DNA of 64,000 nucleotides from Devosia sp. Root635 (lineage in GTDB: Bacteria; Pseudomonadota; Alphaproteobacteria; Rhizobiales; Devosiaceae): contig NZ_LMGZ01000020.1 of the NCBI RefSeq assembly GCF_001427605.1, positions 102,519 to 166,518 of the forward strand. Reading direction: 5' to 3'. The translations under genes were made by a program, and so were the position numbers. The number at the start of each line of letters is the position of its first letter. The first letter of the stretch is position 1. The notes beneath the pieces were generated by a model. It made no database searches. It was not told where the DNA came from and saw only the letters and a list, made by a program, of their open reading frames with translations. Below are positions 1 through 64,000 of this stretch, one piece after another.

Positions 1-99
1 GTTCGTCGTGCAAACGGCACTGGAAATACAGGCCGCATAGGGCCAAACATCAACCTAAGGACTCTCCTCAAAACCGGAGGGAACTTGGGGCTCAGGTCA
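1..99 (+). mobile_element. Right end of an IS3-family (IS407-group) element
   Basis: Bases 1-81 are identical to 23299-23379 in the second IS copy. They contain the last codons of the IS3 OrfB transposase (stop at 38-40). Bases 59-99 form the right inverted repeat. Its reverse complement begins TGACCTGAGCCCC and closely matches the left inverted repeat of the other copy at 21762-21802. The element lies on the plus strand and its body is outside the window. It directly abuts a truncated mmsA gene, so insertion or an adjacent deletion removed the 5' part of that gene. Confidence 0.8.
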
Positions 100-425
100 G
101 CTCGAGTTGACGATGAACAATCCTTATGGGAACGGCACCGCCATTTTTACGCGCGATGGAGATATCGCCCGCAATTTCGCCTCGCGGGTAAATGTGGGTG
201 GGCGTGAACGTCCCGGTGCCGCTGCCGCTGGCCTATCACAGCTTCGGTGGCAGGAAGGCGAGCGCCTTTGGCGATCTCAACCAGCATGGAATGGACTCCA
301 TCAAGTTCTGGACACGCACCAAGACGGTCACGGCCCGCTGGCCAAGCGGCATCAAGGAAGGCGCTGAGTTCCAGATGCCACTTACGGCACCCCAGCTCCA
401 TAGGGGCACGGGCCGGCACAAATAG
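100..425 (+). pseudogene. mmsA: 3' remnant of methylmalonate-semialdehyde dehydrogenase
   Basis: Translation gives the C-terminus of the CoA-acylating methylmalonate/malonate-semialdehyde dehydrogenase family (MmsA/IolA): NPYGNGTAIFTRDGD at about 116-160, then after a frameshift near 189 VGVNVPVPLPLAYHSFGG and DLNQHGMDSIKFWTRTKT. The first roughly 80% of the gene is missing at the IS junction. The reading frame is broken once in the middle and appears altered again at the very end. IolA carries out the last oxidative step of myo-inositol breakdown, so this looks like the lost end of an inositol gene set. A functional copy would have to exist elsewhere in the genome. Confidence 0.88.
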
Positions 426-438
426 ATTTACCACTAAA

Positions 439-462
439 AACGGGCCCTTTCGGGCCCGTTTC
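439..462. terminator. Bidirectional rho-independent terminator
   Basis: A perfect 10-bp stem (AAACGGGCCC / GGGCCCGTTT) encloses a TTTC loop. An A-run on the left gives a U-tract for leftward transcripts. It sits between the convergent mmsA remnant and iolG and would end the long leftward phytase-iol transcript. Confidence 0.85.
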
Positions 463-497
463 CAATCAGCCAGCCGAGTGAGGCGTGACCAGCGGCC

Positions 498-1526
498 CTA
501 AAATACCGACCCGTCTGCCAGGGGGCCAGTGACTTCACTGACTTTCACGGCGCGGCCGTCGCGCACCGAGATCAGGGCAGCATCGGCCAGCGCCAGGGCA
601 ACAAGTCCGTCGATGCCGCTCGGCTGCGCAGGCGCCTTGCTCTGGACGGCATCGATAAAGGCGCTGATCTCGTGGGCATAGGCCTCCGTATAGCGGGTCA
701 TGAAAAAGTCGTGCAGCGGCGGTCGGGTGTAGCCGGAGCCATTGGCGACCTCGATCGATACCGGGCGCTGATTTTCTGCCGATACCGCGCCCTTGGAGCC
801 ATGCACCTCGATGCGCTGGTCGTAGCCATAGCTCGCCCGTCGCGAATTGGAGATGGTTGCATGCCTGCCCGAAGCGGTTGACAGCATCACCGATGCGCTG
901 TCGAAATCCCCGGCTTCCCCGATGGCGGGGTCGACCAGCACCGAGGCCTGAGCGGTGACGGTGTCGATTTCTTCGTCGAGCAGGAAGCGCGCCATGTCGA
1001 AATCATGAATGGTCATGTCGCGGAAAATGCCGCCGGAACGCTTGATATAGTCGACAGAAGGCGCACCGGGATCGCGCGAGACAATGGTTACCATTTCGAT
1101 GGCGCCGATTTCACCATTTTCGATAACCTGCTTGACCGCCATGAAGTGCGGATCAAACCGCCGGTTGAAGCCGACCATCAGCGTGGCGCCCTCGGCATCC
1201 ACCACGGCGAGGCACTGCTTGACCCGCCCCAGATTGAGATCGATGGGCTTTTCACAAAAGATGGCTTTGCCGGCACGTGACAACTGCTCGATCAGATCGG
1301 CGTGGGTATCGGTGGGGGTACAGATAACTACCGCATCGATATCGTCGCCTGAGACGATGTCCTCGGCGCTGCGAACGGCGCAGCCATATTGTGCCGCCAG
1401 ATCCGTGGCCGCCTTGCCGATCGCATCGGCGACTGCCACCAGCTGGGCGGCGGGGTTGGCAAAAATGGCCTTGGCGTGCACTTTGCCGATGCGGCCAGCG
1501 CCCAATAATCCGAAACGTACACTCAT
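498..1526 (-). CDS. iolG: myo-Inositol 2-dehydrogenase
   Basis: This 342-residue Gfo/Idh/MocA oxidoreductase is predicted to oxidise myo-inositol to 2-keto-myo-inositol with NAD+, the first step of the Iol pathway. The N-terminal Rossmann motif GLLGAGRIGK (6-15) and the family EKP signature (92-94) are clear. A GGIFRDMTIHDFD stretch carries the Asp and His expected at the active site. The start at 1526 is preferred to upstream extensions because the dinucleotide fold begins at once and an AAGGGAAG ribosome site precedes it. It is the last gene of the iolCDEBG series, 31 bp after iolB, and ends before a terminator. Other Gfo/Idh substrates are possible, but the context makes inositol by far the likeliest. 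Confidence 0.92.
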   Translation of the reverse strand: MSVRFGLLGAGRIGKVHAKAIFANPAAQLVAVADAIGKAATDLAAQYGCAVRSAEDIVSGDDIDAVVICTPTDTHADLIEQLSRAGKAIFCEKPIDLNLGRVKQCLAVVDAEGATLMVGFNRRFDPHFMAVKQVIENGEIGAIEMVTIVSRDPGAPSVDYIKRSGGIFRDMTIHDFDMARFLLDEEIDTVTAQASVLVDPAIGEAGDFDSASVMLSTASGRHATISNSRRASYGYDQRIEVHGSKGAVSAENQRPVSIEVANGSGYTRPPLHDFFMTRYTEAYAHEISAFIDAVQSKAPAQPSGIDGLVALALADAALISVRDGRAVKVSEVTGPLADGSVF

Positions 1527-1557
1527 CGATTGATCTTCCCTTGAATCGTCATTGTGT

Positions 1558-2358
1558 TCACCCCAACAGCCACTCGTGCTCGGGCGCGTTGTGGAATTTC
1601 CAGATCCGCTGCGGGCCGGCCATGACGTTGAGATAATAGAGGTCGTATCCCGCAACGGTCGCGACGGGGTGATAGCCGCGGGGCACCAGCGTCACGTCGC
1701 CATCTTCTATCACCAGGGCCTCATCGAGGCTGCCGTCGTCGGTATAGACCCGCTGCATGGCAAAACCCTGGGGCGGATTGAGCCGGTGATAGTAGGTCTC
1801 TTCCAGTTGGCTTTCGCGCGGAAGATCGTCCCGGTCATGCTTGTGTGGAGGATAGGAAGACGTGTTTCCCTGAGGGGTGATAACTTCCACCACCAGCAGC
1901 GCGTTGGCGGCGCCGTCGTCCTCGGGCATAATGTTGTTGACGTTGCGGATATTGGCGCTTTTGCCGCGGGTTAGTTGCTTGTGCGTGCCTGGGGCGATGA
2001 CCCTGGCCCTGAAACTGCCGCCTCCCGGTGCGGAGCATACCGCGAGTTCGAGGCCGCTCGTCGCCTCCGCTGTCCAGGCGCTGCCGGCAGGCACATAGAG
2101 AGCCCATGGCGCGCCCTCGAAGGGGCTCATGCGTTCGCCAAGCTCGCCGAAATCCACGCCATCGACTTTGAAGCGCCCCTTGCCGGAAACGAGGACGAGG
2201 CAAAGCTCTCGCTCCCCAGCTTCCCCGGCCGCGCCTTCGCCGCTCTCAAGCCGATGCAGGGCGAAGCCCACATGGGCCCAGCCGGCCGAGGCAGGGGTTA
2301 CGTCATGCACCTTGCCGTTGATCCCTTGCGGGCGGATTCTGAGATCGGTTTTGGACAC
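1558..2358 (-). CDS. iolB: 5-Deoxy-glucuronate isomerase
   Basis: This is a 266-residue IolB-family bicupin. It isomerises 5-deoxy-D-glucuronate to 2-deoxy-5-keto-D-gluconate, after IolD in inositol breakdown. The metal-binding cupin residues are visible in PPHKHD (about 170), the following ESQLEETYYHR stretch and GYHPV (about 230). Length and full-length similarity are those of a normal IolB. It lies 44 bp downstream of iolE and 31 bp upstream of iolG in the same direction, so it is almost certainly cotranscribed. Confidence 0.95.
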   Translation of the reverse strand: MSKTDLRIRPQGINGKVHDVTPASAGWAHVGFALHRLESGEGAAGEAGERELCLVLVSGKGRFKVDGVDFGELGERMSPFEGAPWALYVPAGSAWTAEATSGLELAVCSAPGGGSFRARVIAPGTHKQLTRGKSANIRNVNNIMPEDDGAANALLVVEVITPQGNTSSYPPHKHDRDDLPRESQLEETYYHRLNPPQGFAMQRVYTDDGSLDEALVIEDGDVTLVPRGYHPVATVAGYDLYYLNVMAGPQRIWKFHNAPEHEWLLG

Positions 2359-2402
2359 GGTGTGTCTCCAGTGAGTGGAAGTCCAGTCGCCGGTCGCGGC
2401 GA

Positions 2403-3323
2403 TCAGTGGGTGGGAAAGCCTTGTGTTTCCACCGTGTAGTCTGCAGCGGTCATGACCTGCATCAGCTCGGCATGCCCGACCTGGGCCATGCGCAGGGGTG
2501 GATTGGCGCGCGGATCCTGTTCCGCCTCGACCACAAACCAGCCTTCGTAGCCATAGTCAGCCAAGGCTTGAACAATGGCGCCAAAATCGAGCGAGCCGTC
2601 GCCTGGTACGGTAAAAGCGCCCAGGGCGACTGCATCGAGAAAGCTTTGCTTGCCGCGATCGAGACTTTCGACCACCGAGCGGCGGATATCCCTGACATGC
2701 ACGTGGTTGATCCGCGCGTGATGATTGTCGATGGCGCGCAGCACGTCCCCACCGGCGAAAGCGAGGTGCCCCGCGTCGAGCAGCAGCGGAATGCCGGGGC
2801 CGGAGTGGTTCATGAAGGCGTCGAGTTCGGGTTCGGTCTCCACCACGGCCGCCATGTGATGGTGATAGGACAAAGGCATGCCCTGGTCGGCACACCATTC
2901 CCCAAACCGGGTGACCTTCACCGCATAGGCCTTCATCTCATCGTCGGAAAGCCTGGGCTTGCTCGCGAGCGGCTTTGATCGGTCGCCCTGGATCGAGCGG
3001 CCCACTTCCCCATAGACTATGCAGGGGGCATCTACCGCCTTGAACAGGTCGATCATGGGTTGGATACGATCCTGATTGGCTGAGATATCCTCATCCACCA
3101 GCGTTCCGGAAAACCAGCCGCCGCACAGAGTGACGTCGGCCGCCTTGAGGATGGGCAGCATGATGTCCGGATCATCGGGGAAGCGGCGCCCCTTTTCCAT
3201 GCCCGTAAACCCCGCGGAGCGTGACTGGCGCAGGCATTCCTCCAGCGAAACGTCGTCGCTCAATTCCGCCAGATCGTCGTTCCACCAGGCAATCGGCGAC
3301 ATCCCGAGCTTTGCCTTCATCAT
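2403..3323 (-). CDS. iolE: Inosose dehydratase
   Basis: This 306-residue TIM-barrel protein (xylose-isomerase-like fold) is predicted to dehydrate 2-keto-myo-inositol to the trihydroxycyclohexanedione. Family features include the N-terminal GMSPIAWWNDD, LLLDAGHLAFAGGD with metal-binding Asp/His residues, and INHVHVRDIR near residue 215. The start at 3323 (or the adjacent ATG at 3320) follows a GAGGAG ribosome site. The longer upstream extension lacks family similarity. It lies 25 bp after iolD and 44 bp before iolB. Confidence 0.93.
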   Translation of the reverse strand: MMKAKLGMSPIAWWNDDLAELSDDVSLEECLRQSRSAGFTGMEKGRRFPDDPDIMLPILKAADVTLCGGWFSGTLVDEDISANQDRIQPMIDLFKAVDAPCIVYGEVGRSIQGDRSKPLASKPRLSDDEMKAYAVKVTRFGEWCADQGMPLSYHHHMAAVVETEPELDAFMNHSGPGIPLLLDAGHLAFAGGDVLRAIDNHHARINHVHVRDIRRSVVESLDRGKQSFLDAVALGAFTVPGDGSLDFGAIVQALADYGYEGWFVVEAEQDPRANPPLRMAQVGHAELMQVMTAADYTVETQGFPTH

Positions 3324-3348
3324 CTTTCTCCTCATAGCCTTCGTCAGA

Positions 3349-5193
3349 TCAGCCGATGCGCTGCGCCTGCAGAGCGGCGACATAATTTTGACGAGCTGCA
3401 TTGACTTGCGGACGCTCGCTCACCTCGGGCACGGCGACATCCCACCAATGCCCGCCCGCCTCTGTCGTCGGCAGAGGGTCGGTATCGATGACGATTACAG
3501 TGGTCCGATCGATGTCGGCTGTTTCCGCCAGCGCGGTCTGCAGTTCGGCGATCGAAGCGACCTTGCGGCTGGCCGCTCCCATGGCGGCGGCATGGGCGGC
3601 AAAGTCGATGCCGGGCAAGGTCACGTGGTGCGTATCCTTGAGCAGATTGTTGAAGTTGGCGCCGCCGGTGGCCATCTGCAGGCGGTTGATGCAGCCATAT
3701 CCGGCATTATCGAGCAGGACGATCGTGAGCTTGGCGCCCAGCATGATGGAGCTGGCGATTTCGGAGTTGAGCATCATGTAGCTGCCATCCCCGACCATGA
3801 CGACGACATCGGCTTGAGGGCGTGCCAGCTTGACGCCAAGGCCGCCCGCGATCTCGTATCCCATGGTGGAGAAGCCATATTCCATGTGGTAGCTGCCCGG
3901 TTCGCTTGCCTGCCACAGCTTGTGAAGCTCGCCGGGGAGGCCACCCGCGGCGCAAACCACGGTTGCAGTTGGACGCACCCGTTGCACCGCCCCAATGACA
4001 TGGGCGTCGGAGGGGAGGGGGGCGTTGGCCGCAGCGGTTGCGGCAGCAACAGCCTTGAGCCAGTCGGCTCGGCCGTCATGCGCCTTTTCTGCCCAAGCTG
4101 CGTCAACACTCCACCCTGTCAGAGCGGCCGAAAGGGCCTCCAGCCCAACCCGGACGTCAGCCACCAGCGGCAGACTACCGTGCTTGCCCGCATCGAAGGG
4201 CTGCACGTTGAGCCCGATGATCTTGAAACCTTGGTTCTTGAACAGTGCCCAGGACCCGGTGGTGAAATCCTGGAGGCGCGTGCCGACGGCAAGCACCACA
4301 TCGGCCTCTTCGGCCAGGGCATTTGAGGCCGAGGAGCCAGTCACCCCGACGCTGCCCATGTTCATGGGATGGGAATGGGGCAGGGCGCTCTTGCCGGCCT
4401 GGGTCTCCATCACCGGTATGTTGTGCTCGGTCGCAAACGCGGCGAGAGTTTCCGCAGCCTCTGAGTAAAGCACCCCACCACCGGCAATGATCACAGGTTT
4501 TTTGGCCAGTTTCAGCGCCGCCGCAGCATGGGCGAGCTCATCGGGGTCCGGCATAGGGCGGCGCGGAACCCATATCTTCTCGGAGAAAAAGCTATCAGGA
4601 TAGTCATAGGCTTCGGCTTGCACGTCCTGGCAGAGCGACAATGTCACCGGTCCGCATTCGGCCGGGTCGGTAAGCACCTGCATGGCGCGTCGGAGCGCGG
4701 GTATGATTTGTTCGGGCCGGGTGATCCGGTCGAAATAGCGGCTTACCGGACGAAAGGCGTCATTGGCCGAGACGGTGCCATCGCCCCAGTCTTCCACCTG
4801 TTGCAACACTGGGTCGGGAAGCCGGTTGGCAAAGACGTCGCCCGGCAGCAACAGGACAGGCAGGCGGTTGACGTGTGCCAGCGCCGCCGAAGTGATCATG
4901 TTGAGCGCCCCAGGCCCGATGGAGCTGGTGCAGGCCATGAATCGGCGGCGGAAGCTTGCCTTGGCGAAGGCAACCGCTGCATTGGCCATGCCCTGTTCGG
5001 ATTGGGCGCGATAGGTCGGCAGCTTCTCGCGCACCGCATAGAGCGCCTCGCCCATGCCAGCGACGTTGCCGTGGCCGAAGATGGCGAACATCCCTCCAAA
5101 GATCGGAACCGTTTCGCCATCGATCACCGTTTTTTGGGCTGCCAGGAAGCGGGCGACTGCCTGTGCCATCGTCAGCCGGATCGTTGCGCTCAT
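3349..5193 (-). CDS. iolD: THcHDO hydrolase (ThDP-dependent ring-opening enzyme)
   Basis: This 614-residue thiamine-diphosphate enzyme hydrolyses 3D-(3,5/4)-trihydroxycyclohexane-1,2-dione to 5-deoxyglucuronate. The order is an N-terminal pyrimidine-binding domain, a central domain (VVLAVGTRLQDFTTG) and a C-terminal diphosphate-binding domain. The last has the GDGSYMMLNSE motif and a later Asn (DNAGYG) that bind Mg-ThDP. The ATG at 5193 follows a GGAGAG site at 7-8 bp and is preferred over the ATG at 5217, which abuts the iolC stop without its own ribosome site. It is second in the iolCDEBG series. Confidence 0.95.
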   Translation of the reverse strand: MSATIRLTMAQAVARFLAAQKTVIDGETVPIFGGMFAIFGHGNVAGMGEALYAVREKLPTYRAQSEQGMANAAVAFAKASFRRRFMACTSSIGPGALNMITSAALAHVNRLPVLLLPGDVFANRLPDPVLQQVEDWGDGTVSANDAFRPVSRYFDRITRPEQIIPALRRAMQVLTDPAECGPVTLSLCQDVQAEAYDYPDSFFSEKIWVPRRPMPDPDELAHAAAALKLAKKPVIIAGGGVLYSEAAETLAAFATEHNIPVMETQAGKSALPHSHPMNMGSVGVTGSSASNALAEEADVVLAVGTRLQDFTTGSWALFKNQGFKIIGLNVQPFDAGKHGSLPLVADVRVGLEALSAALTGWSVDAAWAEKAHDGRADWLKAVAAATAAANAPLPSDAHVIGAVQRVRPTATVVCAAGGLPGELHKLWQASEPGSYHMEYGFSTMGYEIAGGLGVKLARPQADVVVMVGDGSYMMLNSEIASSIMLGAKLTIVLLDNAGYGCINRLQMATGGANFNNLLKDTHHVTLPGIDFAAHAAAMGAASRKVASIAELQTALAETADIDRTTVIVIDTDPLPTTEAGGHWWDVAVPEVSERPQVNAARQNYVAALQAQRIG

Positions 5194-5217
5194 TCCAATT
5201 CTCTCCGTACGGGCCAT

Positions 5218-7170
5218 TCAGGCAGCTACTTTTTCACCAAGGCGGAGCCAGATATCGACCAAGGCCCCAAACCGACGCGCCATGTCGTCGATTGCCGCAT
5301 CGTCACCGATCTCGCCAACCAGCCAGCGGCGCGCCGCATCGGCAAAGATCGTGCGTCCAACGGCAAAGCCGCGCACGCTCCGCGACTGCCTGGCCATGCG
5401 GAACCCGGCCTCGAGCTGGTCTTGCGGTGCTTCGAGTCCGAGCAGCACGACACCCCTGCACAAGGGGTCGCGCGCTTCAATTACGCTGTCGATTTGGCCC
5501 CAGGCGGCCGCACTTGGCTGTGCCTCCAGCTTCCACCAATCGGGCTTGATCCCCGCATCATAGACATCCCTCAGCGCCTGCGAGATCGTCTTGTCTCCGA
5601 CCGAACCATGCTTGCTGGCGATGATTTCGACCAGCAGCTCCCGGCCGATGCCGCGCGCGGCATCATAGGCAGACCGCAGCTTGGCGATCTGCTCGGCTTT
5701 GAGCGCGGCTGGGTCATCGGGGTGGTAGAAGCACAACACCTTGATGCAGTGGTCGACCGGCCACTCGACCAGGCGCGAACCCACATCCTGGGTGAATTCA
5801 AACTGGAGGGGACGCGATCCGGGCTGCTCGATCGGCCGGGCCACCCAGAACTGGGGAAGGGTAGCTGCCTTGAACAGCGCATCGCGCCCGTATTTGTCGT
5901 CGAGCAGCATGCCGAACCCAGCCCGGCCATTAGCGATGCGTGCAGCGGCCTCGACCGCCAAGGCCTTGAACCTGGGCAGGCGGGCGAGCTTGTCTCGGTC
6001 ATCACCGGCAAGCTCTTCGAGTTGACTGCGATGATCGATGGCCAGGGCCATCAATTGCGGGATATCGCGGCGGCGCGTCGTTGCCCAATGAAGATGGTTG
6101 AGCGTCGCGTCCTTGCGCAAGGCCCGCTCCGGACTGCCCTGGTCAAGGAAGTGGCTCAATTCCGCCCAGGTGGGATACTCGGGGGCGCAGAGAAGCCGCG
6201 ACACCGCGAAGGCGCCGCAGGCGTTGGCCCAGCTGGCGCAGGTCGCAAGGGGCTTATCCCGCAACCAGCCGCGAAGAAATCCGGACATAAAAGCATCGCC
6301 CGCGCCCAGGACGTTGTAGACCTCGATGGGAAAGCCAGCGCCGACTATGCCCTCTTCCAGTACGTCCGGTATGGGGCCATCATAGACGATGCAACCCATG
6401 GCGCCGCGCTTGAGCACGATCACCGCCGACGAAATTTCCCGGATCGTGCGCAGCGCCGATGCGATGTCCTTCTCGCCCGATGCGATCAAGACCTCCTCCT
6501 CGGTGCCGACGAGAAGGTCGCAATCCGCGAGCACCGATTTGTATATTGTCGACACGATGTCAGACGCGACGTAGCGCTCGAAGCCGGCTTCGTGCCCGCC
6601 CAGCCCCCAAAGATTGGGCCGATAGTCAAGGTCGAACGCGACACGCGTCCCTGCCACCTTGGCTACCAGGATAGCCTTGCGCTGGGCCGCCTCGCTGTGG
6701 GCGCGGGAAAAATGGGTGCCAGTGACGACGATGGCGCGCGCCGAAGCAATGAAGCTCTCGTCGATGTCGCTCTCGTCCAGCGCCATGTCCGCACAGTCGG
6801 TGCGGTAGAAGATCATGGGGGACAGACCTTCGCCCTGCACGGAAAGCAGGACCAGCGCGGTGAGACGATCCGTGTCGGTGTGGACGCCCGCCGTCTCCAC
6901 GCCCTCGCGTCCGAGTTGCTCGCGGATGAAGCGCCCCATCTGCTCGTTACCAACACGAGTGATCAGCGCCGATTTCAGCCCCAGCCGTGCCGTACCCACC
7001 GCGATGTTGGCCGGACAGCCGCCGACTGACTTGGCAAAAGTGCCGATGTCTTCGAGGGGCGTTCCGATCTGCTGACCATAAAGATCGACCGAGGCTCGGC
7101 CGATGGTGATGATATCGAGGTCTTTGTCTCGGGGATTGCGATCCGTATTCATCCAAGCCGGCCTTTTCAT
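5218..7170 (-). CDS. iolC: 5-Dehydro-2-deoxygluconokinase fused to a DUF2090 aldolase-like domain
   Basis: This 650-residue protein has two parts. Residues 20-340 are a PfkB-family kinase (GGCPANIAVGTARLG; catalytic NVLGAGDAFMSGF) expected to phosphorylate 2-deoxy-5-keto-gluconate. Residues 350-645 form a DUF2090 domain of aldolase-like TIM-barrel type (LALDHR-like ALAIDHRSQLEEL, DDKYGRDAL). Such IolC-DUF2090 fusions are known in alphaproteobacteria, and the second domain may act as the aldolase usually called IolJ. No separate iolJ is seen here. It is the first iol gene, 67 bp after the NUDIX gene, with no obvious promoter in that gap. An in-frame ATG at 7152 is an alternative start. Confidence 0.92.
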   Translation of the reverse strand: MKRPAWMNTDRNPRDKDLDIITIGRASVDLYGQQIGTPLEDIGTFAKSVGGCPANIAVGTARLGLKSALITRVGNEQMGRFIREQLGREGVETAGVHTDTDRLTALVLLSVQGEGLSPMIFYRTDCADMALDESDIDESFIASARAIVVTGTHFSRAHSEAAQRKAILVAKVAGTRVAFDLDYRPNLWGLGGHEAGFERYVASDIVSTIYKSVLADCDLLVGTEEEVLIASGEKDIASALRTIREISSAVIVLKRGAMGCIVYDGPIPDVLEEGIVGAGFPIEVYNVLGAGDAFMSGFLRGWLRDKPLATCASWANACGAFAVSRLLCAPEYPTWAELSHFLDQGSPERALRKDATLNHLHWATTRRRDIPQLMALAIDHRSQLEELAGDDRDKLARLPRFKALAVEAAARIANGRAGFGMLLDDKYGRDALFKAATLPQFWVARPIEQPGSRPLQFEFTQDVGSRLVEWPVDHCIKVLCFYHPDDPAALKAEQIAKLRSAYDAARGIGRELLVEIIASKHGSVGDKTISQALRDVYDAGIKPDWWKLEAQPSAAAWGQIDSVIEARDPLCRGVVLLGLEAPQDQLEAGFRMARQSRSVRGFAVGRTIFADAARRWLVGEIGDDAAIDDMARRFGALVDIWLRLGEKVAA

Positions 7171-7237
7171 ATGCTTTGACCGCGCTTCTCGCGCGAGTAG
7201 GAGGGGAAGAGAGTTGCGTCGCCGCCAGCGACAGGCT

Positions 7238-7717
7238 CTAACTTAGAGGCACCCGCCCGGCAGCCAAACCCTGCAACAGTCTGGCGAGATCAGGCTCGAA
7301 GACAATGCTGGCCGCTTCACCCGGGGTGAACCACTTTCTCTGGCGCTGCCCCTTTTCCTTCCACTTGTTCAGTTCTTTGGTGACGTGCAACGCGTAGACC
7401 AGGGTCTGAGCAGGTTTGGACTGTCCGTCGTCAAAGAGCTTGAACGATCGGAACGATCCCATCGGGGCTGCCGACACTGAACCGACGATGCCCGCCTCTT
7501 GCATCGCTTCCACCTGGGCGGCTTCCGGATCAGACCGACCCGCCATCGGCCAGCCCTTGGGAAGCATCCACTTGCCATTCCGGCGCGAGGTGATGAGGAG
7601 CACCAAGACGGCCCCACTTTCGTCTTGGCGCCAAGGCAGCGCCGCCACCTGTTCACAGAGTGGCGACGCCTTTCGGTCGGGCGCTCGCGCCTTTGGCTCA
7701 CGGTTCGACCCGGTCAT
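7238..7717 (-). CDS. NUDIX hydrolase, diphosphoinositol-phosphohydrolase-like
   Basis: This 159-residue single-domain NUDIX protein has the PKGWPMAGRS lead-in typical of the DIPP-like branch (diphosphoinositol polyphosphate phosphohydrolases). The NUDIX helix reads EAAQVEAMQEAGI. The usual Arg of the REXXEE core is Val, and the first Glu of the EE pair is Gln, so metal binding or activity may differ from the family norm. It lies between the phytase gene (49 bp) and iolC (67 bp) in the same direction. A role on inositol pyrophosphates or another phosphorylated intermediate is plausible but inferred from position. A housekeeping NUDIX function cannot be excluded. Confidence 0.82.
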   Translation of the reverse strand: MTGSNREPKARAPDRKASPLCEQVAALPWRQDESGAVLVLLITSRRNGKWMLPKGWPMAGRSDPEAAQVEAMQEAGIVGSVSAAPMGSFRSFKLFDDGQSKPAQTLVYALHVTKELNKWKEKGQRQRKWFTPGEAASIVFEPDLARLLQGLAAGRVPLS

Positions 7718-7766
7718 GGCCGTCTACGGTCACCTGTTGGCGCGATAGGGCTGGCTGTAGACATGC

Positions 7767-9101
7767 CTACTGCCTGGGATCCCAACCACTTGGGGTAACT
7801 TCGAGCGGGGGATCGAAGGAGTTGGCGATCAACGCCCAATCCACCAACTTGAAATTGGTGGCAGCGAATTCCCCGTCCAGATCGTTGAGGTCGCCAGCAT
7901 AACCATCCTGCGTGATGAAGACGCCATTGGGGAAGCCTGGCAGGGCCACCGAGATCACGTCGTCGCCATCGCTCTCCTGAACTGCGTCGATGTCGCCGGC
8001 TGCCGCCACCCTGAACGAGCCGAGAAGGTCGAGCTCCCCCTCGCCGATGTTGAAAACGGCGAAACTGTCGTCATAGGGGACGTCGCTGAACACCGGGGCT
8101 TCGCCGTGGGCGCTGCCCTGGCTGGACGCGAGCAGATAGCGCGCACCACTTTCGGCGTAGTAGATCGAGAGGCCTTCCACGTCGCGGGTGATGACGCTGT
8201 CGGCATTAAAGAAGCTGGAGGACGAGGATCCCCGCGTCGCGTAGGCAAGGACCGGATCGCCGCCAGTAACGGGCACTGTCCAGATGCCGACATCCTCCTG
8301 GCCGGCATAAACCGTACCAGTGGCGCGGTCGATCACCACCCCTTCGAACTGCGGGCTGAAATCGGCCAGCACATCGTCCTCGCTCTCCTTCCAAAGATCC
8401 TGCCCGTCATGCTCGGTTGGAGCGCTGAAGGCGTGATCGAACACGGCCGCGACTGTGCCATTCTCACGCGCTTCCAGCGCGAAGACGCCAACCACCGGCT
8501 GGTGTCGCTGCGTGCCGACCACCCAGGCCTTTTCGGAGGCCTTGTCGTGCCAGGCGGTCAAACCATAAACGGTTGCTTGGTCATCGACAGGATTGTCTTC
8601 CTGAGCGCCATCAGCCGTGGGCCGCCTGGGGAAGGCGCGACCGGCATCTGCTGCGGTGATCTCGGTGAGGGGTGCCTCGCGGTCGGTGCCGATTTGATAG
8701 ATACGGATGATGTCTAGCCCGCGGTCGGCGGCAATGACGAGATCGGCACTGGCGCCATCGCTCAGCGGGAAGCCATAAATGATGTCGACATTGTTGATGC
8801 GACCGTCTTCTTCAGCGGCGATCGCCTGGATAAGCGCGCCATCGAAGCCGTACACCCGGATCCCGCCGGTCTTGACGGCGGTGATGAACAGGCTCTTGGC
8901 GACGTCCTCGGCATTGACATAGATGGCGGGATCGTCGGCGTCGGCATCATCGGCGTCGGTTACCGCCTGGGTCTGCACGCTCGGCGCCACTTCATGGACC
9001 ACGTAGTCCTCAGCGGTGGCCGACACGGCGGGCGTCAGCGCGCAGGCGAGTGCCAGCAGCGCCACATGACTGGTGCCGATCTTCTTATGGAATCGTAACA
9101 A
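7767..9101 (-). CDS. phy: Secreted beta-propeller phytase (3-phytase)
   Basis: This 444-residue protein has a cleavable signal peptide (hydrophobic LLALACALTPAVSATA) followed by a beta-propeller phytase domain. The family signature DADDPAIYVN is present at about mature residue 35, together with the acidic, Ca2+-binding segments expected (DRGLDIIRIY, FEGVVIDRATGTVYAGQEDVGIW). Known enzymes of this family remove alternate phosphates from Ca-phytate outside the cytoplasm and leave inositol trisphosphates. The TTG at 9101 is preferred as start because AGGGAGG lies 8 bp before it. The GTG at 9131 gives an unusual charged leader. A sigma-70-like promoter and a LacI-type operator lie directly upstream. 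It heads a leftward series with NUDIX and iolCDEBG. Confidence 0.9.
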   Translation of the reverse strand: MLRFHKKIGTSHVALLALACALTPAVSATAEDYVVHEVAPSVQTQAVTDADDADADDPAIYVNAEDVAKSLFITAVKTGGIRVYGFDGALIQAIAAEEDGRINNVDIIYGFPLSDGASADLVIAADRGLDIIRIYQIGTDREAPLTEITAADAGRAFPRRPTADGAQEDNPVDDQATVYGLTAWHDKASEKAWVVGTQRHQPVVGVFALEARENGTVAAVFDHAFSAPTEHDGQDLWKESEDDVLADFSPQFEGVVIDRATGTVYAGQEDVGIWTVPVTGGDPVLAYATRGSSSSSFFNADSVITRDVEGLSIYYAESGARYLLASSQGSAHGEAPVFSDVPYDDSFAVFNIGEGELDLLGSFRVAAAGDIDAVQESDGDDVISVALPGFPNGVFITQDGYAGDLNDLDGEFAATNFKLVDWALIANSFDPPLEVTPSGWDPRQ

Positions 9102-9137
9102 TGCACTATCCTCCCTTTTCACGATCCGCACTCTTCA

Positions 9138-9153
9138 GTGCAACCGCGTGCAA
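9138..9153. promoter_or_regulatory. LacI-type operator C (phytase promoter)
   Basis: GTGCAACCGCGTGCAA matches 13 of 16 positions of the perfect palindrome at 20009-20024. It begins at the inner end of the phytase -10 box and covers the expected transcription start. This is the classical position for a repressor site. Confidence 0.72.
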
Positions 9154-9180
9154 AAATAGCTGCTGATCTTTGATTGTCAA
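9153..9180 (-). promoter_or_regulatory. Promoter of the phytase-NUDIX-iolCDEBG series
   Basis: On the minus strand TTGACA (9180-9175) is followed after 16 bp by TATTTT (9158-9153). Transcription would start near 9146, inside operator C. This is the best sigma-70-like promoter in the intergenic region. Confidence 0.6.
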
Positions 9181-9214
9181 CGATTATGTTAGCTAAAAGC
9201 AGGAACCAAGGCGA

Positions 9215-9230
9215 ATGCACGCACGTGCAA
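9215..9230. promoter_or_regulatory. LacI-type operator B (phytase/ABC intergenic)
   Basis: ATGCACGCACGTGCAA matches 14 of 16 positions of the 20009-20024 palindrome. It lies 62 bp from operator C, roughly six helical turns, so looping between the two sites is conceivable. It sits upstream of the ABC transporter genes. Confidence 0.72.
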
Positions 9231-9248
9231 TAAATTTCAGATTTAGGG

Positions 9249-9277
9249 TTGACGTGCTTCTTCGTTCTGTGAAGATT
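9249..9277 (+). promoter_or_regulatory. Candidate promoter of the ABC importer/phosphatase operon
   Basis: TTGACG at 9249-9254 and AAGATT at 9272-9277 are separated by 17 bp. The -10 box is weak. It lies just downstream of operator B and 117 bp before the permease start. Confidence 0.35.
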
Positions 9278-9393
9278 GCCGCGGACGGTGCTGGGTGCAT
9301 GGATGGAAGCGCCGAGTTTTGATGGAGGAGTTTTACGGTGATCACCCACCAGCGTGGCCAATGCGGCCCCCAAGCCGGGGCGGGAGTTAGGCG

Positions 9394-11244
9394 ATGAGTT
9401 ATGTCGCTCCAGCATCGGACGTTATTTCGAAGAGCGAGGCTCAGCCTCGTCCTAGCAGGCGAACTTTGCTGAAATACCGGCTGCGGGTCGCGATGCGCGA
9501 GCCCACTTCGCTGCTGGGCGTCGTCATGGCGCTGATCTTCACCTATCTGATCCTCGTGCCGATCCTGTCCATGCTGGTGCAGGCGGCGACGGTTCAGTTC
9601 GGCGACGAGCGCCGCACGGCGCTCGAGACCGCCAGCTGGACATTCTACTATCTGAACCGGACCTTCTTCTCCGCGATTTCCCGTGATCTGTTCTGGGAGC
9701 CGCTGGCGAACACGCTGACGGTGGCGGCCGGCGCCATTGCCATCGCCATGGTCATCGGCACGCCGCTGGCTTGGCTGTTGAGCCGCACCGACATGTTCGC
9801 CCGCCGCTGGTTCGCCACGGCTTTGATTGTCCCCTACATGCTTCCGGCATGGACCTTCGCGTTAGCCTGGACGACGCTTTTCAAGAACCGCACGGTCGGC
9901 GGCCAGCCTGGTTGGTTGGAAGCCCTCGGCTTCGCGCCGCCGGACTGGCTGGCCTATGGGCGCGTACCGATCACCATCATCCTGGCGCTGCACTATACGC
10001 CGTTCATCATCCTGCTCTTTGGCAGTGCGCTGAGGCGGTTCGACTCCCAACTCGAAGATTCCGCGCGCATCCTGGGGGCCAGATCTTATCAGGTCGCCTG
10101 GCAGATAATTCTCCCCTTGATGCGGCCGGCCCTGCTTTCCGCGATCATCCTGATCTTCGCCAAGTGCCTCGGTGAGTTCGGCGTGCCCTATGTGCTGGGC
10201 TTGCCGGTGAAATTCGAGGTACTTTCCACGTCGCTCTTCCGCAACATCGCGTCCCGTCAGACCGGCGTAGGCGCCGTCATCGCCGGGTCGATCATGCTCA
10301 TCGGCGTGGTCACCCTGATGATCGACGCCAAGCTGGTCCGGGAAGCCCGTCGCTTCGTGACTATTGGTTCGAAAGGCACGATGAACCGGCTGAGCAGGCT
10401 CGGCGCCTGGCGCTGGCCGCTGACCCTCTTCGCCGCGGCAATCTTCGTGCTGAGCGTCTGCATGCCGATCCTGACGCTTGTGCTGTCAACGGTCATGCGG
10501 CAGCCGGCCAACTTCGCGCTCGACAATTTCACGCTGGACTACTGGATCGGCAGCGACCTTGAAACAGTCGCGCTGCGCACCGGAATCCTGCTCAGCCCAG
10601 ACCTTTGGGCGGCGGCATGGAACACGCTGTGGATTGTCGGAAGCGCATCGATCACGTCGGGAATTTTCGGGCTGCTGGTGGGCTACGTTGTCGTGCGCAC
10701 CCCGTTCCGCCCGCTATCGACGTTTCTCCGCCAGGTGACCTTTCTGCCCTATCTCGTTCCGGGGATCGCCTTCGCCGCTGCCTATCTCTCGTTGTTCGCC
10801 GTGGCGCGCGGCCCCGTTCCGGCCCTTTATGGAACGGTGTGGATACTAATCCTGGCCCTGATGGCGGACCAGATGCCCTACGCCTCCCGCGCGGGCATCT
10901 CGGCGATGATGCAACTCGGCAAGGACCCCGAAGAGGCGGCCCAAATCGCCGGTGCCGGCTGGTTTCGGCGCATGGTGAGCGTGGTCATTCCCATCCAAAA
11001 GGGCTCGCTCGTCACCGGCGTGCTGCTGCCGTTCATTTCCGGGATCAAGGGGCTGAGCCTTTTCGTCATCCTCGCAGTTCCCTCCACCGACGTCCTCACC
11101 ACCTTCTCTCTGCGCCTCGTCGACTATCACTACACGCAAGCCGCCAACGGCGTGGTGCTGATCATTGCTGCCATGGCCTATTTCGGCACCGTGGCGGCCC
11201 AGAAACTAACCAAAACCAATATCGCCGAAGGGCTGGGAGGCTGA
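9394..11244 (+). CDS. ABC importer fused permease (AfuB/FbpB type)
   Basis: This 616-residue inner-membrane protein has about 12 transmembrane segments and two permease domains in one chain, as in Fe3+/hexose-phosphate (Fbp/Afu) transporters. Each half has a cytoplasmic EAA loop contacting the ATPase: EDSARILGARSYQVAWQ (about 225) and EEAAQIAGAGWF (about 510). A GGCGGGAG ribosome site precedes the ATG. The ATPase gene begins 1 bp after the stop. The transport substrate cannot be read from the permease. The surrounding phosphatases and inositol genes suggest inositol phosphates, while iron or hexose phosphates are the alternatives from the family. Confidence 0.88.
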   Translation: MSYVAPASDVISKSEAQPRPSRRTLLKYRLRVAMREPTSLLGVVMALIFTYLILVPILSMLVQAATVQFGDERRTALETASWTFYYLNRTFFSAISRDLFWEPLANTLTVAAGAIAIAMVIGTPLAWLLSRTDMFARRWFATALIVPYMLPAWTFALAWTTLFKNRTVGGQPGWLEALGFAPPDWLAYGRVPITIILALHYTPFIILLFGSALRRFDSQLEDSARILGARSYQVAWQIILPLMRPALLSAIILIFAKCLGEFGVPYVLGLPVKFEVLSTSLFRNIASRQTGVGAVIAGSIMLIGVVTLMIDAKLVREARRFVTIGSKGTMNRLSRLGAWRWPLTLFAAAIFVLSVCMPILTLVLSTVMRQPANFALDNFTLDYWIGSDLETVALRTGILLSPDLWAAAWNTLWIVGSASITSGIFGLLVGYVVVRTPFRPLSTFLRQVTFLPYLVPGIAFAAAYLSLFAVARGPVPALYGTVWILILALMADQMPYASRAGISAMMQLGKDPEEAAQIAGAGWFRRMVSVVIPIQKGSLVTGVLLPFISGIKGLSLFVILAVPSTDVLTTFSLRLVDYHYTQAANGVVLIIAAMAYFGTVAAQKLTKTNIAEGLGG

Positions 11245-11245
11245 C

Positions 11246-12421
11246 ATGCCGAATATCGAGTTGCGCGGCGCGCACAAAAGCTACGGCGGCCAGACGGCCA
11301 ATGCGGTGTCCGACCTGAACCTGGAGATCGGCGACGGCGAATTCATGTGCCTGCTCGGCCCCTCCGGTTGCGGCAAGACCACCACCCTCAGGATGATTGC
11401 CGGCCTGGAGAACCTGTCGGGTGGCGAAATCCGGATCGGCGACCGCGTGGTCGATTCAGTGGGGAAGGGCATTTTCGTGCCGCCCGAACAGCGCCAGCTG
11501 GGCCTGGTATTCCAGAGCTACGCGCTCTGGCCGCACCTGACGATCGAGCGGAATACCGATTTCGGACTGCGGCTGCGCAAGGTTCCGAAGGCAGAGCGCG
11601 AGCAGCGCGTGAATGCCGTCATGAAGGTGCTTGATATCGAGAAGTACCGGCATCGCTACCCCTCTCAGTTGTCGGGGGGGCAGCAGCAGCGCGTGGCACT
11701 CGCGCGGATGCTGGCCGTCAATCCGAACGTGCTGCTGCTCGATGAACCGCTGTCCAACCTCGACGCGCGGCTGCGCCTGGAAATGCGGGCTGAACTGAAG
11801 GCGCTCCATGCCGCCTTCAAGACCACGATCGTCTTCGTGACCCACGATCAATGGGAAGCCATGACCCTGGCCACCACCATCGCGGTCATGAACGAGGGCA
11901 CCCTGCAGCAGATGGGGACCCCCGATGACATCTATGAACGTCCGGCCAACCGGTTCGTGGCCGAATTCGTCGGCAGCCCGCCGATCAACATCCTCGAGGT
12001 ATCCGCCGAGACGCTCTCGGGTCCGGCTACGGCAATGTCCGCCTATCTCCGCAACCGGTTCGGCGCGCTGGTCTCGGTGGGCTCGGTAGGCATTCGCCCG
12101 GAAGCCCTGCACATCAGCGAGATCGGGCAATCGGTTCCCGATGGGGCCTTTGCGGTTGAGGGGAATGTGTCGGGTGTCCTACCCACCGGCGGCAGCTGGA
12201 TTCTCGAACTGCAATGCGCTGATGGAACGTTCTTCCTGACCACCCATCAACCCCCTGAAACGACATCGGGAACACCGGTTACCGTGTGGGCCGAGTCCAA
12301 GGCGCTTCACGTCTTCGACCCAGCGGGCCGACGCATGGAGGAAGCCGATCGGCTGCTCCGGCCCGAACGAAAGATCGCAGCGGTCTCAACAATTAAGGGG
12401 CTGACTGCGTCCGCAGGATAA
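11246..12421 (+). CDS. ABC importer ATP-binding protein (FbpC/UgpC type)
   Basis: This 391-residue ATPase has Walker A GPSGCGKTT (about 38-46), signature LSGGQQQR, Walker B LLLDEP with the D-loop SNLDARLR, and the switch His in THDQWEAM. The C-terminal ~120 residues form the TOBE-like regulatory domain of CUT1/Fbp ATPases. The start follows a GGGAGG site overlapping the end of the permease gene. It would energise the adjacent permease. Confidence 0.9.
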   Translation: MPNIELRGAHKSYGGQTANAVSDLNLEIGDGEFMCLLGPSGCGKTTTLRMIAGLENLSGGEIRIGDRVVDSVGKGIFVPPEQRQLGLVFQSYALWPHLTIERNTDFGLRLRKVPKAEREQRVNAVMKVLDIEKYRHRYPSQLSGGQQQRVALARMLAVNPNVLLLDEPLSNLDARLRLEMRAELKALHAAFKTTIVFVTHDQWEAMTLATTIAVMNEGTLQQMGTPDDIYERPANRFVAEFVGSPPINILEVSAETLSGPATAMSAYLRNRFGALVSVGSVGIRPEALHISEIGQSVPDGAFAVEGNVSGVLPTGGSWILELQCADGTFFLTTHQPPETTSGTPVTVWAESKALHVFDPAGRRMEEADRLLRPERKIAAVSTIKGLTASAG

Positions 12422-12475
12422 CCCCTCTCCGTCAAGTGAATATCGAGCATTCAAATCAATCCGCAGACGCGGAAC

Positions 12476-12494
12476 AAGCGCCTCAAAGGCGCTT
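12476..12494 (+). other. Hairpin before the first binding-protein gene
   Basis: AAGCGCCT and AGGCGCTT pair around a 3-nt loop, 18 bp upstream of the first solute-binding-protein start. There is no U-tract. Such intercistronic stems often allow higher expression of binding-protein mRNA. That role is inferred. Confidence 0.5.
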
Positions 12495-12511
12495 CCACCG
12501 AGGAGGAACGA

Positions 12512-13618
12512 GTGAACAATTCAATGAAATTTCTGCTGATGAGCGTCAGTTTCGCGGCTTTTGCGCTGCCGGGTGCGGCTCAGGAATTCGATCTCGATGC
12601 GATGATCGAAGCGGCCCGGGCCGAGCCGCCCATCAATGTCTACGACAGCACCGGCAAGATTGTCGAAATGGCGGAGAACTTCGCCGAAGAATACGGGCTG
12701 CAGGCCACCGGCACAAAGGCGAAAGCCTCCGAACAGCTTGAGCTGGTCCTGCGCGAGGCCATGGCAGGAAATGTGCAGGCCGACGTCGTGATCATCTCCG
12801 ACGCCCCGGCGGCCGTCGGGCAGCTCGTTCCGCAGGGTTTCGCTGGCAGCTGGCTGGCGCCGGACCTCGTCGACAAGGTCGAGCTGGGCTATCAGGACCC
12901 CCTGGTCGTCGTGACCATGCCGGTTGTATGGGCCTACAATACCGAACTTTTCGACGCGTGTCCCATCGCCAATATCTGGGAACTCACCGAGCCCGAATGG
13001 AAGGGCAGGGTCGCCTTCGAGGACCCGCTTGGCAAGACGGTCTATACCGACTGGTTCAGCCAGATGGAGGCGCATGGCAATGACGATCTGGAAGCGGCTT
13101 ACGAAGCCCATTTCGGCAGGCCGCTGGATAGCGACGAGACGCCCACGCGAGCCTTTATCAAGGCGCTGGCTGGAAACTCGCCGCTAATGACGTCCTCCGA
13201 CAATGCCGCTTCGGAAGCGGCGGCGGCGCCCGGGCAGACCGAGCCCTTTATTGCCCTGGTCAGTGCCGCCAAGTTCCGCGAAAACGAGGCGAGCGGCTTT
13301 CATCTGGGTCTCTGCAAGGGGATGGAGCCCTGGATCGGCTTCACCAATGCAGGGGTCGGCCTGATCGCATCGGGTACCGACAGTCCAAACGCAGCCCGTC
13401 TCTTCCTGCGCTACGTGATGACCGAAGAGGGGATCGCGCCCCAGGCGCAGGACGGCAAGATGTCGTCCAACAAGGACGTTGGTCTGCCTGAAGGGGAGCC
13501 GTCGGGCATCGCGGAAGCCTGGGACCAGCTTCTCGCCTACGACATGTCGACCGTCATCGAGGATTGGGAGACCCGGCAGGACTGGCAGGACTTCTGGCAA
13601 CTGAACTACGTGCGTTGA
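12512..13618 (+). CDS. Periplasmic solute-binding protein 1 (Fe3+/sugar-phosphate family)
   Basis: This 368-residue family-1 extracellular binding protein has a signal peptide ending GAA before QEF. The GTG at 12512 is chosen because AGGAGG lies 5 bp upstream, while the in-frame ATG at 12524 is too far from it. Conserved blocks YDSTGKIVEMA, VWAYNTELF, WELTEPEWKGRVAFEDPL and a C-terminal WETRQDWQDFWQLNYVR are shared almost word for word with the next gene. Family relatives bind Fe3+, 2-aminoethylphosphonate or hexose phosphates. The phosphatase-rich operon points to a phosphorylated polyol such as an inositol phosphate. Confidence 0.87.
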   Translation: MNNSMKFLLMSVSFAAFALPGAAQEFDLDAMIEAARAEPPINVYDSTGKIVEMAENFAEEYGLQATGTKAKASEQLELVLREAMAGNVQADVVIISDAPAAVGQLVPQGFAGSWLAPDLVDKVELGYQDPLVVVTMPVVWAYNTELFDACPIANIWELTEPEWKGRVAFEDPLGKTVYTDWFSQMEAHGNDDLEAAYEAHFGRPLDSDETPTRAFIKALAGNSPLMTSSDNAASEAAAAPGQTEPFIALVSAAKFRENEASGFHLGLCKGMEPWIGFTNAGVGLIASGTDSPNAARLFLRYVMTEEGIAPQAQDGKMSSNKDVGLPEGEPSGIAEAWDQLLAYDMSTVIEDWETRQDWQDFWQLNYVR

Positions 13619-13694
13619 TCAAGGCCCCGACAAACCCATACCGCACCAGCGGGATCGATGCCACAAAATGAGTGGCACATTGGAGGAGACTACA

Positions 13695-14795
13695 ATGATG
13701 AAACATCTGCTTCTCGGCACCTGCTTTGCCGCCCTGGCGCTGCCGGTTGCGGCCCAGGAATTCAACCTGGATGCCATAATCGAGGCCGCGAAGGGCGAGC
13801 CGCCGATTACCATCTATGACAGCACCGGCAAGATCGTCGACATGGCCGAGGCCTTCACCGCCAAATATGGTGTCCAGGCGACCGGGCAGAAGGTCTCGGC
13901 AAACAGCCAGCTCGAGATGATCATTCGGGAAAACCAGGCAAACAATGTTGTTGCCGACGTGGTGATGATTACCGATGCCCCCGCGGCGCTGTCTCAGCTG
14001 ATCCCTCAGGGATTCGTTGAAAGCTGGGTGCCCAATGATCTGACCGACAATATTCCCGCCAAGTTCCGCAACCCGCTGACCGTCTCGACGAATGCGAACG
14101 TCTGGACGTACAACACCGAGGTTAACGAGACCTGCCCGGTTTCCAATGTGTGGGAGCTGACGGAGCCGGAATGGCGCGGCAAGGTCGCCTTTGTCGATCC
14201 CCTGACCAAGGGCACCTACACCGACTGGTTCAACCAGATGGAAAAGCACGGGGATGCTGAACTCGCCGCTGCCTACAAGGAGCATTTCGGCACCGAGCTG
14301 GATACCAGCTCCGAAAGCGCCACCAAGCAGTGGCTGAAGGCGCTCGCGGCAAATGCACCGCTGCTGACCGATGGCGACGATCCGGCGTCGGAAGCTGTCG
14401 GCGCTCCCGGACAGGCCGAGCCGTTCTTCGGACTGATGAGCTCGGCCAAGTTCCGTGACAACGAGGACAAGGGCTACAAGCTGGGCCTGTGCGAAGACAT
14501 CAAGCCGTGGGTCGGCTGGACGTACAATAAGCTGGCGCTGATCTCCTCCAAAACGGATAGCCCCAACGCGGCCCGGCTGTTCGTGCACTATGTGCTGACC
14601 GAAGAGGGCATTGCCCCACAGATGGCCGACGGCAAGATTTCCACCAATACTGAAGTCCAGATTCCCGACGACGAGCCCTCCGGCCTCGCCCAGCATCTCG
14701 ACGCCCTCTTCCCCTACGACTTGTCGACCGGCTTTGACGACTGGGAGACCCGCCAGGATTGGCAGGACCTCTGGACGATCAACTACTCCAAATAA
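13695..14795 (+). CDS. Periplasmic solute-binding protein 2 (paralog of protein 1)
   Basis: This 366-residue binding protein has a signal peptide ending PVAA before QEF. The ATG at 13695 follows GGAGGAG, and the longer upstream reading has no family support. It shares YDSTGKIVDMAEAF, WELTEPEWRGKVAFVDPL and WETRQDWQDLWTINYSK with the preceding protein, so the pair arose by tandem duplication. Only one permease and one ATPase are present, so both probably deliver to the same channel, perhaps with different isomers or phosphorylation states. Confidence 0.87.
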   Translation: MMKHLLLGTCFAALALPVAAQEFNLDAIIEAAKGEPPITIYDSTGKIVDMAEAFTAKYGVQATGQKVSANSQLEMIIRENQANNVVADVVMITDAPAALSQLIPQGFVESWVPNDLTDNIPAKFRNPLTVSTNANVWTYNTEVNETCPVSNVWELTEPEWRGKVAFVDPLTKGTYTDWFNQMEKHGDAELAAAYKEHFGTELDTSSESATKQWLKALAANAPLLTDGDDPASEAVGAPGQAEPFFGLMSSAKFRDNEDKGYKLGLCEDIKPWVGWTYNKLALISSKTDSPNAARLFVHYVLTEEGIAPQMADGKISTNTEVQIPDDEPSGLAQHLDALFPYDLSTGFDDWETRQDWQDLWTINYSK

Positions 14796-14820
14796 CGGCG
14801 GGCTCCCACCGCTGTACTAG

Positions 14821-14844
14821 GCGTCCCCCGCGAGCGGGGGACGC
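14821..14844 (+). other. GC-rich hairpin after binding protein 2
   Basis: GCGTCCCCCGC and GCGGGGGACGC form a perfect 11-bp stem with a 2-nt spacer. No U-run follows, so this is more likely an mRNA-stabilising or partially attenuating stem than a full terminator. It separates transporter genes from the phosphatase genes of the same series. Confidence 0.6.
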
Positions 14845-14867
14845 CACATCAACCCTCTGGAAATATC

Positions 14868-15734
14868 ATGACCTTGCTCAGTCCAGCGCCTGACGACCAA
14901 CATCTCGCGGAGTCCGCCCGGCTCATGCACATCGCAAAAGAGGCCGCCACCTTGGTTGGCGCGCCGCTTCGCGCCGCGTTCCGTTCCACGATGGCGGTGG
15001 ACTACAAGGTGGACCTGCACGACATCGTGACGGTGCATGACAAGCAGTCCGAAGCGACGATACGGGACTACATCCTCAAGACGGAGCCGGATTCTACCCT
15101 TCTGGGTGAAGAGGGGGGCAGTGTCGGCTCCGGTCGCGTGCAGTGGTTTGTGGACCCCATCGACGGAACCTCCAATTTTGCTCGTGGCCTCGCCTTCTGG
15201 TGTGTGTCCATCGGTGCGGTGATAGACGACCGGGTCGTTGCCGGCGTCATCTATGACCCGGTCGCCGGCCACCTGTTTTCTGCCGATCTCACCGGAGCCT
15301 GGCTGAACGGGCAGGTGCTTCGGTCCGCCGCTTGCCCGGATGAAAGTCACGCCACCCTGATCACGGGGTACCCCGTGGCACGCGACTTCCGGTTGGACGG
15401 AAAGGAACGCGCTCTCGCCAGCTTTGGGGAATTGGCCGAAACGTTCTCCACCCTGCGCCGCCCCGGCAGCGCGGCACTCAGCATCGCGCATGTCGCGGCT
15501 GGCTGGGCCGACGCCGCGGTCGGGTTTGGCTGCAATCCCTGGGATGTGACCGCCGCCGTGCTGATCCTCAGAAACGCGGGCGGCAGCTATCGCCCGCTGC
15601 CTTTGGGCAAGGTGGCACCTGGCTCTGCCGCTCATCTTTGCCCCGGCTACGTCGCTATTGGTGACGGCGGCAGGTACCCAACGCTCGATAGCGTCGCCAC
15701 CGACATCTCCGAACGACGCCAATTGTCGCGCTGA
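14868..15734 (+). CDS. Inositol monophosphatase family protein 1
   Basis: This 288-residue cytosolic Mg2+-dependent phosphatase has the IMPase metal and substrate motifs LLGEEGG (Glu ligand), DPIDGTSNFARG (about 99-110) and a C-terminal WDV Asp. It lacks a signal peptide. It starts 72 bp after the binding-protein gene, past a hairpin. The likely reaction is removal of the last phosphate from an inositol monophosphate (or related sugar phosphate) brought in by the adjacent importer. Histidinol phosphatase or 3',5'-bisphosphate nucleotidase activity is known in the superfamily, but the location argues for inositol phosphate. Confidence 0.88.
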   Translation: MTLLSPAPDDQHLAESARLMHIAKEAATLVGAPLRAAFRSTMAVDYKVDLHDIVTVHDKQSEATIRDYILKTEPDSTLLGEEGGSVGSGRVQWFVDPIDGTSNFARGLAFWCVSIGAVIDDRVVAGVIYDPVAGHLFSADLTGAWLNGQVLRSAACPDESHATLITGYPVARDFRLDGKERALASFGELAETFSTLRRPGSAALSIAHVAAGWADAAVGFGCNPWDVTAAVLILRNAGGSYRPLPLGKVAPGSAAHLCPGYVAIGDGGRYPTLDSVATDISERRQLSR

Positions 15735-15759
15735 TATCCGCGCAACCTGACCAACAAGA

Positions 15760-16626
15760 ATGGACCATCACGAAATGACCGCAGCATTGGCCGGACCAGC
15801 TCCCGCCGTTGATCTCGATGAGCGCGTGGAGTTCCTGCGTGGACTGGCCGCAAGTGCGGGTGCATTGGCGCGCGTCGGCTTCGTTCGCCGGACGCAAAGC
15901 CAAATTGCTTACAAGGGTCCCCAGGACTTCCTGACGGAAACCGACTCCGCGGTGGAAAACCACATAAAGTCCCAGATCTCAGCCGCCTTTCCGCGAGACG
16001 GCTTCCTCGGTGAGGAAACCGGATCAGAGGTGTTGGGCGACAATCTGTGGGTTGTCGATCCTATCGATGGAACAGCCAATTTTGCACGAGCCATCCCCCA
16101 CTTCTGCATCTCGATCGCTTTTGTATCTCGCGGTCGCACAATGCTTGGCGCAATATACAATCCGGCATTGGACGAGCTTTACATAGCTCGGCGCGGTGGA
16201 GGGGCCGAACTGAATGGGGTTCCCATTCGAGTGGCCATAACCGCCGATCCCGCCGTCGCCTGCGTTGAACTGGGATGGTCGCGACGTGTGCCCCAGGATG
16301 TCTACGTAGACACCCTGGAGAGGCTTCTGAATTGTGGGGCCAATGTCAGGCGTGGGGCCTCTGGTGCTCTGGCTCTGGCCTACGTTGCCGATGGTCGCTC
16401 CGACTGTTATGCCGAGCTGCATATGCAGCCCTGGGATTGCCTGGCGGGACTGCTCCTGGTGGAGGAGGCGGGAGGTGTCGTTGTGCCGTTCCTTGAACGG
16501 GATGGACTTTCCAAGGGAGGAGCGGTTTTGGCAGTGGCGCCCGCGCTGGCGGAATTGATGAGCGAAGCAACTCGTATCGACCTGGGCCTACGTCGAGCAT
16601 TCGCGGGTCTTGGGGTCCAAGCCTGA
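15760..16626 (+). CDS. Inositol monophosphatase family protein 2
   Basis: This second IMPase-family protein of 288 residues diverges well from the first. Motifs are FLGEETG, DPIDGTANFARA (about 99-110) and QPWDCLAG. No signal peptide is seen. It follows the first phosphatase by 25 bp and ends 1 bp before the next gene. The start is ATG 15760; ATG 15775 is an alternative and neither has a strong ribosome site. Two divergent IMPases in one operon suggest division of labour between positional isomers. Confidence 0.87.
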   Translation: MDHHEMTAALAGPAPAVDLDERVEFLRGLAASAGALARVGFVRRTQSQIAYKGPQDFLTETDSAVENHIKSQISAAFPRDGFLGEETGSEVLGDNLWVVDPIDGTANFARAIPHFCISIAFVSRGRTMLGAIYNPALDELYIARRGGGAELNGVPIRVAITADPAVACVELGWSRRVPQDVYVDTLERLLNCGANVRRGASGALALAYVADGRSDCYAELHMQPWDCLAGLLLVEEAGGVVVPFLERDGLSKGGAVLAVAPALAELMSEATRIDLGLRRAFAGLGVQA

Positions 16627-16627
16627 G

Positions 16628-17275
16628 ATGCCCTTAGTTGAAAGCCAGAGCCCAGATATGACCTCCAACGCGCCTCGTTACGATCGTCCGCGCATTAGCC
16701 GGATACTAGAGAATGTCCCGCCCTACGGCGTTGATGTGTTCATAAGCGGGAGCGACGGAGCAAGCGACGTCGAGCTCCTGCAGGCCAACCGCATCACCAC
16801 GGTCGTGAATTGCGCCGTGAACCTGGACTTCAACTTCGTCACTGACACACAAGTGGAAGCCAGTCAGAGCCAAGTCGGTCATGGCTCCGGGGCAATACGC
16901 TATTACAAGCTAGGCCTCATCGACGGGCCGGGCAATCCAGAGACAATGATGCTGGCCGGCTATTACCTCCTGCAGGGAGCGTTCCAGCAGATCCTGCCGG
17001 ACAGGGCCTCTTATCCGAGGCGCGAACGCGGCAATGTGCTGGTGAATTGCCGAGGCGGTCGGAGCCGGTCGGTTGTCCTGGTGTCACTGTTTCTCCATCA
17101 TACGGTGCCAGATCGCTTTCCCACGCTGGATGACGCATTGAACCATGTGCGTACCCAGCGCGAATTGCGGCCGGATGAATGGTTTGAGGCGCCCAAGCCG
17201 GTGCTGATCGAGGCCGCCCGTCGAGCGTCCACGTGGATAAGCCACATCGAGGCAGACCTGCAGCAAGTGCGCTGA
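16628..17275 (+). CDS. CX5R phosphatase (dual-specificity/PTP-like)
   Basis: This is a 215-residue cysteine phosphatase. The P-loop reads VNCRGGRSRSVV (about residues 141-152), fitting C-X5-R with the Ser after Arg typical of dual-specificity enzymes. The residue before the Cys is Asn rather than the usual His. The start 1 bp after the preceding stop (TGAGATG) fits translational coupling. The stop overlaps the ATG of the next gene (TGATG). Some CX5R enzymes are PTP-like phytases acting on inositol polyphosphates, so a cytosolic inositol-phosphate role is suggested. A protein phosphatase role is the alternative. Confidence 0.75.
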   Translation: MPLVESQSPDMTSNAPRYDRPRISRILENVPPYGVDVFISGSDGASDVELLQANRITTVVNCAVNLDFNFVTDTQVEASQSQVGHGSGAIRYYKLGLIDGPGNPETMMLAGYYLLQGAFQQILPDRASYPRRERGNVLVNCRGGRSRSVVLVSLFLHHTVPDRFPTLDDALNHVRTQRELRPDEWFEAPKPVLIEAARRASTWISHIEADLQQVR

Positions 17276-18909
17276 TGCGTCTTGCCATTATTGCCGACCC
17301 ACACCTGCATGACACGTCATACGATCCGCTTGGCGACGGCTCGGGTGCATTCCGAACGCTTTCGCAAACAGTCGGGTCAACGCGTGTTTTCAACGAAAGC
17401 GTGCCGGCGTTTCGCGCCGCCCTTGATGACCTCGTTCGCAGGGGCATTTCGTACGTCATCCTGGTCGGAGACCTGACGGACGATGGCCAGGATTATGCCG
17501 TTGCCTGCGCCCGCCGGATCCTGAGTGAATACGAGGATCGACATGGACTGCGGTTCTTTGCATGTGTGGGCAACCACGACCTGTTTGCGATCAGCGGCCG
17601 CCACCGCAGGAAAGCCTTCCTGCGCCCCGATGGCTCCACCTATCACGTAAGCAGCGATGCGAGCGACCCAGCCGACGTGGTTTCGAACGCCATGCATTGC
17701 GGCGGCTATCGGGCGTTCATTGGCGCCTTCGCGAACCTTGGCTTTATGCGCCAGGAAGGCGATCTCCTGTGGGAGACCCCATTCGGAACGGAGGATGATC
17801 CCCAGTCACGGCTTGCCGAATTGTCAGGGCTGGGTACGGGGCAGGGCGGTTCGATGTTTGACGCATCCTACCTCGTCGAACCGACAGACGGCCTATGGCT
17901 GCTTTCGTTGGATGCAAATGTATGGATACCAGATGCAAGCGTCCCCGACGGCGCGATCGATTGTTCCGACGCTGGGTGGAACGCGGCCGTGCTGCACAAG
18001 CCCTATCTGCTCGACTGGCTGTCGTCGGTGGTGGCGAGGTCGGAGGCATCGGGGAAGCGGCTGGTCGTATTCTCGCACTACCCGGTGCTGCCCCCGCTCA
18101 GCAGTGATCCTGCACAAGAACATGATCTCCTCGGCACCTCCGATCTGTTGGCCAGAATGCCCTCGAAGGCGACCAGCCAGCGCTTTGCGGGGACAGGCGC
18201 GCGGCTGCATTTCAGCGGGCATTGGCACGTTGATGGGACATCAGCGGGAGCAGGGTTGGTAAATGTCGCGGTGCCGTCGATCGTTGCGTTGCCAGCGGCC
18301 TACAAGATTGTTCGGCTTGAGGAAGATCGCGCCGATATCGAGACAGTCTCCCTCGGAGGTGTGCCTGGGTTTGATATCGCCAAGCAGGCATATGAATCCG
18401 AGATAGCATTCGCCGGATCTGCTGCTGCCTCGGTAGTTGCGGTTGACGATTATGCCGGGTTCCTGAGCAATCAACAGGGCAGACTTGCGGTCGAGCGCTA
18501 CCTCGGACGCGAGTGGCCACGGAATATTGCGCAGACGTTTTCATCATCAACTATTGCGGATATGGCCGCACCATTCGGCCTGGATCCGGGCCCCTGGGGG
18601 TCCCGTCCGTTGCAGGAGGTCGTCGGGGACTGGTACCGTCTGCGTCGGGCCGGTCCTCTGGCTCATCACCTGATCGGCGAACCCTGCTTAGATCTCTACC
18701 GGAACCTGGCAGGACATTACGCAGGGGCCACCTTTCCTGCCGGCAGCGCGGCATCGGCGTTTCGACTCTTTATGATGATGATGGGAAGTTACCTTGCCGA
18801 TCGCGACATGACCGTTTCAGTTCAGTTGGCCGATGCAGGGGTCACTCCCCGGAGCGTGGCATCCTTGGGCGAACAGAACGACGCCACACTGGAACTGGGT
18901 GAAAACTGA
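17275..18909 (+). CDS. Calcineurin-like metallophosphoesterase
   Basis: This is a 544-residue cytosolic metallophosphoesterase. The five metal-ligand blocks are present in order: ADPHLHD (8-14), GDLTDDG, GNHD, FSHYPVLPP and FSGHWHVDG. The C-terminal ~170 residues have no obvious domain. ATG at 17275 overlaps the preceding TGA. It is the last gene of the rightward series. Its 3' end overlaps the convergent lacI gene by 68 bp. It is expected to hydrolyse a phosphomonoester or diester; the inositol phosphate assignment is inference from context. Confidence 0.85.
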   Translation: MRLAIIADPHLHDTSYDPLGDGSGAFRTLSQTVGSTRVFNESVPAFRAALDDLVRRGISYVILVGDLTDDGQDYAVACARRILSEYEDRHGLRFFACVGNHDLFAISGRHRRKAFLRPDGSTYHVSSDASDPADVVSNAMHCGGYRAFIGAFANLGFMRQEGDLLWETPFGTEDDPQSRLAELSGLGTGQGGSMFDASYLVEPTDGLWLLSLDANVWIPDASVPDGAIDCSDAGWNAAVLHKPYLLDWLSSVVARSEASGKRLVVFSHYPVLPPLSSDPAQEHDLLGTSDLLARMPSKATSQRFAGTGARLHFSGHWHVDGTSAGAGLVNVAVPSIVALPAAYKIVRLEEDRADIETVSLGGVPGFDIAKQAYESEIAFAGSAAASVVAVDDYAGFLSNQQGRLAVERYLGREWPRNIAQTFSSSTIADMAAPFGLDPGPWGSRPLQEVVGDWYRLRRAGPLAHHLIGEPCLDLYRNLAGHYAGATFPAGSAASAFRLFMMMMGSYLADRDMTVSVQLADAGVTPRSVASLGEQNDATLELGEN

Positions 18910-19873
18910 CGGTCTCGTTCGCCGCGGCGCTTGAGCCGCCGGCGACCAAAAGCGAGGCAATGTGCTCGGCGATGGCACCAAGGGGCTGGCTAAACGTCGT
19001 GAGGTTGTAGGCAATCCAGGATGCCTGCTCGATATTATCAAAGCCGATGATGCTCAACTCGTCCGGCACGACGATGCCGAATTCGTCACGAGCAACGTCC
19101 ATGCAACCCATTGCCAGCAGGTCGGTGATGCAGAAGATGCCGTCTGGGGCAGAGGTTCGGCTGAAAAGCTGCCGAGCAGCCTCCGCACCAGTGGCGTAAC
19201 CCGTGGGACCTGTACGCATGACTTGGGTGTCTCGCCCGTCCTCACGGGCTGCCGCAATGAAAGCCGTCTCTCGGGCCATCAGACTTGGTGTGCCGGCGGT
19301 GGAGCTTACGACAGCAATTCTCGCGCAGCCCGCCCTCTTGAGAAGTTGATATGCCTCTCTGCCTGCCTGACCGTTTTGGACAACGATATTCGTGGGCCCG
19401 CTCAACTGGTCGTCACGGTTGATCAGGATAACGCGTTGACCATTGGACAGGCAGGTAGCAATCAGGGAAGGCGAGGGAGTACCGGAGAGGACGATGACGG
19501 CCTCAGCACGATAGTTCACTGTTTGCCGCATGGCGGCCGCAACCTCTTCCGTACTGCCGATGGTATTGATGACCATCGCGATCTTGCCCACGGATTGGAG
19601 CTTCTTGGTCACGATGTCGATCATTTGAGCCTGATACGGGGTCGAAACATCCGACACCACGAGGCAGATGATGTTGCTCCTCTCGTGCGAGAGGCCGCGT
19701 GCCAGGTGGTTGACATGATAGCCTAGGGTCTCTGCCGCCTGCAGTACCTTCTTACGGGTTCCCGGTGACACGCTTGCCCCATCGGTGAACGTGCGGGAAA
19801 CGGCGGATCTCGATACGCCTGCGAGTTTGGCAACCTCTTCCGCAGTGACGAAGCTTCGCTCGCGTATTTCCAT
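18842..19873 (-). CDS. LacI-family transcriptional regulator of the inositol-phosphate locus
   Basis: This 343-residue regulator has an N-terminal LacI helix-turn-helix (VTAEEVAKLAGVSRSAVSR, residues 8-26), a hinge and a periplasmic-binding-protein-like effector domain (IICLVVSDVSTPYQAQM to the C-terminus). ATG 19873 is chosen because the HTH starts directly after it. The longer reading would translate through the operator at 19889-19904. Sites of the same palindrome occur in front of its own gene, at the phytase/ABC intergenic region and at the Pi transporter. It is therefore the natural local repressor. The inducer is probably an inositol phosphate or inositol (inference). Confidence 0.9.
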   Translation of the reverse strand: MEIRERSFVTAEEVAKLAGVSRSAVSRTFTDGASVSPGTRKKVLQAAETLGYHVNHLARGLSHERSNIICLVVSDVSTPYQAQMIDIVTKKLQSVGKIAMVINTIGSTEEVAAAMRQTVNYRAEAVIVLSGTPSPSLIATCLSNGQRVILINRDDQLSGPTNIVVQNGQAGREAYQLLKRAGCARIAVVSSTAGTPSLMARETAFIAAAREDGRDTQVMRTGPTGYATGAEAARQLFSRTSAPDGIFCITDLLAMGCMDVARDEFGIVVPDELSIIGFDNIEQASWIAYNLTTFSQPLGAIAEHIASLLVAGGSSAAANETVSFHPVPVWRRSVRPRMPRSGE

Positions 19874-19888
19874 TGAAGTCACTCTAGA

Positions 19889-19904
19889 TTGCACTGCTGT
19901 GCAG
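19889..19904. promoter_or_regulatory. LacI-type operator D (lacI autoregulation)
   Basis: TTGCACTGCTGTGCAG has the TGCAC-N4-GTGCA core of the other three sites (11 of 16 positions match site A). It lies 16 bp upstream of the regulator start codon, which suggests negative autoregulation. Confidence 0.6.
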
Positions 19905-19980
19905 TTTCGCCTGCAAGATAGGCTCTTGCCAACCATGAATGAAGGCTACGAAATTTCTGATCCTGAATCAACTTTAGTTC

Positions 19981-20009
19981 TTGACCCCCAGCGACTTAGA
20001 GGGCAAAAT
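19981..20009 (+). promoter_or_regulatory. Promoter of the Na/Pi transporter gene
   Basis: TTGACC (19981-19986) and CAAAAT (20004-20009) are separated by 17 bp. The operator starts at the last base of the -10 box, the same geometry as at the phytase promoter. Confidence 0.55.
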
Positions 20010-20024
20010 TGCACGCGCGTGCAA
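20009..20024. promoter_or_regulatory. LacI-type operator A (perfect palindrome)
   Basis: TTGCACGCGCGTGCAA is a perfect 16-bp palindrome and the best of the four sites. It lies between the -10 box and the Na/Pi transporter start (20062). Confidence 0.78.
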
Positions 20025-20061
20025 GGCATCGGCTTGTTCGGCATCTCGAGAGTAGATCCCT

Positions 20062-21723
20062 ATGGCATCCACCGTACAACTGATTGACCTGCTCGGCGCT
20101 GGCGCACTCCTGATTTGGGGTCTGCGCCTCATCAAGACGGGGATATTGAGGGCATTCGGTGCGTCTCTCAGGCAGTGGATTCGGCGGGGGACAGGCAATC
20201 GGGTAAACGCTGCCTTTGCGGGGCTTCTTGCCACCATCGCGATGCAATCCAGCACTGCCACCGCTGTGGTCACCGCTTCTTTCGCCAGTCGTGGGCTCAT
20301 CAATCCCAAGATGGGCCAGGCGGTCATGTTAGGCGCCAATGTCGGGACTGCCATCGCGGCACTGGTCCTCTCCCTGGACGTCCATTGGTTCGGGTCCGCC
20401 ATGATCCTGGTGGGCGTGGCAATCAGTACCAGAAGCAAATTGGCGGCAGGGAAGGGTATCGGAAGGGCATTGCTTGGGCTGGGGTTGATGCTGGTCGCGC
20501 TTCGCCTCATGGCCAATGTGACCGAGCCCATGCGCAACTCGGAGGTGGTCATCGATCTACTGGCGGCGTTGGGCGAGGCGCCAGTCTTGGCCGTAATCTT
20601 CGCGGCTTTGCTGGCGTTTATTTCGTCGTCGAGCCTAGCGGTCGTCCTTTTTGCTTCGCTGCTGTTTCAAGGCGGGGTCATTTCTGCCCTGCTTGTCGTT
20701 TTTCTTGTTGCGGGGGCGAACCTGGGCGGGGCGGTGCCGCCCTGGCTGGCGGTATTCAACGACGGCCCGGAAGCACGGCGTCTTGCAACTGCAAATCTGA
20801 TTGTGCGGGCCATCGGTTCAGTGGCCTTGATGCTCGTCGCGGCCCCATTCGTGCGGGCCATGGAAGGCATTCTTCCCGACATTGACATGATCGCCGTCGC
20901 GATCCATCTGATCTTCAACGTGGCATTGCTTCTAGTATTCTTGCCTGTCATCGGCCCGATCTACCATCTGGCCGGGATGCTGTTGCCCAAGGCGAAGACG
21001 TCTGAAAGCTCTGGCAGCTATCTCGACGAGAGTGCGCTCACTACGCCCGCGCTCGCGCTGGTCGGCGCGGCCCGGGAGGCACTCAAGGTGGGTGACCTGG
21101 TGAAGCAGATGCTCGAAGCAAGCCTACGTGGCTTGATCAGCAATGATCCAGAGCTGAGGGTCCATCTGTCTACGCTCGAGGACCAGGTCGATGCGTCCCA
21201 GGAGGCGATCAAGTTCTACCTGGCGAAGCTAAATCCGGCCGAACTTGACGACGAGGACCGTCTAAGGTCGGACGAGATCGTCTCCTACGCGATCAATCTC
21301 GAACATGCGGGTGATATCATCCATATCGGATTATGTGAACTCGCCATGAAGAAGTCCGCGGGTCACCTGTCCTTCTCGTCGGAAGGCTTGGCGGAACTGA
21401 GAGCCCTCTTTGAGAAGACCCTGGAAAATCTTCAGCTTTCACAGTCTGTGTTCCTGACCAGGGACGAGGATTTGGCCACCCGCCTGGCCCTGGCGAAAGT
21501 GGAAGTCAGGCGTCTCGAAGCGGAGTCCTCTACGCAGCATCTTCAACGCGTCCGTGAGCGACGTTCCGAAGCGTTGGAAACGAGTTCCCTGCACCTCGAT
21601 ATGCTGCGGGACTTGAAGCGCATCAACGCCCATTTTGCCTCGGTTGCGGCATCTGTCCTCGAGCAGACGGGGCATACGACATCAAGCAGACTATTGTCCC
21701 TGCCGGACCGGACAGCGCCCTAG
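20062..21723 (+). CDS. Na/Pi cotransporter family protein with PhoU-like domain (YjbB/NptA type)
   Basis: This is a 553-residue inner-membrane protein. Residues 1-310 carry the two Na/Pi repeat motifs, MQSSTATAVVTASF (about 60) and ISSSSLAVVLFASL (about 193). Residues 330-540 form a cytoplasmic PhoU-like helical domain. E. coli YjbB of this architecture exports Pi. In a pathway that releases phosphate inside the cell, a Pi outlet is sensible, though the direction of transport is inferred. It carries the best LacI-type operator of the locus and is transcribed away from lacI. Confidence 0.85.
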   Translation: MASTVQLIDLLGAGALLIWGLRLIKTGILRAFGASLRQWIRRGTGNRVNAAFAGLLATIAMQSSTATAVVTASFASRGLINPKMGQAVMLGANVGTAIAALVLSLDVHWFGSAMILVGVAISTRSKLAAGKGIGRALLGLGLMLVALRLMANVTEPMRNSEVVIDLLAALGEAPVLAVIFAALLAFISSSSLAVVLFASLLFQGGVISALLVVFLVAGANLGGAVPPWLAVFNDGPEARRLATANLIVRAIGSVALMLVAAPFVRAMEGILPDIDMIAVAIHLIFNVALLLVFLPVIGPIYHLAGMLLPKAKTSESSGSYLDESALTTPALALVGAAREALKVGDLVKQMLEASLRGLISNDPELRVHLSTLEDQVDASQEAIKFYLAKLNPAELDDEDRLRSDEIVSYAINLEHAGDIIHIGLCELAMKKSAGHLSFSSEGLAELRALFEKTLENLQLSQSVFLTRDEDLATRLALAKVEVRRLEAESSTQHLQRVRERRSEALETSSLHLDMLRDLKRINAHFASVAASVLEQTGHTTSSRLLSLPDRTAP

Positions 21724-21825
21724 CTGCCAATTCAGCGAAGGCATCACGATTGGGGGGGACTTGACCTGAGCCCCTAGATCTCCTCCAGATTTTGGTAGAG
21801 TCCGACGTCACAAAAGGACGATCGG

Positions 21826-22092
21826 ATGAAGCGCAGCAGGTTCAACGAAGAGCAGATCATTTCGATATTGAAGGAGCAGGAGGCTGGGCTTGGGACGGCC
21901 GATCTGTGCCGCAAGCATGGGATCAGCAGTGCCACCTTCTACAAGTGGAAGGCCAAGTATGGCGGGCTGGAGGTGTCCGATGCCCGGCGGCTGAAGGCTT
22001 TGGAGGACGAGAACGCCCGGCTCAAGAAGCTGCTGGCCGAGGCGATGCTGGACAACGCCATCCTCAAGGATGTCGCGGCAAAAAAATGGTAG
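21826..22092 (+). CDS. IS3-family transposase OrfA
   Basis: This 88-residue protein has the IS3 OrfA helix-turn-helix (MKRSRFNEEQIISILKEQE; KHGISSATFYKWKAKYGG) and a C-terminal leucine-rich coiled coil (LKALEDENARLKKLLAEA) for multimerisation. It is full length for the IS407 group. Without a functional OrfB it would only bind element ends. Confidence 0.9.
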   Translation: MKRSRFNEEQIISILKEQEAGLGTADLCRKHGISSATFYKWKAKYGGLEVSDARRLKALEDENARLKKLLAEAMLDNAILKDVAAKKW

Positions 22093-22328
22093 CGCCCGCC
22101 GCGAAGCGAGATGCGGTGGCTCAAGCCTGCCTGGTGCATGGGGTGGCCCTGGTTGCCGATACATCGCTGTCTGGCCGACGGGTGGCGCGCGAGCTCGACG
22201 CCATCATCGCCCGACGCGGTCGGCCATAGACGGTGGTCAGCGACAACGGCACCGAGTTCACCAGCATGGCCATCCTGCGCTGGTCGCAGGACCGGTAGAT
22301 CGACTGGCACTACATTGCGCCCGGCACT
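22086..22328 (+). pseudogene. IS3 OrfB transposase, internally deleted N-terminal remnant
   Basis: Reading MVAPAAKRDAVAQ jumps directly to VADTSLSGRRVARELDAI, a block normally about 150 residues further on. It then continues TVVSDNGTEFTS and DWHYIAPGT with stop codons at 22227-22229 and near 22297. The DDE core is destroyed. Confidence 0.85.
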
Positions 22329-22466
22329 GCAATTCTCCGCAAAAGTGGGCTTTGAAAATTCCCTAGTTGGTGGCCCCCTGGGTCTCATTTCAATGCGGTT
22401 ATCGGCACCGAGATGAGACCGGCCGACCTCTCGCTCTATGCTCGCTTTGGCGAGGAGATGGGGCAG

Positions 22467-23212
22467 ATGGTCCGACTTGGAGAACTCATGATGATTTTGG
22501 AACTGCATCGACAAGGACTGTCCATCACCGCGATCGCACGGCGGACCGGGCGCGATCCCAAGACCAAGCGCAAATACATCGAACAAGGCATCGAAGCGCC
22601 GAGCTATGGTCCACGCTCCGTCGGCAGGCCGAGCAAGCTGGCGCCCTATCTGAATTTTCTCAGCGAGCGCGTGGCAGCGTTTCCCGAACTGAGCGCCGCG
22701 CGGCTGACCCGGGAGGTACGAGAGCTTGGCTACACTGGCGCTTATACCGCGGTGAAGCGTTACCTTGCCGCGATCCGCCCCGAAGGCCAGCCCAAGCCGT
22801 GTGAGGTGCGTTTCGAAACCCCGCCCGGCGTGCAGGCCCAGGTGGATTTTGCCCGCTTCGTGGTCGAGTTCGCCGATGATCCGGGTACCAGCCGGATCGT
22901 TTGGCTGTTCAGCCTGGTGCTCGGGCACTCTCGCTTCCTGTTTGCCCGCTATGTGCTGCACCAGGATCTGCAGAGGCTCGCCGCTTCCGCAACCTCGAGG
23001 ATATGAACGTCCAGTTGATCGACTGGCTCGGCAGCGTTGCCAATGCCCTTACCCATGGCACGACACAACGGATCGTCGCCGAAGCCTTTGCCGCCGAACA
23101 GAACGAGCTGCAGAACTTGCCCGACCAACCCTTTGGAGCGGTGCTCAAGCTGGAGCGGCGGGTCAGCCATGATGGGTTCGTTGCCATCGGCGGCAACTAC
23201 TACAGCGTACCC
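22467..23212 (+). pseudogene. istA: IS21-family IstA transposase remnant
   Basis: The N-terminal part (MVRLGELMMILELHRQG, HTH, then VQAQVDFARFVVEFADD with a catalytic Asp) runs to LHQDLQ near 22977. A deletion of about 80 codons then shifts the frame. RRFRNLEDMNVQL to GGNYYSVPEA follows. istB and the rest of istA are absent. Confidence 0.85.
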
Positions 23213-23338
23213 GAGGCGCGGGACCGGATCAGCGCATGGAAGGAGGATTACAACAGCCACAGACCGCACTCCTCGCTGGGTAATCTCACGCCCAACGCGT
23301 TCGTCGTGCAAACGGCACTGGAAATACAGGCCGCATAG
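23213..23338 (+). pseudogene. IS3 OrfB C-terminal remnant fused to IstA
   Basis: The C-terminal OrfB block WKEDYNSHRPHSSLGNLTP continues in frame from the IstA residues YYSVPEA, giving a chimeric open frame (22901-23338). Its last codons are identical to bases 2-40 of the window. Confidence 0.8.
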
Positions 23339-23379
23339 GGCCAAACATCAACCTAAGGACTCTCCTCAAAACCGGAGGG

Positions 23380-23880
23380 GCTCCCGACCTTCTCCGACTT
23401 TGACACCCGCCCTATTGCGGTACATCAGTCCTTCGCATCCAGTTGAAGCGAAATTTCCCAATAATTACAGTGCCCATCTATGTCGCAGGGGGTGCGCCAA
23501 ATTCTTTAGTAACTTCAGGTGCTTAAGGCTCGGCGTCCGTCACTATCCTAGACGGTGCGCAAACTGCGCGTAAGCGTAAGTGATCGATTCTTGAATCATT
23601 TTGCCGCGCAGTTTCGGGCACAAAGCAACAAGTTCAGACAAATTTCGCCTGAAACCGGCCCCCCATAGGCTCCAAAGGCTTGACTGCTGCCCAAGAGGGC
23701 AGCGCTCCACAACCGGCAGTTTTGGGGCCGACTGCGGACCGACAGCTTTGGGGTGTCCTCCAGACATACTCGGACGTTGGTCCGCCCAAGTGTGGCTCAA
23801 GACGCAAAATGCGTGTCTGGCGCCAAGGCGGTGGGCGTCCTTGTGGTCTGCTCAGACTTCAACCGTCTATGATTCAGAAG
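23380..23880. other. Gene-free stretch
   Basis: No convincing reading frame, RNA gene or IS terminus is visible in these 500 bp. A short perfect palindrome (GATTCTTGAATC) lies near 23585. The stretch separates the IS scar from the low-oxygen gene block and may be decayed mobile DNA. Confidence 0.5.
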
Positions 23881-24288
23881 TTAACTCCGGCCTCGACCGA
23901 CATTGACCATTGACTTGGGCAGGAGCGGACGGGGGCGGGTCACGATGAAGACGGCGACACTCAGCAGGAGCAAAGCCAGTCCGCTGGCCGGAACCGATCC
24001 GAGTTCGCTAAAACGCATCGCGAAGCCATAGCCGATGGCCATACTGGCTACGGCCACCAGTTTGGTCGGCGTGGAAATGGCGCCCTCGCGCTGCCATGAC
24101 CGCAGCGGCTTTCCCAGTACGGGATGGTCCAGCAGCCAGCCGGCCATGCGCGGCGACGAGCGGCAGAAGCACCATGCCGCGGCCAGCAGGAATGGCGTGG
24201 TGGGCAGCAGCGGCAGCACTGTTCCGGCGGCGCCCAGACCGAGCGCGACCCAGCCCGTCAAGAAATAGAATACGCGGAACCGGGTCAC
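23881..24288 (-). CDS. DUF454 (YbaN-like) inner-membrane protein
   Basis: This 135-residue protein has four likely membrane segments and the DUF454 signature (GWVALGLGAAGTVLPLLPTTPFLLAAAWCFCRSSPR). It starts at GTG 24288, overlapping the stop of the upstream gene (GTGA). DUF454 genes recur beside anaerobic-respiration genes. Its biochemical function is unknown. It is the last gene of the ubiTUV series. Confidence 0.82.
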   Translation of the reverse strand: MTRFRVFYFLTGWVALGLGAAGTVLPLLPTTPFLLAAAWCFCRSSPRMAGWLLDHPVLGKPLRSWQREGAISTPTKLVAVASMAIGYGFAMRFSELGSVPASGLALLLLSVAVFIVTRPRPLLPKSMVNVGRGRS

Positions 24289-24656
24289 GGCGTCGTCTCG
24301 CGCGAGATCATCTGCATGGCGGCCGAGCCCTGCGCCGCCATGCGGGCAATGTCGTCGAAGATATGGGCCAGTTCGGCAAAGACGCTGCGGTCGCCCTCCT
24401 GCCAGGTCACCTCTTCCAGCTCGCCGAGCAGGTCCACCAGGGCGGCGATCGAGGCGCGTTGCTGGCGCGCATCCATCAGGCATTGCCGGTCGTGGCGATG
24501 CTGTTCCTGCGCGGCGAAGCGCTGCAGGGCGTCATTGACCCGCTGCCGGCAATCGCAATCGAGCGCCACAGTGCCGATGAGGTTGCGGATGCGCCGTGTC
24601 AGGCCCGATGCGTCCTCGTCGCGCTCGATGGCCAAGGGCGGGCCATAATACATCAT
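24285..24656 (-). CDS. Conserved small helical protein of unknown function
   Basis: This 123-residue soluble, mostly helical protein has three Cys (DCDC in the middle, C at about 60) and several His (EQHRHDRQCL). I do not recognise a family. The ATG at 24656 overlaps the ubiV stop and the TGA overlaps the start of the DUF454 gene, so it is translationally coupled to both. The Cys/His content allows metal or haem binding, but this is not shown. Confidence 0.65.
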   Translation of the reverse strand: MMYYGPPLAIERDEDASGLTRRIRNLIGTVALDCDCRQRVNDALQRFAAQEQHRHDRQCLMDARQQRASIAALVDLLGELEEVTWQEGDRSVFAELAHIFDDIARMAAQGSAAMQMISRETTP

Positions 24657-25579
24657 GCTGGCACCTGTTCTGTTGCGGCAGGAATCCAGGCGGCCCCGGT
24701 CGTGCCGTGGTGAAAGCCATTGGAGAAAGGCACGTCGGGATAGATGGCGCGCAGCCTTGCCTCGCCCTCCGCCGCATCGATCCGTCCGTCGCGGACCGCG
24801 GCGAAGACCTCGGCCACATCAGCCATGTCGCAATGCTGCGGGGAGAGGCGGATATGGCTCACCCCCGCCTGCTGCAGGGCCGGCAGTTCGGCCAGCAGCA
24901 CCTGGCAGGTATGGGACATGGTCTGCACGCCATTGAGCGTCAGGAAGGATTGGCCATCGAGCGTGTCCACCGCCAGCCCGTCGGGATCGTCCTGGCAGAC
25001 GAACTGGCAATTGTCCTTGCTGTTGCCCTTGGCGCGGGCATGGGCGCAGCGCGCCGAAATGGCCAGCGGCAGGCGCCCGAAGGCAAAGACCTCGAAATCC
25101 GCGCCGGAAGCAGCGCCGATGATTTCAGTCACGGACGCCAGCGGCAATTCCGGCCCCAGGCATATCCGCGTGGCGCCGCGGCTGGCCAGCATGCGGGCGG
25201 TGGCGCCGTTATAGACATTGACGAAGGGGCCGATGAGATGCGGCCGCCCCGAGAGGAGGCCCAGCGCCGAGAGATCGTTGGCTTCCACCGGCCATGGGCT
25301 GGCTTCGACCAGCTTCCGGGTCAGCATCGCCTCGCGTTCCAGCGTCACCATGGCCATGGAGGCCAGGGCCACTTCCTTGCCGGCATCGGCGAGGCGGTTG
25401 GCCACGGCGTCGATAAAAGGCTGGGTGAAGTGGAGCCGCTTGGAGCAGACCACTTCACCCAGAGTTACCGCATCAATCCATGCGCAGTCGGCGATGCGGA
25501 AGTAGAAGTCGCGCCAAGCCTCGCCGTCCCACAGATAGGGGACGGGACCGAGGGTGATCCGGAGGTTCCTCCCAGCCAT
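24653..25579 (-). CDS. ubiV: O2-independent ubiquinone hydroxylation protein UbiV (U32 family)
   Basis: This 308-residue U32-peptidase-like protein works with UbiU in oxygen-independent hydroxylation of the ubiquinone ring. [4Fe-4S] cysteines fit the UbiV pattern: a Cys in VCSKR (about 47) and the ARCAHARAKGNSKDNCQFVC cluster (about 180-200). ATG 25579 matches the usual UbiV start before ITLGPVPYLW. A GTG at 25594 is possible. It overlaps the end of ubiU and the start of the next gene. Confidence 0.92.
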   Translation of the reverse strand: MAGRNLRITLGPVPYLWDGEAWRDFYFRIADCAWIDAVTLGEVVCSKRLHFTQPFIDAVANRLADAGKEVALASMAMVTLEREAMLTRKLVEASPWPVEANDLSALGLLSGRPHLIGPFVNVYNGATARMLASRGATRICLGPELPLASVTEIIGAASGADFEVFAFGRLPLAISARCAHARAKGNSKDNCQFVCQDDPDGLAVDTLDGQSFLTLNGVQTMSHTCQVLLAELPALQQAGVSHIRLSPQHCDMADVAEVFAAVRDGRIDAAEGEARLRAIYPDVPFSNGFHHGTTGAAWIPAATEQVPA

Positions 25580-25584
25580 CGGGA

Positions 25585-26562
25585 TCACCGCCACTTCTTT
25601 TCGTAAGCGCCCGCCGTGGTCCGCTGGCCTTCGCTGAGGCGGCGGAGATGGGCGAGCAGAGCCGGGCGCTGTTCGGGCGTCGCGGCCAGTGCCTGGCGCA
25701 GCCGCGAGACGACTTCGGCCACATAGGCCTTGCCGCGCTGGCGCCCCTCGATCTTGAGCGCGGTGACGCCGGCAGCGCGCAGGGCGTCGAGATGCTCCAT
25801 GACATCGAGGCTCACAGGGTCCTCGAAGGCATAGCCCCCGTCATCGGCAATGTGGAAGCGACCCTTGCACAGCGTGGGATAGCCGGCCGGCTCGTCGGCG
25901 CCGAAGCGGTTGATCGTATAGCCGCCCAGTTCGGACACCATCTCCTCGCCGTCCTCGCGGTAGCGCACATGGCTGGCCGGCGAGCAGACGCCCTGCATGT
26001 TGGGCGACAGGCCCGTGGCGTAGGACGAGAGCGAGCAGCGCCCCTCCGCCATGACGCAGAGCCCGCCAAAAGCGAAGACTTCCAGCTCGCAGGCGACCTT
26101 GGGCGCGAGCGCCGCAATATCGGCGACCGTGAGCACGCGGGGCAGCACCAGGCGCTTGGCGCCAAAGGTCTGCACCAGGAAATTGATGGCATCGGCATTG
26201 GAGGCCGAGGCCTGCACCGAGACATGCAGGCGCTGCCGCGGATGGGTCTCGGAAATATAGGCCATCAGCGCCAGGTCGGCGACGATCAGCGCATCGGCGC
26301 CCAGAAGCACGGCATCGTCGGCGGCTTTGTACCAGAGCCGTTCCGCGCCGGCCCGCATGAAAGTGTTGAGCGCCACATAGGTCTGGACATTCCGCGCCTT
26401 GCCATAGGCGATGGAGGCGGCCAGCTCCTCGCGGGTGAAATTGAGGCCGGGGAAGTTGCGCGCATTGGTTTCGTCGCGGAAGCCGCAATAGACCGCGTCG
26501 GCGCCGGCATCGACGGCTTCGCGATAGGCGGCGGGCGTGCCGGCGGGGCAGATCAGTTCCAT
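25585..26562 (-). CDS. ubiU: O2-independent ubiquinone hydroxylation protein UbiU (U32 family)
   Basis: This 325-residue U32 protein has the N-terminal block MELICPAGTPAAYREAVDAG and the AVYCGFRDETNARNF motif. The four Fe-S cysteines lie in GGLCVMAEGRCSLSSY, the following GVCSPA and TLCKGRF. It forms a heterodimer with UbiV in E. coli. Its start lies 2 bp after the ubiT stop. Confidence 0.93.
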   Translation of the reverse strand: MELICPAGTPAAYREAVDAGADAVYCGFRDETNARNFPGLNFTREELAASIAYGKARNVQTYVALNTFMRAGAERLWYKAADDAVLLGADALIVADLALMAYISETHPRQRLHVSVQASASNADAINFLVQTFGAKRLVLPRVLTVADIAALAPKVACELEVFAFGGLCVMAEGRCSLSSYATGLSPNMQGVCSPASHVRYREDGEEMVSELGGYTINRFGADEPAGYPTLCKGRFHIADDGGYAFEDPVSLDVMEHLDALRAAGVTALKIEGRQRGKAYVAEVVSRLRQALAATPEQRPALLAHLRRLSEGQRTTAGAYEKKWR

Positions 26563-26564
26563 GG

Positions 26565-27059
26565 CTAGACCAACCCGACCAGGGCCCGCTGGCGGACCAT
26601 TTCGGCCAGCCGCGTGACCAGTGGTGCAAACGGCCCGGCGGCCTTGCCCAGGTCGCGCGGCAGGTCGAACCCGCTGTCATCAAGCGCATTGCGCAGGGCC
26701 AGCATGGCCTCCATGTCGCCGGAGATGGACAGGCTGCGGGCAAAGAACATGGCGTCGCCGTCGATCCGCCCTTCCAGCAGCGCCAGCAGGGTCAGCAGCG
26801 GTCCACCCGCCGAGGCATCGGCCGGCATGCGGGCCGATTTGCGCGACACGGTGATACTGCGCCGCGCCGGCACGATAAGGAAGCTCAGGTTCAGATCGGC
26901 TGGGGTAAAGCGGAAGCTCTTGGTGGCATGATCGCCCAGCCGGTCGAAAAGGGTCGGATGCTGGCGCAGCATCTGGTTGAACACCAGTTTCGTGCCCCGC
27001 TGGATGACCGGCAGGGGCAGGCGATTGATCGGCTGCGAAATGGCTTTGGGCAGGATCAT
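26565..27059 (-). CDS. ubiT: SCP2-domain ubiquinone accessory protein UbiT
   Basis: This 164-residue protein has an SCP2-like lipid-carrier domain (LNLSFLIVPARRSITVS, ARSLSISGDMEAMLALRNALDD). UbiT binds prenylated ubiquinone intermediates and is required for anaerobic ubiquinone synthesis. It heads the ubiTUV series. A TTGCG-N4-CGCAA box lies 59 bp upstream, shared with divergent ubiD. Confidence 0.9.
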   Translation of the reverse strand: MILPKAISQPINRLPLPVIQRGTKLVFNQMLRQHPTLFDRLGDHATKSFRFTPADLNLSFLIVPARRSITVSRKSARMPADASAGGPLLTLLALLEGRIDGDAMFFARSLSISGDMEAMLALRNALDDSGFDLPRDLGKAAGPFAPLVTRLAEMVRQRALVGLV

Positions 27060-27117
27060 GCGGGGCCTCCGGCAGGTTGCGACACGCTCAAGCTAGGCCG
27101 GCCCGGCCGCCAATACT

Positions 27118-27131
27118 TTGCGCTGGCGCAA
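27118..27131. promoter_or_regulatory. NnrR-type box between ubiT and ubiD
   Basis: TTGCGCTGGCGCAA is a perfect TTGCG-N4-CGCAA inverted repeat. An identical 14-mer lies upstream of nnrS at 43149-43162. CRP/FNR-family nitric-oxide regulators (NnrR) recognise this type of sequence. It lies 59 bp from ubiT and 35 bp from ubiD. Confidence 0.75.
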
Positions 27132-27165
27132 GGACTGCGCGCGCAGCATCCCTATCGTCGCGCGC

Positions 27166-28674
27166 ATGAGCACCGCCCTCCCGCGCGAAAGCGCCTTTCC
27201 CCCCGCGACCGACCTGCGTGGCTTTCTCGATGCACTGGAACGGCGCGGGCGCCTGCACCGGATCGAAAAGCCGGTGAGCCTGGTGCATGACCTCACCGAG
27301 GTTCACCGTCGCGTGCTGCTTGCCGGCGGACCGGCGCTGCTAGTCGAGCGGCCGGTGGATGCGGCGGGACGGGTCGGTGAGATGCCGGTGCTGGTCAACC
27401 TCTTCGGCACGCAGGAACGCATCGCCTGGGGCATGGGCATCGCGCCCGGTGCCATGCCTGAACTGGGCGAGGCTCTAGCCGACCTACGCAATCCCCGCCC
27501 GCCGCGCGGGTTGAAACAGGCCTGGGCGCAGCGCGGCATGCTGGCGGGCGCGCTCAACATGCGGCTGCGTCAGGTCGATCGTGCGCCCAGCCAGAGCCGG
27601 GTGCTGACGGGCGAGGCGATGGATCTCGGCCGCCTGCCCATTCAGTGGTGCTGGCCGGGCGAGCCCGCGCCGCTCATCACCTGGCCGCTGGTCATCACGT
27701 CAGCGCCCGATGACCCAGATGACATCAATGTCGGCATCTATCGCATGCAGGTGCTGGGGCCAAACCGCGTCATCATGCGCTGGCTGGCGCATCGCGGCGG
27801 GGCGCGGCATCATCGCATGTGGCAAAGACAAGGGCGCGACATGCCGGTGGCCGTCGCCATCGGCGCCGATCCGGCCACGATCCTTGCCGCCGTCATGCCG
27901 CTGCCCGAGGGCATGAGCGAACTGGGTTTTGCCGGCCTGCTGCGCCGCCGCCGCACCGAAGTCGCCACGGGCAAGACGGTGCCGCTGCCGGTGCCGGCAC
28001 ACGCCGAAATCGTGCTCGAGGGCCATGTCTCGGCCAGCGAGACGGCGCCCGAGGGGCCCTATGGCGATCACACCGGTTATTACAACAGCGTCGAACCCTT
28101 CCCGGTGATGACGCTCAGCGCCATCACCATGCGCGACAAGCCCATCTATCTCTCGACCTATACCGGCCGCCCGCCCGACGAGCCGTCCCGGCTGGGCGAG
28201 GCGATGACGCCTCTTTTCGCGCCGCTGGCCCGCCGGCAATTCCCCGAAATCATCGACCTGCACCTGCCGCCCGGGGCCTGTTCCTATCGCGCCATGGTCG
28301 TCTCCATCGACAAGCGCTATCCCGGCCAGGCGCGGCGGCTCATGCTCGGCCTGTGGTCCATGCTGCCGCAGTTCAGCTATACCAAGCTCATCATTGTGGT
28401 GGATGGCGATATCGACATCCGCAAGTGGGAAGACGTCATGTGGGCGCTGGCCACGCGGTTTGATGCGCCGCGCGATCTTGTCGTCGTGCCCGATACGCCC
28501 ATCGACTATCTCGATTTCGCCTCGCCCAGCCCGGGCCTGGGCGGCAAGCTGGGGCTCGACGCCACTAACAAGCTGAGCCCCGAAACCAGCCGCGACTGGG
28601 GCCGCGTGCTGGCCATGACGCCTGAAGTAACGACGCGCGTCGATGTCATCTGGCACGAACTGAACCTGCCATGA
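27166..28674 (+). CDS. ubiD: UbiD-family decarboxylase
   Basis: This 502-residue protein has the prFMN-dependent UbiD fold. Recognisable blocks are INVGIYRMQVLGPNRVIMRW (Mn2+/prFMN region), EGPYGDHTGYYNSVEPFPV with the E..E catalytic area, and the C-terminal DATNKLSPETSRDW. It would decarboxylate 4-hydroxy-3-polyprenylbenzoate. ATG 27166 is chosen; a longer frame would translate the NnrR box. It is coupled to ubiX by an ATGA overlap. Confidence 0.92.
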   Translation: MSTALPRESAFPPATDLRGFLDALERRGRLHRIEKPVSLVHDLTEVHRRVLLAGGPALLVERPVDAAGRVGEMPVLVNLFGTQERIAWGMGIAPGAMPELGEALADLRNPRPPRGLKQAWAQRGMLAGALNMRLRQVDRAPSQSRVLTGEAMDLGRLPIQWCWPGEPAPLITWPLVITSAPDDPDDINVGIYRMQVLGPNRVIMRWLAHRGGARHHRMWQRQGRDMPVAVAIGADPATILAAVMPLPEGMSELGFAGLLRRRRTEVATGKTVPLPVPAHAEIVLEGHVSASETAPEGPYGDHTGYYNSVEPFPVMTLSAITMRDKPIYLSTYTGRPPDEPSRLGEAMTPLFAPLARRQFPEIIDLHLPPGACSYRAMVVSIDKRYPGQARRLMLGLWSMLPQFSYTKLIIVVDGDIDIRKWEDVMWALATRFDAPRDLVVVPDTPIDYLDFASPSPGLGGKLGLDATNKLSPETSRDWGRVLAMTPEVTTRVDVIWHELNLP

Positions 28675-29237
28675 CACGCGTGGTCCTTGCCATGACCGGG
28701 GCATCCGGCGCCGCCATCGGGCTGCGGTCCGCCGAATTGCTGCATGCGCTGCCGGACGTGGAAATTCACCTTGTGGTGTCGCAGGCCGCCGAACGGACCC
28801 TGGCGCATGAAGTAGGCCCCGATGCCGCCGTCAGGCTCCGTGCATTGGCCGATGTGGTTCACCCGGTCGACGATATCGGCGCCAGCATTGCCAGCGGCTC
28901 CTTCGGTTCGACTGGCATGCTGGTCGCGCCCTGCTCAATGCACTCGCTGGCCGCCATCGCCTCCGGCATTGCCGACAATCTGATCGTGCGGGCGGCCGAT
29001 GTGCATCTTAAGGAGCGCCGCCGGCTGGTGCTGGTGGCGCGTGAAACGCCGCTGCATCTGGGGCATTTGCGCAATATGGTGGCCGTCACCGAAATGGGCG
29101 CCATTGTCATGCCGCCGGTGCCGGCCTTCTACCATCGCCCCGCCAGCGTCGCCGACATCGTCGACCAACTCGCCGCCCGCGCCATAGACCTGCTAGGTCT
29201 CCCCGTAGCGCCACTGGCAAGGGAATGGCAGGGCTAG
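28671..29237 (+). CDS. ubiX: Flavin prenyltransferase UbiX
   Basis: This 188-residue flavoprotein makes prenylated FMN for UbiD. The FMN-binding start TRVVLAMTGASGAAIGLR, LVAPCSMHSLAAIASGIADNL and the C-terminal YHRPASVADIVDQ are typical. Start overlaps the ubiD stop (ATGA). The stop overlaps the convergent hemN stop by 4 bp. Confidence 0.94.
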   Translation: MTRVVLAMTGASGAAIGLRSAELLHALPDVEIHLVVSQAAERTLAHEVGPDAAVRLRALADVVHPVDDIGASIASGSFGSTGMLVAPCSMHSLAAIASGIADNLIVRAADVHLKERRRLVLVARETPLHLGHLRNMVAVTEMGAIVMPPVPAFYHRPASVADIVDQLAARAIDLLGLPVAPLAREWQG

Positions 29238-30580
29238 ACGGCCAGCGAATGGCGCGCCGTGCCCTGCGCCAGATAGGTGTCGAATTTTGCCGCAATGGCC
29301 CGAACGAAGGGCCGGCCGAGTGCGGTCACGCTGAAGTACTCCGCGTCGGCAGTTGTCAGCCCGTCCGCATCCGCGGCGGCGATACCGCGGGCTGTCTCAA
29401 ACAGCGCCTCACCCGCCGCACCAAAAATCCGCAGCTCATTCCGCGTCAATGCGAAACGGCACAGCAGCGCCTCGATGGCAAAGCCATGCAACCGGTCGGC
29501 CGGACCGAGCGCGAAGCCGCGCGCCGTGGCGCCACTACCGGCCAGCACAGCCTTCTGGTATTCGCCTGTCGGCGTGACGTTCTGCACATAGCCCTGCGGC
29601 AACTGCCCGATCGACGATGCGCCGAGCCCGATCAGCAAATCCGCCCGGTCATCGGTATAGCCCTGGAAATTGCGCCGCAATTTCCCGGTTCTGCCCGCAA
29701 TGGCGAGGCTGTCGTTCTCCCGCGCGAAATGATCGAAGCCAACAGGATGCAAACCACCAGAATCGAGCAGGCTTGCCGCCAGCCGGGACTGGGCAAAACG
29801 CGCGCTAACATCGGGCAAGGCCGCATCGGGGATCATCTGCTGGTGCTTCTTCATCCAGGGCACATGGGCATAGCCGAACAGGGCCGTGCGGTCGGGTCTC
29901 AGCGACAGCACTTGCGCGATGGTTGCCTCGATGCTGGAGAGCGTCTGGTAGGGTAGGCCATAGAGCACATCGACATTGACCGAATGCACACCTCGCGCCC
30001 GAACCTGGTCGATAACGTGTTGAGTCTGCTCGAAAGTCTGGATGCGGTTGATGGCCTTCTGTACGCGCGGGTCGAAATCCTGCACGCCCACGCTGGCCCG
30101 CGTCAGCCCGAAATCGGCCATGGCATCGAAGCGGTCTTCGCCCAGGTCGTTGGGATCGATCTCGATGCTGATCTCGGCATCGCGGGCGATGGCGAAGCGA
30201 TCCGCCAGCCGCGCTTTGAGCGCCGCCATATCCGCCGCCGAAAGCATGGTGGGCGAGCCGCCGCCGAGATGGATGGCGGTCACCCTGCCCCGGCCGGCCA
30301 GCTGCGCCGATACCCAGTCGATCTCGGCATAAAGCGCCAGCAGGTATTGGGCGATCGGCTCATAGCGTAAGGTGTGCTTGGTGTGGCAGCCGCAGAACCA
30401 GCACAGCCGGTCACAATAGGGGATGTGCAGATAAAGTGAGATAGTCGCCGCGTTCGGCACCTCGCCCAGCCAGCGTGCATAGGTGTCCGGCGTGATGCCG
30501 GCATGAAAATGCGGCGCCGTGGGATAGCTCGTATAGCGCGGCACGGGGGCCGAATAGCGCTCGATCAGGTCGGTTGTCAT
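29234..30580 (-). CDS. hemN: Oxygen-independent coproporphyrinogen III oxidase
   Basis: This 448-residue radical SAM enzyme converts coproporphyrinogen III to protoporphyrinogen IX without oxygen. The cluster motif HIPYCDRLCWFCGCH (about residues 51-65) fits CX3CXXC, followed by LGGGSPTML. It is full length for HemN. Its start overlaps the nnrU stop (ATGA), and it is the third gene of the hemerythrin-nnrU-hemN series with an FNR-type box at its head. Confidence 0.95.
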   Translation of the reverse strand: MTTDLIERYSAPVPRYTSYPTAPHFHAGITPDTYARWLGEVPNAATISLYLHIPYCDRLCWFCGCHTKHTLRYEPIAQYLLALYAEIDWVSAQLAGRGRVTAIHLGGGSPTMLSAADMAALKARLADRFAIARDAEISIEIDPNDLGEDRFDAMADFGLTRASVGVQDFDPRVQKAINRIQTFEQTQHVIDQVRARGVHSVNVDVLYGLPYQTLSSIEATIAQVLSLRPDRTALFGYAHVPWMKKHQQMIPDAALPDVSARFAQSRLAASLLDSGGLHPVGFDHFARENDSLAIAGRTGKLRRNFQGYTDDRADLLIGLGASSIGQLPQGYVQNVTPTGEYQKAVLAGSGATARGFALGPADRLHGFAIEALLCRFALTRNELRIFGAAGEALFETARGIAAADADGLTTADAEYFSVTALGRPFVRAIAAKFDTYLAQGTARHSLAV

Positions 30581-31263
30581 GTCGTGGCCATCGCCAATGG
30601 GTCGGCACCAAACAGCACGGCATGGCCACCCAGCAGTAACCAGGCGGTGAGCGCGGCGCTAGTGAGAATGGCGATGGCCAGCGCAAGGTCGAAGCGCAGC
30701 TTCGTGCGACCAACCAGCACCGCGGCAAACGGCAAAACCGAGGTCGTGCGGGCAATCTCCGCCCATTGCGCCCCCAGCCTGCGGCGCGAGCGCCGATCGG
30801 TGATGGCCATGCCGAGCAAGGCAAAAGCCAGGAGCGCGCCGAACAGCAACAGGCTGCGCAGATCGCCATTGGGCACCAGATGGCTACCGGCCCACAGCGC
30901 AAAGCCCCACAGCACCGGATGGCGGGTCACCGTGGTGATGGCGCCCGGCCTGAGGTCCGGTTTGCGCAAGGTGATCGAGGCCGGATTGGGGCTCAACAGC
31001 CCCGCCAGCAGCAACACCAATGCGATCGGCATCAGCACCAGCGGAAACCAGGCCTGCCAGGGCGCCGGGTCCCAGAGGGGCACGAAATCGAGCTGCAAGG
31101 CGGCATGGAACAGCCAGGCCAACGTCAGCAGCGAAACCAGCGAATAGACCACGAGATAGGCCCGTCGTCCCACCGCCGCGACGAGCGTGGCTCGCAAGGC
31201 GGGAATGGCGGGCACCATATGCAGCGCCAGGAACAGGACCAGCGCGAGAAGAAACTGGGTCAA
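30577..31263 (-). CDS. nnrU: NnrU family membrane protein
   Basis: This 228-residue, 6-segment membrane protein has the NnrU signature (ITTVTRHPVLWGFALWAGSHL). NnrU accompanies nitrite and nitric-oxide reductases in denitrifying alphaproteobacteria; its precise role is unclear. Overlapping starts and stops tie it to the hemerythrin gene and hemN. Confidence 0.92.
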   Translation of the reverse strand: MTQFLLALVLFLALHMVPAIPALRATLVAAVGRRAYLVVYSLVSLLTLAWLFHAALQLDFVPLWDPAPWQAWFPLVLMPIALVLLLAGLLSPNPASITLRKPDLRPGAITTVTRHPVLWGFALWAGSHLVPNGDLRSLLLFGALLAFALLGMAITDRRSRRRLGAQWAEIARTTSVLPFAAVLVGRTKLRFDLALAIAILTSAALTAWLLLGGHAVLFGADPLAMATT

Positions 31264-31706
31264 TTGATGCTCTTTCCTTCCGCATCGGGCAGGAACAACC
31301 GAAGCAGTTCGATTTCGCCATGCACATGCCGGCGCATGCTGCCGAAGAAGGACCGCAGCAGATAGCCCACCGCGTCTGGCGACAGCGTCGAGTGGCCCGC
31401 GACGAAGCTCTGCAGGGCCTCGCTCACCTCGCCCACCGTGTCGCTGTCGGAGAGGTGCTCCCGCCGCAGCCGCGCCATGGTCCGATCCAGTTCGGGGCGG
31501 CGCGATGCCACGAGAATGGGAAACAGGACGGCTTCCTCCAGCTTATGGGTATCCTCGACCAGCGCTTCGAGCGCATCGGCCGTCGCCAGGCACAGGCGCG
31601 CGTCGGGATGGGGCAGGCTGTCGGCAATCGCCTCCAGCGCATCGCAAAGGTCGAGCAGGCTCTGATAGTTCTGCTCCAACTGTCCTGCCCTGCCCTTCGG
31701 CACCAC
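31260..31706 (-). CDS. Hemerythrin-domain protein
   Basis: This 148-residue four-helix protein has hemerythrin-like iron ligands: DTHKLEEAVLFP (His and Glu), LRREH and HVHGEIELL. Such proteins bind O2 or NO, or act in iron-sulfur repair, under denitrifying conditions. Start is GTG 31706 after a G-rich AGGGGGG site; GTG 31703 is equally possible. It heads the operon with nnrU and hemN. Confidence 0.8.
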   Translation of the reverse strand: MVPKGRAGQLEQNYQSLLDLCDALEAIADSLPHPDARLCLATADALEALVEDTHKLEEAVLFPILVASRRPELDRTMARLRREHLSDSDTVGEVSEALQSFVAGHSTLSPDAVGYLLRSFFGSMRRHVHGEIELLRLFLPDAEGKSIN

Positions 31707-31767
31707 GATCGACCCCCCTGACCGCCTGTCATTCCTGTCATCCTAGCAGGACAAAAGCCTCCGGCGT

Positions 31768-31781
31768 TTGACCCCGATCAA
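31768..31781. promoter_or_regulatory. FNR/FixK-type box
   Basis: TTGACCCCGATCAA fits TTGAY-N4-ATCAA. It lies 62 bp upstream of the hemerythrin-nnrU-hemN series and between it and the divergent gene at 31845. Confidence 0.7.
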
Positions 31782-31844
31782 CTTCACCATGGTTTGGCGG
31801 GCTAGAGTGTGCCATGCCGGAAGCCAGTCGAGACGTCGCCATTC

Positions 31845-32300
31845 ATGCCCTTTCCACCCTTCGCCCCCTCCGTTTATTTCGATGAAGCCGATCTCGCCGC
31901 GCTGGTCGCGGAGTTCAGCGAGCGGGTGCGACGCAATCCGACCCTGCGCCCGGCCATGGACCGGCTGGTGGGTAATCGCTGGGAAGAGGCGGAAGCGGCG
32001 GCGGCATCCTTTCTGCAGGCAACTCTGTTCCTGGAGAAGCGCCCCGACGTGGATGGCGACTGGCTGGCCAGATCCATCCGCATGCTCGATGCCGCGACGA
32101 TCGATCAGTTGACCGATATCCTGCTCGATTGCGCCCTGGTCGTCCTGCCGCTGCATAGCGCCGCCGTGGTGGCGGAAGTCAGCGATGCGCTGGCGCGGCT
32201 GCTCAAGGACGTGGTCATCCATGATGGCGTGATGCGCCAGCGGCTCCTGCTCAAGGTCCAGTCACGGCTGGCCGCCGGCGCACTGATGAGCGGTATCTAG
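31845..32300 (+). CDS. Small all-helical protein, possibly globin-like
   Basis: This 151-residue (163 from GTG 31809) soluble protein is predicted to be all-helical. YFDEADLAALVAEFSERVRRNPTL is loosely reminiscent of the start of group III truncated globins, with WEEAEAAAASFLQATLF and VLPLHSAAVV further on. I do not see a secure proximal His, so the globin idea is weak. It is divergent from the hemerythrin operon and shares its FNR-type box, which suggests low-oxygen expression. Confidence 0.6.
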   Translation: MPFPPFAPSVYFDEADLAALVAEFSERVRRNPTLRPAMDRLVGNRWEEAEAAAASFLQATLFLEKRPDVDGDWLARSIRMLDAATIDQLTDILLDCALVVLPLHSAAVVAEVSDALARLLKDVVIHDGVMRQRLLLKVQSRLAAGALMSGI

Positions 32301-32470
32301 GAATTGTTCTTCTGCTGGTCGCGGCGCGGCTCGTCATCCTCATAGAGAATCCGTTCGGCGGCGCCGTCGAGATCGTCATATTGCCCATCCCGCAGCGTCC
32401 AGAGGAACACAACGAGCCCAATGGCCCCCAGGACGATCGAAATGGGGATCAGGTAGAAAAAGTCGCTCAT
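32297..32470 (-). CDS. ccoS: cbb3 oxidase maturation protein CcoS
   Basis: This 57-residue protein has one membrane helix (LIPISIVLGAIGLVVFLW) followed by the CcoS signature GQYDDLDGAAERIL. It is needed to insert cofactors into cbb3 oxidase. ATG 32470 overlaps the end of ccoI. It ends convergently with the preceding plus-strand gene (4-bp overlap). Confidence 0.93.
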   Translation of the reverse strand: MSDFFYLIPISIVLGAIGLVVFLWTLRDGQYDDLDGAAERILYEDDEPRRDQQKNNS

Positions 32471-34719
32471 GGCCGCACCGCCACGGCCTGGTGCAGCGGC
32501 CAGCGATAGAAGCGATAGCCGCCCCAACCCAACCGCAAGGCGTTCAGCACCACGACAATGGACGACAGCGACATGGCGATGGCGGCAATGAACGGATTGA
32601 CATAGCCGGCAATGGCGATGGGCAGGGCGATGGCATTGTAGAGCGCCGAGAGCGCAAAATTCTGCCGCACTAGCCGCCCGGCATCGCGCGCCACGGCCAA
32701 AGCCAGCGGCACGGCCGACAAATCATCGTGCAGGAAGACGAAATCGGCGGCGCTGCGCCCCACATCGACGGCGCTCGACGGCGCCATGGACACATGGGCC
32801 GCCATCAAAGCCGGGGCGTCGTTGAGCCCATCGCCCACCATGAGCACCTTGCGGCCTTCGACCCGCAGGGCGGCGATACGGTCGGCCTTGCCACCCGGCA
32901 GCACGCCACCCGCACTGTCGGCAATATGCAGTTCAATCGCCACATCAGCGACGGCGGCGCTGGTATCACCCGAGACGATCTCGACCGCGAGCCCGGCTTC
33001 GCGCAAGGCAGAGACCGCGCTGTGCGCACCGGCCCGCAAACCATCGGCAAAGGCGAAGCGGGCCAGTTCCATGCCATTGCGGCTCAGTACCGTGCCACCG
33101 GCACCCTCCGCATCCGACAAGGCCCAGTCGGCGCGACCAAGGCGGTAGCGGTCATCGCCCAGCAGGGCCTCAACGCCAAATCCGGGCAACTCGCTGATAG
33201 TGGTGAAGCCCGGCATGGCGCCGAGGCCCGCGCCTGCCCTGGTGATGGCGCGCGAATAGGGGTGGCGCGAATGGGCCGCCAGCGCCGCAGCCTGCGCCAG
33301 TGTTTCCGGCGCGATATCGCCCAGGTCGAGCAATTGCGGCGAACCCAGGGTCAGCGTGCCCGTCTTGTCGAAGACCACGCTGTCCACCTCGGCCAGCCGC
33401 TCCAGCGCCGAGCCATCCTTGACCATGATGCCGGCATCGAACAGGCGCCGCGCCGCCACGACCTGCACCATGGGCACGGCCAAGCCGAGCGCGCAGGGGC
33501 AGGTGATGATGAGCACCGCAATGGCCACGGTGACGGCATTATGCAGGTCGCCATTGAAAGCCATCCAACCGAGGAATGCCACGAAGGCTGCCAGATGCAC
33601 GATTGGCGAATAGAGTTCGGCGGCGCGGTCGGCAATGCGGCGATAGCGGTTGCGCCCGCTTTCGGCCACTTCCATCAGCCGCACCATCTGCGCCAGCGTC
33701 GAATCCTGCTCCCCCGCCTCGGCGCTTATGGTCAGCGGCCCGGTAAGGTTCAGCACCCCGGCTTCAAGCCGGGTGCCCGCCTCGGCCGCCACCGGAAGGC
33801 TTTCCCCGCTGATCAGGCTCCGGTCGAGGTCCGATGCGCCGCTCAGCACCACCGCATCGACCGGCACGCGCTCGCCGGCCGCCAGCAGGATCGTCATGCC
33901 GGGCATGATCTCGCGCAAAGGCAGATATTCCGGGGCGCCATTGTCGCCGAGCACCAGCGCGCCGCGCGGAGCGAGTTTTGCCAGGCCCTTGACCGCGGTG
34001 CGAGCGCGTTCGCGCATCACATGGTCAAGCGTACGTCCGATCAGCAGGAAGAAGATCAGCGAGACCGTCGCATCGTAATAGACCTCCTGCCCCGAATGGA
34101 TCGTGTCGTAGAGGCTCAGCGCAAAGGCCAAAGCGATGCCGATGGTGATCGGCACATCCATATTGGTGCGACCATGGCTTATGGCGTTCCAGGCCGAGCG
34201 GTAGAAGACGCGGCCCGAATAGAGCAGAGCCGGCAGGGTCAACCCGGCGCAGATCCAGTGCAGGATGTCGCGTGTCGCGCCGTCGGCGCCCGACCAGACG
34301 GAGCCGGACAGCATCATGATATTCATCGAGGCAAAGGCGGCCACCGCCAGCGCCCGGATCAGGCCGGGCAGGGTGCGGTCCTTCTGGCTATCCTCGGTCT
34401 CGTAGAGATGGGGCTCATAGCCGAGCCCGACCAATGTCTCGACCATGGGCGGCAGTGCGCGCCCCTCGGGCCAGCGAATGGCCACGCGCTTGGTCGAGAG
34501 GTTCACCCGTGCCGACTCCACCCCCTCGAGCGCGTTCAGCGCCTTTTCGATGGTCTGGATGCAGCCGCCGCAATGCACTGCCGGCACCGACAGGTCGATC
34601 TGGCGCATGCCCTTGCCGAGGTCACGGCTGGCCAGCCGGATTTCGTCATCCGACGGGCCGCGCCGGATCGGGCCGGCAGCGGCCTCGATGAATTCAGGCG
34701 GTGGCAGGCAGCAGCTCAT
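32467..34719 (-). CDS. ccoI: Copper-translocating P1B-type ATPase CcoI/FixI
   Basis: This 750-residue copper exporter supplies Cu to the cbb3 oxidase. Features in order are an N-terminal HMA domain with VHCGGCIQTIE (about 52), membrane segments, the actuator SLISGESLPV, the CPC motif ITCPCALGLAVP, DKTGTLTLG phosphorylation site and GDGLNDAPAL hinge. ATG 34719 (MSCCLPPPEF) overlaps the stop of the DUF2189 gene. The longer upstream reading is spurious. Confidence 0.95.
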   Translation of the reverse strand: MSCCLPPPEFIEAAAGPIRRGPSDDEIRLASRDLGKGMRQIDLSVPAVHCGGCIQTIEKALNALEGVESARVNLSTKRVAIRWPEGRALPPMVETLVGLGYEPHLYETEDSQKDRTLPGLIRALAVAAFASMNIMMLSGSVWSGADGATRDILHWICAGLTLPALLYSGRVFYRSAWNAISHGRTNMDVPITIGIALAFALSLYDTIHSGQEVYYDATVSLIFFLLIGRTLDHVMRERARTAVKGLAKLAPRGALVLGDNGAPEYLPLREIMPGMTILLAAGERVPVDAVVLSGASDLDRSLISGESLPVAAEAGTRLEAGVLNLTGPLTISAEAGEQDSTLAQMVRLMEVAESGRNRYRRIADRAAELYSPIVHLAAFVAFLGWMAFNGDLHNAVTVAIAVLIITCPCALGLAVPMVQVVAARRLFDAGIMVKDGSALERLAEVDSVVFDKTGTLTLGSPQLLDLGDIAPETLAQAAALAAHSRHPYSRAITRAGAGLGAMPGFTTISELPGFGVEALLGDDRYRLGRADWALSDAEGAGGTVLSRNGMELARFAFADGLRAGAHSAVSALREAGLAVEIVSGDTSAAVADVAIELHIADSAGGVLPGGKADRIAALRVEGRKVLMVGDGLNDAPALMAAHVSMAPSSAVDVGRSAADFVFLHDDLSAVPLALAVARDAGRLVRQNFALSALYNAIALPIAIAGYVNPFIAAIAMSLSSIVVVLNALRLGWGGYRFYRWPLHQAVAVRP

Positions 34720-35519
34720 TTCTCGTCGCGCACCGCCGCATAGGCATGCCAGGTGGCATGGCCGAGCAGCGGGAAGATGATGATGAGCCCGATCAAAGCC
34801 GTGCCCAGGCTCAGCAGGGTCAGCAGCAGGATGATGGCGCCCCAGAGCAAAGCGGCGGGCAGGTTGTTCCACACCAGCGACATGGACATGGCCATGGCCG
34901 AGAAGGCGTCGAGCTTTTTGTCGAGCAGCATGGGAATGGAAAAGGCGCTGATGGCAAAGGAGAAGGCAGCGAAGAGCCCGCCGATCGCCGTGCCGGTGAC
35001 CAGCATGGCCAGACCCGTCGGCGTGGTGAACAGCATGGCGACGATATGGTCGAAGCCGGGGAAAGGCCGCCAGCCGAAGAACAGCGCATAGAGCAGCACG
35101 GCGGCGCGCATCCAGACCAGCATGAGCGTCAGCAGGATCGCCCCGACAAACAGCAGGTGGGCGCCCGCGCCGCGGCCGGGAAACAGCATGCGCCAGAGCG
35201 AGACGGGTTCACCCGCTTCCAGCCGCCGGCTCTTTTCATAGAGCCCGGTGGCCAGCAGAGGCCCGACGACGAGAAACCCCGACAAAGCGGGAAACAATAT
35301 CTGCGCCCAGCCGAAATTGACCATGGCGGCGATGACCAGCAGGGAGAGCAGAGCCACGCCCAGCCCATAGAGCAGGCTGGGCATCGGATGGGTCCAGAGG
35401 TCCCGCCAGCCCAAAGCCAGCCAGCGGAAAGCGGCGCTGGCGGGCAGGTGCCGGTTATGATCGACCGCCTTGGGCAGGGGTGCCACATGGGCGGGAATGG
35501 GGTGCAGCGTCTTGGCCAT
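34716..35519 (-). CDS. DUF2189 integral membrane protein
   Basis: This 267-residue protein has six to seven membrane segments and DUF2189 features (RWLALGWRDLWTHPMPSLLYG). It lies between the cbb3 structural genes and ccoI, the place where ccoG and ccoH usually stand, and is coupled to ccoI by an ATGA overlap. Its function is unknown. A role in cbb3 assembly or low-oxygen membrane function is inferred. Confidence 0.83.
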   Translation of the reverse strand: MAKTLHPIPAHVAPLPKAVDHNRHLPASAAFRWLALGWRDLWTHPMPSLLYGLGVALLSLLVIAAMVNFGWAQILFPALSGFLVVGPLLATGLYEKSRRLEAGEPVSLWRMLFPGRGAGAHLLFVGAILLTLMLVWMRAAVLLYALFFGWRPFPGFDHIVAMLFTTPTGLAMLVTGTAIGGLFAAFSFAISAFSIPMLLDKKLDAFSAMAMSMSLVWNNLPAALLWGAIILLLTLLSLGTALIGLIIIFPLLGHATWHAYAAVRDEK

Positions 35520-35538
35520 GGGCGGTTCCCTTTACTGG

Positions 35539-35754
35539 TCAGCAGGCCGATTTGGCGGCGCGATAGGTGCCGTGGTCGCCCTCGCCCTTGAGATGGGCCA
35601 CGCAGTCGGGCTGCGAGGAGAAGGCGACATAGACAAGGTGGGCATTGGCGGCCAGCAGCACGCCGACGATCACGATGGCGGCGATGGTCAGCATGCGGCG
35701 CGTGCTGCGCCGGCGCCGGTCGTCATTGTCATGCGTGGCCGCGGGCGCGCTCAT
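35539..35754 (-). CDS. Small single-span membrane protein after ccoP
   Basis: This 71-residue protein has a basic N-terminus (RRRRSTRRM), one membrane helix (LTIAAIVIVGVLLAANAHLVYVA) and a short outside tail with two Cys (QPDCVAHLKGEG, C-terminal SAC). The ATG overlaps the ccoP stop (ATGA). It is too short for CcoH/FixH. It may be a dedicated subunit or assembly peptide of this cbb3 cluster, but I do not recognise it. Confidence 0.7.
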   Translation of the reverse strand: MSAPAATHDNDDRRRRSTRRMLTIAAIVIVGVLLAANAHLVYVAFSSQPDCVAHLKGEGDHGTYRAAKSAC

Positions 35755-36635
35755 TGCTCATTGGCCCTGAGGTCGAGAACATAGAGCGTCAGCAGCTTGA
35801 TATGGGTGGGCGACAGGCGCCCTTCCCACGATGGCATGGTACCCGCGCGGCCGTGATAGACCGAGTGGCGGATGCTGGCGCGGTCGCCGCCATAGGTCCA
35901 GTATTGGTCGGTGAGGTTGGGTGTCCCGGTATCGGTCATGCCCCGGGCATCCTCGCCATGGCAGCCGGCACAATTGGCCGCGAAGACTTCGCCGCCATAG
36001 GCCAGGGTGTCGGCATCCATGCCGGCGGCCAGTTCGGGCTGCGACAGGGTCTCGACATAGCTCACCACGGCGTCGATATCGGCGCGTTCCAGCATATGGT
36101 CGCGGCCGAAGGCCAGCATCTGGGCATAGCGCGTTTCCGGGCTCGTGCCGTTGATGCCGACGCGGATGGTCTCGGCCACGGTTTCGGGATCGTCACCCCA
36201 CATGGTTGGGGCGGTGACGAGATTGGGGAAGCCCGGCGTGCCGCGGGCATTGGTGCCATGGCAGGCGGCGCAATTGTCGCCGAACAGGGCCGCGCCGGTT
36301 TCCCGCACGATGGCCATCAGCGCGTCATCGGCCTGGATGGCGGCGAAATCCTCGCTGTCGATGCGGCTGGTCCAGCTTTCCCGCTCAACCGCAGCCTCGG
36401 TGACGCTCTGTGTCACGGCCACGCGCTGGTCCACCCCCAGGAGGCCTCGGAAGTAGCCGTTGATGCCTGGCCAACTCGGCATGAGCACCGTCCAGGTGAC
36501 GGAAAAGATGGTCGCGGTGATGAGGAAGGCCCAGAGCAGGCGCGGAACCGGGGTATTGAGTTCCTTGATGCCGTTCCATTCATGCCCGGTCGTGGTCTGC
36601 CCCGAGACCTTGTCGCGTTCGATCAACCCCGCCAT
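35751..36635 (-). CDS. ccoP: cbb3 oxidase subunit III, dihaem cytochrome c
   Basis: This 294-residue protein has an N-terminal membrane anchor (LWAFLITATIFSVTWTVLMPSW) and two periplasmic class I cytochrome c domains with CAACHG (about 135) and CAGCHG (about 225). Downstream Met ligands are in PTMW and GTMPSW. It passes electrons to CcoO/CcoN. It overlaps ccoQ by 13 bp. Confidence 0.95.
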   Translation of the reverse strand: MAGLIERDKVSGQTTTGHEWNGIKELNTPVPRLLWAFLITATIFSVTWTVLMPSWPGINGYFRGLLGVDQRVAVTQSVTEAAVERESWTSRIDSEDFAAIQADDALMAIVRETGAALFGDNCAACHGTNARGTPGFPNLVTAPTMWGDDPETVAETIRVGINGTSPETRYAQMLAFGRDHMLERADIDAVVSYVETLSQPELAAGMDADTLAYGGEVFAANCAGCHGEDARGMTDTGTPNLTDQYWTYGGDRASIRHSVYHGRAGTMPSWEGRLSPTHIKLLTLYVLDLRANEQ

Positions 36636-36799
36636 GGCCGGTCCTCCTCTTCGAGCACGGGGCGCTTTGCCGCTTCGTCAAAGCCCTTCTTGTTGGAGGG
36701 CCAATAGGTCCACACCAAAGCGATCACGCTGAGCGCGACGAGATAGAACAGGCCGAACGACTTGGAAAAGCCGACGACGGTGTCGTGGTCGAATGGCAT
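36623..36799 (-). CDS. ccoQ: cbb3 oxidase small subunit CcoQ
   Basis: This 58-residue single-span protein reads MPFDHDTVVGFSKSFGLFYL and later VWTYWPSNKKGFDEAAKRP, the normal CcoQ signature. The ATG shares one base with the ccoO stop (TAATG), and the gene overlaps ccoP. CcoQ stabilises the oxidase complex. Confidence 0.92.
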   Translation of the reverse strand: MPFDHDTVVGFSKSFGLFYLVALSVIALVWTYWPSNKKGFDEAAKRPVLEEEDRPWRG

Positions 36800-37527
36800 T
36801 ATTCGGCCTCCGGCTGGGGTTGATGGGCGGCGTCGGTCAGGTTGCCGAGCACCTGGAGATAGGCGACCAGCGCATCCATGTCGGTGAGGCGCGTCGCCTC
36901 GCCGTCGAACAGGCGGATATTGGTGGCGTCGCCATAGCGCTTGGCCACGCCGCCGGCAGCGGCACTGTCGGGGTTGGCCTGGCCATAGGCGTCGAGCGGT
37001 GCATTGGCGATCTGCTCGTCGGTATAGGGCACCCCCACGGCGCGCAAAGCCGCCAGATGTTCGCCCAGGTCATCGGTATGGAGCTGCGCGCGCAGCAGCC
37101 AGCGATAGGCCGGCATCTTGGATTCGGGCACGACGTCGCGCGGGTTGTTGAGGTGGATGGTGTGCCAGGCGTCGGAATATTTGTTGCCCAGCCGCGCCAG
37201 GTCCGGCCCGGTGCGCTTGGAACCCCAGAGCTGGGGATGGTCGTAGCTCGACTCCACCGCCAGCGAATAAGGCCCATAGCGCTCGACTTCGTCGCGCAGC
37301 GTGCGGATCATCTGGCTGTGGCAGGCATAGCATCCTTCGCGGATATAGATGTTGCGCCCGGCCACTTCGAGCGGAGTATAGACGCGCATGTCGGGCGCTT
37401 CCTCCACCGTTTCGTCGATGGTGAAGAGCGGCGCGATCTCGATCAGGCCGCCGATCGAGGCGACGAGGACGATGAAGGCGACAAGGCCGACCGCGCTGCG
37501 TTCGAGATTATAGTGTAGGCCGAACAT
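36799..37527 (-). CDS. ccoO: cbb3 oxidase subunit II, monohaem cytochrome c
   Basis: This 242-residue protein has an N-terminal membrane helix and one haem c site (REGCYACHSQMIR, about 69). YTPLEVAGRNIYIREGC and RTGPDLARLGNKY are highly conserved CcoO blocks. ATG 37527 follows GGAG at 9 bp. It starts 4 bp after the ccoN stop. Confidence 0.95.
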   Translation of the reverse strand: MFGLHYNLERSAVGLVAFIVLVASIGGLIEIAPLFTIDETVEEAPDMRVYTPLEVAGRNIYIREGCYACHSQMIRTLRDEVERYGPYSLAVESSYDHPQLWGSKRTGPDLARLGNKYSDAWHTIHLNNPRDVVPESKMPAYRWLLRAQLHTDDLGEHLAALRAVGVPYTDEQIANAPLDAYGQANPDSAAAGGVAKRYGDATNIRLFDGEATRLTDMDALVAYLQVLGNLTDAAHQPQPEAE

Positions 37528-37531
37528 GGGT

Positions 37532-39175
37532 CTATTCTCCGGCTTGCAAGGCGGGCTTGGCGGGAATGTCGAGTGCGGCGTCATCGGCGGCTGGAGCCGG
37601 CATGCGGATGGTCATCACAACATTGTAGAGGGCGGTCAGCGCGCCGAGCAGGAATAGCAGGCCGCCGAAGGCGCGGGCGATGTAATAGGGGTGCATGGCC
37701 ACGAGGCTGTCGATGAACGAATAGGTCAGGCCGCCGCTCTCGGTATAGGTGCGCCACATCAGGCCCTGGATGACGCCCGAATTCCACATGGCGAAGACGT
37801 AGATGACGGTGCCCGACAGGGCGAGCCAGAAGTGAACCTCGACCAGCTTCTGCGAATAGATGCGCTCGCGCCTGAACATGGACGGCACGATTGAATAGAG
37901 CGAGCCGAAGGTGATCATGGCCACCCAGCCCAGCGCCCCGGCATGCACATGGCCGATGGTCCAGTCGGTATAATGGCTGAGCGAGTTCACCGCGCGAATG
38001 GCCATGAACGAGCCTTCGAACGTGGTAATGCCGTAAAAGATCGCGGCCAGGGCCATGAAGCGGAGCACGGCGTCGTCGCGCACCTTGTGCCAGGCGCCGT
38101 TCAGCGTCAGCAGGGCATTGCCCGCCGAAGCCCAGCTCGGCACCAGCAGCACGACCGAGAAGGCCATGCCCAGCGTCTGCACCCAATGGGGCAGGGCGGT
38201 ATAATGCAGGTGGTGCGAGCCGGCCCACATATACATGAAGGTGATGCCCCAGAAGCTGATGATTGACATCCGGTAGGAGAAGATCGGCCGGCCGGCGCGC
38301 TTGGGCAGGTAGTAATACATCATGCCCAGGAAGCCCGCGGTGAGGAAGAAGGCCACCGCGTTATGGCCGTACCACCACTGGGTCATGGCATCCTGCACGC
38401 CCGAGAACAGCGAATAGGATTTGGCGCTGCCCAGCGAGATCGGCACGGCCAGGTTGTTGACGATATGCAGGATCGCCACGACCAGGATGAAGGCCATGTA
38501 GTACCAGTTGGCCACATAGATATGCGGCTCCTTCCGGCGGGCGAGGGTGCGCATATAGATGGCGAAATAGACCACCCAGACCACCACCAGCCAGATATCG
38601 GCATACCATTCGGGCTCGGCATATTCCTTGGACTGGGTCAGGCCCATCAGATAGCCGCTGGCGGCAATGATGCAGAAGAGGTTGTAGCCCAGCAGCACGA
38701 ACCACGGGCTGATCTGGTCGGGCAGGCGCGCGCGGGTGGTGCGCTGCAGCACATGGAACGAGGTGGCGATCAGCGCATTGCCGCCGAAGCCGAAAATGAC
38801 GCCTGATGTATGGACCGGACGCAGGCGGCCAAAGCTCAGCCAGGGAACGTCGAATGTCATGTCCGGCCAGGCCAGCAGGGCCGCGACCCAGAAGCCGACG
38901 CCCATGCCAACAACCGCCCAGAGCAACGTCAGGATCAGGCCGACGCGCGTGGGTGCATCGTAATATTCGTTGAGCCGTTCCGCGCTGGGCTCGGGCGCGT
39001 CCAGGCCGCGCATGACGGCGATGAAGCCGCCCAACCCTGCCGCCAGCACGATCCAGCCATGGATGCCCAGCAGGTCGTTGCGACCGCCAATGGCCATAGC
39101 CAGTCCGATCAGCCCCAGCGCTCCCAGGATCAGCATGGCCCAAAGCCGCTCGGCCCGCGTCAGATCTGCAATCAT
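37532..39175 (-). CDS. ccoN: cbb3 oxidase catalytic subunit I
   Basis: This 547-residue, 12-segment haem-copper oxidase subunit has the haem b/b3 and CuB histidines in WLSFGRLRPVHTSGVIFGFG, WWYGHNAVAFFLTAGFLG, MWAGSHHLHYTALPHW and the DWTIGHVHAGALGW segment. It is the first gene of the ccoNOQP cluster. An FNR-like box lies 76 bp upstream, fitting induction at low oxygen. Confidence 0.96.
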   Translation of the reverse strand: MIADLTRAERLWAMLILGALGLIGLAMAIGGRNDLLGIHGWIVLAAGLGGFIAVMRGLDAPEPSAERLNEYYDAPTRVGLILTLLWAVVGMGVGFWVAALLAWPDMTFDVPWLSFGRLRPVHTSGVIFGFGGNALIATSFHVLQRTTRARLPDQISPWFVLLGYNLFCIIAASGYLMGLTQSKEYAEPEWYADIWLVVVWVVYFAIYMRTLARRKEPHIYVANWYYMAFILVVAILHIVNNLAVPISLGSAKSYSLFSGVQDAMTQWWYGHNAVAFFLTAGFLGMMYYYLPKRAGRPIFSYRMSIISFWGITFMYMWAGSHHLHYTALPHWVQTLGMAFSVVLLVPSWASAGNALLTLNGAWHKVRDDAVLRFMALAAIFYGITTFEGSFMAIRAVNSLSHYTDWTIGHVHAGALGWVAMITFGSLYSIVPSMFRRERIYSQKLVEVHFWLALSGTVIYVFAMWNSGVIQGLMWRTYTESGGLTYSFIDSLVAMHPYYIARAFGGLLFLLGALTALYNVVMTIRMPAPAADDAALDIPAKPALQAGE

Positions 39176-39250
39176 GTTTTAGCCCTGCCTCAACGTCAGG
39201 CGCGAAGCCTGCCTTCCCGCCGAGCCGTAGCGGAAAAACCGCCCCGGTCT

Positions 39251-39264
39251 TTGATCCAGGACAA
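39251..39264. promoter_or_regulatory. FNR/FixK-like box upstream of ccoN
   Basis: TTGATCCAGGACAA has a perfect left half-site and a degenerate right half (GACAA for ATCAA). It is centred about 82 bp before the ccoN start. Confidence 0.5.
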
Positions 39265-39323
39265 AGACCGCGACTTATCGCGCTCGCATGTGCGCGCCGT
39301 GCCGCCCTGTCGCGGTGGTTTTG

Positions 39324-39339
39324 TTTGTCCGGCGACAAA
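39324..39339. promoter_or_regulatory. Palindromic box upstream of the DUF2249 cluster
   Basis: TTTGTCCGGCGACAAA has perfect 6-bp arms with a 4-bp spacer, the geometry of CRP/FNR-family sites. The half-site is TTGTC rather than TTGAT or TTGCG. It lies 99 bp before the DUF2249 gene. Confidence 0.5.
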
Positions 39340-39437
39340 GTGGTGCGGTCCTTATGGCGCTAAGCCATGGTTCAGCCCGGGTTCTGGCCGCTGCCCGGCG
39401 CTCCTCCTGTATGCGGCCGAACGGAGTAGTGACCGAC

Positions 39438-39689
39438 ATGTCCGAAACCGAGGCTTTCCCCTCCTTCATCGATGTCCGCATCGTGCCGCCCGGCCAGCGC
39501 CATCCCCGCATCTTCGCCATGGCCCATGCGCTCGAGATCGGGGAATCCTTCACCATCATCAATGACCACGACCCCAAGCCCCTGCATTACCAGTTGCAGG
39601 CCGAATATCCCGGCCAGTTCTCCTGGACCTATCTCGAAAGCGGCCCGGAAGTCTGGCGCGTCGAGCTGGGCCGACAGGCCGAGGCCTGA
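39438..39689 (+). CDS. DUF2249 domain protein
   Basis: This 83-residue protein is a single DUF2249 domain (DVRIVPPGQRHPRIF; NDHDPKPLHYQLQ with conserved His; FSWTYLESGPEVWRVEL). ATG 39438 is chosen because the domain starts at once; upstream codons are unrelated. DUF2249 proteins cluster with N-oxide respiration genes; their activity is unknown. It starts a four-gene rightward series. Confidence 0.85.
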   Translation: MSETEAFPSFIDVRIVPPGQRHPRIFAMAHALEIGESFTIINDHDPKPLHYQLQAEYPGQFSWTYLESGPEVWRVELGRQAEA

Positions 39690-39701
39690 CGGACGATCGC
39701 C

Positions 39702-41060
39702 ATGCCCGGAGCAAGCCTTTCCCGTTGGACCCTCACCTATTTCGCCTGCGCCCTGGCCTGCCTGGTCGCGGCAGAAGCATTGATGGTCATGGGCTTTGGC
39801 TATCCGGGCGCGGCGATCGAAGCGCCCGAAACGCTGATCCTGGTGCATCTGGTCGCCATCGGCTGGCTGAGCCTGTTGCTGTGCGGGGCGCTGTTCCAGT
39901 TCGTGCCCGTGCTGGTGGCGCGGCCGCTGCTGGGCGAAGAGCTGCCGCCCGTGGCGCTGGCTTTCGTCCTTCTCGGCCTTGGCGTTTTGTTGTCCGGCTT
40001 TGCCGCCATGGCGGGAATTATTGTGGTTCCGCTTGAAGTTATGCCGCTGGGCGGGCTCCTGCTCGTCATCGGCTTCGGGCTCGTCATTGTCTCGCTGGGC
40101 CGTACCCTCTGGGCTGCGCGACCCTTGGCCATGCCGGCCCGCTTCGTCGTGGTGGGGCTGGCGGCCTTGGCCGCCACGGCCCTGTTCGGCGAGAGTTTTG
40201 CGCTGATCCTGTCCGGGCTGGTGGGCGGCGAAGCAGCCTTGTCATTATTGCTCAATGGGGTGCCGCTGCATGCGCTGCTGGGGCTGGGCGGGTGGATGAG
40301 TTTCACCGCCATGGGGGTCAGCTACCGGCTGCTCGCCATGTTCATGCTGGCGCCGGAAACCGAGCGTTTCTCGACCAGTATCGTCCTGATCATCGGCACG
40401 CTGACGCTGGTGCTCATTGCCGCGGCAACGCCCTTTGCCATGGCGGCGGGGGGCGGGGTCGGGGGCATGCTGCTGGCGGCGGCGGTGACCGGGCTCTGCG
40501 CGCTGGGCGTCTATGGCAGCGACATGCTGGCGCTCTACCGCCAGCGCAAGAGGCGCAATATCGAGCTCAATGCCGTGGCGGCAATCGGGGCGTTTGCCGC
40601 CCTGCTCGCTGCCGGCTTGCTGCTGGTTTTCCTGCTGTTTGCCGGCAGCTTGCCTGCTCATGTCGGGGCGCTGACCTATCTCTTCGCTTTCGGCTGGCTC
40701 GGCGGACTGGGCCTAGCCAAACTCTACAAGATCGTTGCCTTCCTCACCTGGCTCGAATGCTTCGCGTCGGTGCTCGGCAAAAGGCAGACGCCGCGCGTGC
40801 AGGACCTGGTCGATGAGCGCCATGCGGCGCCGTGGTTCGGCGTCTATTATGCCGCGGTTGGGTTGGGCACGCTGACCCTGCTGGTGGACCTGGCGCTGGC
40901 CTTCCGGTTCTTCGCCTTCATGCAGCTCGTCGCCACGCTGGCGATCATCCGCCACCTCTATCGCTCGCGCGAATTGCTCAATGTGCCGGCCGACCTGCGG
41001 CGCGGCTTTGCTCGGCCCCATCCCTTCTGGCCTCAACCCATTGCGAGGAAACTGCCATGA
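39702..41060 (+). CDS. Twelve-span membrane protein distantly related to haem-copper oxidase subunit I / NnrS
   Basis: This is a 452-residue integral membrane protein with about 12 helices. Histidine-bearing segments HLVAIGWLSLLLCGALFQF and HALLGLGGWMSFTAMGVSYRL resemble haem-binding helices of CcoN/NorB or NnrS. The full set of CuB histidines is not evident, so it is not a standard oxidase or NO reductase. It follows DUF2249 by 12 bp and overlaps the next gene (ATGA). A haem-binding role in nitric-oxide metabolism is inferred. Confidence 0.7.
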   Translation: MPGASLSRWTLTYFACALACLVAAEALMVMGFGYPGAAIEAPETLILVHLVAIGWLSLLLCGALFQFVPVLVARPLLGEELPPVALAFVLLGLGVLLSGFAAMAGIIVVPLEVMPLGGLLLVIGFGLVIVSLGRTLWAARPLAMPARFVVVGLAALAATALFGESFALILSGLVGGEAALSLLLNGVPLHALLGLGGWMSFTAMGVSYRLLAMFMLAPETERFSTSIVLIIGTLTLVLIAAATPFAMAAGGGVGGMLLAAAVTGLCALGVYGSDMLALYRQRKRRNIELNAVAAIGAFAALLAAGLLLVFLLFAGSLPAHVGALTYLFAFGWLGGLGLAKLYKIVAFLTWLECFASVLGKRQTPRVQDLVDERHAAPWFGVYYAAVGLGTLTLLVDLALAFRFFAFMQLVATLAIIRHLYRSRELLNVPADLRRGFARPHPFWPQPIARKLP

Positions 41061-41566
41061 ACGATCTCGAACTCGATGTCCGCCCCATCCTGCGTCATGG
41101 CCGGGAGCCGTTCGGCGCCATCATGGGCGCAGTGAACCGGCTGGCCAAGGGCCAGCGCCTCAAGCTCTATGCCACGTTCAAGCCCGAGCCGCTGTTCCAT
41201 GTCATGGCCAGCCAGGGTTTTTCCAACGAGGCGAGCCCTCTGGAAGACGGTGAGTGGATGGTGATCTTCACGCCCGTCGATGGCGAGCGGGTGGCCGTGG
41301 TCGAATCCAGCCCGGATTCGCCCGAGAGCTGGCCAGACCCGGCGCATTACCTCGATTGCGCCGAGCTCGATCCGCCCGAGCCCATGGTGCGCATCCTGGC
41401 CCAGCTCGAGACCATGCCGGAGGGCGAGGTGCTGTTTGCGCTTTTGGGCCGCGAGCCGATCTTCCTGTTCCCGGAACTCAAGTCGCGCGGCCATGCCTGG
41501 GCCGGTGATTTCGACGAGACCGGGGCGGCCTATCGGCTGATGATCCGATCGGGAGGGCGGAAGTGA
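41057..41566 (+). CDS. Tandem DUF2249 protein
   Basis: This 169-residue protein has two DUF2249-like halves: residues 5-75 (LDVRPILRHGREPF, KLYATFKPEPLFHVMASQG) and 95-168 (LDCAELDPPEPMVRILAQLE, FLFPELKSRGHAW). ATG 41057 overlaps the preceding stop. It ends in a 4-bp overlap with the DUF59 gene, so the series is tightly coupled. Confidence 0.82.
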   Translation: MNDLELDVRPILRHGREPFGAIMGAVNRLAKGQRLKLYATFKPEPLFHVMASQGFSNEASPLEDGEWMVIFTPVDGERVAVVESSPDSPESWPDPAHYLDCAELDPPEPMVRILAQLETMPEGEVLFALLGREPIFLFPELKSRGHAWAGDFDETGAAYRLMIRSGGRK

Positions 41567-41871
41567 GCGCGGAGAAGGTCGATGAGATCCGCGAGGCGCT
41601 CAAGGCGGTGATCGATCCCGAACTGGGGCAGAATGTCGTCGATCTCGGCCTGATCTACGAGATCGAAGTGATCGACGACTGCGTGGTCCGCATCAGCATG
41701 ACCACGACGACGCGCGGCTGCCCGGCCACTGGCTACCTCAAGCAGGCGGTGCAGGATGTGGCCTGGGCCGTGCCTGGGGTGGAGTTCGCCGATGTCGAGC
41801 TGACCTACGATCCGCCCTGGTCGCCCAGCTTCATCGCGCCTGAGATCGCGGGCCTCCTGGGGGGGCGCTAG
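41563..41871 (+). CDS. DUF59 / MIP18-family metal-sulfur cluster assembly protein
   Basis: This 102-residue protein is related to SufT/PaaD-type assembly factors. It has VIDPELGQNVVDLGLIYEI and the conserved Cys in TTTTRGCPATGYL. Start is GTG overlapping the preceding stop (GTGA). It probably helps build or repair Fe-S clusters for the low-oxygen enzymes. It converges with nnrS, with adjacent stops. Confidence 0.88.
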   Translation: MSAEKVDEIREALKAVIDPELGQNVVDLGLIYEIEVIDDCVVRISMTTTTRGCPATGYLKQAVQDVAWAVPGVEFADVELTYDPPWSPSFIAPEIAGLLGGR

Positions 41872-43086
41872 TCATTCCGGCCGATCGCGGCGCTTCTGCA
41901 CCAGCACCGGGCCATATTCAGCCACATAGAGCGCAAAGGCGACGATCCAGCACAGGCCCGTGGCCGAGAGCAGCTCGGTATAATAGTCCGGCCAGACGCT
42001 GGCGAGCGGGCGCAGCAGCGCAGCCAGGATCAGCGCAGTATAGCTCAATGCCGTGACGCGCGAGGCGGCCAGGGGCAGGCCGGTATGGCCGCGCGTGGCC
42101 CGGCTCATGATGGCCAGGGTCATGACGCCGATGGCGCCGACCGTGAAGACATGGAGCGAGGCGACCGGCTCGGTCCAGCCCAGTTGCGCAGCGGCGATGG
42201 CGAGGAATCCCAGCGGCACGAAGGCATAGCCGAGATGCAGCACAAGGACGAGTTTTTCGTCCCAGCTCTGCCAGCCGCGCCAGCGCCATAGCCGTACCAG
42301 ATGCAGGAGGCCGGCCACAAGACAGGCCAAAGCCGTCCAGATGGTGCCGGGCAGGGCGACCCAGAGCGTCAGGGCCGCCAGTCCCACCAGCAGGGCCACG
42401 GTGTCGAAGCGGTTGTAGGGGACGGGCAGGTCGATGGCGTGGCGCTTGACCAGCCAGTTGCGCGTGAAGCTGGGCACGACGCGACCGCCCATGATGGACA
42501 CCAGCATGACGAAGGCGCCCACGCCCAGCCGATTGGCAAGGCCGGTATCGCCGGTCCAGGCGATGAGCAGGTGGAAGCCGATATTGGCAATGGCCAGCGC
42601 GAGGATGCCGCCCAGAATCTTGAGGTCCTTCCATTTGCGGCCGGCAATGATTTCGCGGGCGCAGGTGGCCAGCAGCAGCGGCAGGAAGGCGGAATCGATC
42701 AGGATGGACGGGACAAGCCCCAGAACATCTGGTGCCAGCAGGACCAGCCGCCCGGCGCACCAGACGGCAAAGAGCACGATCAGCGGCGGGCCCGAAACCG
42801 GCAGGCGGCCGGTCCAGTTGGGCACGGCGGTCAGCAGGAACCCTGCCAGGGCGGCCGAACTATAGCCGAACAGCATTTCATGGGCGTGCCAATAAGGCCC
42901 GCCATAGCTGCCGCCGATCTCCCAGCCGGCAGCGAGTGCACCGATCCAAAGCGCCATGGCGGCAATCGCCCAGATTCCGGCCGCGAGGAAGAACGGCCGG
43001 AAGCCATAGGAAAAGATCACCGGCCCGCTGCGGGCAATGCCGCGCGGCACGGGGATGCGCTTGGCGGCGGGGGAAATCTCGTTCAT
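41872..43086 (-). CDS. nnrS: NnrS family haem/copper membrane protein
   Basis: This 404-residue protein has about 12 membrane helices and NnrS-family blocks (GYSSAALAGFLLTAVPNWTG, WHAHEMLFGY, GGRVVPSFTRNW, HVFTVGAIGVMTLAIMSRATRGHTG). NnrS proteins carry haem and copper and protect against nitric-oxide stress. An NnrR-type box lies 63 bp upstream. Confidence 0.94.
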   Translation of the reverse strand: MNEISPAAKRIPVPRGIARSGPVIFSYGFRPFFLAAGIWAIAAMALWIGALAAGWEIGGSYGGPYWHAHEMLFGYSSAALAGFLLTAVPNWTGRLPVSGPPLIVLFAVWCAGRLVLLAPDVLGLVPSILIDSAFLPLLLATCAREIIAGRKWKDLKILGGILALAIANIGFHLLIAWTGDTGLANRLGVGAFVMLVSIMGGRVVPSFTRNWLVKRHAIDLPVPYNRFDTVALLVGLAALTLWVALPGTIWTALACLVAGLLHLVRLWRWRGWQSWDEKLVLVLHLGYAFVPLGFLAIAAAQLGWTEPVASLHVFTVGAIGVMTLAIMSRATRGHTGLPLAASRVTALSYTALILAALLRPLASVWPDYYTELLSATGLCWIVAFALYVAEYGPVLVQKRRDRPE

Positions 43087-43148
43087 GGCGGCTCCGGCTG
43101 AACAGGGTGGTTCAGCGGGCGCTTTATGTCAGTTCGACGCCAGGGTCT

Positions 43149-43162
43149 TTGCGCTGGCGCAA
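43149..43162. promoter_or_regulatory. NnrR-type box upstream of nnrS
   Basis: TTGCGCTGGCGCAA is identical to the box between ubiT and ubiD (27118-27131), including the central four bases. Confidence 0.78.
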
Positions 43163-43200
43163 GCAGATTGGCGGTTCCTCGAGGGCTGGTATGCGTGACT

Positions 43201-43240
43201 CACCCCCACCCTCATTCCCTCCCCACAAGGGGGAGGGAAG
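43201..43240. repeat. RIME-like intergenic palindromic repeat (copy 1)
   Basis: This is a CCCTCATTCCCTCCCC / GGGGGAGGGA stem related to the longer copies at 44109-44170 and 44214-44260. It lies between nnrS and the NnrR-like regulator gene. Confidence 0.5.
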
Positions 43241-43296
43241 TCCGATCAGCGCAGGGCCTCGATTGTGCCCACGGACGGTGGCGGGAGCCACAGAAG

Positions 43297-43992
43297 TCAG
43301 CTCTCGCCCTCGGCCAATGTGGCGAGGCCCGCCGCATCGCGCACCAGCAGCTTCTGCCGCCCGCCCTCCACCAGCCCCTTGGCTTCCCAGGCGCTGAGGA
43401 TGCGCGAAACGGTGTGGAGCGTGGTGCCGGTCATTTCGGCAATGTCCTGCCGGGAGATGGGGAAGTCGATGCGGATGCCCTCGCCTTCCTTGCGGCCGGC
43501 TTGGTCGATCAGCCGCAGCACGGCATGGGCCACGCGGCGCTCGACTTCCTCGGTGGCCATTTCGCGGATGCGGGTATGGGCCTCCTGCAGGCGCTGGCCG
43601 ATCGTCTGCATGGCATTGACGGCCAGATGCGGATTCTGCTCGACGAAGAGGCCCCAGACTTCGGTGGGCCAGCACAGGACGAGGCTTTCGGCCGCGGCGG
43701 TGGGTGTGCCGGGATAGTCGTCGCGCATCAGCGCCTTGGCAAAGCCGAAAATGTCGCCGGGATGAACCACGCGCACGATGATCTGCTGGCCGTCGGAGGT
43801 GACCTGGGTCACCTTGAGCCTGCCATGCAGCAGCAGGAAGAACTGGGTGGCCTTCTGCCCCTGCTCGAACACGGCCTCGCCAATCGGCACGCGGCGCAAG
43901 GTGGCGCGGGCGAGCATCCGATCGAGTTCGGCGTCACTGAGCTTCTCGAACATCGGCAAGGCGCGCACGAGGCTGCGGTCAATTGCTGCCAA
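43297..43992 (-). CDS. nnrR: CRP/FNR-family regulator, NnrR-like
   Basis: This 231-residue regulator has an N-terminal cyclic-nucleotide-like sensor domain (FEQGQKATQFFLLLHGRLKV, HPGDIFGFAKAL), a long dimer helix and an HTH (SRQDIAEMTGTTLHTVSRIL). It lacks the Fe-S cysteines of FNR. The recognition helix HTVSR differs from the ETVSR of FNR/FixK, which suits TTGCG half-sites. Start TTG 43992 follows AGGA at 8 bp; no ATG lies near the domain start. Its neighbours nnrS and nirK and the two identical TTGCG boxes support NO-responsive NnrR. Confidence 0.85.
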   Translation of the reverse strand: MAAIDRSLVRALPMFEKLSDAELDRMLARATLRRVPIGEAVFEQGQKATQFFLLLHGRLKVTQVTSDGQQIIVRVVHPGDIFGFAKALMRDDYPGTPTAAAESLVLCWPTEVWGLFVEQNPHLAVNAMQTIGQRLQEAHTRIREMATEEVERRVAHAVLRLIDQAGRKEGEGIRIDFPISRQDIAEMTGTTLHTVSRILSAWEAKGLVEGGRQKLLVRDAAGLATLAEGES

Positions 43993-44108
43993 GATCGGGG
44001 TCCTATCGTGTTGACGGCCTTGCCATACACGATAGTCCGGGGCGCCGGTATTCGGCAATCGGCCGCAGTCAGCCGAGTGCTCCGTGGTCCACTGTCGGCT
44101 TTGCTCTA

Positions 44109-44170
44109 CCCCTCTCCCCTTGTGGGAGAGGGTGGTTCTTCCGCGTTCAGCGGAAGAACCGGGTGAGGGG
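44109..44170. repeat. RIME-like intergenic palindromic repeat (copy 2)
   Basis: This mosaic of inverted repeats holds CCCTCTCCCCTTGTGGGAGAGGG, then GGTTCTTCCGC / GCGGAAGAACC, then GGGTGAGGGG. It resembles the RIME family of rhizobial intergenic elements. Confidence 0.6.
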
Positions 44171-44213
44171 TGCTGCGCCATCCCATGCTTCGATGCGAGG
44201 GGATGGCTCGGCG

Positions 44214-44260
44214 CCCCCTCATCCGCCCTTCGGGCACCTTCTCCCACGAGGGGAGAAGGG
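44214..44260. repeat. RIME-like intergenic palindromic repeat (copy 3)
   Basis: CCCCCTCATCCGCCCTTCGG and CACCTTCTCCCACGAGGGG are the typical RIME-like arms, inverted relative to copy 2. The two copies bracket about 45 bp between the NnrR-like gene and nirV. Confidence 0.6.
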
Positions 44261-44283
44261 AAGAGCCAAGCCCGGTGGGATGT

Positions 44284-45174
44284 TCAAACCCGGAAATAGT
44301 CCAGCAGCGGTTCGTACCAGGTCTGCTGCCGCACCAGGCGGAAGCCCAGATTGTCCGGCGGGATGCCGACCGAGCAGCCGCCGCTCTTGGCGTCGCGGAT
44401 GAAAAAGCTCATCGGCGTGCGATGCTGGCCATCGAGCACCTTGATAGTGCAGGCGGGAACTTCGCTCAGCACGGCGCCGTCGGCGTCGACATGCACGCGG
44501 CGGTGGCAGGTCTGCGTCCACTCCCACACATTGCCGCCCATATCGGCAATGCCGTTCTCGTTGATGCCGAAGCTGCCCAGAGCCAGCGGCAGGCGGCCGG
44601 CATCGCTTTCGCGGGCGGCTTCCTTTTCGTAGTTGGCAAGCCAGCGTTCGGCGGGGTTGGTATTGCCGTCGTCGAGCCCCAGCGCATCGTCGGCAAAGCC
44701 CTTGCCGGCGGCGAAGGCCCATTGCCGGTCGGTCGGCAGGGCCCAGTCCTGGCCGGTCTTTGCCGAGAGCCAGGCCGCATAGGCCGTGGCGTCGTCATAG
44801 TTGACGCCGGTCACCGGCACATCGCCCACGCCGATATTGCGCGGCTCGGCCGGGGCGCAGGCGCCGTCGGCGACGCAGGCGGCATAGTCGGCGGCGCTGA
44901 CCTGGTATTTCATGATGACCAGCGGCGCATCGAGCCGGGCAGTGACCATGGGCGCATCGATGGGATTGCCGTTGCGCAGGAAATGCCCCTCGGCGCGATA
45001 GGTGAAGTCGGCCGGGACCAGCGTCACGGTTTCGGGCCCATTGGTATCAGGGGCCGGGATGAGGCCGGGCAGATCGAGCTGGGCGCCGATCAGCAGCGCG
45101 CCCGCCACCAGCAGGATGGCCGGCAGGGCGACCGAATTGCGCAATCTGTCGATGGGATGGGCGAGGGCGGTCAT
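44284..45174 (-). CDS. nirV: NirV, formylglycine-generating-enzyme-like protein
   Basis: This 296-residue protein has an N-terminal membrane anchor (LPAILLVAGALLIGAQL) and a periplasmic FGE/SUMF1-like domain (KYQVSAADYAAC, PVTGVNYDDATAYAAWL, GIADMGGNVWEWTQTC, SGGCSVGIPPDNLGFRLV). It lies 65 bp downstream of nirK in the same direction, the typical nirKV arrangement. NirV is thought to help NirK maturation; the mechanism is not settled. Confidence 0.92.
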   Translation of the reverse strand: MTALAHPIDRLRNSVALPAILLVAGALLIGAQLDLPGLIPAPDTNGPETVTLVPADFTYRAEGHFLRNGNPIDAPMVTARLDAPLVIMKYQVSAADYAACVADGACAPAEPRNIGVGDVPVTGVNYDDATAYAAWLSAKTGQDWALPTDRQWAFAAGKGFADDALGLDDGNTNPAERWLANYEKEAARESDAGRLPLALGSFGINENGIADMGGNVWEWTQTCHRRVHVDADGAVLSEVPACTIKVLDGQHRTPMSFFIRDAKSGGCSVGIPPDNLGFRLVRQQTWYEPLLDYFRV

Positions 45175-45239
45175 TTTCAGTCTCCGCGGGGGAGGGGCAT
45201 GGCGCCACCTGGCGCCATGCCATCAGTCGTCAGCCCGGA

Positions 45240-46370
45240 TCAGATCGGGCTGGGGGCCAGCACGCTGGTCATCAGGTCGTCATTCCACTCGCCGGTCACC
45301 TTGAAGTGGGCGGCAGCGCCCAGCTCGAAGGCCTCGATCAGGTTGTGGTTGACATAGGCGTAGACGCCCGGCTGCAGGAACGTGTAGAGCGCCGCACCCG
45401 CCGCACCGCCGGGGATGAACCAGGTTTCCTGGTCGACATCGGGCGCGTTGTGGAATTTGCCCGTCTGCCAGACATAGTCGCCATGGCCACCGATCAGGTG
45501 GGGCCGCGTGTCGCGGTTGGCCTGCGAATGGACGATCAGCACGCGTTCGCCAACGGCTGCCGTCATGGCATTGTCGCCAGTGAGAGCGCCCACCTTGCCG
45601 TTGAACACGACGTGGCTGGGGATCAGCTTGCGCATTACTTCGAGCGTATCGGCATAGCCGTCGCCGATGCTCTCATAGGCGATGTAATTGCCGTCGGCAT
45701 CCCTGGGGACATAGAAGTCCTGCTCGCCCACATAATAGACCCGGTCATAGGGCAGGGCATTGCCCTTGCCATCGGTCAGGCCTTCGCGCGGCAGCACCAT
45801 GATGGCGCCATTCATGCCGGCGGTGACGTGCCAGGGCACCATGCCCTCGGGGGCGCAGTGATAGACGAAGACGCCGGCCTTGGTGGCCTTGAAGCGCAAC
45901 ACCGCCTTTTCACCCGGATTGACGATGGTCAGGCCCGCGCCGCCCAGGGCGCCGGTTGCCGAGTGGAAGTCTATATTGTGCTGCATCATGTTGGTGTCGG
46001 GATTGACCAGGGTCAGCTCGACATAATCGCCCTCATGCACCACCATCAGCGGGCCGGGCACCGAACCGTTGAAGGTCATGGCCCACAGCGTCGTGCCGTC
46101 ATTGTCCACTTCATGCAGCTTTTCCTCGATCGTCAGCGTGAACTCGACGATCTTCGGCGCGCCGGTCGCTACCTGCTCATGGGCATGGACGAAAGGCGGG
46201 GGAACCAGCTCGACCTTGACGCGTTCCAGCGTGCTCAGGTCGACGGCAGCGGCCGTGGCAGCGGCTTCCTGTGCGGCAGCCGGTAATATTGCCGACAATT
46301 GTACTGCGGCACCAATAGCTGTGGCACCAGCAAGCAACGCGCGGCGCGAAAGTCCCTGACGATTTGCCAT
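45240..46370 (-). CDS. nirK: Copper-containing nitrite reductase NirK
   Basis: This 376-residue periplasmic enzyme reduces nitrite to nitric oxide. It has a Tat signal ([13 protein letters not shown]), two cupredoxin domains, type 1 Cu ligands in [18 protein letters not shown] and type 2 His residues ([30 protein letters not shown]). It is full length. An FNR-like box lies 77 bp upstream. nirV follows, and the divergent pseudoazurin gene encodes its likely electron donor. The NO it forms must be removed by genes not in this window. Confidence 0.97.
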
Positions 46371-46446
46371 TTTATTATCCTGTTCTTGGGCGAGAACTTC
46401 TCTTTGCCCGTATGATCAGGAATATTGCAGGGTTCGTCCATTTTCT

Positions 46447-46460
46447 TTGATCTGAAGCAA
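46447..46460. promoter_or_regulatory. FNR-like box upstream of nirK
   Basis: TTGATCTGAAGCAA has a perfect TTGAT left half and a degenerate right half. Together with the site at 46502-46515 it lies in the divergent nirK/pseudoazurin promoter region. Confidence 0.5.
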
Positions 46461-46501
46461 ATAATTGATCGATTTTTGCCGCACCGAAAATTCGAACAAG
46501 T

Positions 46502-46515
46502 TTGACACGTATCAA
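46502..46515. promoter_or_regulatory. FNR/FixK-type box upstream of pseudoazurin
   Basis: TTGACACGTATCAA fits TTGAY-N4-ATCAA and lies 78 bp before the pseudoazurin start. Confidence 0.68.
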
Positions 46516-46592
46516 AGAAGCGGCGTCACCCCAGGCATAGAGCAGAGCCGAAACGGGCCCGCGAATGGACCCGCATTGAAGGAGTACCAATC

Positions 46593-47039
46593 ATGCGCAA
46601 CGCCCTCACCCCCATCGTCGCGGCCATCGCCTTCGCGGGCCTGGCCATGGCCCCCGCCTTCGCCGCCGATTACGAAGTCCACATGCTCAACAAGGGCGCT
46701 GCCGGCGCCATGGTGTTCGAGCCTGCCTATGTGCAGGTGCAGCCGGGCGATACGGTCACCTTCATCCCCACCGACAAGGGGCACAATGTCGAGACCATCA
46801 AGGACATGCTCCCCGAGGGCGCCGAGACCTTCAAGAGCAAGATCAACGAGACCTTCACGGTCACGTTCGATGTCCCCGGCGTCTATGGCGTCAAGTGCAC
46901 GCCGCATTTCGCCATGGGCATGGTCGGGCTGATCTTCGTCGGCGACGAGAATGCCAACCTGGACGCCATCAAAGAAGTGAAGGTGCCCAAGAAGGTCGAA
47001 GAACGGTTCGAGGAAATCTACGCCGCATTGGGGCTCTGA
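46593..47039 (+). CDS. paz: Pseudoazurin
   Basis: This 148-residue blue-copper protein has a signal peptide ending PAFAAD. Ligands are the His in [18 protein letters not shown] and the Cys, His and Met in [15 protein letters not shown]. It carries electrons from the bc1 complex to NirK. An AAGGAG site precedes the ATG and a strong terminator follows. Confidence 0.96.
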
Positions 47040-47060
47040 GAACTCAACGCTCACGCCCCG

Positions 47061-47089
47061 GCCCCGCAGGTTCGCCTGCGGGGCTTTTT
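47061..47089 (+). terminator. Rho-independent terminator of the pseudoazurin gene
   Basis: GCCCCGCAGG and CCTGCGGGGC form a perfect 10-bp stem around a TTCG tetraloop, followed by five T. Confidence 0.95.
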
Positions 47090-47148
47090 GTTGTGCCTGG
47101 CGCCGCGCCTCGCTAGATTCGGCATCGATCCAGAACGGCGGGCGCATC

Positions 47149-48708
47149 GTGGCAGAACCAGACGAACTCAATTCCTCCCTGCTCGGCCAGGCCCGCAAGC
47201 TCCAGGCCATGCTGGAATCGGCGGTCGATGCCATCATCACCATCGATGGGCAGGGCACCATCACCACGGTCAATCCGGCCGCGGCGCGGCTGTTCGGCTA
47301 TGAGCAGCACGAATTTCTCGGCCGCAACGTGCATTTCCTCATGCCCGAGCCCTATCACTCCGAGCATGACGGCTATATCCGCAATTACCGCACCACGGGC
47401 CGGCGCAAGATCATCGGCATCGGCCGCGAGGTGACCGGAAGGCGGCGCGACGGCACGCTCTTTCCCATGCACCTGGCGGTGAGCGAGTTCGAGATGGACG
47501 GGCGGGTGCATTTCACCGGCATCATCCATGACCTCTCGGCCCACAAGGCGACCGAAATGGCCCTGCGCCAGGCCCAGAAGATGGAGGCCATGGGCCAACT
47601 CACCGGCGGCATCGCGCATGACTTCAACAATCTGCTGACCGTCATCATCGGCAATCTCGAAATGCTCGAGGGCAAGCTGACGACGCCCCTGCAGCGCGAA
47701 TTGACCACAGAGGCGCTGGAGGCCGCCGACCTGGGCGCCCGGCTCACGGCGCGGCTGCTGGCCTTTGCCCGGCGCTCGCATCTCGAGCCGGAAAGCGTCA
47801 ATCTCAACAATTTCGTCGTCGGCCTCACCGATATGCTGCATCGCACTCTGGGGGCGACCATCTATCTCTCCAATGCGCTGACGCCGAACCTGTGGTCGGC
47901 GCGGGTCGATCCGTCCCAGGTGGAAAGCGCCATCGTCAACCTGGCGGTCAATGCGCGCGATGCCATGCCCGAGGGCGGGCGGCTGCTGATCGAAACCGGC
48001 AATGCCGCGATCGACATGGACATGTCGGAAAGGCTCGATGGCCTGCCGCCGGGCGATTACGTGCGGCTGGCCGTCAGCGATACCGGCACGGGCATGCCGG
48101 CTTCGGTGCGCGAGCGGGCCTTCGAGCCCTTCTTCACCACCAAGGAGCAGGGCCGTGGCACCGGGCTCGGCCTCTCCATGATCTATGGCTTTGCCAAGCA
48201 GTCGGGCGGGCAGGCCACGATCGAGAGCGTCGAGGGCAAGGGCACAACGGTCACCATCTACCTGCCGCGCCACCGCGTCGAGCCGGTGCGGCTGGGCGAA
48301 GTCGATGCCGATGCCACCCTGCCGGGCGGCGGGCAGGTGATCCTGGCCGTCGAGGATGACGAGCGGGTGCGCAAGCTCACGGTCACCCGCCTCACCCAGC
48401 TCGGTTATACTGTGCTGGCCGCGGCCAGCGGCGCCGAGGCGCTGGAGCTGCTCAAGAGCAAGGCGGTGGACCTGCTGTTTACCGATGTGGTCATGCCGGG
48501 TGGCATGTCGGGTTACGAGCTGCGCCAGAAGGTGCGCGCGCTTTACCCGCAGATGCCGGTGCTGCTCACCTCGGGCTATGCCGAGGAACTGGCGGGCAAC
48601 CAGGTCAAGCCCGATGCGGACCTCAAGATCCTGCGCAAGCCCTATCGCATGGCGGACCTGGCGTCGGCCATCGACGATGCGCTCAAGGCGAAAGGGTCTT
48701 CGGCGTAA
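47149..48708 (+). CDS. FixL-like haem-PAS histidine kinase with C-terminal receiver
   Basis: This 519-residue hybrid kinase has a PAS domain (16-135) that contains the FixL haem-PAS stretch MPEPYHSEHDGYI...RTTGRRKIIGIGREV, with the likely axial His in EHDGYI. The kinase core follows (GGIAHDFNNLLTVIIGNLEM; NLAVNARDAMPEGG; DTGTGMP; GTGLGLSMIYGF), then a receiver at 390-512 with Asp in DLLFTDVVMPGG. The start is GTG 47149. It probably senses oxygen or NO. No fixJ is present, and the convergent OmpR-type regulator is a possible partner. Confidence 0.88.
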   Translation: MAEPDELNSSLLGQARKLQAMLESAVDAIITIDGQGTITTVNPAAARLFGYEQHEFLGRNVHFLMPEPYHSEHDGYIRNYRTTGRRKIIGIGREVTGRRRDGTLFPMHLAVSEFEMDGRVHFTGIIHDLSAHKATEMALRQAQKMEAMGQLTGGIAHDFNNLLTVIIGNLEMLEGKLTTPLQRELTTEALEAADLGARLTARLLAFARRSHLEPESVNLNNFVVGLTDMLHRTLGATIYLSNALTPNLWSARVDPSQVESAIVNLAVNARDAMPEGGRLLIETGNAAIDMDMSERLDGLPPGDYVRLAVSDTGTGMPASVRERAFEPFFTTKEQGRGTGLGLSMIYGFAKQSGGQATIESVEGKGTTVTIYLPRHRVEPVRLGEVDADATLPGGGQVILAVEDDERVRKLTVTRLTQLGYTVLAAASGAEALELLKSKAVDLLFTDVVMPGGMSGYELRQKVRALYPQMPVLLTSGYAEELAGNQVKPDADLKILRKPYRMADLASAIDDALKAKGSSA

Positions 48709-49408
48709 AGCTGTAGCCGGCGCCGCGCACGGTCTTGAGCAGGCGCGGCTGGTTGCCGTCGGTTTCGATCAGCTTGCGCAGCCGGGCGATCTGGTTGTCG
48801 ATGCTGCGATCGTTGGGCGCCCAGTCATGCCCCTTGAGGAGGTCCATGATCTGGTCGCGGCTCAGCACGCGATGCGGATGCCGCGCGAAGAGCGACAGAA
48901 GGTCGAATTCGCCGCTGGTGATGCGGATGTCCCCAGCCGGGCCGCTCAATTCGCGCCGGTCGAGATCGAGCACGAAACCGTCGAAACGAATCTGTGCGCC
49001 GCCTGATGCCGCGGGCGCGGCCGCCGGCTGGCTGCGCGAGCCGGCGCGGCGCAGCACGGAGCGGACGCGGGCCAGCACTTCGCGCAGATGGAAGGGCTTG
49101 GCGATATAGTCGTCGGCGCCGATTTCGAGCCCCACGATGCGGTCGATCATGTCGCCCTTGCCCGTGATCATGATGATGGGCAGGTCCCAGCTCTGCCGCA
49201 CCGCGCGGGCAATGGTGAGCCCGTCCGTGCCGCCCAGATTGAGGTCGAGCGTGATGAGATCAATGCCATCGCCCAGCGCCAGGGTTACCCCGGCCTGGTC
49301 CACGGCCTCGGATACGCGATAGCCCTCGTCCTCGAAACAGCGCCGCAGCATGCGCCGCACCTGGTCATCGTCGTCAACGACCAGAATGTGATGTTGCGCT
49401 TCCGGCAT
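48683..49408 (-). CDS. OmpR/PhoB-family response regulator
   Basis: This 241-residue protein has an N-terminal receiver (VVDDDDQVRRML; phospho-Asp in ITLDLNLGG; KPF Lys) and a winged-helix DNA-binding domain (ITSGEFDLLSLFARHPHRVLSRDQIMDLL, NQIARLRKLIE, TVRGAGYSF). It converges on the hybrid kinase gene with a 26-bp overlap. Direct GTTACAA repeats upstream may be its own binding sites. Confidence 0.93.
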   Translation of the reverse strand: MPEAQHHILVVDDDDQVRRMLRRCFEDEGYRVSEAVDQAGVTLALGDGIDLITLDLNLGGTDGLTIARAVRQSWDLPIIMITGKGDMIDRIVGLEIGADDYIAKPFHLREVLARVRSVLRRAGSRSQPAAAPAASGGAQIRFDGFVLDLDRRELSGPAGDIRITSGEFDLLSLFARHPHRVLSRDQIMDLLKGHDWAPNDRSIDNQIARLRKLIETDGNQPRLLKTVRGAGYSFTPKTLSP

Positions 49409-49418
49409 AAATCGTCCC

Positions 49419-49446
49419 GTTACAAAGCGTTACAATTCAGTACGAA
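49419..49446. promoter_or_regulatory. Direct-repeat site upstream of the OmpR-type regulator
   Basis: GTTACAA occurs at 49419-49425 and 49429-49435, with a third weaker GTACGAA at 49440-49446. A near 10-bp phase is typical of OmpR/PhoB-type tandem sites. It lies 11 bp upstream of the regulator start. Confidence 0.45.
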
Positions 49447-49524
49447 GCGCCCGCACGGCGCTTACAGACCGGTGTCTATATGGCCACAACGACGACAGGA
49501 CGTTGAGGGTCCAGGGTAGATATC

Positions 49525-50196
49525 ATGCAGCTTTCCACTATCGCATTGGCAGTCCAGACTCAAACGCCCGCCATGGGTGCCATCGGCACGGGCGTGCGGC
49601 TGCTCTCCGCCTATGATTCCCTGTTCCGGGAAGGCGATGAGACCACTGGCTTCTACGAAATCCTGAGCGGCGCCGTCCGCGCCTACAAGATTTTCCCCGA
49701 CGGGCGCCGCCAGATCGTTGCCTTTGCCTTTGCCGGCGACATTGTCGGCTTCGGGCATGGCGAAACCTATCGCTTCGATTGCGACGCGCTGACCTCGACC
49801 CGCGTGCGGATGATCCCCAAGGCCTCGCTGCTGCGCGCCATGCGCGAGCGGCCTGAACTGGGCGAGAAGCTGCTCGAAGTGGCCGGCGGGGAAGTGGCCA
49901 ACATGCAGGACCTCTCCATCCTGCTCTGCCGCAAGACCGCCATCGAGCGTATTGCCAGCTTCCTGCTGACCATGGCCGGCAAGAGCGCCGGGCCGATGGT
50001 AGGCCGGCAATTGCCGCTGCCCATGTGCCGGGCCGATATCGCCGACTATCTCGGCCTCACCATCGAAACGGTCAGCCGCAACATGACGCGCCTCAAGGCC
50101 ATGCGGGTGATCGACCTGCCCAATCGCGGGAGCTTCGTGGTGCGGGACATGGATCGCCTGCGCCTCCTGGCGCAGTGCGAAGGCAATATGCACTAA
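49525..50196 (+). CDS. fixK: CRP/FNR-family regulator, FixK-like
   Basis: This 223-residue regulator has a sensor beta-roll (LFREGDETTGFYEILSGAVRAYKIF, AGDIVGFGHGETYRFDCDAL), a dimerisation helix and the HTH CRADIADYLGLTIETVSRNM. The ETVSR recognition helix is that of FNR/FixK and predicts TTGAT-type sites, which are found at ccoN, nirK, pseudoazurin and the hemerythrin operon. The N-terminal Fe-S cysteine cluster of FNR is absent, so it is FixK-like and would depend on upstream signalling. Confidence 0.88.
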   Translation: MQLSTIALAVQTQTPAMGAIGTGVRLLSAYDSLFREGDETTGFYEILSGAVRAYKIFPDGRRQIVAFAFAGDIVGFGHGETYRFDCDALTSTRVRMIPKASLLRAMRERPELGEKLLEVAGGEVANMQDLSILLCRKTAIERIASFLLTMAGKSAGPMVGRQLPLPMCRADIADYLGLTIETVSRNMTRLKAMRVIDLPNRGSFVVRDMDRLRLLAQCEGNMH

Positions 50197-50209
50197 ATGG
50201 AATCATGCC

Positions 50210-50497
50210 ATGGACCGGACTCGTCGACGAATGGCCATCGGTGTCTTTGCCACGCAAGGCGATGCCGAAAGCGTGGTCCTAGGGCTTGCGGCGCTCGGCA
50301 TCACCCGTTTCGAACGCCTGCCGACTTCCACCGACCAAGCTGCTGCCGATCCTCGCGGGACCATCGTCCTGCGGGTTTATCTGCAAACGCTGGACGAAGA
50401 GCAACTCGTCGCCCGCACCCTCCTTGAGAGCAACGCTCAAAGCGTGCAGCTGCACGACGTCGTCACCCGTGACGACGCGGCCGACAGCATCAAATAA
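50210..50497 (+). CDS. Small protein of unknown function downstream of fixK
   Basis: This 95-residue soluble alpha/beta protein (MAIGVFATQGDAESVVLGLAA; TIVLRVYLQTLDEEQLVARTLL) looks like a small ferredoxin-like fold. I do not recognise a family. It starts 13 bp after fixK in the same direction and may be a cotranscribed modulator. Confidence 0.55.
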   Translation: MDRTRRRMAIGVFATQGDAESVVLGLAALGITRFERLPTSTDQAAADPRGTIVLRVYLQTLDEEQLVARTLLESNAQSVQLHDVVTRDDAADSIK

Positions 50498-50891
50498 TAA
50501 GAGGTGTGGCCCTCGAACCCGGGCGGTTAAAAACCGCGGCAATAGTATCGAAGGTCAAGGCGTCACTTGGCCTCTCAAAGACTGAAAGGGTCCAGCCGTT
50601 CAGTCAAGCCTTCTGGCAATGCTTATACGATGGGTAAGATCACTAGTATCTTTAGGCTCGGCGGCATACGGACAATTCGGCAGTCGCCTTGGCCCGCTGA
50701 AGTTGCCAGGTTGGACATGGTCGCCTTCCCGTAATGCCTGTCTGCTTCGGAGGCAGACCACAAGTACCGAAATGACCGGAATGAGGGCGCGTTTCTGCCT
50801 AGCCTCTCGACTCGATTGCGGACGTCCGCCAACTGGCACAAATGTCAGAGCAGTCGACACGATGAACTTTGTTGTACCTAATTGTCCAACG
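50498..50891. other. Gene-free stretch at the left edge of the accessory region
   Basis: No gene is visible. A small stem (GCGGTT / AACCGC, about 50521-50536) could terminate the fixK transcript. Base composition drops here compared with the dense block to the left, consistent with the boundary of acquired DNA. Confidence 0.5.
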
Positions 50892-52250
50892 CTATGAGAC
50901 GTAAGTGAGCCGCTCGGGCGGGACCACATGAAGCGTCAGTGACGAGGGGCGAGTGCTGTCGCAGAAGACCGCGTTGCGTGCGACCCGCCGCGTTCGACCG
51001 AGACCTTCGGGCGCACCGGTATTCGGATTGACGTCGTACTTAGGAAAATTGCTGGACGAAATATCGACCCGAATGCGGTGACCCGCCTTGAATAGGTTGG
51101 CAGTCGCGAATGGTTCGATGGTAATTTCCATGACCTCGCCAGGCATGCAGGGCTCCGGTTGTTCAAAGGACTTTCGGTAGCGGCAGCGGAAGATGCCATC
51201 GGTGAGGATCAGGGCAAATCCGGTGGGATAGTCCTCGCTGGGCGGATAGACGTCGATGAGCTTGGCGGTGAAGTCCGTATCCGGCCCATCCGTGCTGGCA
51301 AACAGCCGCATGGTCACCGGACCGACGATCGCCATGTCGGCCTCCAACGCCTCGGTCTCGAAGCTTAGCACGTCTGCCCTGGCGGACAGGGGGAGCCCGA
51401 TACGGCTTACGCCATAGAAACGTTCATCTTCTCGCTGGTCGAAGCCGCCGCCTTCGAAGACCGGCCGACCGCTGGTCAGGGCGCCGCCGATGGTGGGAAC
51501 CGGATCGTCCGGGTCAAAGTCATAGACCAGCGGCGCGGCAGCACTCGTTGGGCGGCTCTGGGAAAGCCGACCGTCCGCATGCAAGTAAAAGCGCCATTCT
51601 TCACTCTGCGGAAGCGGCCATTGGGAACTCTCGATCCAGGCGCCGCCATGGTCCAGACGACCGTTTTCGTCCCGTCGCCCGGTGCCACCGCCCATGAGAA
51701 ACAGCCGCACGAGCGGTTCCGTGGACTCAGCTGGCTGGATGCCCTTCAGCCAGCGGTCGAACCAGTGGCGGCGAAAATCCAGCCAACTGGGCGTTATATT
51801 GCCGCCGATCGCGGCCTGCGGGCCAAATGACACATCCCCGGCAAAGCTGGTGTTGCGATTACCATGCAGGCCAGGTCCCATGATGAGGTCGAGGTGACGG
51901 GTGCCCAACCTGGAGAGGCCCGCATAATTGTCGAATGTGCAGCTGACATAGCAATCGTACCAGCTCGACAGGAAGGCCACCGGGATATCGGGAAAGCGGT
52001 CGTAGTGGCCGGCCGCATAGAGCCCGACCTGCCGCCAGTAATCGTCGAATGTGCCATGCCGCCATTGCTCAAGCAGGTAGGCCTCGTAGTCGGGAACCCA
52101 GCGCACCGGCGAACGTCCTTCCGACCACGGCATGGCCTTGAACCAAGCGCGCAAATCCTCCGCCGCGAGCGCCTTGGCGAGCAGGGGATCATCGCGTACG
52201 ACAGGGCTTTCATGCGCATTGTTGAACGCCCAGATGGCTTGCTTGTGGCA
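50892..52250 (-). pseudogene. CocE/NonD-family hydrolase, 5'-truncated
   Basis: About 450 codons are readable, from HKQAIWAFNNAHESPVVRDD near 52240. They give the cap region and the C-terminal beta-sandwich of X-Pro dipeptidyl-peptidase/cocaine-esterase-like hydrolases (FPDIPVAFLSSWYDCYV with catalytic Asp; GPGLHG with catalytic His; SSSNFPKYDVNPNTG). The N-terminal third with the nucleophile Ser is missing. No ATG fits; the only in-frame start is TTG 52154. The 5' end runs into the 3' end of the unrelated gene at 52210-54285, so a recombination junction lies near 52250. Confidence 0.8.
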
Positions 52251-54285
52251 AGGATTCCATCAACGCATTGAGCTCAGTTTGATCGATTGGTGTCCCCACG
52301 AGTCGCGGCATCTCGATGACGAAAGGCCGGTCATCGGATGAGGGGAAGGGTTCCTTGTTCCAACCGATTTGGCCCTCATATCGGCGAAGTGGCGGGGGAT
52401 CCTTGAGGATAGCTCCCATGTTGCGCTCAAGTTCCTGCTGTGAGCCATACAACCGCACGGGGCTGCCGACCATGCGGCCAAACTCGAAGCGGGTTGCCCC
52501 TTGATACTCGGAATTGCCAAGCAGCAATTCCAGGAAATGAAGGTCCGTTACCGCGATGCCGTCAATGTCCAACCCGAATCCGGTTCCTTGATTCAGGACC
52601 ACGACCGGAAGGATGTTCCAATCCGAAGCCGACGTATCGGAGACGCCGAGCGTCTTCAGCACTGCCGGCAGATTTGATTTGGTCCACGTCAGCTTCTTGT
52701 GCGCCTGCCCCGCAGCTTCGTCCAAGGCGTTCAGATAGTTGTAGTGATCGTTCGGCTCCACCGGTGCCAGGAAGCATTTTACTTCGCCCACGATGATCGT
52801 GCGACCGATACGGATCAGCAGGTCGATCTCTTCGGATGTGCCTACACGTTTCAGCCCATGCGGATGGATGAGGTGCTGCTTGATCAACGGATTGCCGGAA
52901 AGGGCAGACGCCAGCGTCGTCCGTACGTGACGCTCGAAAGGCTTGCCTCGTCCGTTGATCTTGCCCTGGTCGCTGATGCCGCCCATCTCGAGCCACCACT
53001 CGATCCGCCTGATCGGTGACCCAACCAATAGCGGCGCAATAACAATGTGGAGCCTATCTCGCTGCGCAGGCAGCAACGGGCGGAACCAGACACTCTCCTT
53101 GAAAAGTGTTGTCGTGTTCTCCGGATCGCACGTAAAAAGCTCGATGAGTTTTCTGGCGTGGTCCGGGGTGGTCGATAGCGCGGTCGACAGCACCAGCTCC
53201 AATTCCTGGACTGTGACCGTGAAGGCCGTTGCATCGAGAACTTTGGGGTCGTCCAGTTTGCGGCCGCGCACCTCTTCCATCATCACGCCGGCCAGATCGG
53301 AAATGATCCACCATGCCCGGCAAAGATCCCTGCACGTTAGGGATGCGCCTTCGATTTTCGGAAGAACGTCGTCAAGGAATAGACCTGTATAGACGCGTTC
53401 CAGCATGTCGCGTTCATTTACATGGCGAGCCTGTGCCGAGTGTTTTCCGTTGGTTCGGCCGATGACGAACTCCCGCTTCTTGCCGTTCAGGCGCCGGATT
53501 GCCAGAACAGTCCGGTCGAGAACCGGCGTGACAGGTATGGATTTCTTTCCCGCCACCATCATCGCTGCCGTGTGCATGGTGGTTTCCCATGTCACCAGGG
53601 AATACTCTCTGAGGTGCCATTTTAGCCATTGCTCGGGGAGCTTGCGGTCCCGCGGGGAGAGCAGCAATGTGCCGTCCTGACGGGTTAGCGTTCTGCCTTC
53701 CCAAAGGACAGTATGCCACAGGTCGCGAAGCGCCCGCTCAACGGAAGCAAGTGTCAGGCCGGCCATCGCATTCCCGAAAGGATCTTTTGGCGGTGACACG
53801 GACCGATCGCTTGGCATGGACCAAAGATGATGAAGCCAATGCGGGAGCGTGTCGACAATTTGCGTCACATGGTCATCGGCGGTGAGGTTCTGACCGCCGG
53901 TGCTGCGAATGAGGGTTTGCCCAACGACTTCGCTATGGCCGGGCGCACCCGAACGTGCCTGTCGCCGGTTTGCGCTGCGCCCCTTCTGCTCCAGTACGAG
54001 AAACTGTTGATTGGCGACCGCACATAGGAGTCGCGTGCCGGATTCCCGGGTGAACGGTTCTACGAGGAACTTTTCTATGTTCTCGCGGAGACGCCCAATC
54101 TCCCGCCCGAAATAGAGTGCGGCAGTCAACAGTTCCTTGTCTCGTGGGTTTGGGTTTTCGAGTGCGGCGTAGGCGCTCATCCAGAGCAGCGAGTCAAAGG
54201 CGTTCGCTGTTGGATGCGGCAGCTCCTTGCCTTTTTTTACTTTTCGAAATAGCTCCGAGTCAGAGATCGCACCGGTGAGCGTCAT
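52210..54285 (-). CDS. Large unknown protein with a PD-(D/E)XK nuclease-like region
   Basis: This 691-residue protein is of unrecognised family. Near residues 440-500 GKPFERHVRTTL is followed by EEIDLLIRIGRTIIVGEVKC, which fits the D-X9-11-E-X-K core of PD-(D/E)XK nucleases. The first 430 residues are helical with no clear motif. It lies 45 bp after the AbiEii gene in the same direction. A host-defence nuclease is plausible but unproven. Codon use and GC are lower than in the respiratory block, as expected for acquired DNA. Confidence 0.7.
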   Translation of the reverse strand: MTLTGAISDSELFRKVKKGKELPHPTANAFDSLLWMSAYAALENPNPRDKELLTAALYFGREIGRLRENIEKFLVEPFTRESGTRLLCAVANQQFLVLEQKGRSANRRQARSGAPGHSEVVGQTLIRSTGGQNLTADDHVTQIVDTLPHWLHHLWSMPSDRSVSPPKDPFGNAMAGLTLASVERALRDLWHTVLWEGRTLTRQDGTLLLSPRDRKLPEQWLKWHLREYSLVTWETTMHTAAMMVAGKKSIPVTPVLDRTVLAIRRLNGKKREFVIGRTNGKHSAQARHVNERDMLERVYTGLFLDDVLPKIEGASLTCRDLCRAWWIISDLAGVMMEEVRGRKLDDPKVLDATAFTVTVQELELVLSTALSTTPDHARKLIELFTCDPENTTTLFKESVWFRPLLPAQRDRLHIVIAPLLVGSPIRRIEWWLEMGGISDQGKINGRGKPFERHVRTTLASALSGNPLIKQHLIHPHGLKRVGTSEEIDLLIRIGRTIIVGEVKCFLAPVEPNDHYNYLNALDEAAGQAHKKLTWTKSNLPAVLKTLGVSDTSASDWNILPVVVLNQGTGFGLDIDGIAVTDLHFLELLLGNSEYQGATRFEFGRMVGSPVRLYGSQQELERNMGAILKDPPPLRRYEGQIGWNKEPFPSSDDRPFVIEMPRLVGTPIDQTELNALMESLPQASHLGVQQCA

Positions 54286-54330
54286 TTGGCGTACTGGCTC
54301 ACGTCTGCAGTCGGTGTTTTTCTCATCGGA

Positions 54331-55248
54331 TTAGCCTCTCAGACGCTCTATGAGCTCTCGAAGCTCTGCGTGCTTAGTGGGGTTGGCGGTCTTCAGCTTG
54401 GCAAGGTTCTGCAGTTTCCACTTCACCGCCGGGAGGTTTGCTGCCTGCGGCAACCCGATCGCGTCGAAGTCCGGCTCGCCGTCGTGAAGTGTGAGCAGAA
54501 ACTTCATGGCAGCCTCATCGAGCGATGACAGAAGGTCGGCAAAGAGCTGCCCACGCGCCGCATCCAGTTCCGCGACGCTCACTGGTTCTGCTGTCATGCC
54601 TTCGAACTCGGCGACGAAGCGGTCATCGAGAGGTTGCGGAGCAGGTCGCAGCAATTCGTGCGTTGGCCGGCCCGAACTCGCCACATAGATAAGGAAGGTG
54701 CGGAAGAGCGCCGTGCTCATACCTTCGTTTTCATAGAGCAGCTTGACGTCGAAGATGTCGCGCGGGTGCTGACGATCGACCGTTGCGTGGAGTTTGCCAC
54801 CGAAGAGGTCCTCGAACGCCAGGACCTGCATTTCGGCAAAGCCGAATTGTTCGGTCACCACATCGCTGATCGGCATAAGCACAGGCGGATGCACGGCGCC
54901 TCTAGCAACCGGCGATGTCTCGATCTTGATGCCCACGTTGTTTTGCCGAACCAGGATACGCGTGTCGTTGTCGCCGCCGCCGGCGATACGTGTCGCTTGT
55001 GTTCCCGGCATGCTTTTCGAGAGGTCGTCGCGGATGGTTTCCAGTGTCGAGTCTATGGCAGAGAGCGAAGTTTCGCGGTCCTGCACGGGCAAGTAGGTGA
55101 GATCAATGTCCACCGACAGGCGGGGCATGTCGCGGTAGAAGAGATTGATGGCCGTACCGCCCTTTAGGGCGAAGACATCCTGTTTCGCGATCGAAGGGAG
55201 TGAGCGCACCAGCAGGCGCACTTGTTGCTCATAGGTTTCACGAGCCAT
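54331..55248 (-). CDS. abiEii: AbiEii-family nucleotidyltransferase toxin
   Basis: This 305-residue protein has the AbiEii motifs LKGGTAINLFYRDMPRLSVDIDLTY (GS/T and DXD metal site, about 28-52), AFEDLFGGKLHATVDRQHPRDIFDV (about 145-170) and a helical C-terminus. AbiEii toxins transfer nucleotides to cellular targets and are neutralised by AbiEi. Its start overlaps the antitoxin end by 11 bp. Confidence 0.92.
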   Translation of the reverse strand: MARETYEQQVRLLVRSLPSIAKQDVFALKGGTAINLFYRDMPRLSVDIDLTYLPVQDRETSLSAIDSTLETIRDDLSKSMPGTQATRIAGGGDNDTRILVRQNNVGIKIETSPVARGAVHPPVLMPISDVVTEQFGFAEMQVLAFEDLFGGKLHATVDRQHPRDIFDVKLLYENEGMSTALFRTFLIYVASSGRPTHELLRPAPQPLDDRFVAEFEGMTAEPVSVAELDAARGQLFADLLSSLDEAAMKFLLTLHDGEPDFDAIGLPQAANLPAVKWKLQNLAKLKTANPTKHAELRELIERLRG

Positions 55249-56080
55249 CGCGGGCCTCGCTCGTCACGAACTCGGCTGGCATCGTGATGCGGTAGATTGG
55301 ATGCAGCTTGCCGCCTTCCACGAGCATGCGGTCGCCGCTGCCGAGATCGATCAGGGATTGGTCGATGTATTTTCTCCACGCATGCGCATGGCGATCGGCA
55401 AAGGCAAAGAAGAGGCGCTTAGTTTTGATGCTACGGCATTCCCGCAGCAGTTGGGTCATCAGTTTGGGGCGTAGGTTGGCCATCGACTGGAACAGCACGT
55501 CGACCAGGTGGAAGCTTTCGAGGCGTGGCACCTCATCTATGGTTTCCAGCAAGGATCGCTCGGGCGAAGATAGCCGCATTGGCCAGAGCCACGGACTTTC
55601 TCCCAGATCTTGTTGGTTTTCCTCCTCAAGCGAGAAGTCGTTGTTCTCAACGCCAAGGGCCGCATCTCCAAACAAAGAGCCTTGGCGGTGAACGAGCGTC
55701 GCTCGGAAATGCAACTTGGATAGCCAGGTTGGAACATCGCCATGCACATAGAGTTTACCCGGACCCGACAGGCGCAAATAGTGGGCGTAGCCATGCTGCT
55801 CCATGGCTGTCGTGCCTGCGACGTGGAAGCTATAGTGCATGATCCATTGCGCGGAGAGCACGGGGATTTTCCAGTCGCGCTCTACGTCCGGGTTGTGGCC
55901 GCGCGTGAACGGCCGGCGATACAGGCCCTGTGACAGCCGTTCGAGCCACCCCGAATTGGCGTAGTTGGAGGCGAGCTGCCGCGAGATATCCTGCTCGTTG
56001 AGCCAACGTGAATCTATGAGGAATCCGGGAGGGACCGTTTCCAGAAGATTCTTTAGTTTATCCGTTCTTTGTCCACTCAT
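55238..56080 (-). CDS. abiEi: AbiEi-family antitoxin/transcriptional repressor
   Basis: This 280-residue protein has the AbiEi order: N-terminal winged helix (LLETVPPGFLIDSRWLNEQDISRQLASNYANSGWLERLSQGLYRR region, about 10-55) and a larger C-terminal antitoxin domain. ATG 56080 is preferred over ATG 56089 because the latter overlaps a TATAAT box. The transcript would then begin at or next to the start codon (leaderless), and no ribosome site is visible. An inverted repeat over the start suggests autoregulation. Confidence 0.88.
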   Translation of the reverse strand: MSGQRTDKLKNLLETVPPGFLIDSRWLNEQDISRQLASNYANSGWLERLSQGLYRRPFTRGHNPDVERDWKIPVLSAQWIMHYSFHVAGTTAMEQHGYAHYLRLSGPGKLYVHGDVPTWLSKLHFRATLVHRQGSLFGDAALGVENNDFSLEEENQQDLGESPWLWPMRLSSPERSLLETIDEVPRLESFHLVDVLFQSMANLRPKLMTQLLRECRSIKTKRLFFAFADRHAHAWRKYIDQSLIDLGSGDRMLVEGGKLHPIYRITMPAEFVTSEARDGS

Positions 56081-56088
56081 ACTGGACA
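56070..56088. promoter_or_regulatory. Inverted repeat at the abiE start (autoregulatory site)
   Basis: TGTCC and GGACA arms are separated by 9 bp and cover the abiEi start codon, just inside the -10 box. AbiEi proteins repress their own operon through inverted repeats. Confidence 0.5.
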
Positions 56089-56117
56089 TTATAGCGGAAT
56101 TTCAAAGTTCGCACAAA
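56088..56117 (-). promoter_or_regulatory. Promoter of the abiE operon
   Basis: A perfect TATAAT (56093-56088) is preceded after 18 bp by TTTGTG (56117-56112). The expected start is at about 56080-56081, the first base of the ATG. Confidence 0.6.
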
Positions 56118-56289
56118 AGGTTCCTTTGGGAGCGTTGTTTAATGTCAAGTTAGGTTTGACAAATGCGCTGCATCGCAAAGTAAGGTTTGGTAGGTCGCCA
56201 AGGCATGTCATGCTGCACGGCGTCGGCTGTGACGCCTGATACGGTGCTGAATAGCCGTCGAGGCGGGACAAGGGGGAACTGTCAGCAGC

Positions 56290-57189
56290 ATGCGCAATCC
56301 GCGTTTTACCGATCCTCTAGGCTCGCGTCTGCCGGCCTACGAACGCAACATCCTGAAATTGCGCGCAATGCAAATGTTGCTGACCATGTTTTATGCCGAG
56401 GAGCTGAAGCGGCGCGTTCTGGACTTGATCCAAACCACAGACGAACTTTGGAACAGGTTGAAGCCAGGCGAAAGACCGGAGCGGGTGCCCAAAGGGGTGA
56501 AGAACCCAGTCGACAAAGCCCTCAATGCGCTGATTCAGGACGGCGCGATCACAGCAGCGGAGAAGGTCGAGATCGTTGCGCTCATCGACTACCGAAACCT
56601 CATCGGACATCGAATGCACGAGCTCGTTGCCGACCTTAGCACCGAGCAATATGCCAGAGACCTAGCCGACTTCGGATCGGATCGCGTCAGGGAGTTTGAC
56701 TATGAGGTGGTGGACAGGCTCCAGCACTTTCGGAAGCGCTTGGGCGAACTCTATCGAACGCACCACTATGTCAGCACCATCTCCATGAATGGCCTCCTGT
56801 TCGAGTCCGCGGAGCGGACGTTCCTTGCCGAGATCAAGGCGCTCAAGCACAAGCTCGGCAAGCTCGCGCGAGCCCGTCAAAAGGACATTGCTGCAATCAA
56901 CGCGGAGCTAAAGCTGGCGGGAACCGAGTTCGACAACAATGATTGCTTCCCGGGGCACCCACTCCATCGCTACGACAACAAGAGGCTAACGCAGCGCGGC
57001 GCGGAGATATGCTACAGGCTATTCGACAGCGGACGATCTCCAATGGCCGCCGCACACCTCATGGACATCTCGGTTTATGCCGCTCGCAAACGGCACAAGA
57101 CCTGGGCCGCACTAGGCGGCGCCCGCCGTGAGAAAGTCGATCTGGAAGCGCTGCCTCGACGAAAATTCTATCGGAAGCACGATGACTGA
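56290..57189 (+). CDS. Helical protein with an RX4H (HEPN-like) motif
   Basis: This 299-residue protein is of unknown family. It is almost entirely helical. ALIDYRNLIGHRMHELV (about residues 99-115) contains R-X4-H, the catalytic signature of HEPN ribonucleases, placed in a helix as in that superfamily. A C-terminal RLFDSGRSPMAAAHLMDIS stretch resembles a small HTH. It is transcribed away from abiEi with 209 bp between them. A defence or toxin role is possible given the island setting, but not shown. Confidence 0.68.
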   Translation: MRNPRFTDPLGSRLPAYERNILKLRAMQMLLTMFYAEELKRRVLDLIQTTDELWNRLKPGERPERVPKGVKNPVDKALNALIQDGAITAAEKVEIVALIDYRNLIGHRMHELVADLSTEQYARDLADFGSDRVREFDYEVVDRLQHFRKRLGELYRTHHYVSTISMNGLLFESAERTFLAEIKALKHKLGKLARARQKDIAAINAELKLAGTEFDNNDCFPGHPLHRYDNKRLTQRGAEICYRLFDSGRSPMAAAHLMDISVYAARKRHKTWAALGGARREKVDLEALPRRKFYRKHDD

Positions 57190-57394
57190 CTCATGGGCGC
57201 AGGCCAGAGCTAACGGCAGCTGAATGGGCGAACGCCGCTCTAACGGGCGCCGAAAGGGGCAACCGGACATCGGTGGATTCGCTTAATATGCGGTATGGAA
57301 CTTTGGCCTTCTTCGGAGCGAGCATCCCGGACGATCGCGCCAAACTCTAGTTCTGCCGCCTCTCGCTGCCCTGACGTGACCGAAGGGTACCTAG
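57190..57394. other. Non-coding gap
   Basis: No gene or clear regulatory signal was recognised between the convergent HEPN-like gene and the integrase gene. Confidence 0.5.
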
Positions 57395-58756
57395 CTACGT
57401 GCCCCCCTCCGCCACTGTAGCAACGTGGTTCGATGTGTAACTCGCCTGCCCCAGGAAGTGAGCGAGCGCCGACTTTCTGGAATCCCGGTCCAACGCATAG
57501 GCGGTGTGAGTGAACGCGACGCCGTCCAGCAGGCCCTGAATGTAACCAGCGATGCTGTCGGCCGCCATGATGAGCGCGGTGTCCACGGTGTGGATGTAGC
57601 GGCTGGTGATCGTACCTCGCGAATGTCCAACCAGTGCGGCGATAGTCGCTTCGGTGAACCCGAGATCATTGCCGATACTAGCAAAGCTGTGTCGCAGAAC
57701 ATGAGGGGTGATGCTGGCCAGGTCAGTGTTCTCGAGTATCTTCGTCCAGTGCCTGGGGAAGCTACCGAACGGCGTGTCATCCTCCCCGCCGGGAAAGACA
57801 TAGTCTTCAGCACGGTGTTCCTCGTCGCGACGACCCTCGAGATATTCCAGGACCGGTAGGCCGATCGGACGCACCGATGCCCCTTCCTTGCTATCGGCCA
57901 AGCGCAGGCAACTACCCTCGATATCCACTTCGCCGCAGCGCAGACCGATGATTTCGCTGCGCCGGCAGCCCGTCAGGGCGATCACTCGGATGATTTCAGC
58001 GGTGGTTTCGTACTGCCCGTCCTCAACCGCCTTCCGCAGAATATCGCCTAGCGTGCGATACTCGGTCTCGCTGAGCCGCCGGGCGTTGACCTGGTCCCTC
58101 GGCTTGCGGACGCCGTGCACAGGATTCTGCTCGATGATGCTGAGCTCGACAGCATAAGTGAGAATGCCACCAAACAAACCGATCGTCCGGGCTGCCGTAC
58201 CGGCGCCGCCACGCACGATCGCGCGCCCGCGCAGCTTGTCCGTTTTGACGTTCGCACGTGTCTTGCCTGCCATGATGTCCTTCATCGCCTGCGCGATGTC
58301 GGACTTCGCCAAATCTCTCACGCGCCGACTGCCGAGCAGGGGAACGATGTGACGCTCGATGCGTCCGATATCGGTGGAGATCGTCGTGGCCTTCTTCGGC
58401 CTGCCGCGCTTCCCGAGCACCAGTCCGTTCCGCAGATCTTCGAGGTAGCGAGCGCAAAGTTCCTTGACCGTTATCGCCTCGCGATCGAGCTTGCGCTCCT
58501 CTGCGGGGTTGCCGCCTCGTGCGACTTGACCGAGCAGAACCTTCGCCTCGCGCCTGGCCTCTTCAGGAGTCCAGACTCCGTGCAGTCCGATCGTAATGCG
58601 ACGGGAACGGCCGGCAGCCCGATACTGCACAACATAGCTTCGCTTCCCTGAACGGAAGACGCGCAGTCCGAAACCAGGCAATTCCTCGTCCCACATGACA
58701 TAGTCCGAGGACTTGATTTCGGTGGCATCTACGGTTCGTTTAGTCAGCTTCGCCAT
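57395..58756 (-). CDS. int: Tyrosine recombinase integrase
   Basis: This 453-residue phage/island-type integrase has an N-terminal DUF4102 arm-binding domain (ELPGFGLRVFRSGKRSYVVQ), a SAM-like core-binding domain (about 105-205) and the catalytic domain. Catalytic residues are R in ALTGCRRSEIIGLR, H and R in HVLRHSFASI, H in LVGHSRG and Y in SRYIHTVD. It reads away from the tRNA-Arg attachment core 179 bp upstream of its start. Confidence 0.94.
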   Translation of the reverse strand: MAKLTKRTVDATEIKSSDYVMWDEELPGFGLRVFRSGKRSYVVQYRAAGRSRRITIGLHGVWTPEEARREAKVLLGQVARGGNPAEERKLDREAITVKELCARYLEDLRNGLVLGKRGRPKKATTISTDIGRIERHIVPLLGSRRVRDLAKSDIAQAMKDIMAGKTRANVKTDKLRGRAIVRGGAGTAARTIGLFGGILTYAVELSIIEQNPVHGVRKPRDQVNARRLSETEYRTLGDILRKAVEDGQYETTAEIIRVIALTGCRRSEIIGLRCGEVDIEGSCLRLADSKEGASVRPIGLPVLEYLEGRRDEEHRAEDYVFPGGEDDTPFGSFPRHWTKILENTDLASITPHVLRHSFASIGNDLGFTEATIAALVGHSRGTITSRYIHTVDTALIMAADSIAGYIQGLLDGVAFTHTAYALDRDSRKSALAHFLGQASYTSNHVATVAEGGT

Positions 58757-58934
58757 TCGGGCAGGTTTCCTCGGTAGAATCCCCGCGTAAGCAAAGCGTA
58801 AGCGCTACGGGGAGGGTTTTGAACCGCTCCGTCGTACCGTTGGCGCTGGTCGATTTCAATTTTGTTTGTGATTTCAGTGGTATAGCGCGTAATCGGACAG
58901 AAACGGATAGGTTCGGCGGAATCGATTATCCATT

Positions 58935-58979
58935 CTCCGAAGGCAGAGGCCACAGGTTCGAATCCTGTCGGGTGCGCCA
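58935..58979 (+). other. Attachment-site core: 3' part of tRNA-Arg(CCG)
   Basis: From the anticodon loop (CTCCGAA, anticodon CCG) onward the tRNA is perfect: stem strand GGCAG, 5-nt variable loop, T-arm ACAGG-TTCGAAT-CCTGT, acceptor strand CGGGTGC, G73 and CCA. The 5' half is absent; bases before 58935 do not pair. This is the usual form of an att site left by a tRNA-targeting integrase. It should be the attachment end distal to the intact tRNA gene. Confidence 0.85.
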
Positions 58980-59458
58980 AAAACCTCAATAATATCATAG
59001 GTATATGGTCTGGATTCGGCGAGGAATCTGAGAGAGCCGCGAAATTGCAACCACATTGCTACCAGCTCACTTCGTAGTGGGGCGTGCCCGTTCGTTGAAT
59101 CTGCGGCGTTGCAGCGCCCCGGCGAGGCATATACGCCGGTGATTTATTGCGACGACGCAGGCTAGCTGGTGATCTCTTTGGACAATCGTCTGGCTAAAAA
59201 GGCTTCTCGTTCCGAGATGCGCCTTAAGTGGGACCACACGCAAGCCGTCTACGAAGAGCGGCAGCTCGTTTCTCTCGGTGCTCCCACCTATCTCATTTGA
59301 GATCATTGGCATGGTACCAGCTGATGCAATCTGATTGATTCCTTGATTGAGATCATCACCCCCTGACGATAGCGATGTCGATAGGAGGCCTTCAGCCTCT
59401 GAGGAGCGCTTCACTAGCCGCAGTAACGGGCTGCGTCGGTGGGGCGATAGGAGGAATC
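58980..59458. other. Gene-free stretch right of the attachment core
   Basis: No convincing gene is visible. The only open frames lack codon character or family similarity. The last bases hold a good ribosome site (AGGAGG, 59449-59454) for the truncated binding-protein gene. Confidence 0.45.
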
Positions 59459-59571
59459 ATGTCCAAGCTACTTTTTCTTGGTGCCCTAGGCGCTGTGCTG
59501 ATGACTGGCACGGCGTTGGCCCAATCGGCACCTAAAGTTGAAGTCCTGCACTGGCTTACCGCCGGCGCGGA
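59459..59571 (+). pseudogene. 3'-truncated sugar ABC binding-protein gene
   Basis: After a strong AGGAGG site, 38 codons encode a signal peptide (LLFLGALGAVLMTGTALAQ) and the mature start APKVEVLHWLTAGAE typical of glucose/mannose family-1 binding proteins. The rest is missing. The break coincides with the first base of a CRISPR-like repeat. Confidence 0.75.
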
Positions 59572-59602
59572 ATCGCCCCTCGCGCAGGGCGTGGATCGAA
59601 AC
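59572..59602 (+). repeat. Solitary type I-C-like CRISPR repeat
   Basis: These 31 bp combine a TCGCCCCTCGCGCAGGGCG stem region with the terminal GTGGATCGAAAC, the hallmark of type I-C direct repeats. Only one copy is present, with no second repeat within 100 bp on either side and no cas gene in the window. Confidence 0.6.
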
Positions 59603-59902
59603 CACTTGATGGGCCATTTCAAGCTTCCTTCGCGTAGGTTCCGGAACCGGACATTTGCGGGGTGGCAAAGATCACCTATTGATTTCAACGCGTAAGTGTT
59701 CGCAATGCTATTCACACCGGCGCGCCAAAAATGCCCGGCCATATGCTCGATCAGTATCCAGCCCCTTGTTGCTGAAGCGAAGGTCGCTGAAGTGAAGGCG
59801 GATATGGTGCAGATCCTAGACGGCATGGCGGACGATACGGCCTTGCAGGGTCCGCACCAGATCATGGCTGGGATGAACGCGATAACAACAGGTTCCGCGG
59901 CG
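59603..59902. other. Decayed sequence without a supported gene
   Basis: A 70-codon frame (59696-59908) ending MVQILDGMADDTALQGPHQI has protein-like composition but no recognised family and no ribosome site. It may be a remnant. The stretch looks like scarred junction DNA. Confidence 0.4.
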
Positions 59903-60646
59903 CTATAGGCTGCGGGCCATCTCCATGAGTTCGTCCAGATCATCTGCCACGCCCTCGGCCAGCCGGGCGGCGGCGACAAGGGGGGCCCACGACAGCACGT
60001 CGCCACGGCAGGCCAGGCCTCGTGTTTCGCTGGCCGCGAGATAGGCCTCCGCCAGGTGGGGCGCCTGGGGCTTCATCAGCACGTAGCTGCGGCAGATATC
60101 GGCCTCGGCGGGCCCTGAACAGGCATCGAGCCAGTCGACCACCATTGGCTGGTCGGGCGGCCCAAGAATGTTCCAGGGGTGGACGTCACCGTGACACAGC
60201 CGGTCGCCTTGCGGACGCTCCAGCAGCGCATCCAGCAGCCGCTTGCGCACCGCTTCGCCAAGCCCCGGCGCCCTGCCAATATTGGTCGACAGCCGCGCTC
60301 GAAGCCCCACCAGTCCCGTGCCCGGTTGGGCAAGGATGCGTGCGTGCAGCTCGACCATGGCGCCCAGGTAGTTCGGCGTCAGCTCCGGATGTCGCATAAT
60401 GACCGCACCGAAGGACTCTCCCGGCGCCAACGTCATCTGCAGGCCCCAGCGGCCATTCAGTTGCACCACGCCCAGCGGCGCCGGCACGGGCAATCCAAGC
60501 GCCTCGACAATGGCAAGATTGGCCGCTTCGCGGAACGCCGCCGCTTTGGAAGCGCCGGGGCGGCCGAGCTTGAGGACGTGATCCCCCTGCCCATAGACCT
60601 CCGCTTGCTTGCCGCTGCCGAGCAACGGTCCGTATGCAGTACCCAT
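59903..60646 (-). CDS. APH-family phosphotransferase
   Basis: This is a 247-residue small-molecule kinase of the aminoglycoside/choline kinase fold. Nucleotide loop LGSGKQAEVY with Lys in HVLKLGRP is followed by the Brenner motif LCHGDVHPWNIL and the metal Asp in MVVDWLDA. ATG 60646 is used; GTG 60652 is an alternative. It follows the ATPase gene in the same direction. It may phosphorylate the imported sugar or a related metabolite; a resistance role is less likely from context. Confidence 0.78.
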   Translation of the reverse strand: MGTAYGPLLGSGKQAEVYGQGDHVLKLGRPGASKAAAFREAANLAIVEALGLPVPAPLGVVQLNGRWGLQMTLAPGESFGAVIMRHPELTPNYLGAMVELHARILAQPGTGLVGLRARLSTNIGRAPGLGEAVRKRLLDALLERPQGDRLCHGDVHPWNILGPPDQPMVVDWLDACSGPAEADICRSYVLMKPQAPHLAEAYLAASETRGLACRGDVLSWAPLVAAARLAEGVADDLDELMEMARSL

Positions 60647-60677
60647 CGCCACGCACTCACGCTTGCCGGGCTTCGCC

Positions 60678-61736
60678 TTAGCGGGCGATCCGCTTTCCGG
60701 AGTCGATATCGAACAGGTGCAGCAGGTTGCTGTCGAAGGAAACGCCGATCCGCTCGCCGGGACCTGCGTTTAGCCGCTCCCGGAATACCCCAACCACGTC
60801 CTGCCCGCCCAAGGTCAAGGTTACCTGGGTCTCCGAGCCCGTGGGCTCGATGACGACAATCTCCGCCAGGGTTCCGGCGGGATCGAGGCGCAGATGCTCG
60901 GGGCGAACACCAAGGGTGATGGGGCCATCCTTCACCTCCGGCGGCAGGGTTCCCAGATCGATGCTCGTCCCGTCGGCAAAGCGGAACCGGGACCCCGCTA
61001 CCGAGCCGGCAATGATGTTCATCGACGGGGAACCGATAAAGCCGGCAACGAACAGGTTCGCAGGGTGGTCGTAAAGGTCCAGCGGCGAGCCGATCTGTTC
61101 GATATTGCCTGAATGCATGACCACGATGCGGTCGGCCATGGTCATGGCTTCGATCTGGTCATGCGTGACATAGACCGTGGTGGTCTTGAGGCGCTGGTGG
61201 TTGAGCTTGATTTCGCTGCGCATCTGCACCCGCAGCTTGGCGTCGAGATTGCTCAGCGGCTCATCGAACAGAAAGACCCGGGGATTGCGCACGATGGCGC
61301 GGCCCATGGCGACCCGCTGCCTCTGCCCGCCGGAGAGGTGACGCGGATAGCGTTCCAGGTAGGGATCGAGGCCCAGAATGACCGCCGCATTGGCCACGCG
61401 GCGCTTGATTTCATCCTTGGGCACGCGGGCGAGACGCAGCGAGAACGCCATGTTCTCTTCCACCGTCATATGCGGATAAAGCGCATAGGACTGAAAGACC
61501 ATGGCGATATCGCGGTCCTTGGGCGCGAGGTCGTTGACCACCGTCCCGGCAATTTCGATCTCGCCGCCGGTGATGTCCTCCAGGCCGGCGATCATCCGCA
61601 GCAAGGTGGATTTGCCGCAGCCGGACGGTCCGACCAGGATGACGAATTCGCCGTCGGCAATATCTATGGATACCCCGTGCAGGACTTCCAGGCTGCCATA
61701 GTTCTTCCGCACGTCTCGGATCGTCACCGCACCCAT
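60678..61736 (-). CDS. Carbohydrate ABC importer ATPase (UgpC/MalK type)
   Basis: This 352-residue ATPase has Walker A GPSGCGKST (about 39-47), signature LSGGQRQR, Walker B FLFDEP with SNLDAKLR, switch His in THDQIEAM and a C-terminal TOBE/OB regulatory domain. It is divergent from the binding-protein gene and probably serves that importer. MalK-type ATPases are often shared by several sugar transporters. Confidence 0.92.
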   Translation of the reverse strand: MGAVTIRDVRKNYGSLEVLHGVSIDIADGEFVILVGPSGCGKSTLLRMIAGLEDITGGEIEIAGTVVNDLAPKDRDIAMVFQSYALYPHMTVEENMAFSLRLARVPKDEIKRRVANAAVILGLDPYLERYPRHLSGGQRQRVAMGRAIVRNPRVFLFDEPLSNLDAKLRVQMRSEIKLNHQRLKTTTVYVTHDQIEAMTMADRIVVMHSGNIEQIGSPLDLYDHPANLFVAGFIGSPSMNIIAGSVAGSRFRFADGTSIDLGTLPPEVKDGPITLGVRPEHLRLDPAGTLAEIVVIEPTGSETQVTLTLGGQDVVGVFRERLNAGPGERIGVSFDSNLLHLFDIDSGKRIAR

Positions 61737-61821
61737 ATGTCCCTCCTCAGCGGCTCCCGCTGCCCTCCCCGGCAGATTGAACCTTGCTCGGTTTTAGGGC
61801 GACAACACAGTCCCATCAAGT

Positions 61822-61902
61822 CTTTTGTAGGACAAAAGATTGACTCGTCGGCCGTTTGAGTCCTAATTCTTGCCCGTTCGCCGCCAATGATAGGACAAAA
61901 GA
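61822..61902. promoter_or_regulatory. Repeated operator-like motif in the divergent sugar-ABC promoter region
   Basis: TAGGACAAAAGA occurs at 61828-61839 and 61891-61902 on the same strand. The first copy is part of a perfect palindrome CTTTTGT-AGG-ACAAAAG (61823-61839). The spacing of 63 bp is about six helical turns. A local sugar-responsive repressor (LacI, GntR or ROK type) is the likely user; no regulator gene is visible nearby. Confidence 0.55.
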
Positions 61903-62038
61903 CCACTTGGTGGGTGGAGTATACGAGGGGGCGAGGAGGCTCCTTCACTCGGAGGGCGAGGCGCATCGCGACAGTTTTTCACGCTTACCCGACGGGTCGG
62001 CGAGCGCTCAGCCATGTTCAACAGGAGGAGACGGAAGC

Positions 62039-63439
62039 ATGACGTCGAATAAGTTCAATCGTCGTGACGTATTGAGGACCGGTGGGGCCGCCGGCCTGGG
62101 CATATGGGCCGCGAGCCATGGTCTGCCGGTGTTCGCCCAGGATGCCGCCCCGGAAATGGACCTGCCCCAGGGCGCCGCCGGCAAGCTGACGGTTATTCAC
62201 CGGACCGAATATTTCGAGGCGGCCCAGAACCTGTTCCGCGACACGGTGACGAATTTCGCCAAAGCCAACAATACCGAACTCGACATCTCGACCACCAACC
62301 CGGAAGCCTTCGGCGATTTCCTGGGCAAGATGTCTGCCGCGGTCAAGGCCGGCAATCCACCAGACCTCGCCTATACCAGCAACGTTTCGGTGCCGCAGAT
62401 GCACCTGCTGGGCCTGCTTGAAGACGTCAATGACGTCGTTGAAGAGGCCATCGGCAAGTATGGCAACGTGATGCGCGGCATCAACGCCGAAAGCATCGGC
62501 AAGATCGATGGCCGCTGGATGGCGATCCCCTTTATCGCCAACACCACCGGCACATTCTTCCGTGGCGACAAGCTGGCGGAGAAGGGGATCGATCCGCAAA
62601 CCCTGGACACCTGGGAAAAGCGGCGCGAGGCGGCCCTCGCCATCTCCGATCCGGACAACGAATTCTGGGGCTGGGGCGTCACCGTCAACCAATCGGGTGA
62701 CGGCTGGGGCATTGCGTCAGGCATTCTGAATGCCTTCGGCGGCCACTTTACCGATGCATCCGGCACCAAGGTCGAGTTCGACTCGCCCGAAACGGTCGCG
62801 GCCTTTGAATTCGTTCGCGAAACCTATGACCGGAACGGCAAGTATGCCGCCATGCTGCCGCCGGGTGTTGAAAGCTGGGGCGATACCTCCAACAACGAGG
62901 CCTATCTGGCCGGCAATATCGGCTATACGCACAACGCCTTTTCCGTCTATGCCGCGGCCAAGCGTGACAACAACCCTGTCTTTCCGGGCACCGTGCTGTT
63001 GCGCCAGCCGAATGCCAACAATGGCGATAGCCGCGATGGCGGTGCCGTTGGCGGCTGGCTGACGATCTTCAAGGGCGCTCCCAACGCCGAACTGGCCAAG
63101 CAGCTCGCGCTCGACCTGCTCGATCCGGCCAATTTCACCCCGATGTCGGCGGTTGCCGGCGGCCTGTTCATGCCGGCCTACGAGAACCTGTGGACCGACG
63201 AGCTGATCGCGGCCGACCCCAACTACGCAATCATCAAGGATCAGGTCAGCGTTCCCGAACCCTTCATCGGGGCATCCTGGCCTGCTCAACCCGCCGCCCA
63301 GATCGACGCCATCCGCGCCCAGGGCGTGCTGGAACAGTCCATGGGCAATGTGATCGCCGGCCGCATGTCTTCCCAGGAAGCGGTGACCGACGCCCACAAC
63401 AAGATCGTCCAGATCTTCGAGGAAGGCGGCATCCTCTAG
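62039..63439 (+). CDS. Tat-exported sugar-binding protein of a CUT1 ABC importer
   Basis: This 466-residue family-1 binding protein begins with a Tat signal (FNRRDVLRTGGAAGLGIW). ATG 62039 follows AGGAGGAG, and upstream codons are spurious. The mature part has the usual CUT1 blocks (NPPDLAYTSN, GRWMAIPFIANTTGTFFRGDKL, GWGVTVNQSGDGWG, GGWLTIFKGAPN, MSSQEAVTDAHNKI). Export in folded form through Tat is less common for sugar-binding proteins. The sugar cannot be told from sequence. Confidence 0.9.
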   Translation: MTSNKFNRRDVLRTGGAAGLGIWAASHGLPVFAQDAAPEMDLPQGAAGKLTVIHRTEYFEAAQNLFRDTVTNFAKANNTELDISTTNPEAFGDFLGKMSAAVKAGNPPDLAYTSNVSVPQMHLLGLLEDVNDVVEEAIGKYGNVMRGINAESIGKIDGRWMAIPFIANTTGTFFRGDKLAEKGIDPQTLDTWEKRREAALAISDPDNEFWGWGVTVNQSGDGWGIASGILNAFGGHFTDASGTKVEFDSPETVAAFEFVRETYDRNGKYAAMLPPGVESWGDTSNNEAYLAGNIGYTHNAFSVYAAAKRDNNPVFPGTVLLRQPNANNGDSRDGGAVGGWLTIFKGAPNAELAKQLALDLLDPANFTPMSAVAGGLFMPAYENLWTDELIAADPNYAIIKDQVSVPEPFIGASWPAQPAAQIDAIRAQGVLEQSMGNVIAGRMSSQEAVTDAHNKIVQIFEEGGIL

Positions 63440-63456
63440 CCACCACGGGCAGCGCG

Positions 63457-63477
63457 GCGGGGTGGCATCCCCACCCC
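63457..63477 (+). other. Intercistronic hairpin after the binding-protein gene
   Basis: CGGGGTGG and CCACCCCG pair around a 5-nt loop between the binding-protein and permease genes, without a U-run. It probably lowers permease expression or protects the binding-protein mRNA. Confidence 0.55.
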
Positions 63478-63556
63478 GTCGCGCGCCATCGCCGGCCAGC
63501 CGCGGCGCGGCCGGTTTCTCATTTCGACCGGGGTCCGGCCCCGATGGAGAGTTGGC

Positions 63557-64000
63557 ATGGAAGATCGGATGCCCCTGGCATTGGGAACCACACGGGCACG
63601 GCCCGCCACCCGCAAGAAGCTGCTGGAGAACCTTTTCGGACGCGACTGGAAGGTCGGCTATCTGTTTGTGCTGCCCATGGTGCTCGTCATGGCGCTGTTG
63701 ATCTTCTGGCCATTCGTGAGCGCCATTTTCATCAGCACCACCTCGCTCAATTTCCTGACGGGCGAAACCGTCGATGTCGGCTTGCGCAACTATCAACGAC
63801 TCTGGACCAATAGCGACTTCCTGCAATCCATGCAGAATACGATCCAGTTTACCTTTTGGTCGCTGGCGCTGAAATTCGTCATCGGCATGACGGTTGCTCT
63901 CATCCTGAACAGCCGCCTGCCGTTTCGCAGCCTGCTCAGCGGCATCATGCTCCTGCCCTGGATCGTTCCGGAAATTGTCACCGCGCTGGCTTGGAAAAGC
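63557..64000 (+). CDS. Sugar ABC importer permease, first subunit (cut by window end)
   Basis: 148 codons are visible. A cytoplasmic N-terminus is followed by three membrane segments (VGYLFVLPMVLVMALLIFWPF; LQSMQNTIQFTFWSLALKFVIGM; SLLSGIMLLPWIVPEIVTAL), with the MalF/UgpA-type start of the permease domain (NTIQFTFWSLALKFVIGMTVAL). ATG 63557 follows GGAGAG. The EAA loop would lie beyond the window. Confidence 0.9.
   Translation, partial: MEDRMPLALGTTRARPATRKKLLENLFGRDWKVGYLFVLPMVLVMALLIFWPFVSAIFISTTSLNFLTGETVDVGLRNYQRLWTNSDFLQSMQNTIQFTFWSLALKFVIGMTVALILNSRLPFRSLLSGIMLLPWIVPEIVTALAWKS

Follow-up and report, generated by a model that had tools for sequence, protein, structure and literature searches.

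A putative LacI-controlled regulon for import and dephosphorylation of inositol phosphates in Devosia sp. Root635 and related bacteria

The window (the whole 64-kb stretch of Devosia sp. Root635 DNA analysed here) contains one locus that encodes a beta-propeller phytase (BPP), four enzymes of phosphatase type belonging to three folds, an ABC importer equipped with two binding proteins, a LacI-family regulator, a Na/Pi cotransporter family protein with a PhoU domain, and iolCDEBG. The locus is probably a regulon under LacI control that serves the use of inositol (poly)phosphates, which would be imported and dephosphorylated in the cytosol, the inositol passing to the iol enzymes and the phosphate leaving the cell. 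On the best reading of the sequences, the core appears to serve the uptake and dephosphorylation of inositol phosphates, not the use of phytate itself.

Gene content and protein families

Pfam and NCBIfam profile searches found all the named genes, and their reading frames are open. The claim, made from the sequence alone, that this gene set lies at one locus was thus borne out. That reading had placed the locus at 7238–21723; the genes iolC-DUF2090, iolD, iolE, iolB and iolG lie outside this interval, at 498–7170 on the minus strand. The features are as follows:

498..1526, minus: iolG, inositol 2-dehydrogenase (TIGR04380 425 bits, cut-off 355; a longer frame runs from 1655, the start at 1526 being likelier by codon use)
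1558..2358, minus: iolB (Pfam KduI/IolB 357.6 bits)
2403..3401, minus: iolE (Pfam AP_endonuc_2 and place in the iol run; by codon use the start may be 3323)
3349..5217, minus: iolD (Pfam TPP enzyme domains; TIGR04377 above cut-off in the whole-genome search)
5218..7170, minus: iolC fused to DUF2090 (Pfam PfkB and DUF2090)
7238..7717, minus: NUDIX gene (Pfam NUDIX 31 bits)
7767..9131, minus: beta-propeller phytase (Pfam Phytase 149.7 bits, gathering score 21; aligns to solved Bacillus-type phytases)
9138..9153, no strand: predicted LacI operator, two mismatches, immediately 5′ of the phytase start
9153..9180, minus: promoter-like site toward the phytase, 10/12 matches, its −10 touching the operator at 9138–9153
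9215..9230, no strand: predicted LacI operator, one mismatch, in the phytase/permease gap
9394..11244, plus: ABC permease, a single 616-aa chain with two membrane units (Pfam BPD_transp_1, two stretches)
11246..12421, plus: ABC ATPase (Pfam ABC_tran and TOBE_2)
12512..13618, plus: binding protein 1 (Pfam SBP_bac_11)
13668..14795, plus: binding protein 2 (Pfam SBP_bac_11; structure model of the MctA/FbpA/AfuA class)
14868..15734, plus: IMP1, inositol monophosphatase family (Pfam Inositol_P 167.6 bits; DPIDGT motif kept)
15760..16626, plus: IMP2, inositol monophosphatase family (Pfam Inositol_P 196.4 bits; best solved relative an inositol-1-monophosphatase)
16658..17275, plus: DSP, dual-specificity-phosphatase-like, with a C-x5-R loop (a longer frame runs from 16610; start 16658 likelier by codon use)
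17233..18909, plus: MPE, calcineurin-like metallophosphoesterase (Pfam Metallophos 44.1 bits; metal motifs kept; start may be 17275)
18842..19936, minus: LacI-family regulator (Pfam LacI and Peripla_BP_3)
19889..19904, no strand: operator-like site, one mismatch, within the start of the LacI gene
20009..20024, no strand: predicted LacI operator, perfect palindrome, between the LacI and Na/Pi genes
20062..21723, plus: Na/Pi cotransporter family protein with PhoU domain (Pfam Na_Pi_cotrans and PhoU; NCBIfam Na_Pi_symport above cut-off)

The NUDIX gene (159 aa), which sits between the phytase and iolC, was absent from the earlier gene list. The iol pathway genes B, C, D, E and G were all found at the locus, and iolA was not among the window genes examined with Pfam between 498 and 21723.

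The N-terminus of the phytase resembles a signal peptide as judged by eye. Among solved structures, the phytase aligned to 3amr (E = 5.3e-29) and also to 1poo. It keeps the DDPAI, NNVD and DxEG stretches of solved phytases, but it represents a divergent branch whose profile match is split into two pieces, and it differs from them further in having a predicted LacI operator and adjoining an importer.

The DSP scored 27.4 bits against Pfam DSPc, under the cut-off of 33.5, and the best folds for its predicted structure (mean pLDDT 91.8) were dual-specificity phosphatases. It was also considered as a PTP-like (cysteine) phytase; this was not supported: no phytase family model in Pfam matched, and those DSPc and fold matches remained the best.

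The best NCBIfam match of the permease was PhnU2, far under the cut-off. The fold class of the binding protein model includes the hexose-phosphate binders AfuA and VcA0625, but also iron and citrate binders. The profile match to AfuA (4r72) had an E value of 5.7e-7, and the binding protein model shared 19–20% identity with structures of the AfuABC/VcA0625 class. Metal-citrate and ferric-binding proteins are among the closest solved folds, which would suit a system that takes in metal-phytate or metal chelates. Ferric binders use a tyrosine pair; such a pair was found in 3/43 binding proteins of the alignment, and both window proteins lack it. No iron gene or iron regulator was found among the cluster families, and iron or metal uptake would leave the phosphatases and iol genes without a role. 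We therefore regard it as highly improbable.

LacI operators, conservation of the core and phosphate control

The comparisons used 80 named loci found via the permease, and 46 cluster genomes besides that of Devosia sp. Root635. Permease, ATPase, binding protein, IMP, DSP and LacI occurred together in 66 of the 80 permease loci, with varying gene order. IMP and DSP genes were both present in 70/80 loci, beyond chance, and five of the 80 had the importer without any phosphatase. Numerous Rhizobium, Agrobacterium, Ensifer, Aminobacter and Devosia relatives would be carriers, with outliers such as Vibrio salinus and Marinomonas. The gene association described from one locus is therefore not absent from relatives, as far as its core is concerned.

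The palindrome TTGCAC-N4-GTGCAA marks the predicted LacI regulon. In the window it precedes the phytase, the importer and the Na/Pi gene. The operator was found upstream of 48/74 LacI, 44/99 permease and 5/37 Na/Pi genes, compared with 44/1050 random slices. Exact operators numbered 45 (in 34 cluster genomes), versus 5 for the reversed pattern, and 10 of the 45 were located off the cluster. An exact operator preceded a stand-alone MPE in a genome whose cluster is without MPE, and another preceded the phytase of D. limi, which is unlinked to the cluster. In Vibrio salinus (L219), two off-cluster operators lay before a gene resembling IMP; a further one (L217) was flanked by a second LacI (58%) on one side and by another ABC transporter on the other. 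These patterns suggest that LacI is the regulator of a predicted local regulon, with a conserved palindromic operator at the LacI gene and its neighbours.

Further off-cluster operators, at COX1/LysR (L216), a GMC oxidoreductase (L214), a heparinase-like gene (L220), L218, and a sugar binding protein with a sugar-binding regulator (L215), were doubtful or chance-like.

The Na/Pi gene was present in 34 of the 80 permease loci. YjbB, a member of the Na/Pi family, is described as a Pi exporter in the accessible part of PMC11389368. The window protein resembles YjbB in its Na_Pi_cotrans and PhoU domains, and differs in that its gene belongs to a putative organophosphate regulon. By this family precedent, Pi export is the more plausible role of the protein.

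The set could instead scavenge phosphorus, with organic phosphates taken for their phosphate and the Na/Pi protein importing Pi. Phytases are often expressed for phosphorus, and the locus encodes a PhoU-domain member of the Na/Pi cotransporter family. In addition, pstSCAB was raised in Mitsuokella on phytate, according to the available portion of PMC7618129. Against this, the cluster carries no Pho-box-like site (the window has 3 sites with 3 mismatches, all outside the cluster, versus 3.7 expected by chance), its regulator is a sugar-type LacI with its own operator, and iol genes co-occur with it. Phosphorus scavenging is thus an improbable purpose.

Phytase and iol genes as accessories

The phytase (PF02333) was found in 4/46 cluster genomes and is accessory to the core system. 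Within the genus, it occurred in 5/7 genomes with the DSP marker versus 6/68 without (P = 4.8e-4). Genus phytases with an operator numbered 3/5 in cluster genomes versus 0/6 in genomes without the cluster (P = 0.06, weak alone). The operator was not found before the phytases of two genus cluster genomes (G406 and G006), nor upstream of the Peteryoungia phytase, outside the genus.

The iolD gene lay no more than 20 kb from the permease in at least 6/46 other cluster genomes, compared with 0.47 expected, and the arrangements differ. The 20-kb limit was set after the places were seen (the farthest at ~18 kb), and the count is a minimum, since the 10–20 kb zone around the permease was examined in some genomes only. 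It was obtained by hand comparison of iolD, permease and operator places, with copy numbers and rounded sizes entered manually, and all six cases were confirmed on maps. Within the 10-kb permease flanks, iol genes were found in 3/80 loci. Linked iol is a minority arrangement and is accessory to the core. The presence of iolD as such (above cut-off in 43/46 cluster genomes versus 85/249 of the order sample) was set aside as support, because iolD is carried by 69/75 genus genomes, whether or not they contain the cluster; it is mostly a lineage effect. Two iolD copies were found in 2/7 genus cluster genomes versus 4/68 others (P = 0.09), and no weight was given to this.

The alphaproteobacterial iol module is under IolR in Caulobacter and Sinorhizobium (PMC2597717, as far as its accessible text goes). 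The window copy resembles this module in iolCDEB and iolG, and a second iol locus elsewhere in the Devosia genome carries IolR-type GGAA-N6-TTCC sites. In contrast, no such site was found in the 64-kb window, where the iol copy follows the phytase and differs from the module in that partial account by being without an RpiR regulator and an inositol importer.

It might also be by accident that a phytase, a duplicated iol set and an importer cluster unrelated to them lie side by side. Most genomes do not have the iol set and phytase next to the cluster, and the operators in the shared gap are imperfect (one and two mismatches). Promoter-like sites in the region occurred at chance frequency (4 found versus 5.3 in shuffles), as did terminator-like sites. 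Chance adjacency nevertheless seems improbable given the operators of the unlinked D. limi phytase, the co-occurrence of phytase and DSP marker across the genus, the iol linkage statistics and the loss of IolR-type sites from the window iol copy.

The cluster could instead be an AfuABC-like importer with phosphatases of general use for phosphorylated sugars or polyols. Phytase and iol would then have joined it in a few lineages only, and its usual substrate could be something other than an inositol phosphate. The hexose-phosphate binders in the binding protein fold class and the rarity of BPP agree with this. So does Marinomonas, one of the 3/46 cluster genomes where iolD does not reach the cut-off: IMP, DSP and LacI genes are all present in it, together with an exact operator. 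Inositol monophosphatase family members also act on other substrates. However, iol linkage exceeds chance in differing arrangements, the phytase falls within the predicted regulon even when unlinked, and two IMP with DSP and MPE would suggest several phosphates per molecule. We consider the general sugar or polyol set unlikely, and prefer inositol phosphates as the substrate.

The sequence-only reading had proposed an inositol-phosphate system under LacI rather than Pho control. This part is supported by the conserved operator, also at the unlinked phytase and metallophosphatase genes, by the absence of a Pho box from the cluster and by recurrent iol linkage. It had also described a complete candidate pathway from phytate to inositol. 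That part is modified, because few cluster genomes carry the phytase and linked iol is in the minority; import and dephosphorylation would form the core.

Proposed route and comparison with known systems

In the proposed mechanism, an inducer would release LacI from its operators; inositol or one of its phosphates is the probable inducer. One long transcript may be formed. The exported phytase, encoded on the minus strand, would trim phytate outside the cytoplasm, and the plus-strand ABC importer would bring in partly phosphorylated inositols. The four phosphatases would remove the remaining phosphates in the cytosol. Freed inositol would pass to the co-induced iolCDEBG enzymes and presumably serve as carbon, and surplus phosphate would exit via the Na/Pi-PhoU protein, which is encoded behind a separate predicted operator. 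A broader version, on which we are almost evenly divided with a slight lean to doubt, is a widespread alphaproteobacterial LacI regulon in which still-phosphorylated inositol polyphosphates are imported, unrelated phosphatases act in the cytosol and a Na/Pi exporter releases phosphate, the Devosia iol duplicate having moved from IolR to LacI behind the phytase.

Among the organic phosphorus compounds of soil, inositol phosphates form a major class, and most discussion treats them as a source of phosphorus. If the import-first, carbon-driven route is true, phosphate-replete bacteria would also mineralise inositol phosphates and release phosphate around them, and many of the rhizobial and Devosia relatives named above would carry the route. 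An orphan phosphatase of the dual-specificity type and a family of metallophosphatases would gain roles that can be tested, and the window iol copy would be a case of a duplicated pathway switching repressor.

No earlier description of such a system was found in the literature at the level of titles and abstract openings, mainly of freely readable papers; a description elsewhere is possible. Mitsuokella jalaludinii grown on phytate induces an inositol transporter and pst genes (PMC7618129). It likewise combines a phytase with the iol pathway, leading from phytate to central metabolites, but the accessible part of that report describes no inositol-phosphate importer. Flavobacterium uses organophosphates as carbon via PafA, independently of phosphate (PMC8812569, accessible part). 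The putative window system would share the use of an organophosphate as carbon source; PafA removes the phosphate there, whereas here import would come first, followed by cytosolic phosphatases of other folds. The AfuABC/VcA0625 systems share with it the binding protein fold class and the ABC import of phosphate esters, here the putative ligand class. In contrast to them, the window system has a fused single permease with two binding proteins, and adds a set of predicted cytosolic phosphatases and LacI control.

Gene layout and predicted enzymes

Gene calls and family profiles recovered in the window all the genes that the sequence-only reading had named for a path from phytate to inositol. 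The source genome is 3.8 Mb. On the minus strand, the genes for the phytase, a NUDIX protein, iolC, iolD, iolE, iolB and iolG form a tight run in this order, with gaps of about 49, 67, 0, 25, 44 and 31 bases (reckoned with starts at 7717, 7170, 5217, 3323, 2358 and 1526).

7767–9131, minus strand: beta-propeller phytase (PF02333)
7238–7717, minus strand: NUDIX gene, between phytase and iolC
498–7170, minus strand: iolCDEBG

The plus strand carries a second tight run of permease, ATPase, two binding proteins, two inositol monophosphatase family proteins (IMP1 and IMP2), a dual-specificity-phosphatase-like protein (DSP) and a metallophosphoesterase (MPE). The LacI gene is convergent to MPE, and the gene of the Na/Pi-PhoU protein (NaPi) is divergent from LacI. 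The Nudix box of the NUDIX protein appears incomplete by eye against the consensus, and a role in inositol pyrophosphates is conceivable. Elsewhere in the window, a stretch of lower G+C (54331–58756) with an AbiEii-type gene close to a phage-type integrase may be a small mobile or defence island. The Peptidase U32 and UbiD-family genes, heavy-metal ATPase, COX1-family gene and NnrS gene at 24653–43086 resemble a region for anaerobic respiration or respiration of nitrogen oxides, unrelated to the inositol-phosphate cluster.

The predicted structure of DSP (pLDDT 91.8) matched dual-specificity phosphatases at 15–23% identity, and its loop cysteine and arginines were invariant in 35 aligned sequences. 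IMP1 and IMP2 retain the DPIDGT motif, and the best solved relatives of IMP2 are named inositol-1-monophosphatases. MPE retains its metal motifs, and its single solved relative is a weak match (E 0.0027). No obvious export signal was seen by eye in IMP1, IMP2, DSP or MPE, so these four phosphatases were placed in the cytosol. Binding protein 2 (model pLDDT 92.8) falls in the MctA/FbpA/AfuA class. Members of this class bind metal citrate, ferric iron or hexose phosphates, and the ligand of binding protein 2 cannot be named from the predicted fold alone.

Conserved core, accessory genes and distant kin

The permease scan of named genomes gave 110 relatives, of which the best 80 loci were counted. 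In these best 80 of 110, the permease and a binding protein were present in 80, ATPase in 79, IMP in 73, DSP in 72, LacI in 69, MPE in 61 and NaPi in 34, with iol genes within 10 kb in 3 and a phytase in 1. Permease, ATPase, binding protein, IMP, DSP and LacI occurred together in 66 of the 80; the co-occurrence in relatives that the sequence-only reading had proposed as a check was thus borne out for the core. The gene order differs among the Rhizobium/Agrobacterium, Aminobacter/Mesorhizobium, Pelagibacterium and Rhodobacteraceae types, so the association has been kept through rearrangement. In 15 of 96 clustered sequences, a HAD hydrolase is also part of the set. Within the source's own order, few genomes (12/297) carry the DSP gene. 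In one genome (G006), short Na/Pi matches in two frames beside LacI (locus L023, 10231–10421) are apparently a decayed copy.

Phosphatase genes were absent from 5 of the best 80 loci, and four of these (L133, L136, L138 and L140) have another neighbourhood in common, with a response-regulator-group gene. The permease of this phosphatase-free subgroup, with L026, showed about 61% identity. In L026 a phosphonate-binding-type protein adjoins the permease, as noted for genome G020, which also lacks the phosphatases.

PF02333 was present in 4 of the 46 cluster genomes, those with a related importer cluster besides the source. Within the genus it occurred in 11/75 genomes, namely in 5/7 with the DSP gene as cluster marker and 6/68 without it (P = 4.8 × 10−4). 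Operators of the LacI type preceded the phytase in 3 of the 5 genomes with the marker and in 0 of the 6 without it. The phytase and the linked inositol genes are accessories to the core. The proposed phytate-to-inositol locus is real and its core conserved, but on sequence grounds the emphasis shifts from the phytase to putative inositol-phosphate import.

At least 6 of the 46 cluster genomes have iolD no more than 20 kb from the permease, against 0.47 expected (P = 1 × 10−5; P = 1.3 × 10−4 with two Pelagibacterium counted once), a lower bound under a limit chosen after the places were seen.

Arrangement of linked iol genes
Parasedimentitalea (L230): iolCDEB directly before permease
Neorhizobium (L231): iolG, then IMP2
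Cucumibacter (L229): iolCDEB convergent to NaPi
Pelagibacterium (L052, L228): iol beyond MPE
D. naphthalenivorans (L154): iolG directly after NaPi, behind an exact operator; iolCDB separate

Two kinds of distant kin were found, in which a similar importer is paired with different phosphatases. Locus L030 of the same genus (genome G010, 10042–17218) carries RpiR, binding protein, permease (35% identical to that of the window), ATPase, histidine phosphatase and Na/Pi-PhoU genes, and is a second pairing of an organophosphate-type ABC importer with a cytosolic-type phosphatase and a Na/Pi protein. Seven loci (L054–L060) carry LacI, ATPase, a binding protein of another type, permease, a metallo-beta-lactamase fold protein and a DSP with 28–37% identity to that of the window, and are perhaps a distant sister system for phosphodiesters or cyclic phosphates.

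The putative LacI operator and possible control of the iol genes

The putative LacI palindrome TTGCAC-N4-GTGCAA is common to both divergent gaps of the window cluster.

9138–9153: operator, two mismatches
9215–9230: operator, one mismatch
20009–20024: operator, perfect palindrome

Among the relatives examined, the operator (up to two mismatches) was upstream of 48/74 LacI, 44/99 permease and 5/37 NaPi genes, and 44/1050 random slices from the same loci carried it. A large part of the Rhizobium/Ensifer type shows it only weakly or not at all. In the source genome, allowing one mismatch gave five operator places, three of them in the window (one inside the LacI gene start), and none for the reversed pattern. 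Across 34 cluster genomes, 45 exact operators were found versus 5 for the reversed pattern, with at least one in 26 of the 34. Of these 45, 33 lay within the fetched cluster loci, 2 beside them (G318, G320) and 10 elsewhere. Among the ten, an exact operator with a one-mismatch site precedes an unlinked phytase in D. limi, one precedes a stand-alone MPE (L213) in a genome whose own cluster (L062) lacks MPE, and Vibrio salinus has two before an IMP-like gene; the remaining six had no clear link or were chance-like. One of these six, in D. faecipullorum, stands between a second LacI gene (58%) and another ABC transporter (L217, 4317–8501), where the regulon may have an additional branch. No Pho-box-like site was found in the window cluster. 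Directed towards the phytase, the best promoter-like match of window 1–20000 has a −10 that touches the 9138–9153 operator; matches of this kind occur at chance frequency.

Most of the linked iol arrangements lack the operator at the iol genes themselves, so hints of joint control are confined to the window and the iolG of D. naphthalenivorans. Both genomes have a second iol locus. That of the source has an RpiR-type regulator gene, with an ABC transporter nearby. GGAA-N6-TTCC, the site reported for the IolR module in Caulobacter and further alphaproteobacteria (PMC2597717), occurs upstream of both its iolC and its regulator gene. This site does not occur in the 64 kb of the window, and neither an RpiR regulator nor a further importer was found beside the window iol genes. 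Most simply, the window copy would serve inositol formed intracellularly and be under LacI control. In D. naphthalenivorans, the copy retains one-mismatch IolR-like sites, so the regulatory change is complete only in the source genome.

A proposed route and known systems

Beta-propeller phytases are not known to proceed beyond trisphosphates. The phytase would trim phytate outside the cell, and lower inositol phosphates would pass into the periplasm and be taken up by the ABC importer. Cytosolic enzymes would then remove the phosphates, iol catabolism would follow and Pi would be exported. With each InsP3 imported, three phosphates would come in per six carbons, which we infer to exceed growth need, and this makes an exporter attractive. 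For YjbB of the Na/Pi family, Pi export has been described (PMC11389368), and by analogy the window NaPi may work in this direction. A Marinomonas locus (L131) has the importer, IMP, DSP, LacI and an exact operator; nothing in this genome passes the iolD cut-off, and a scan of the neighbours showed no inositol genes. This counts against a route ending in iol catabolism.

In the literature searched, outside which most subscription papers and all bioRxiv preprints fall, no importer or regulon of this sort was found described. In the available texts, a 2025 review of gut inositol metabolism nowhere has "ABC transporter" (PMC12482443), a 2022 genome survey of inositol use has neither "phosphatase" nor "LacI" (PMC9430895), and a 2014 LacI survey lists IolR for inositol, its main text being without "phosphatase" (PMC4052901). 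The combination of genes and the regulon appear to be new, and the component families are already known. The system is best grouped with organophosphate import by ABC transporters, here apparently joined to catabolism.
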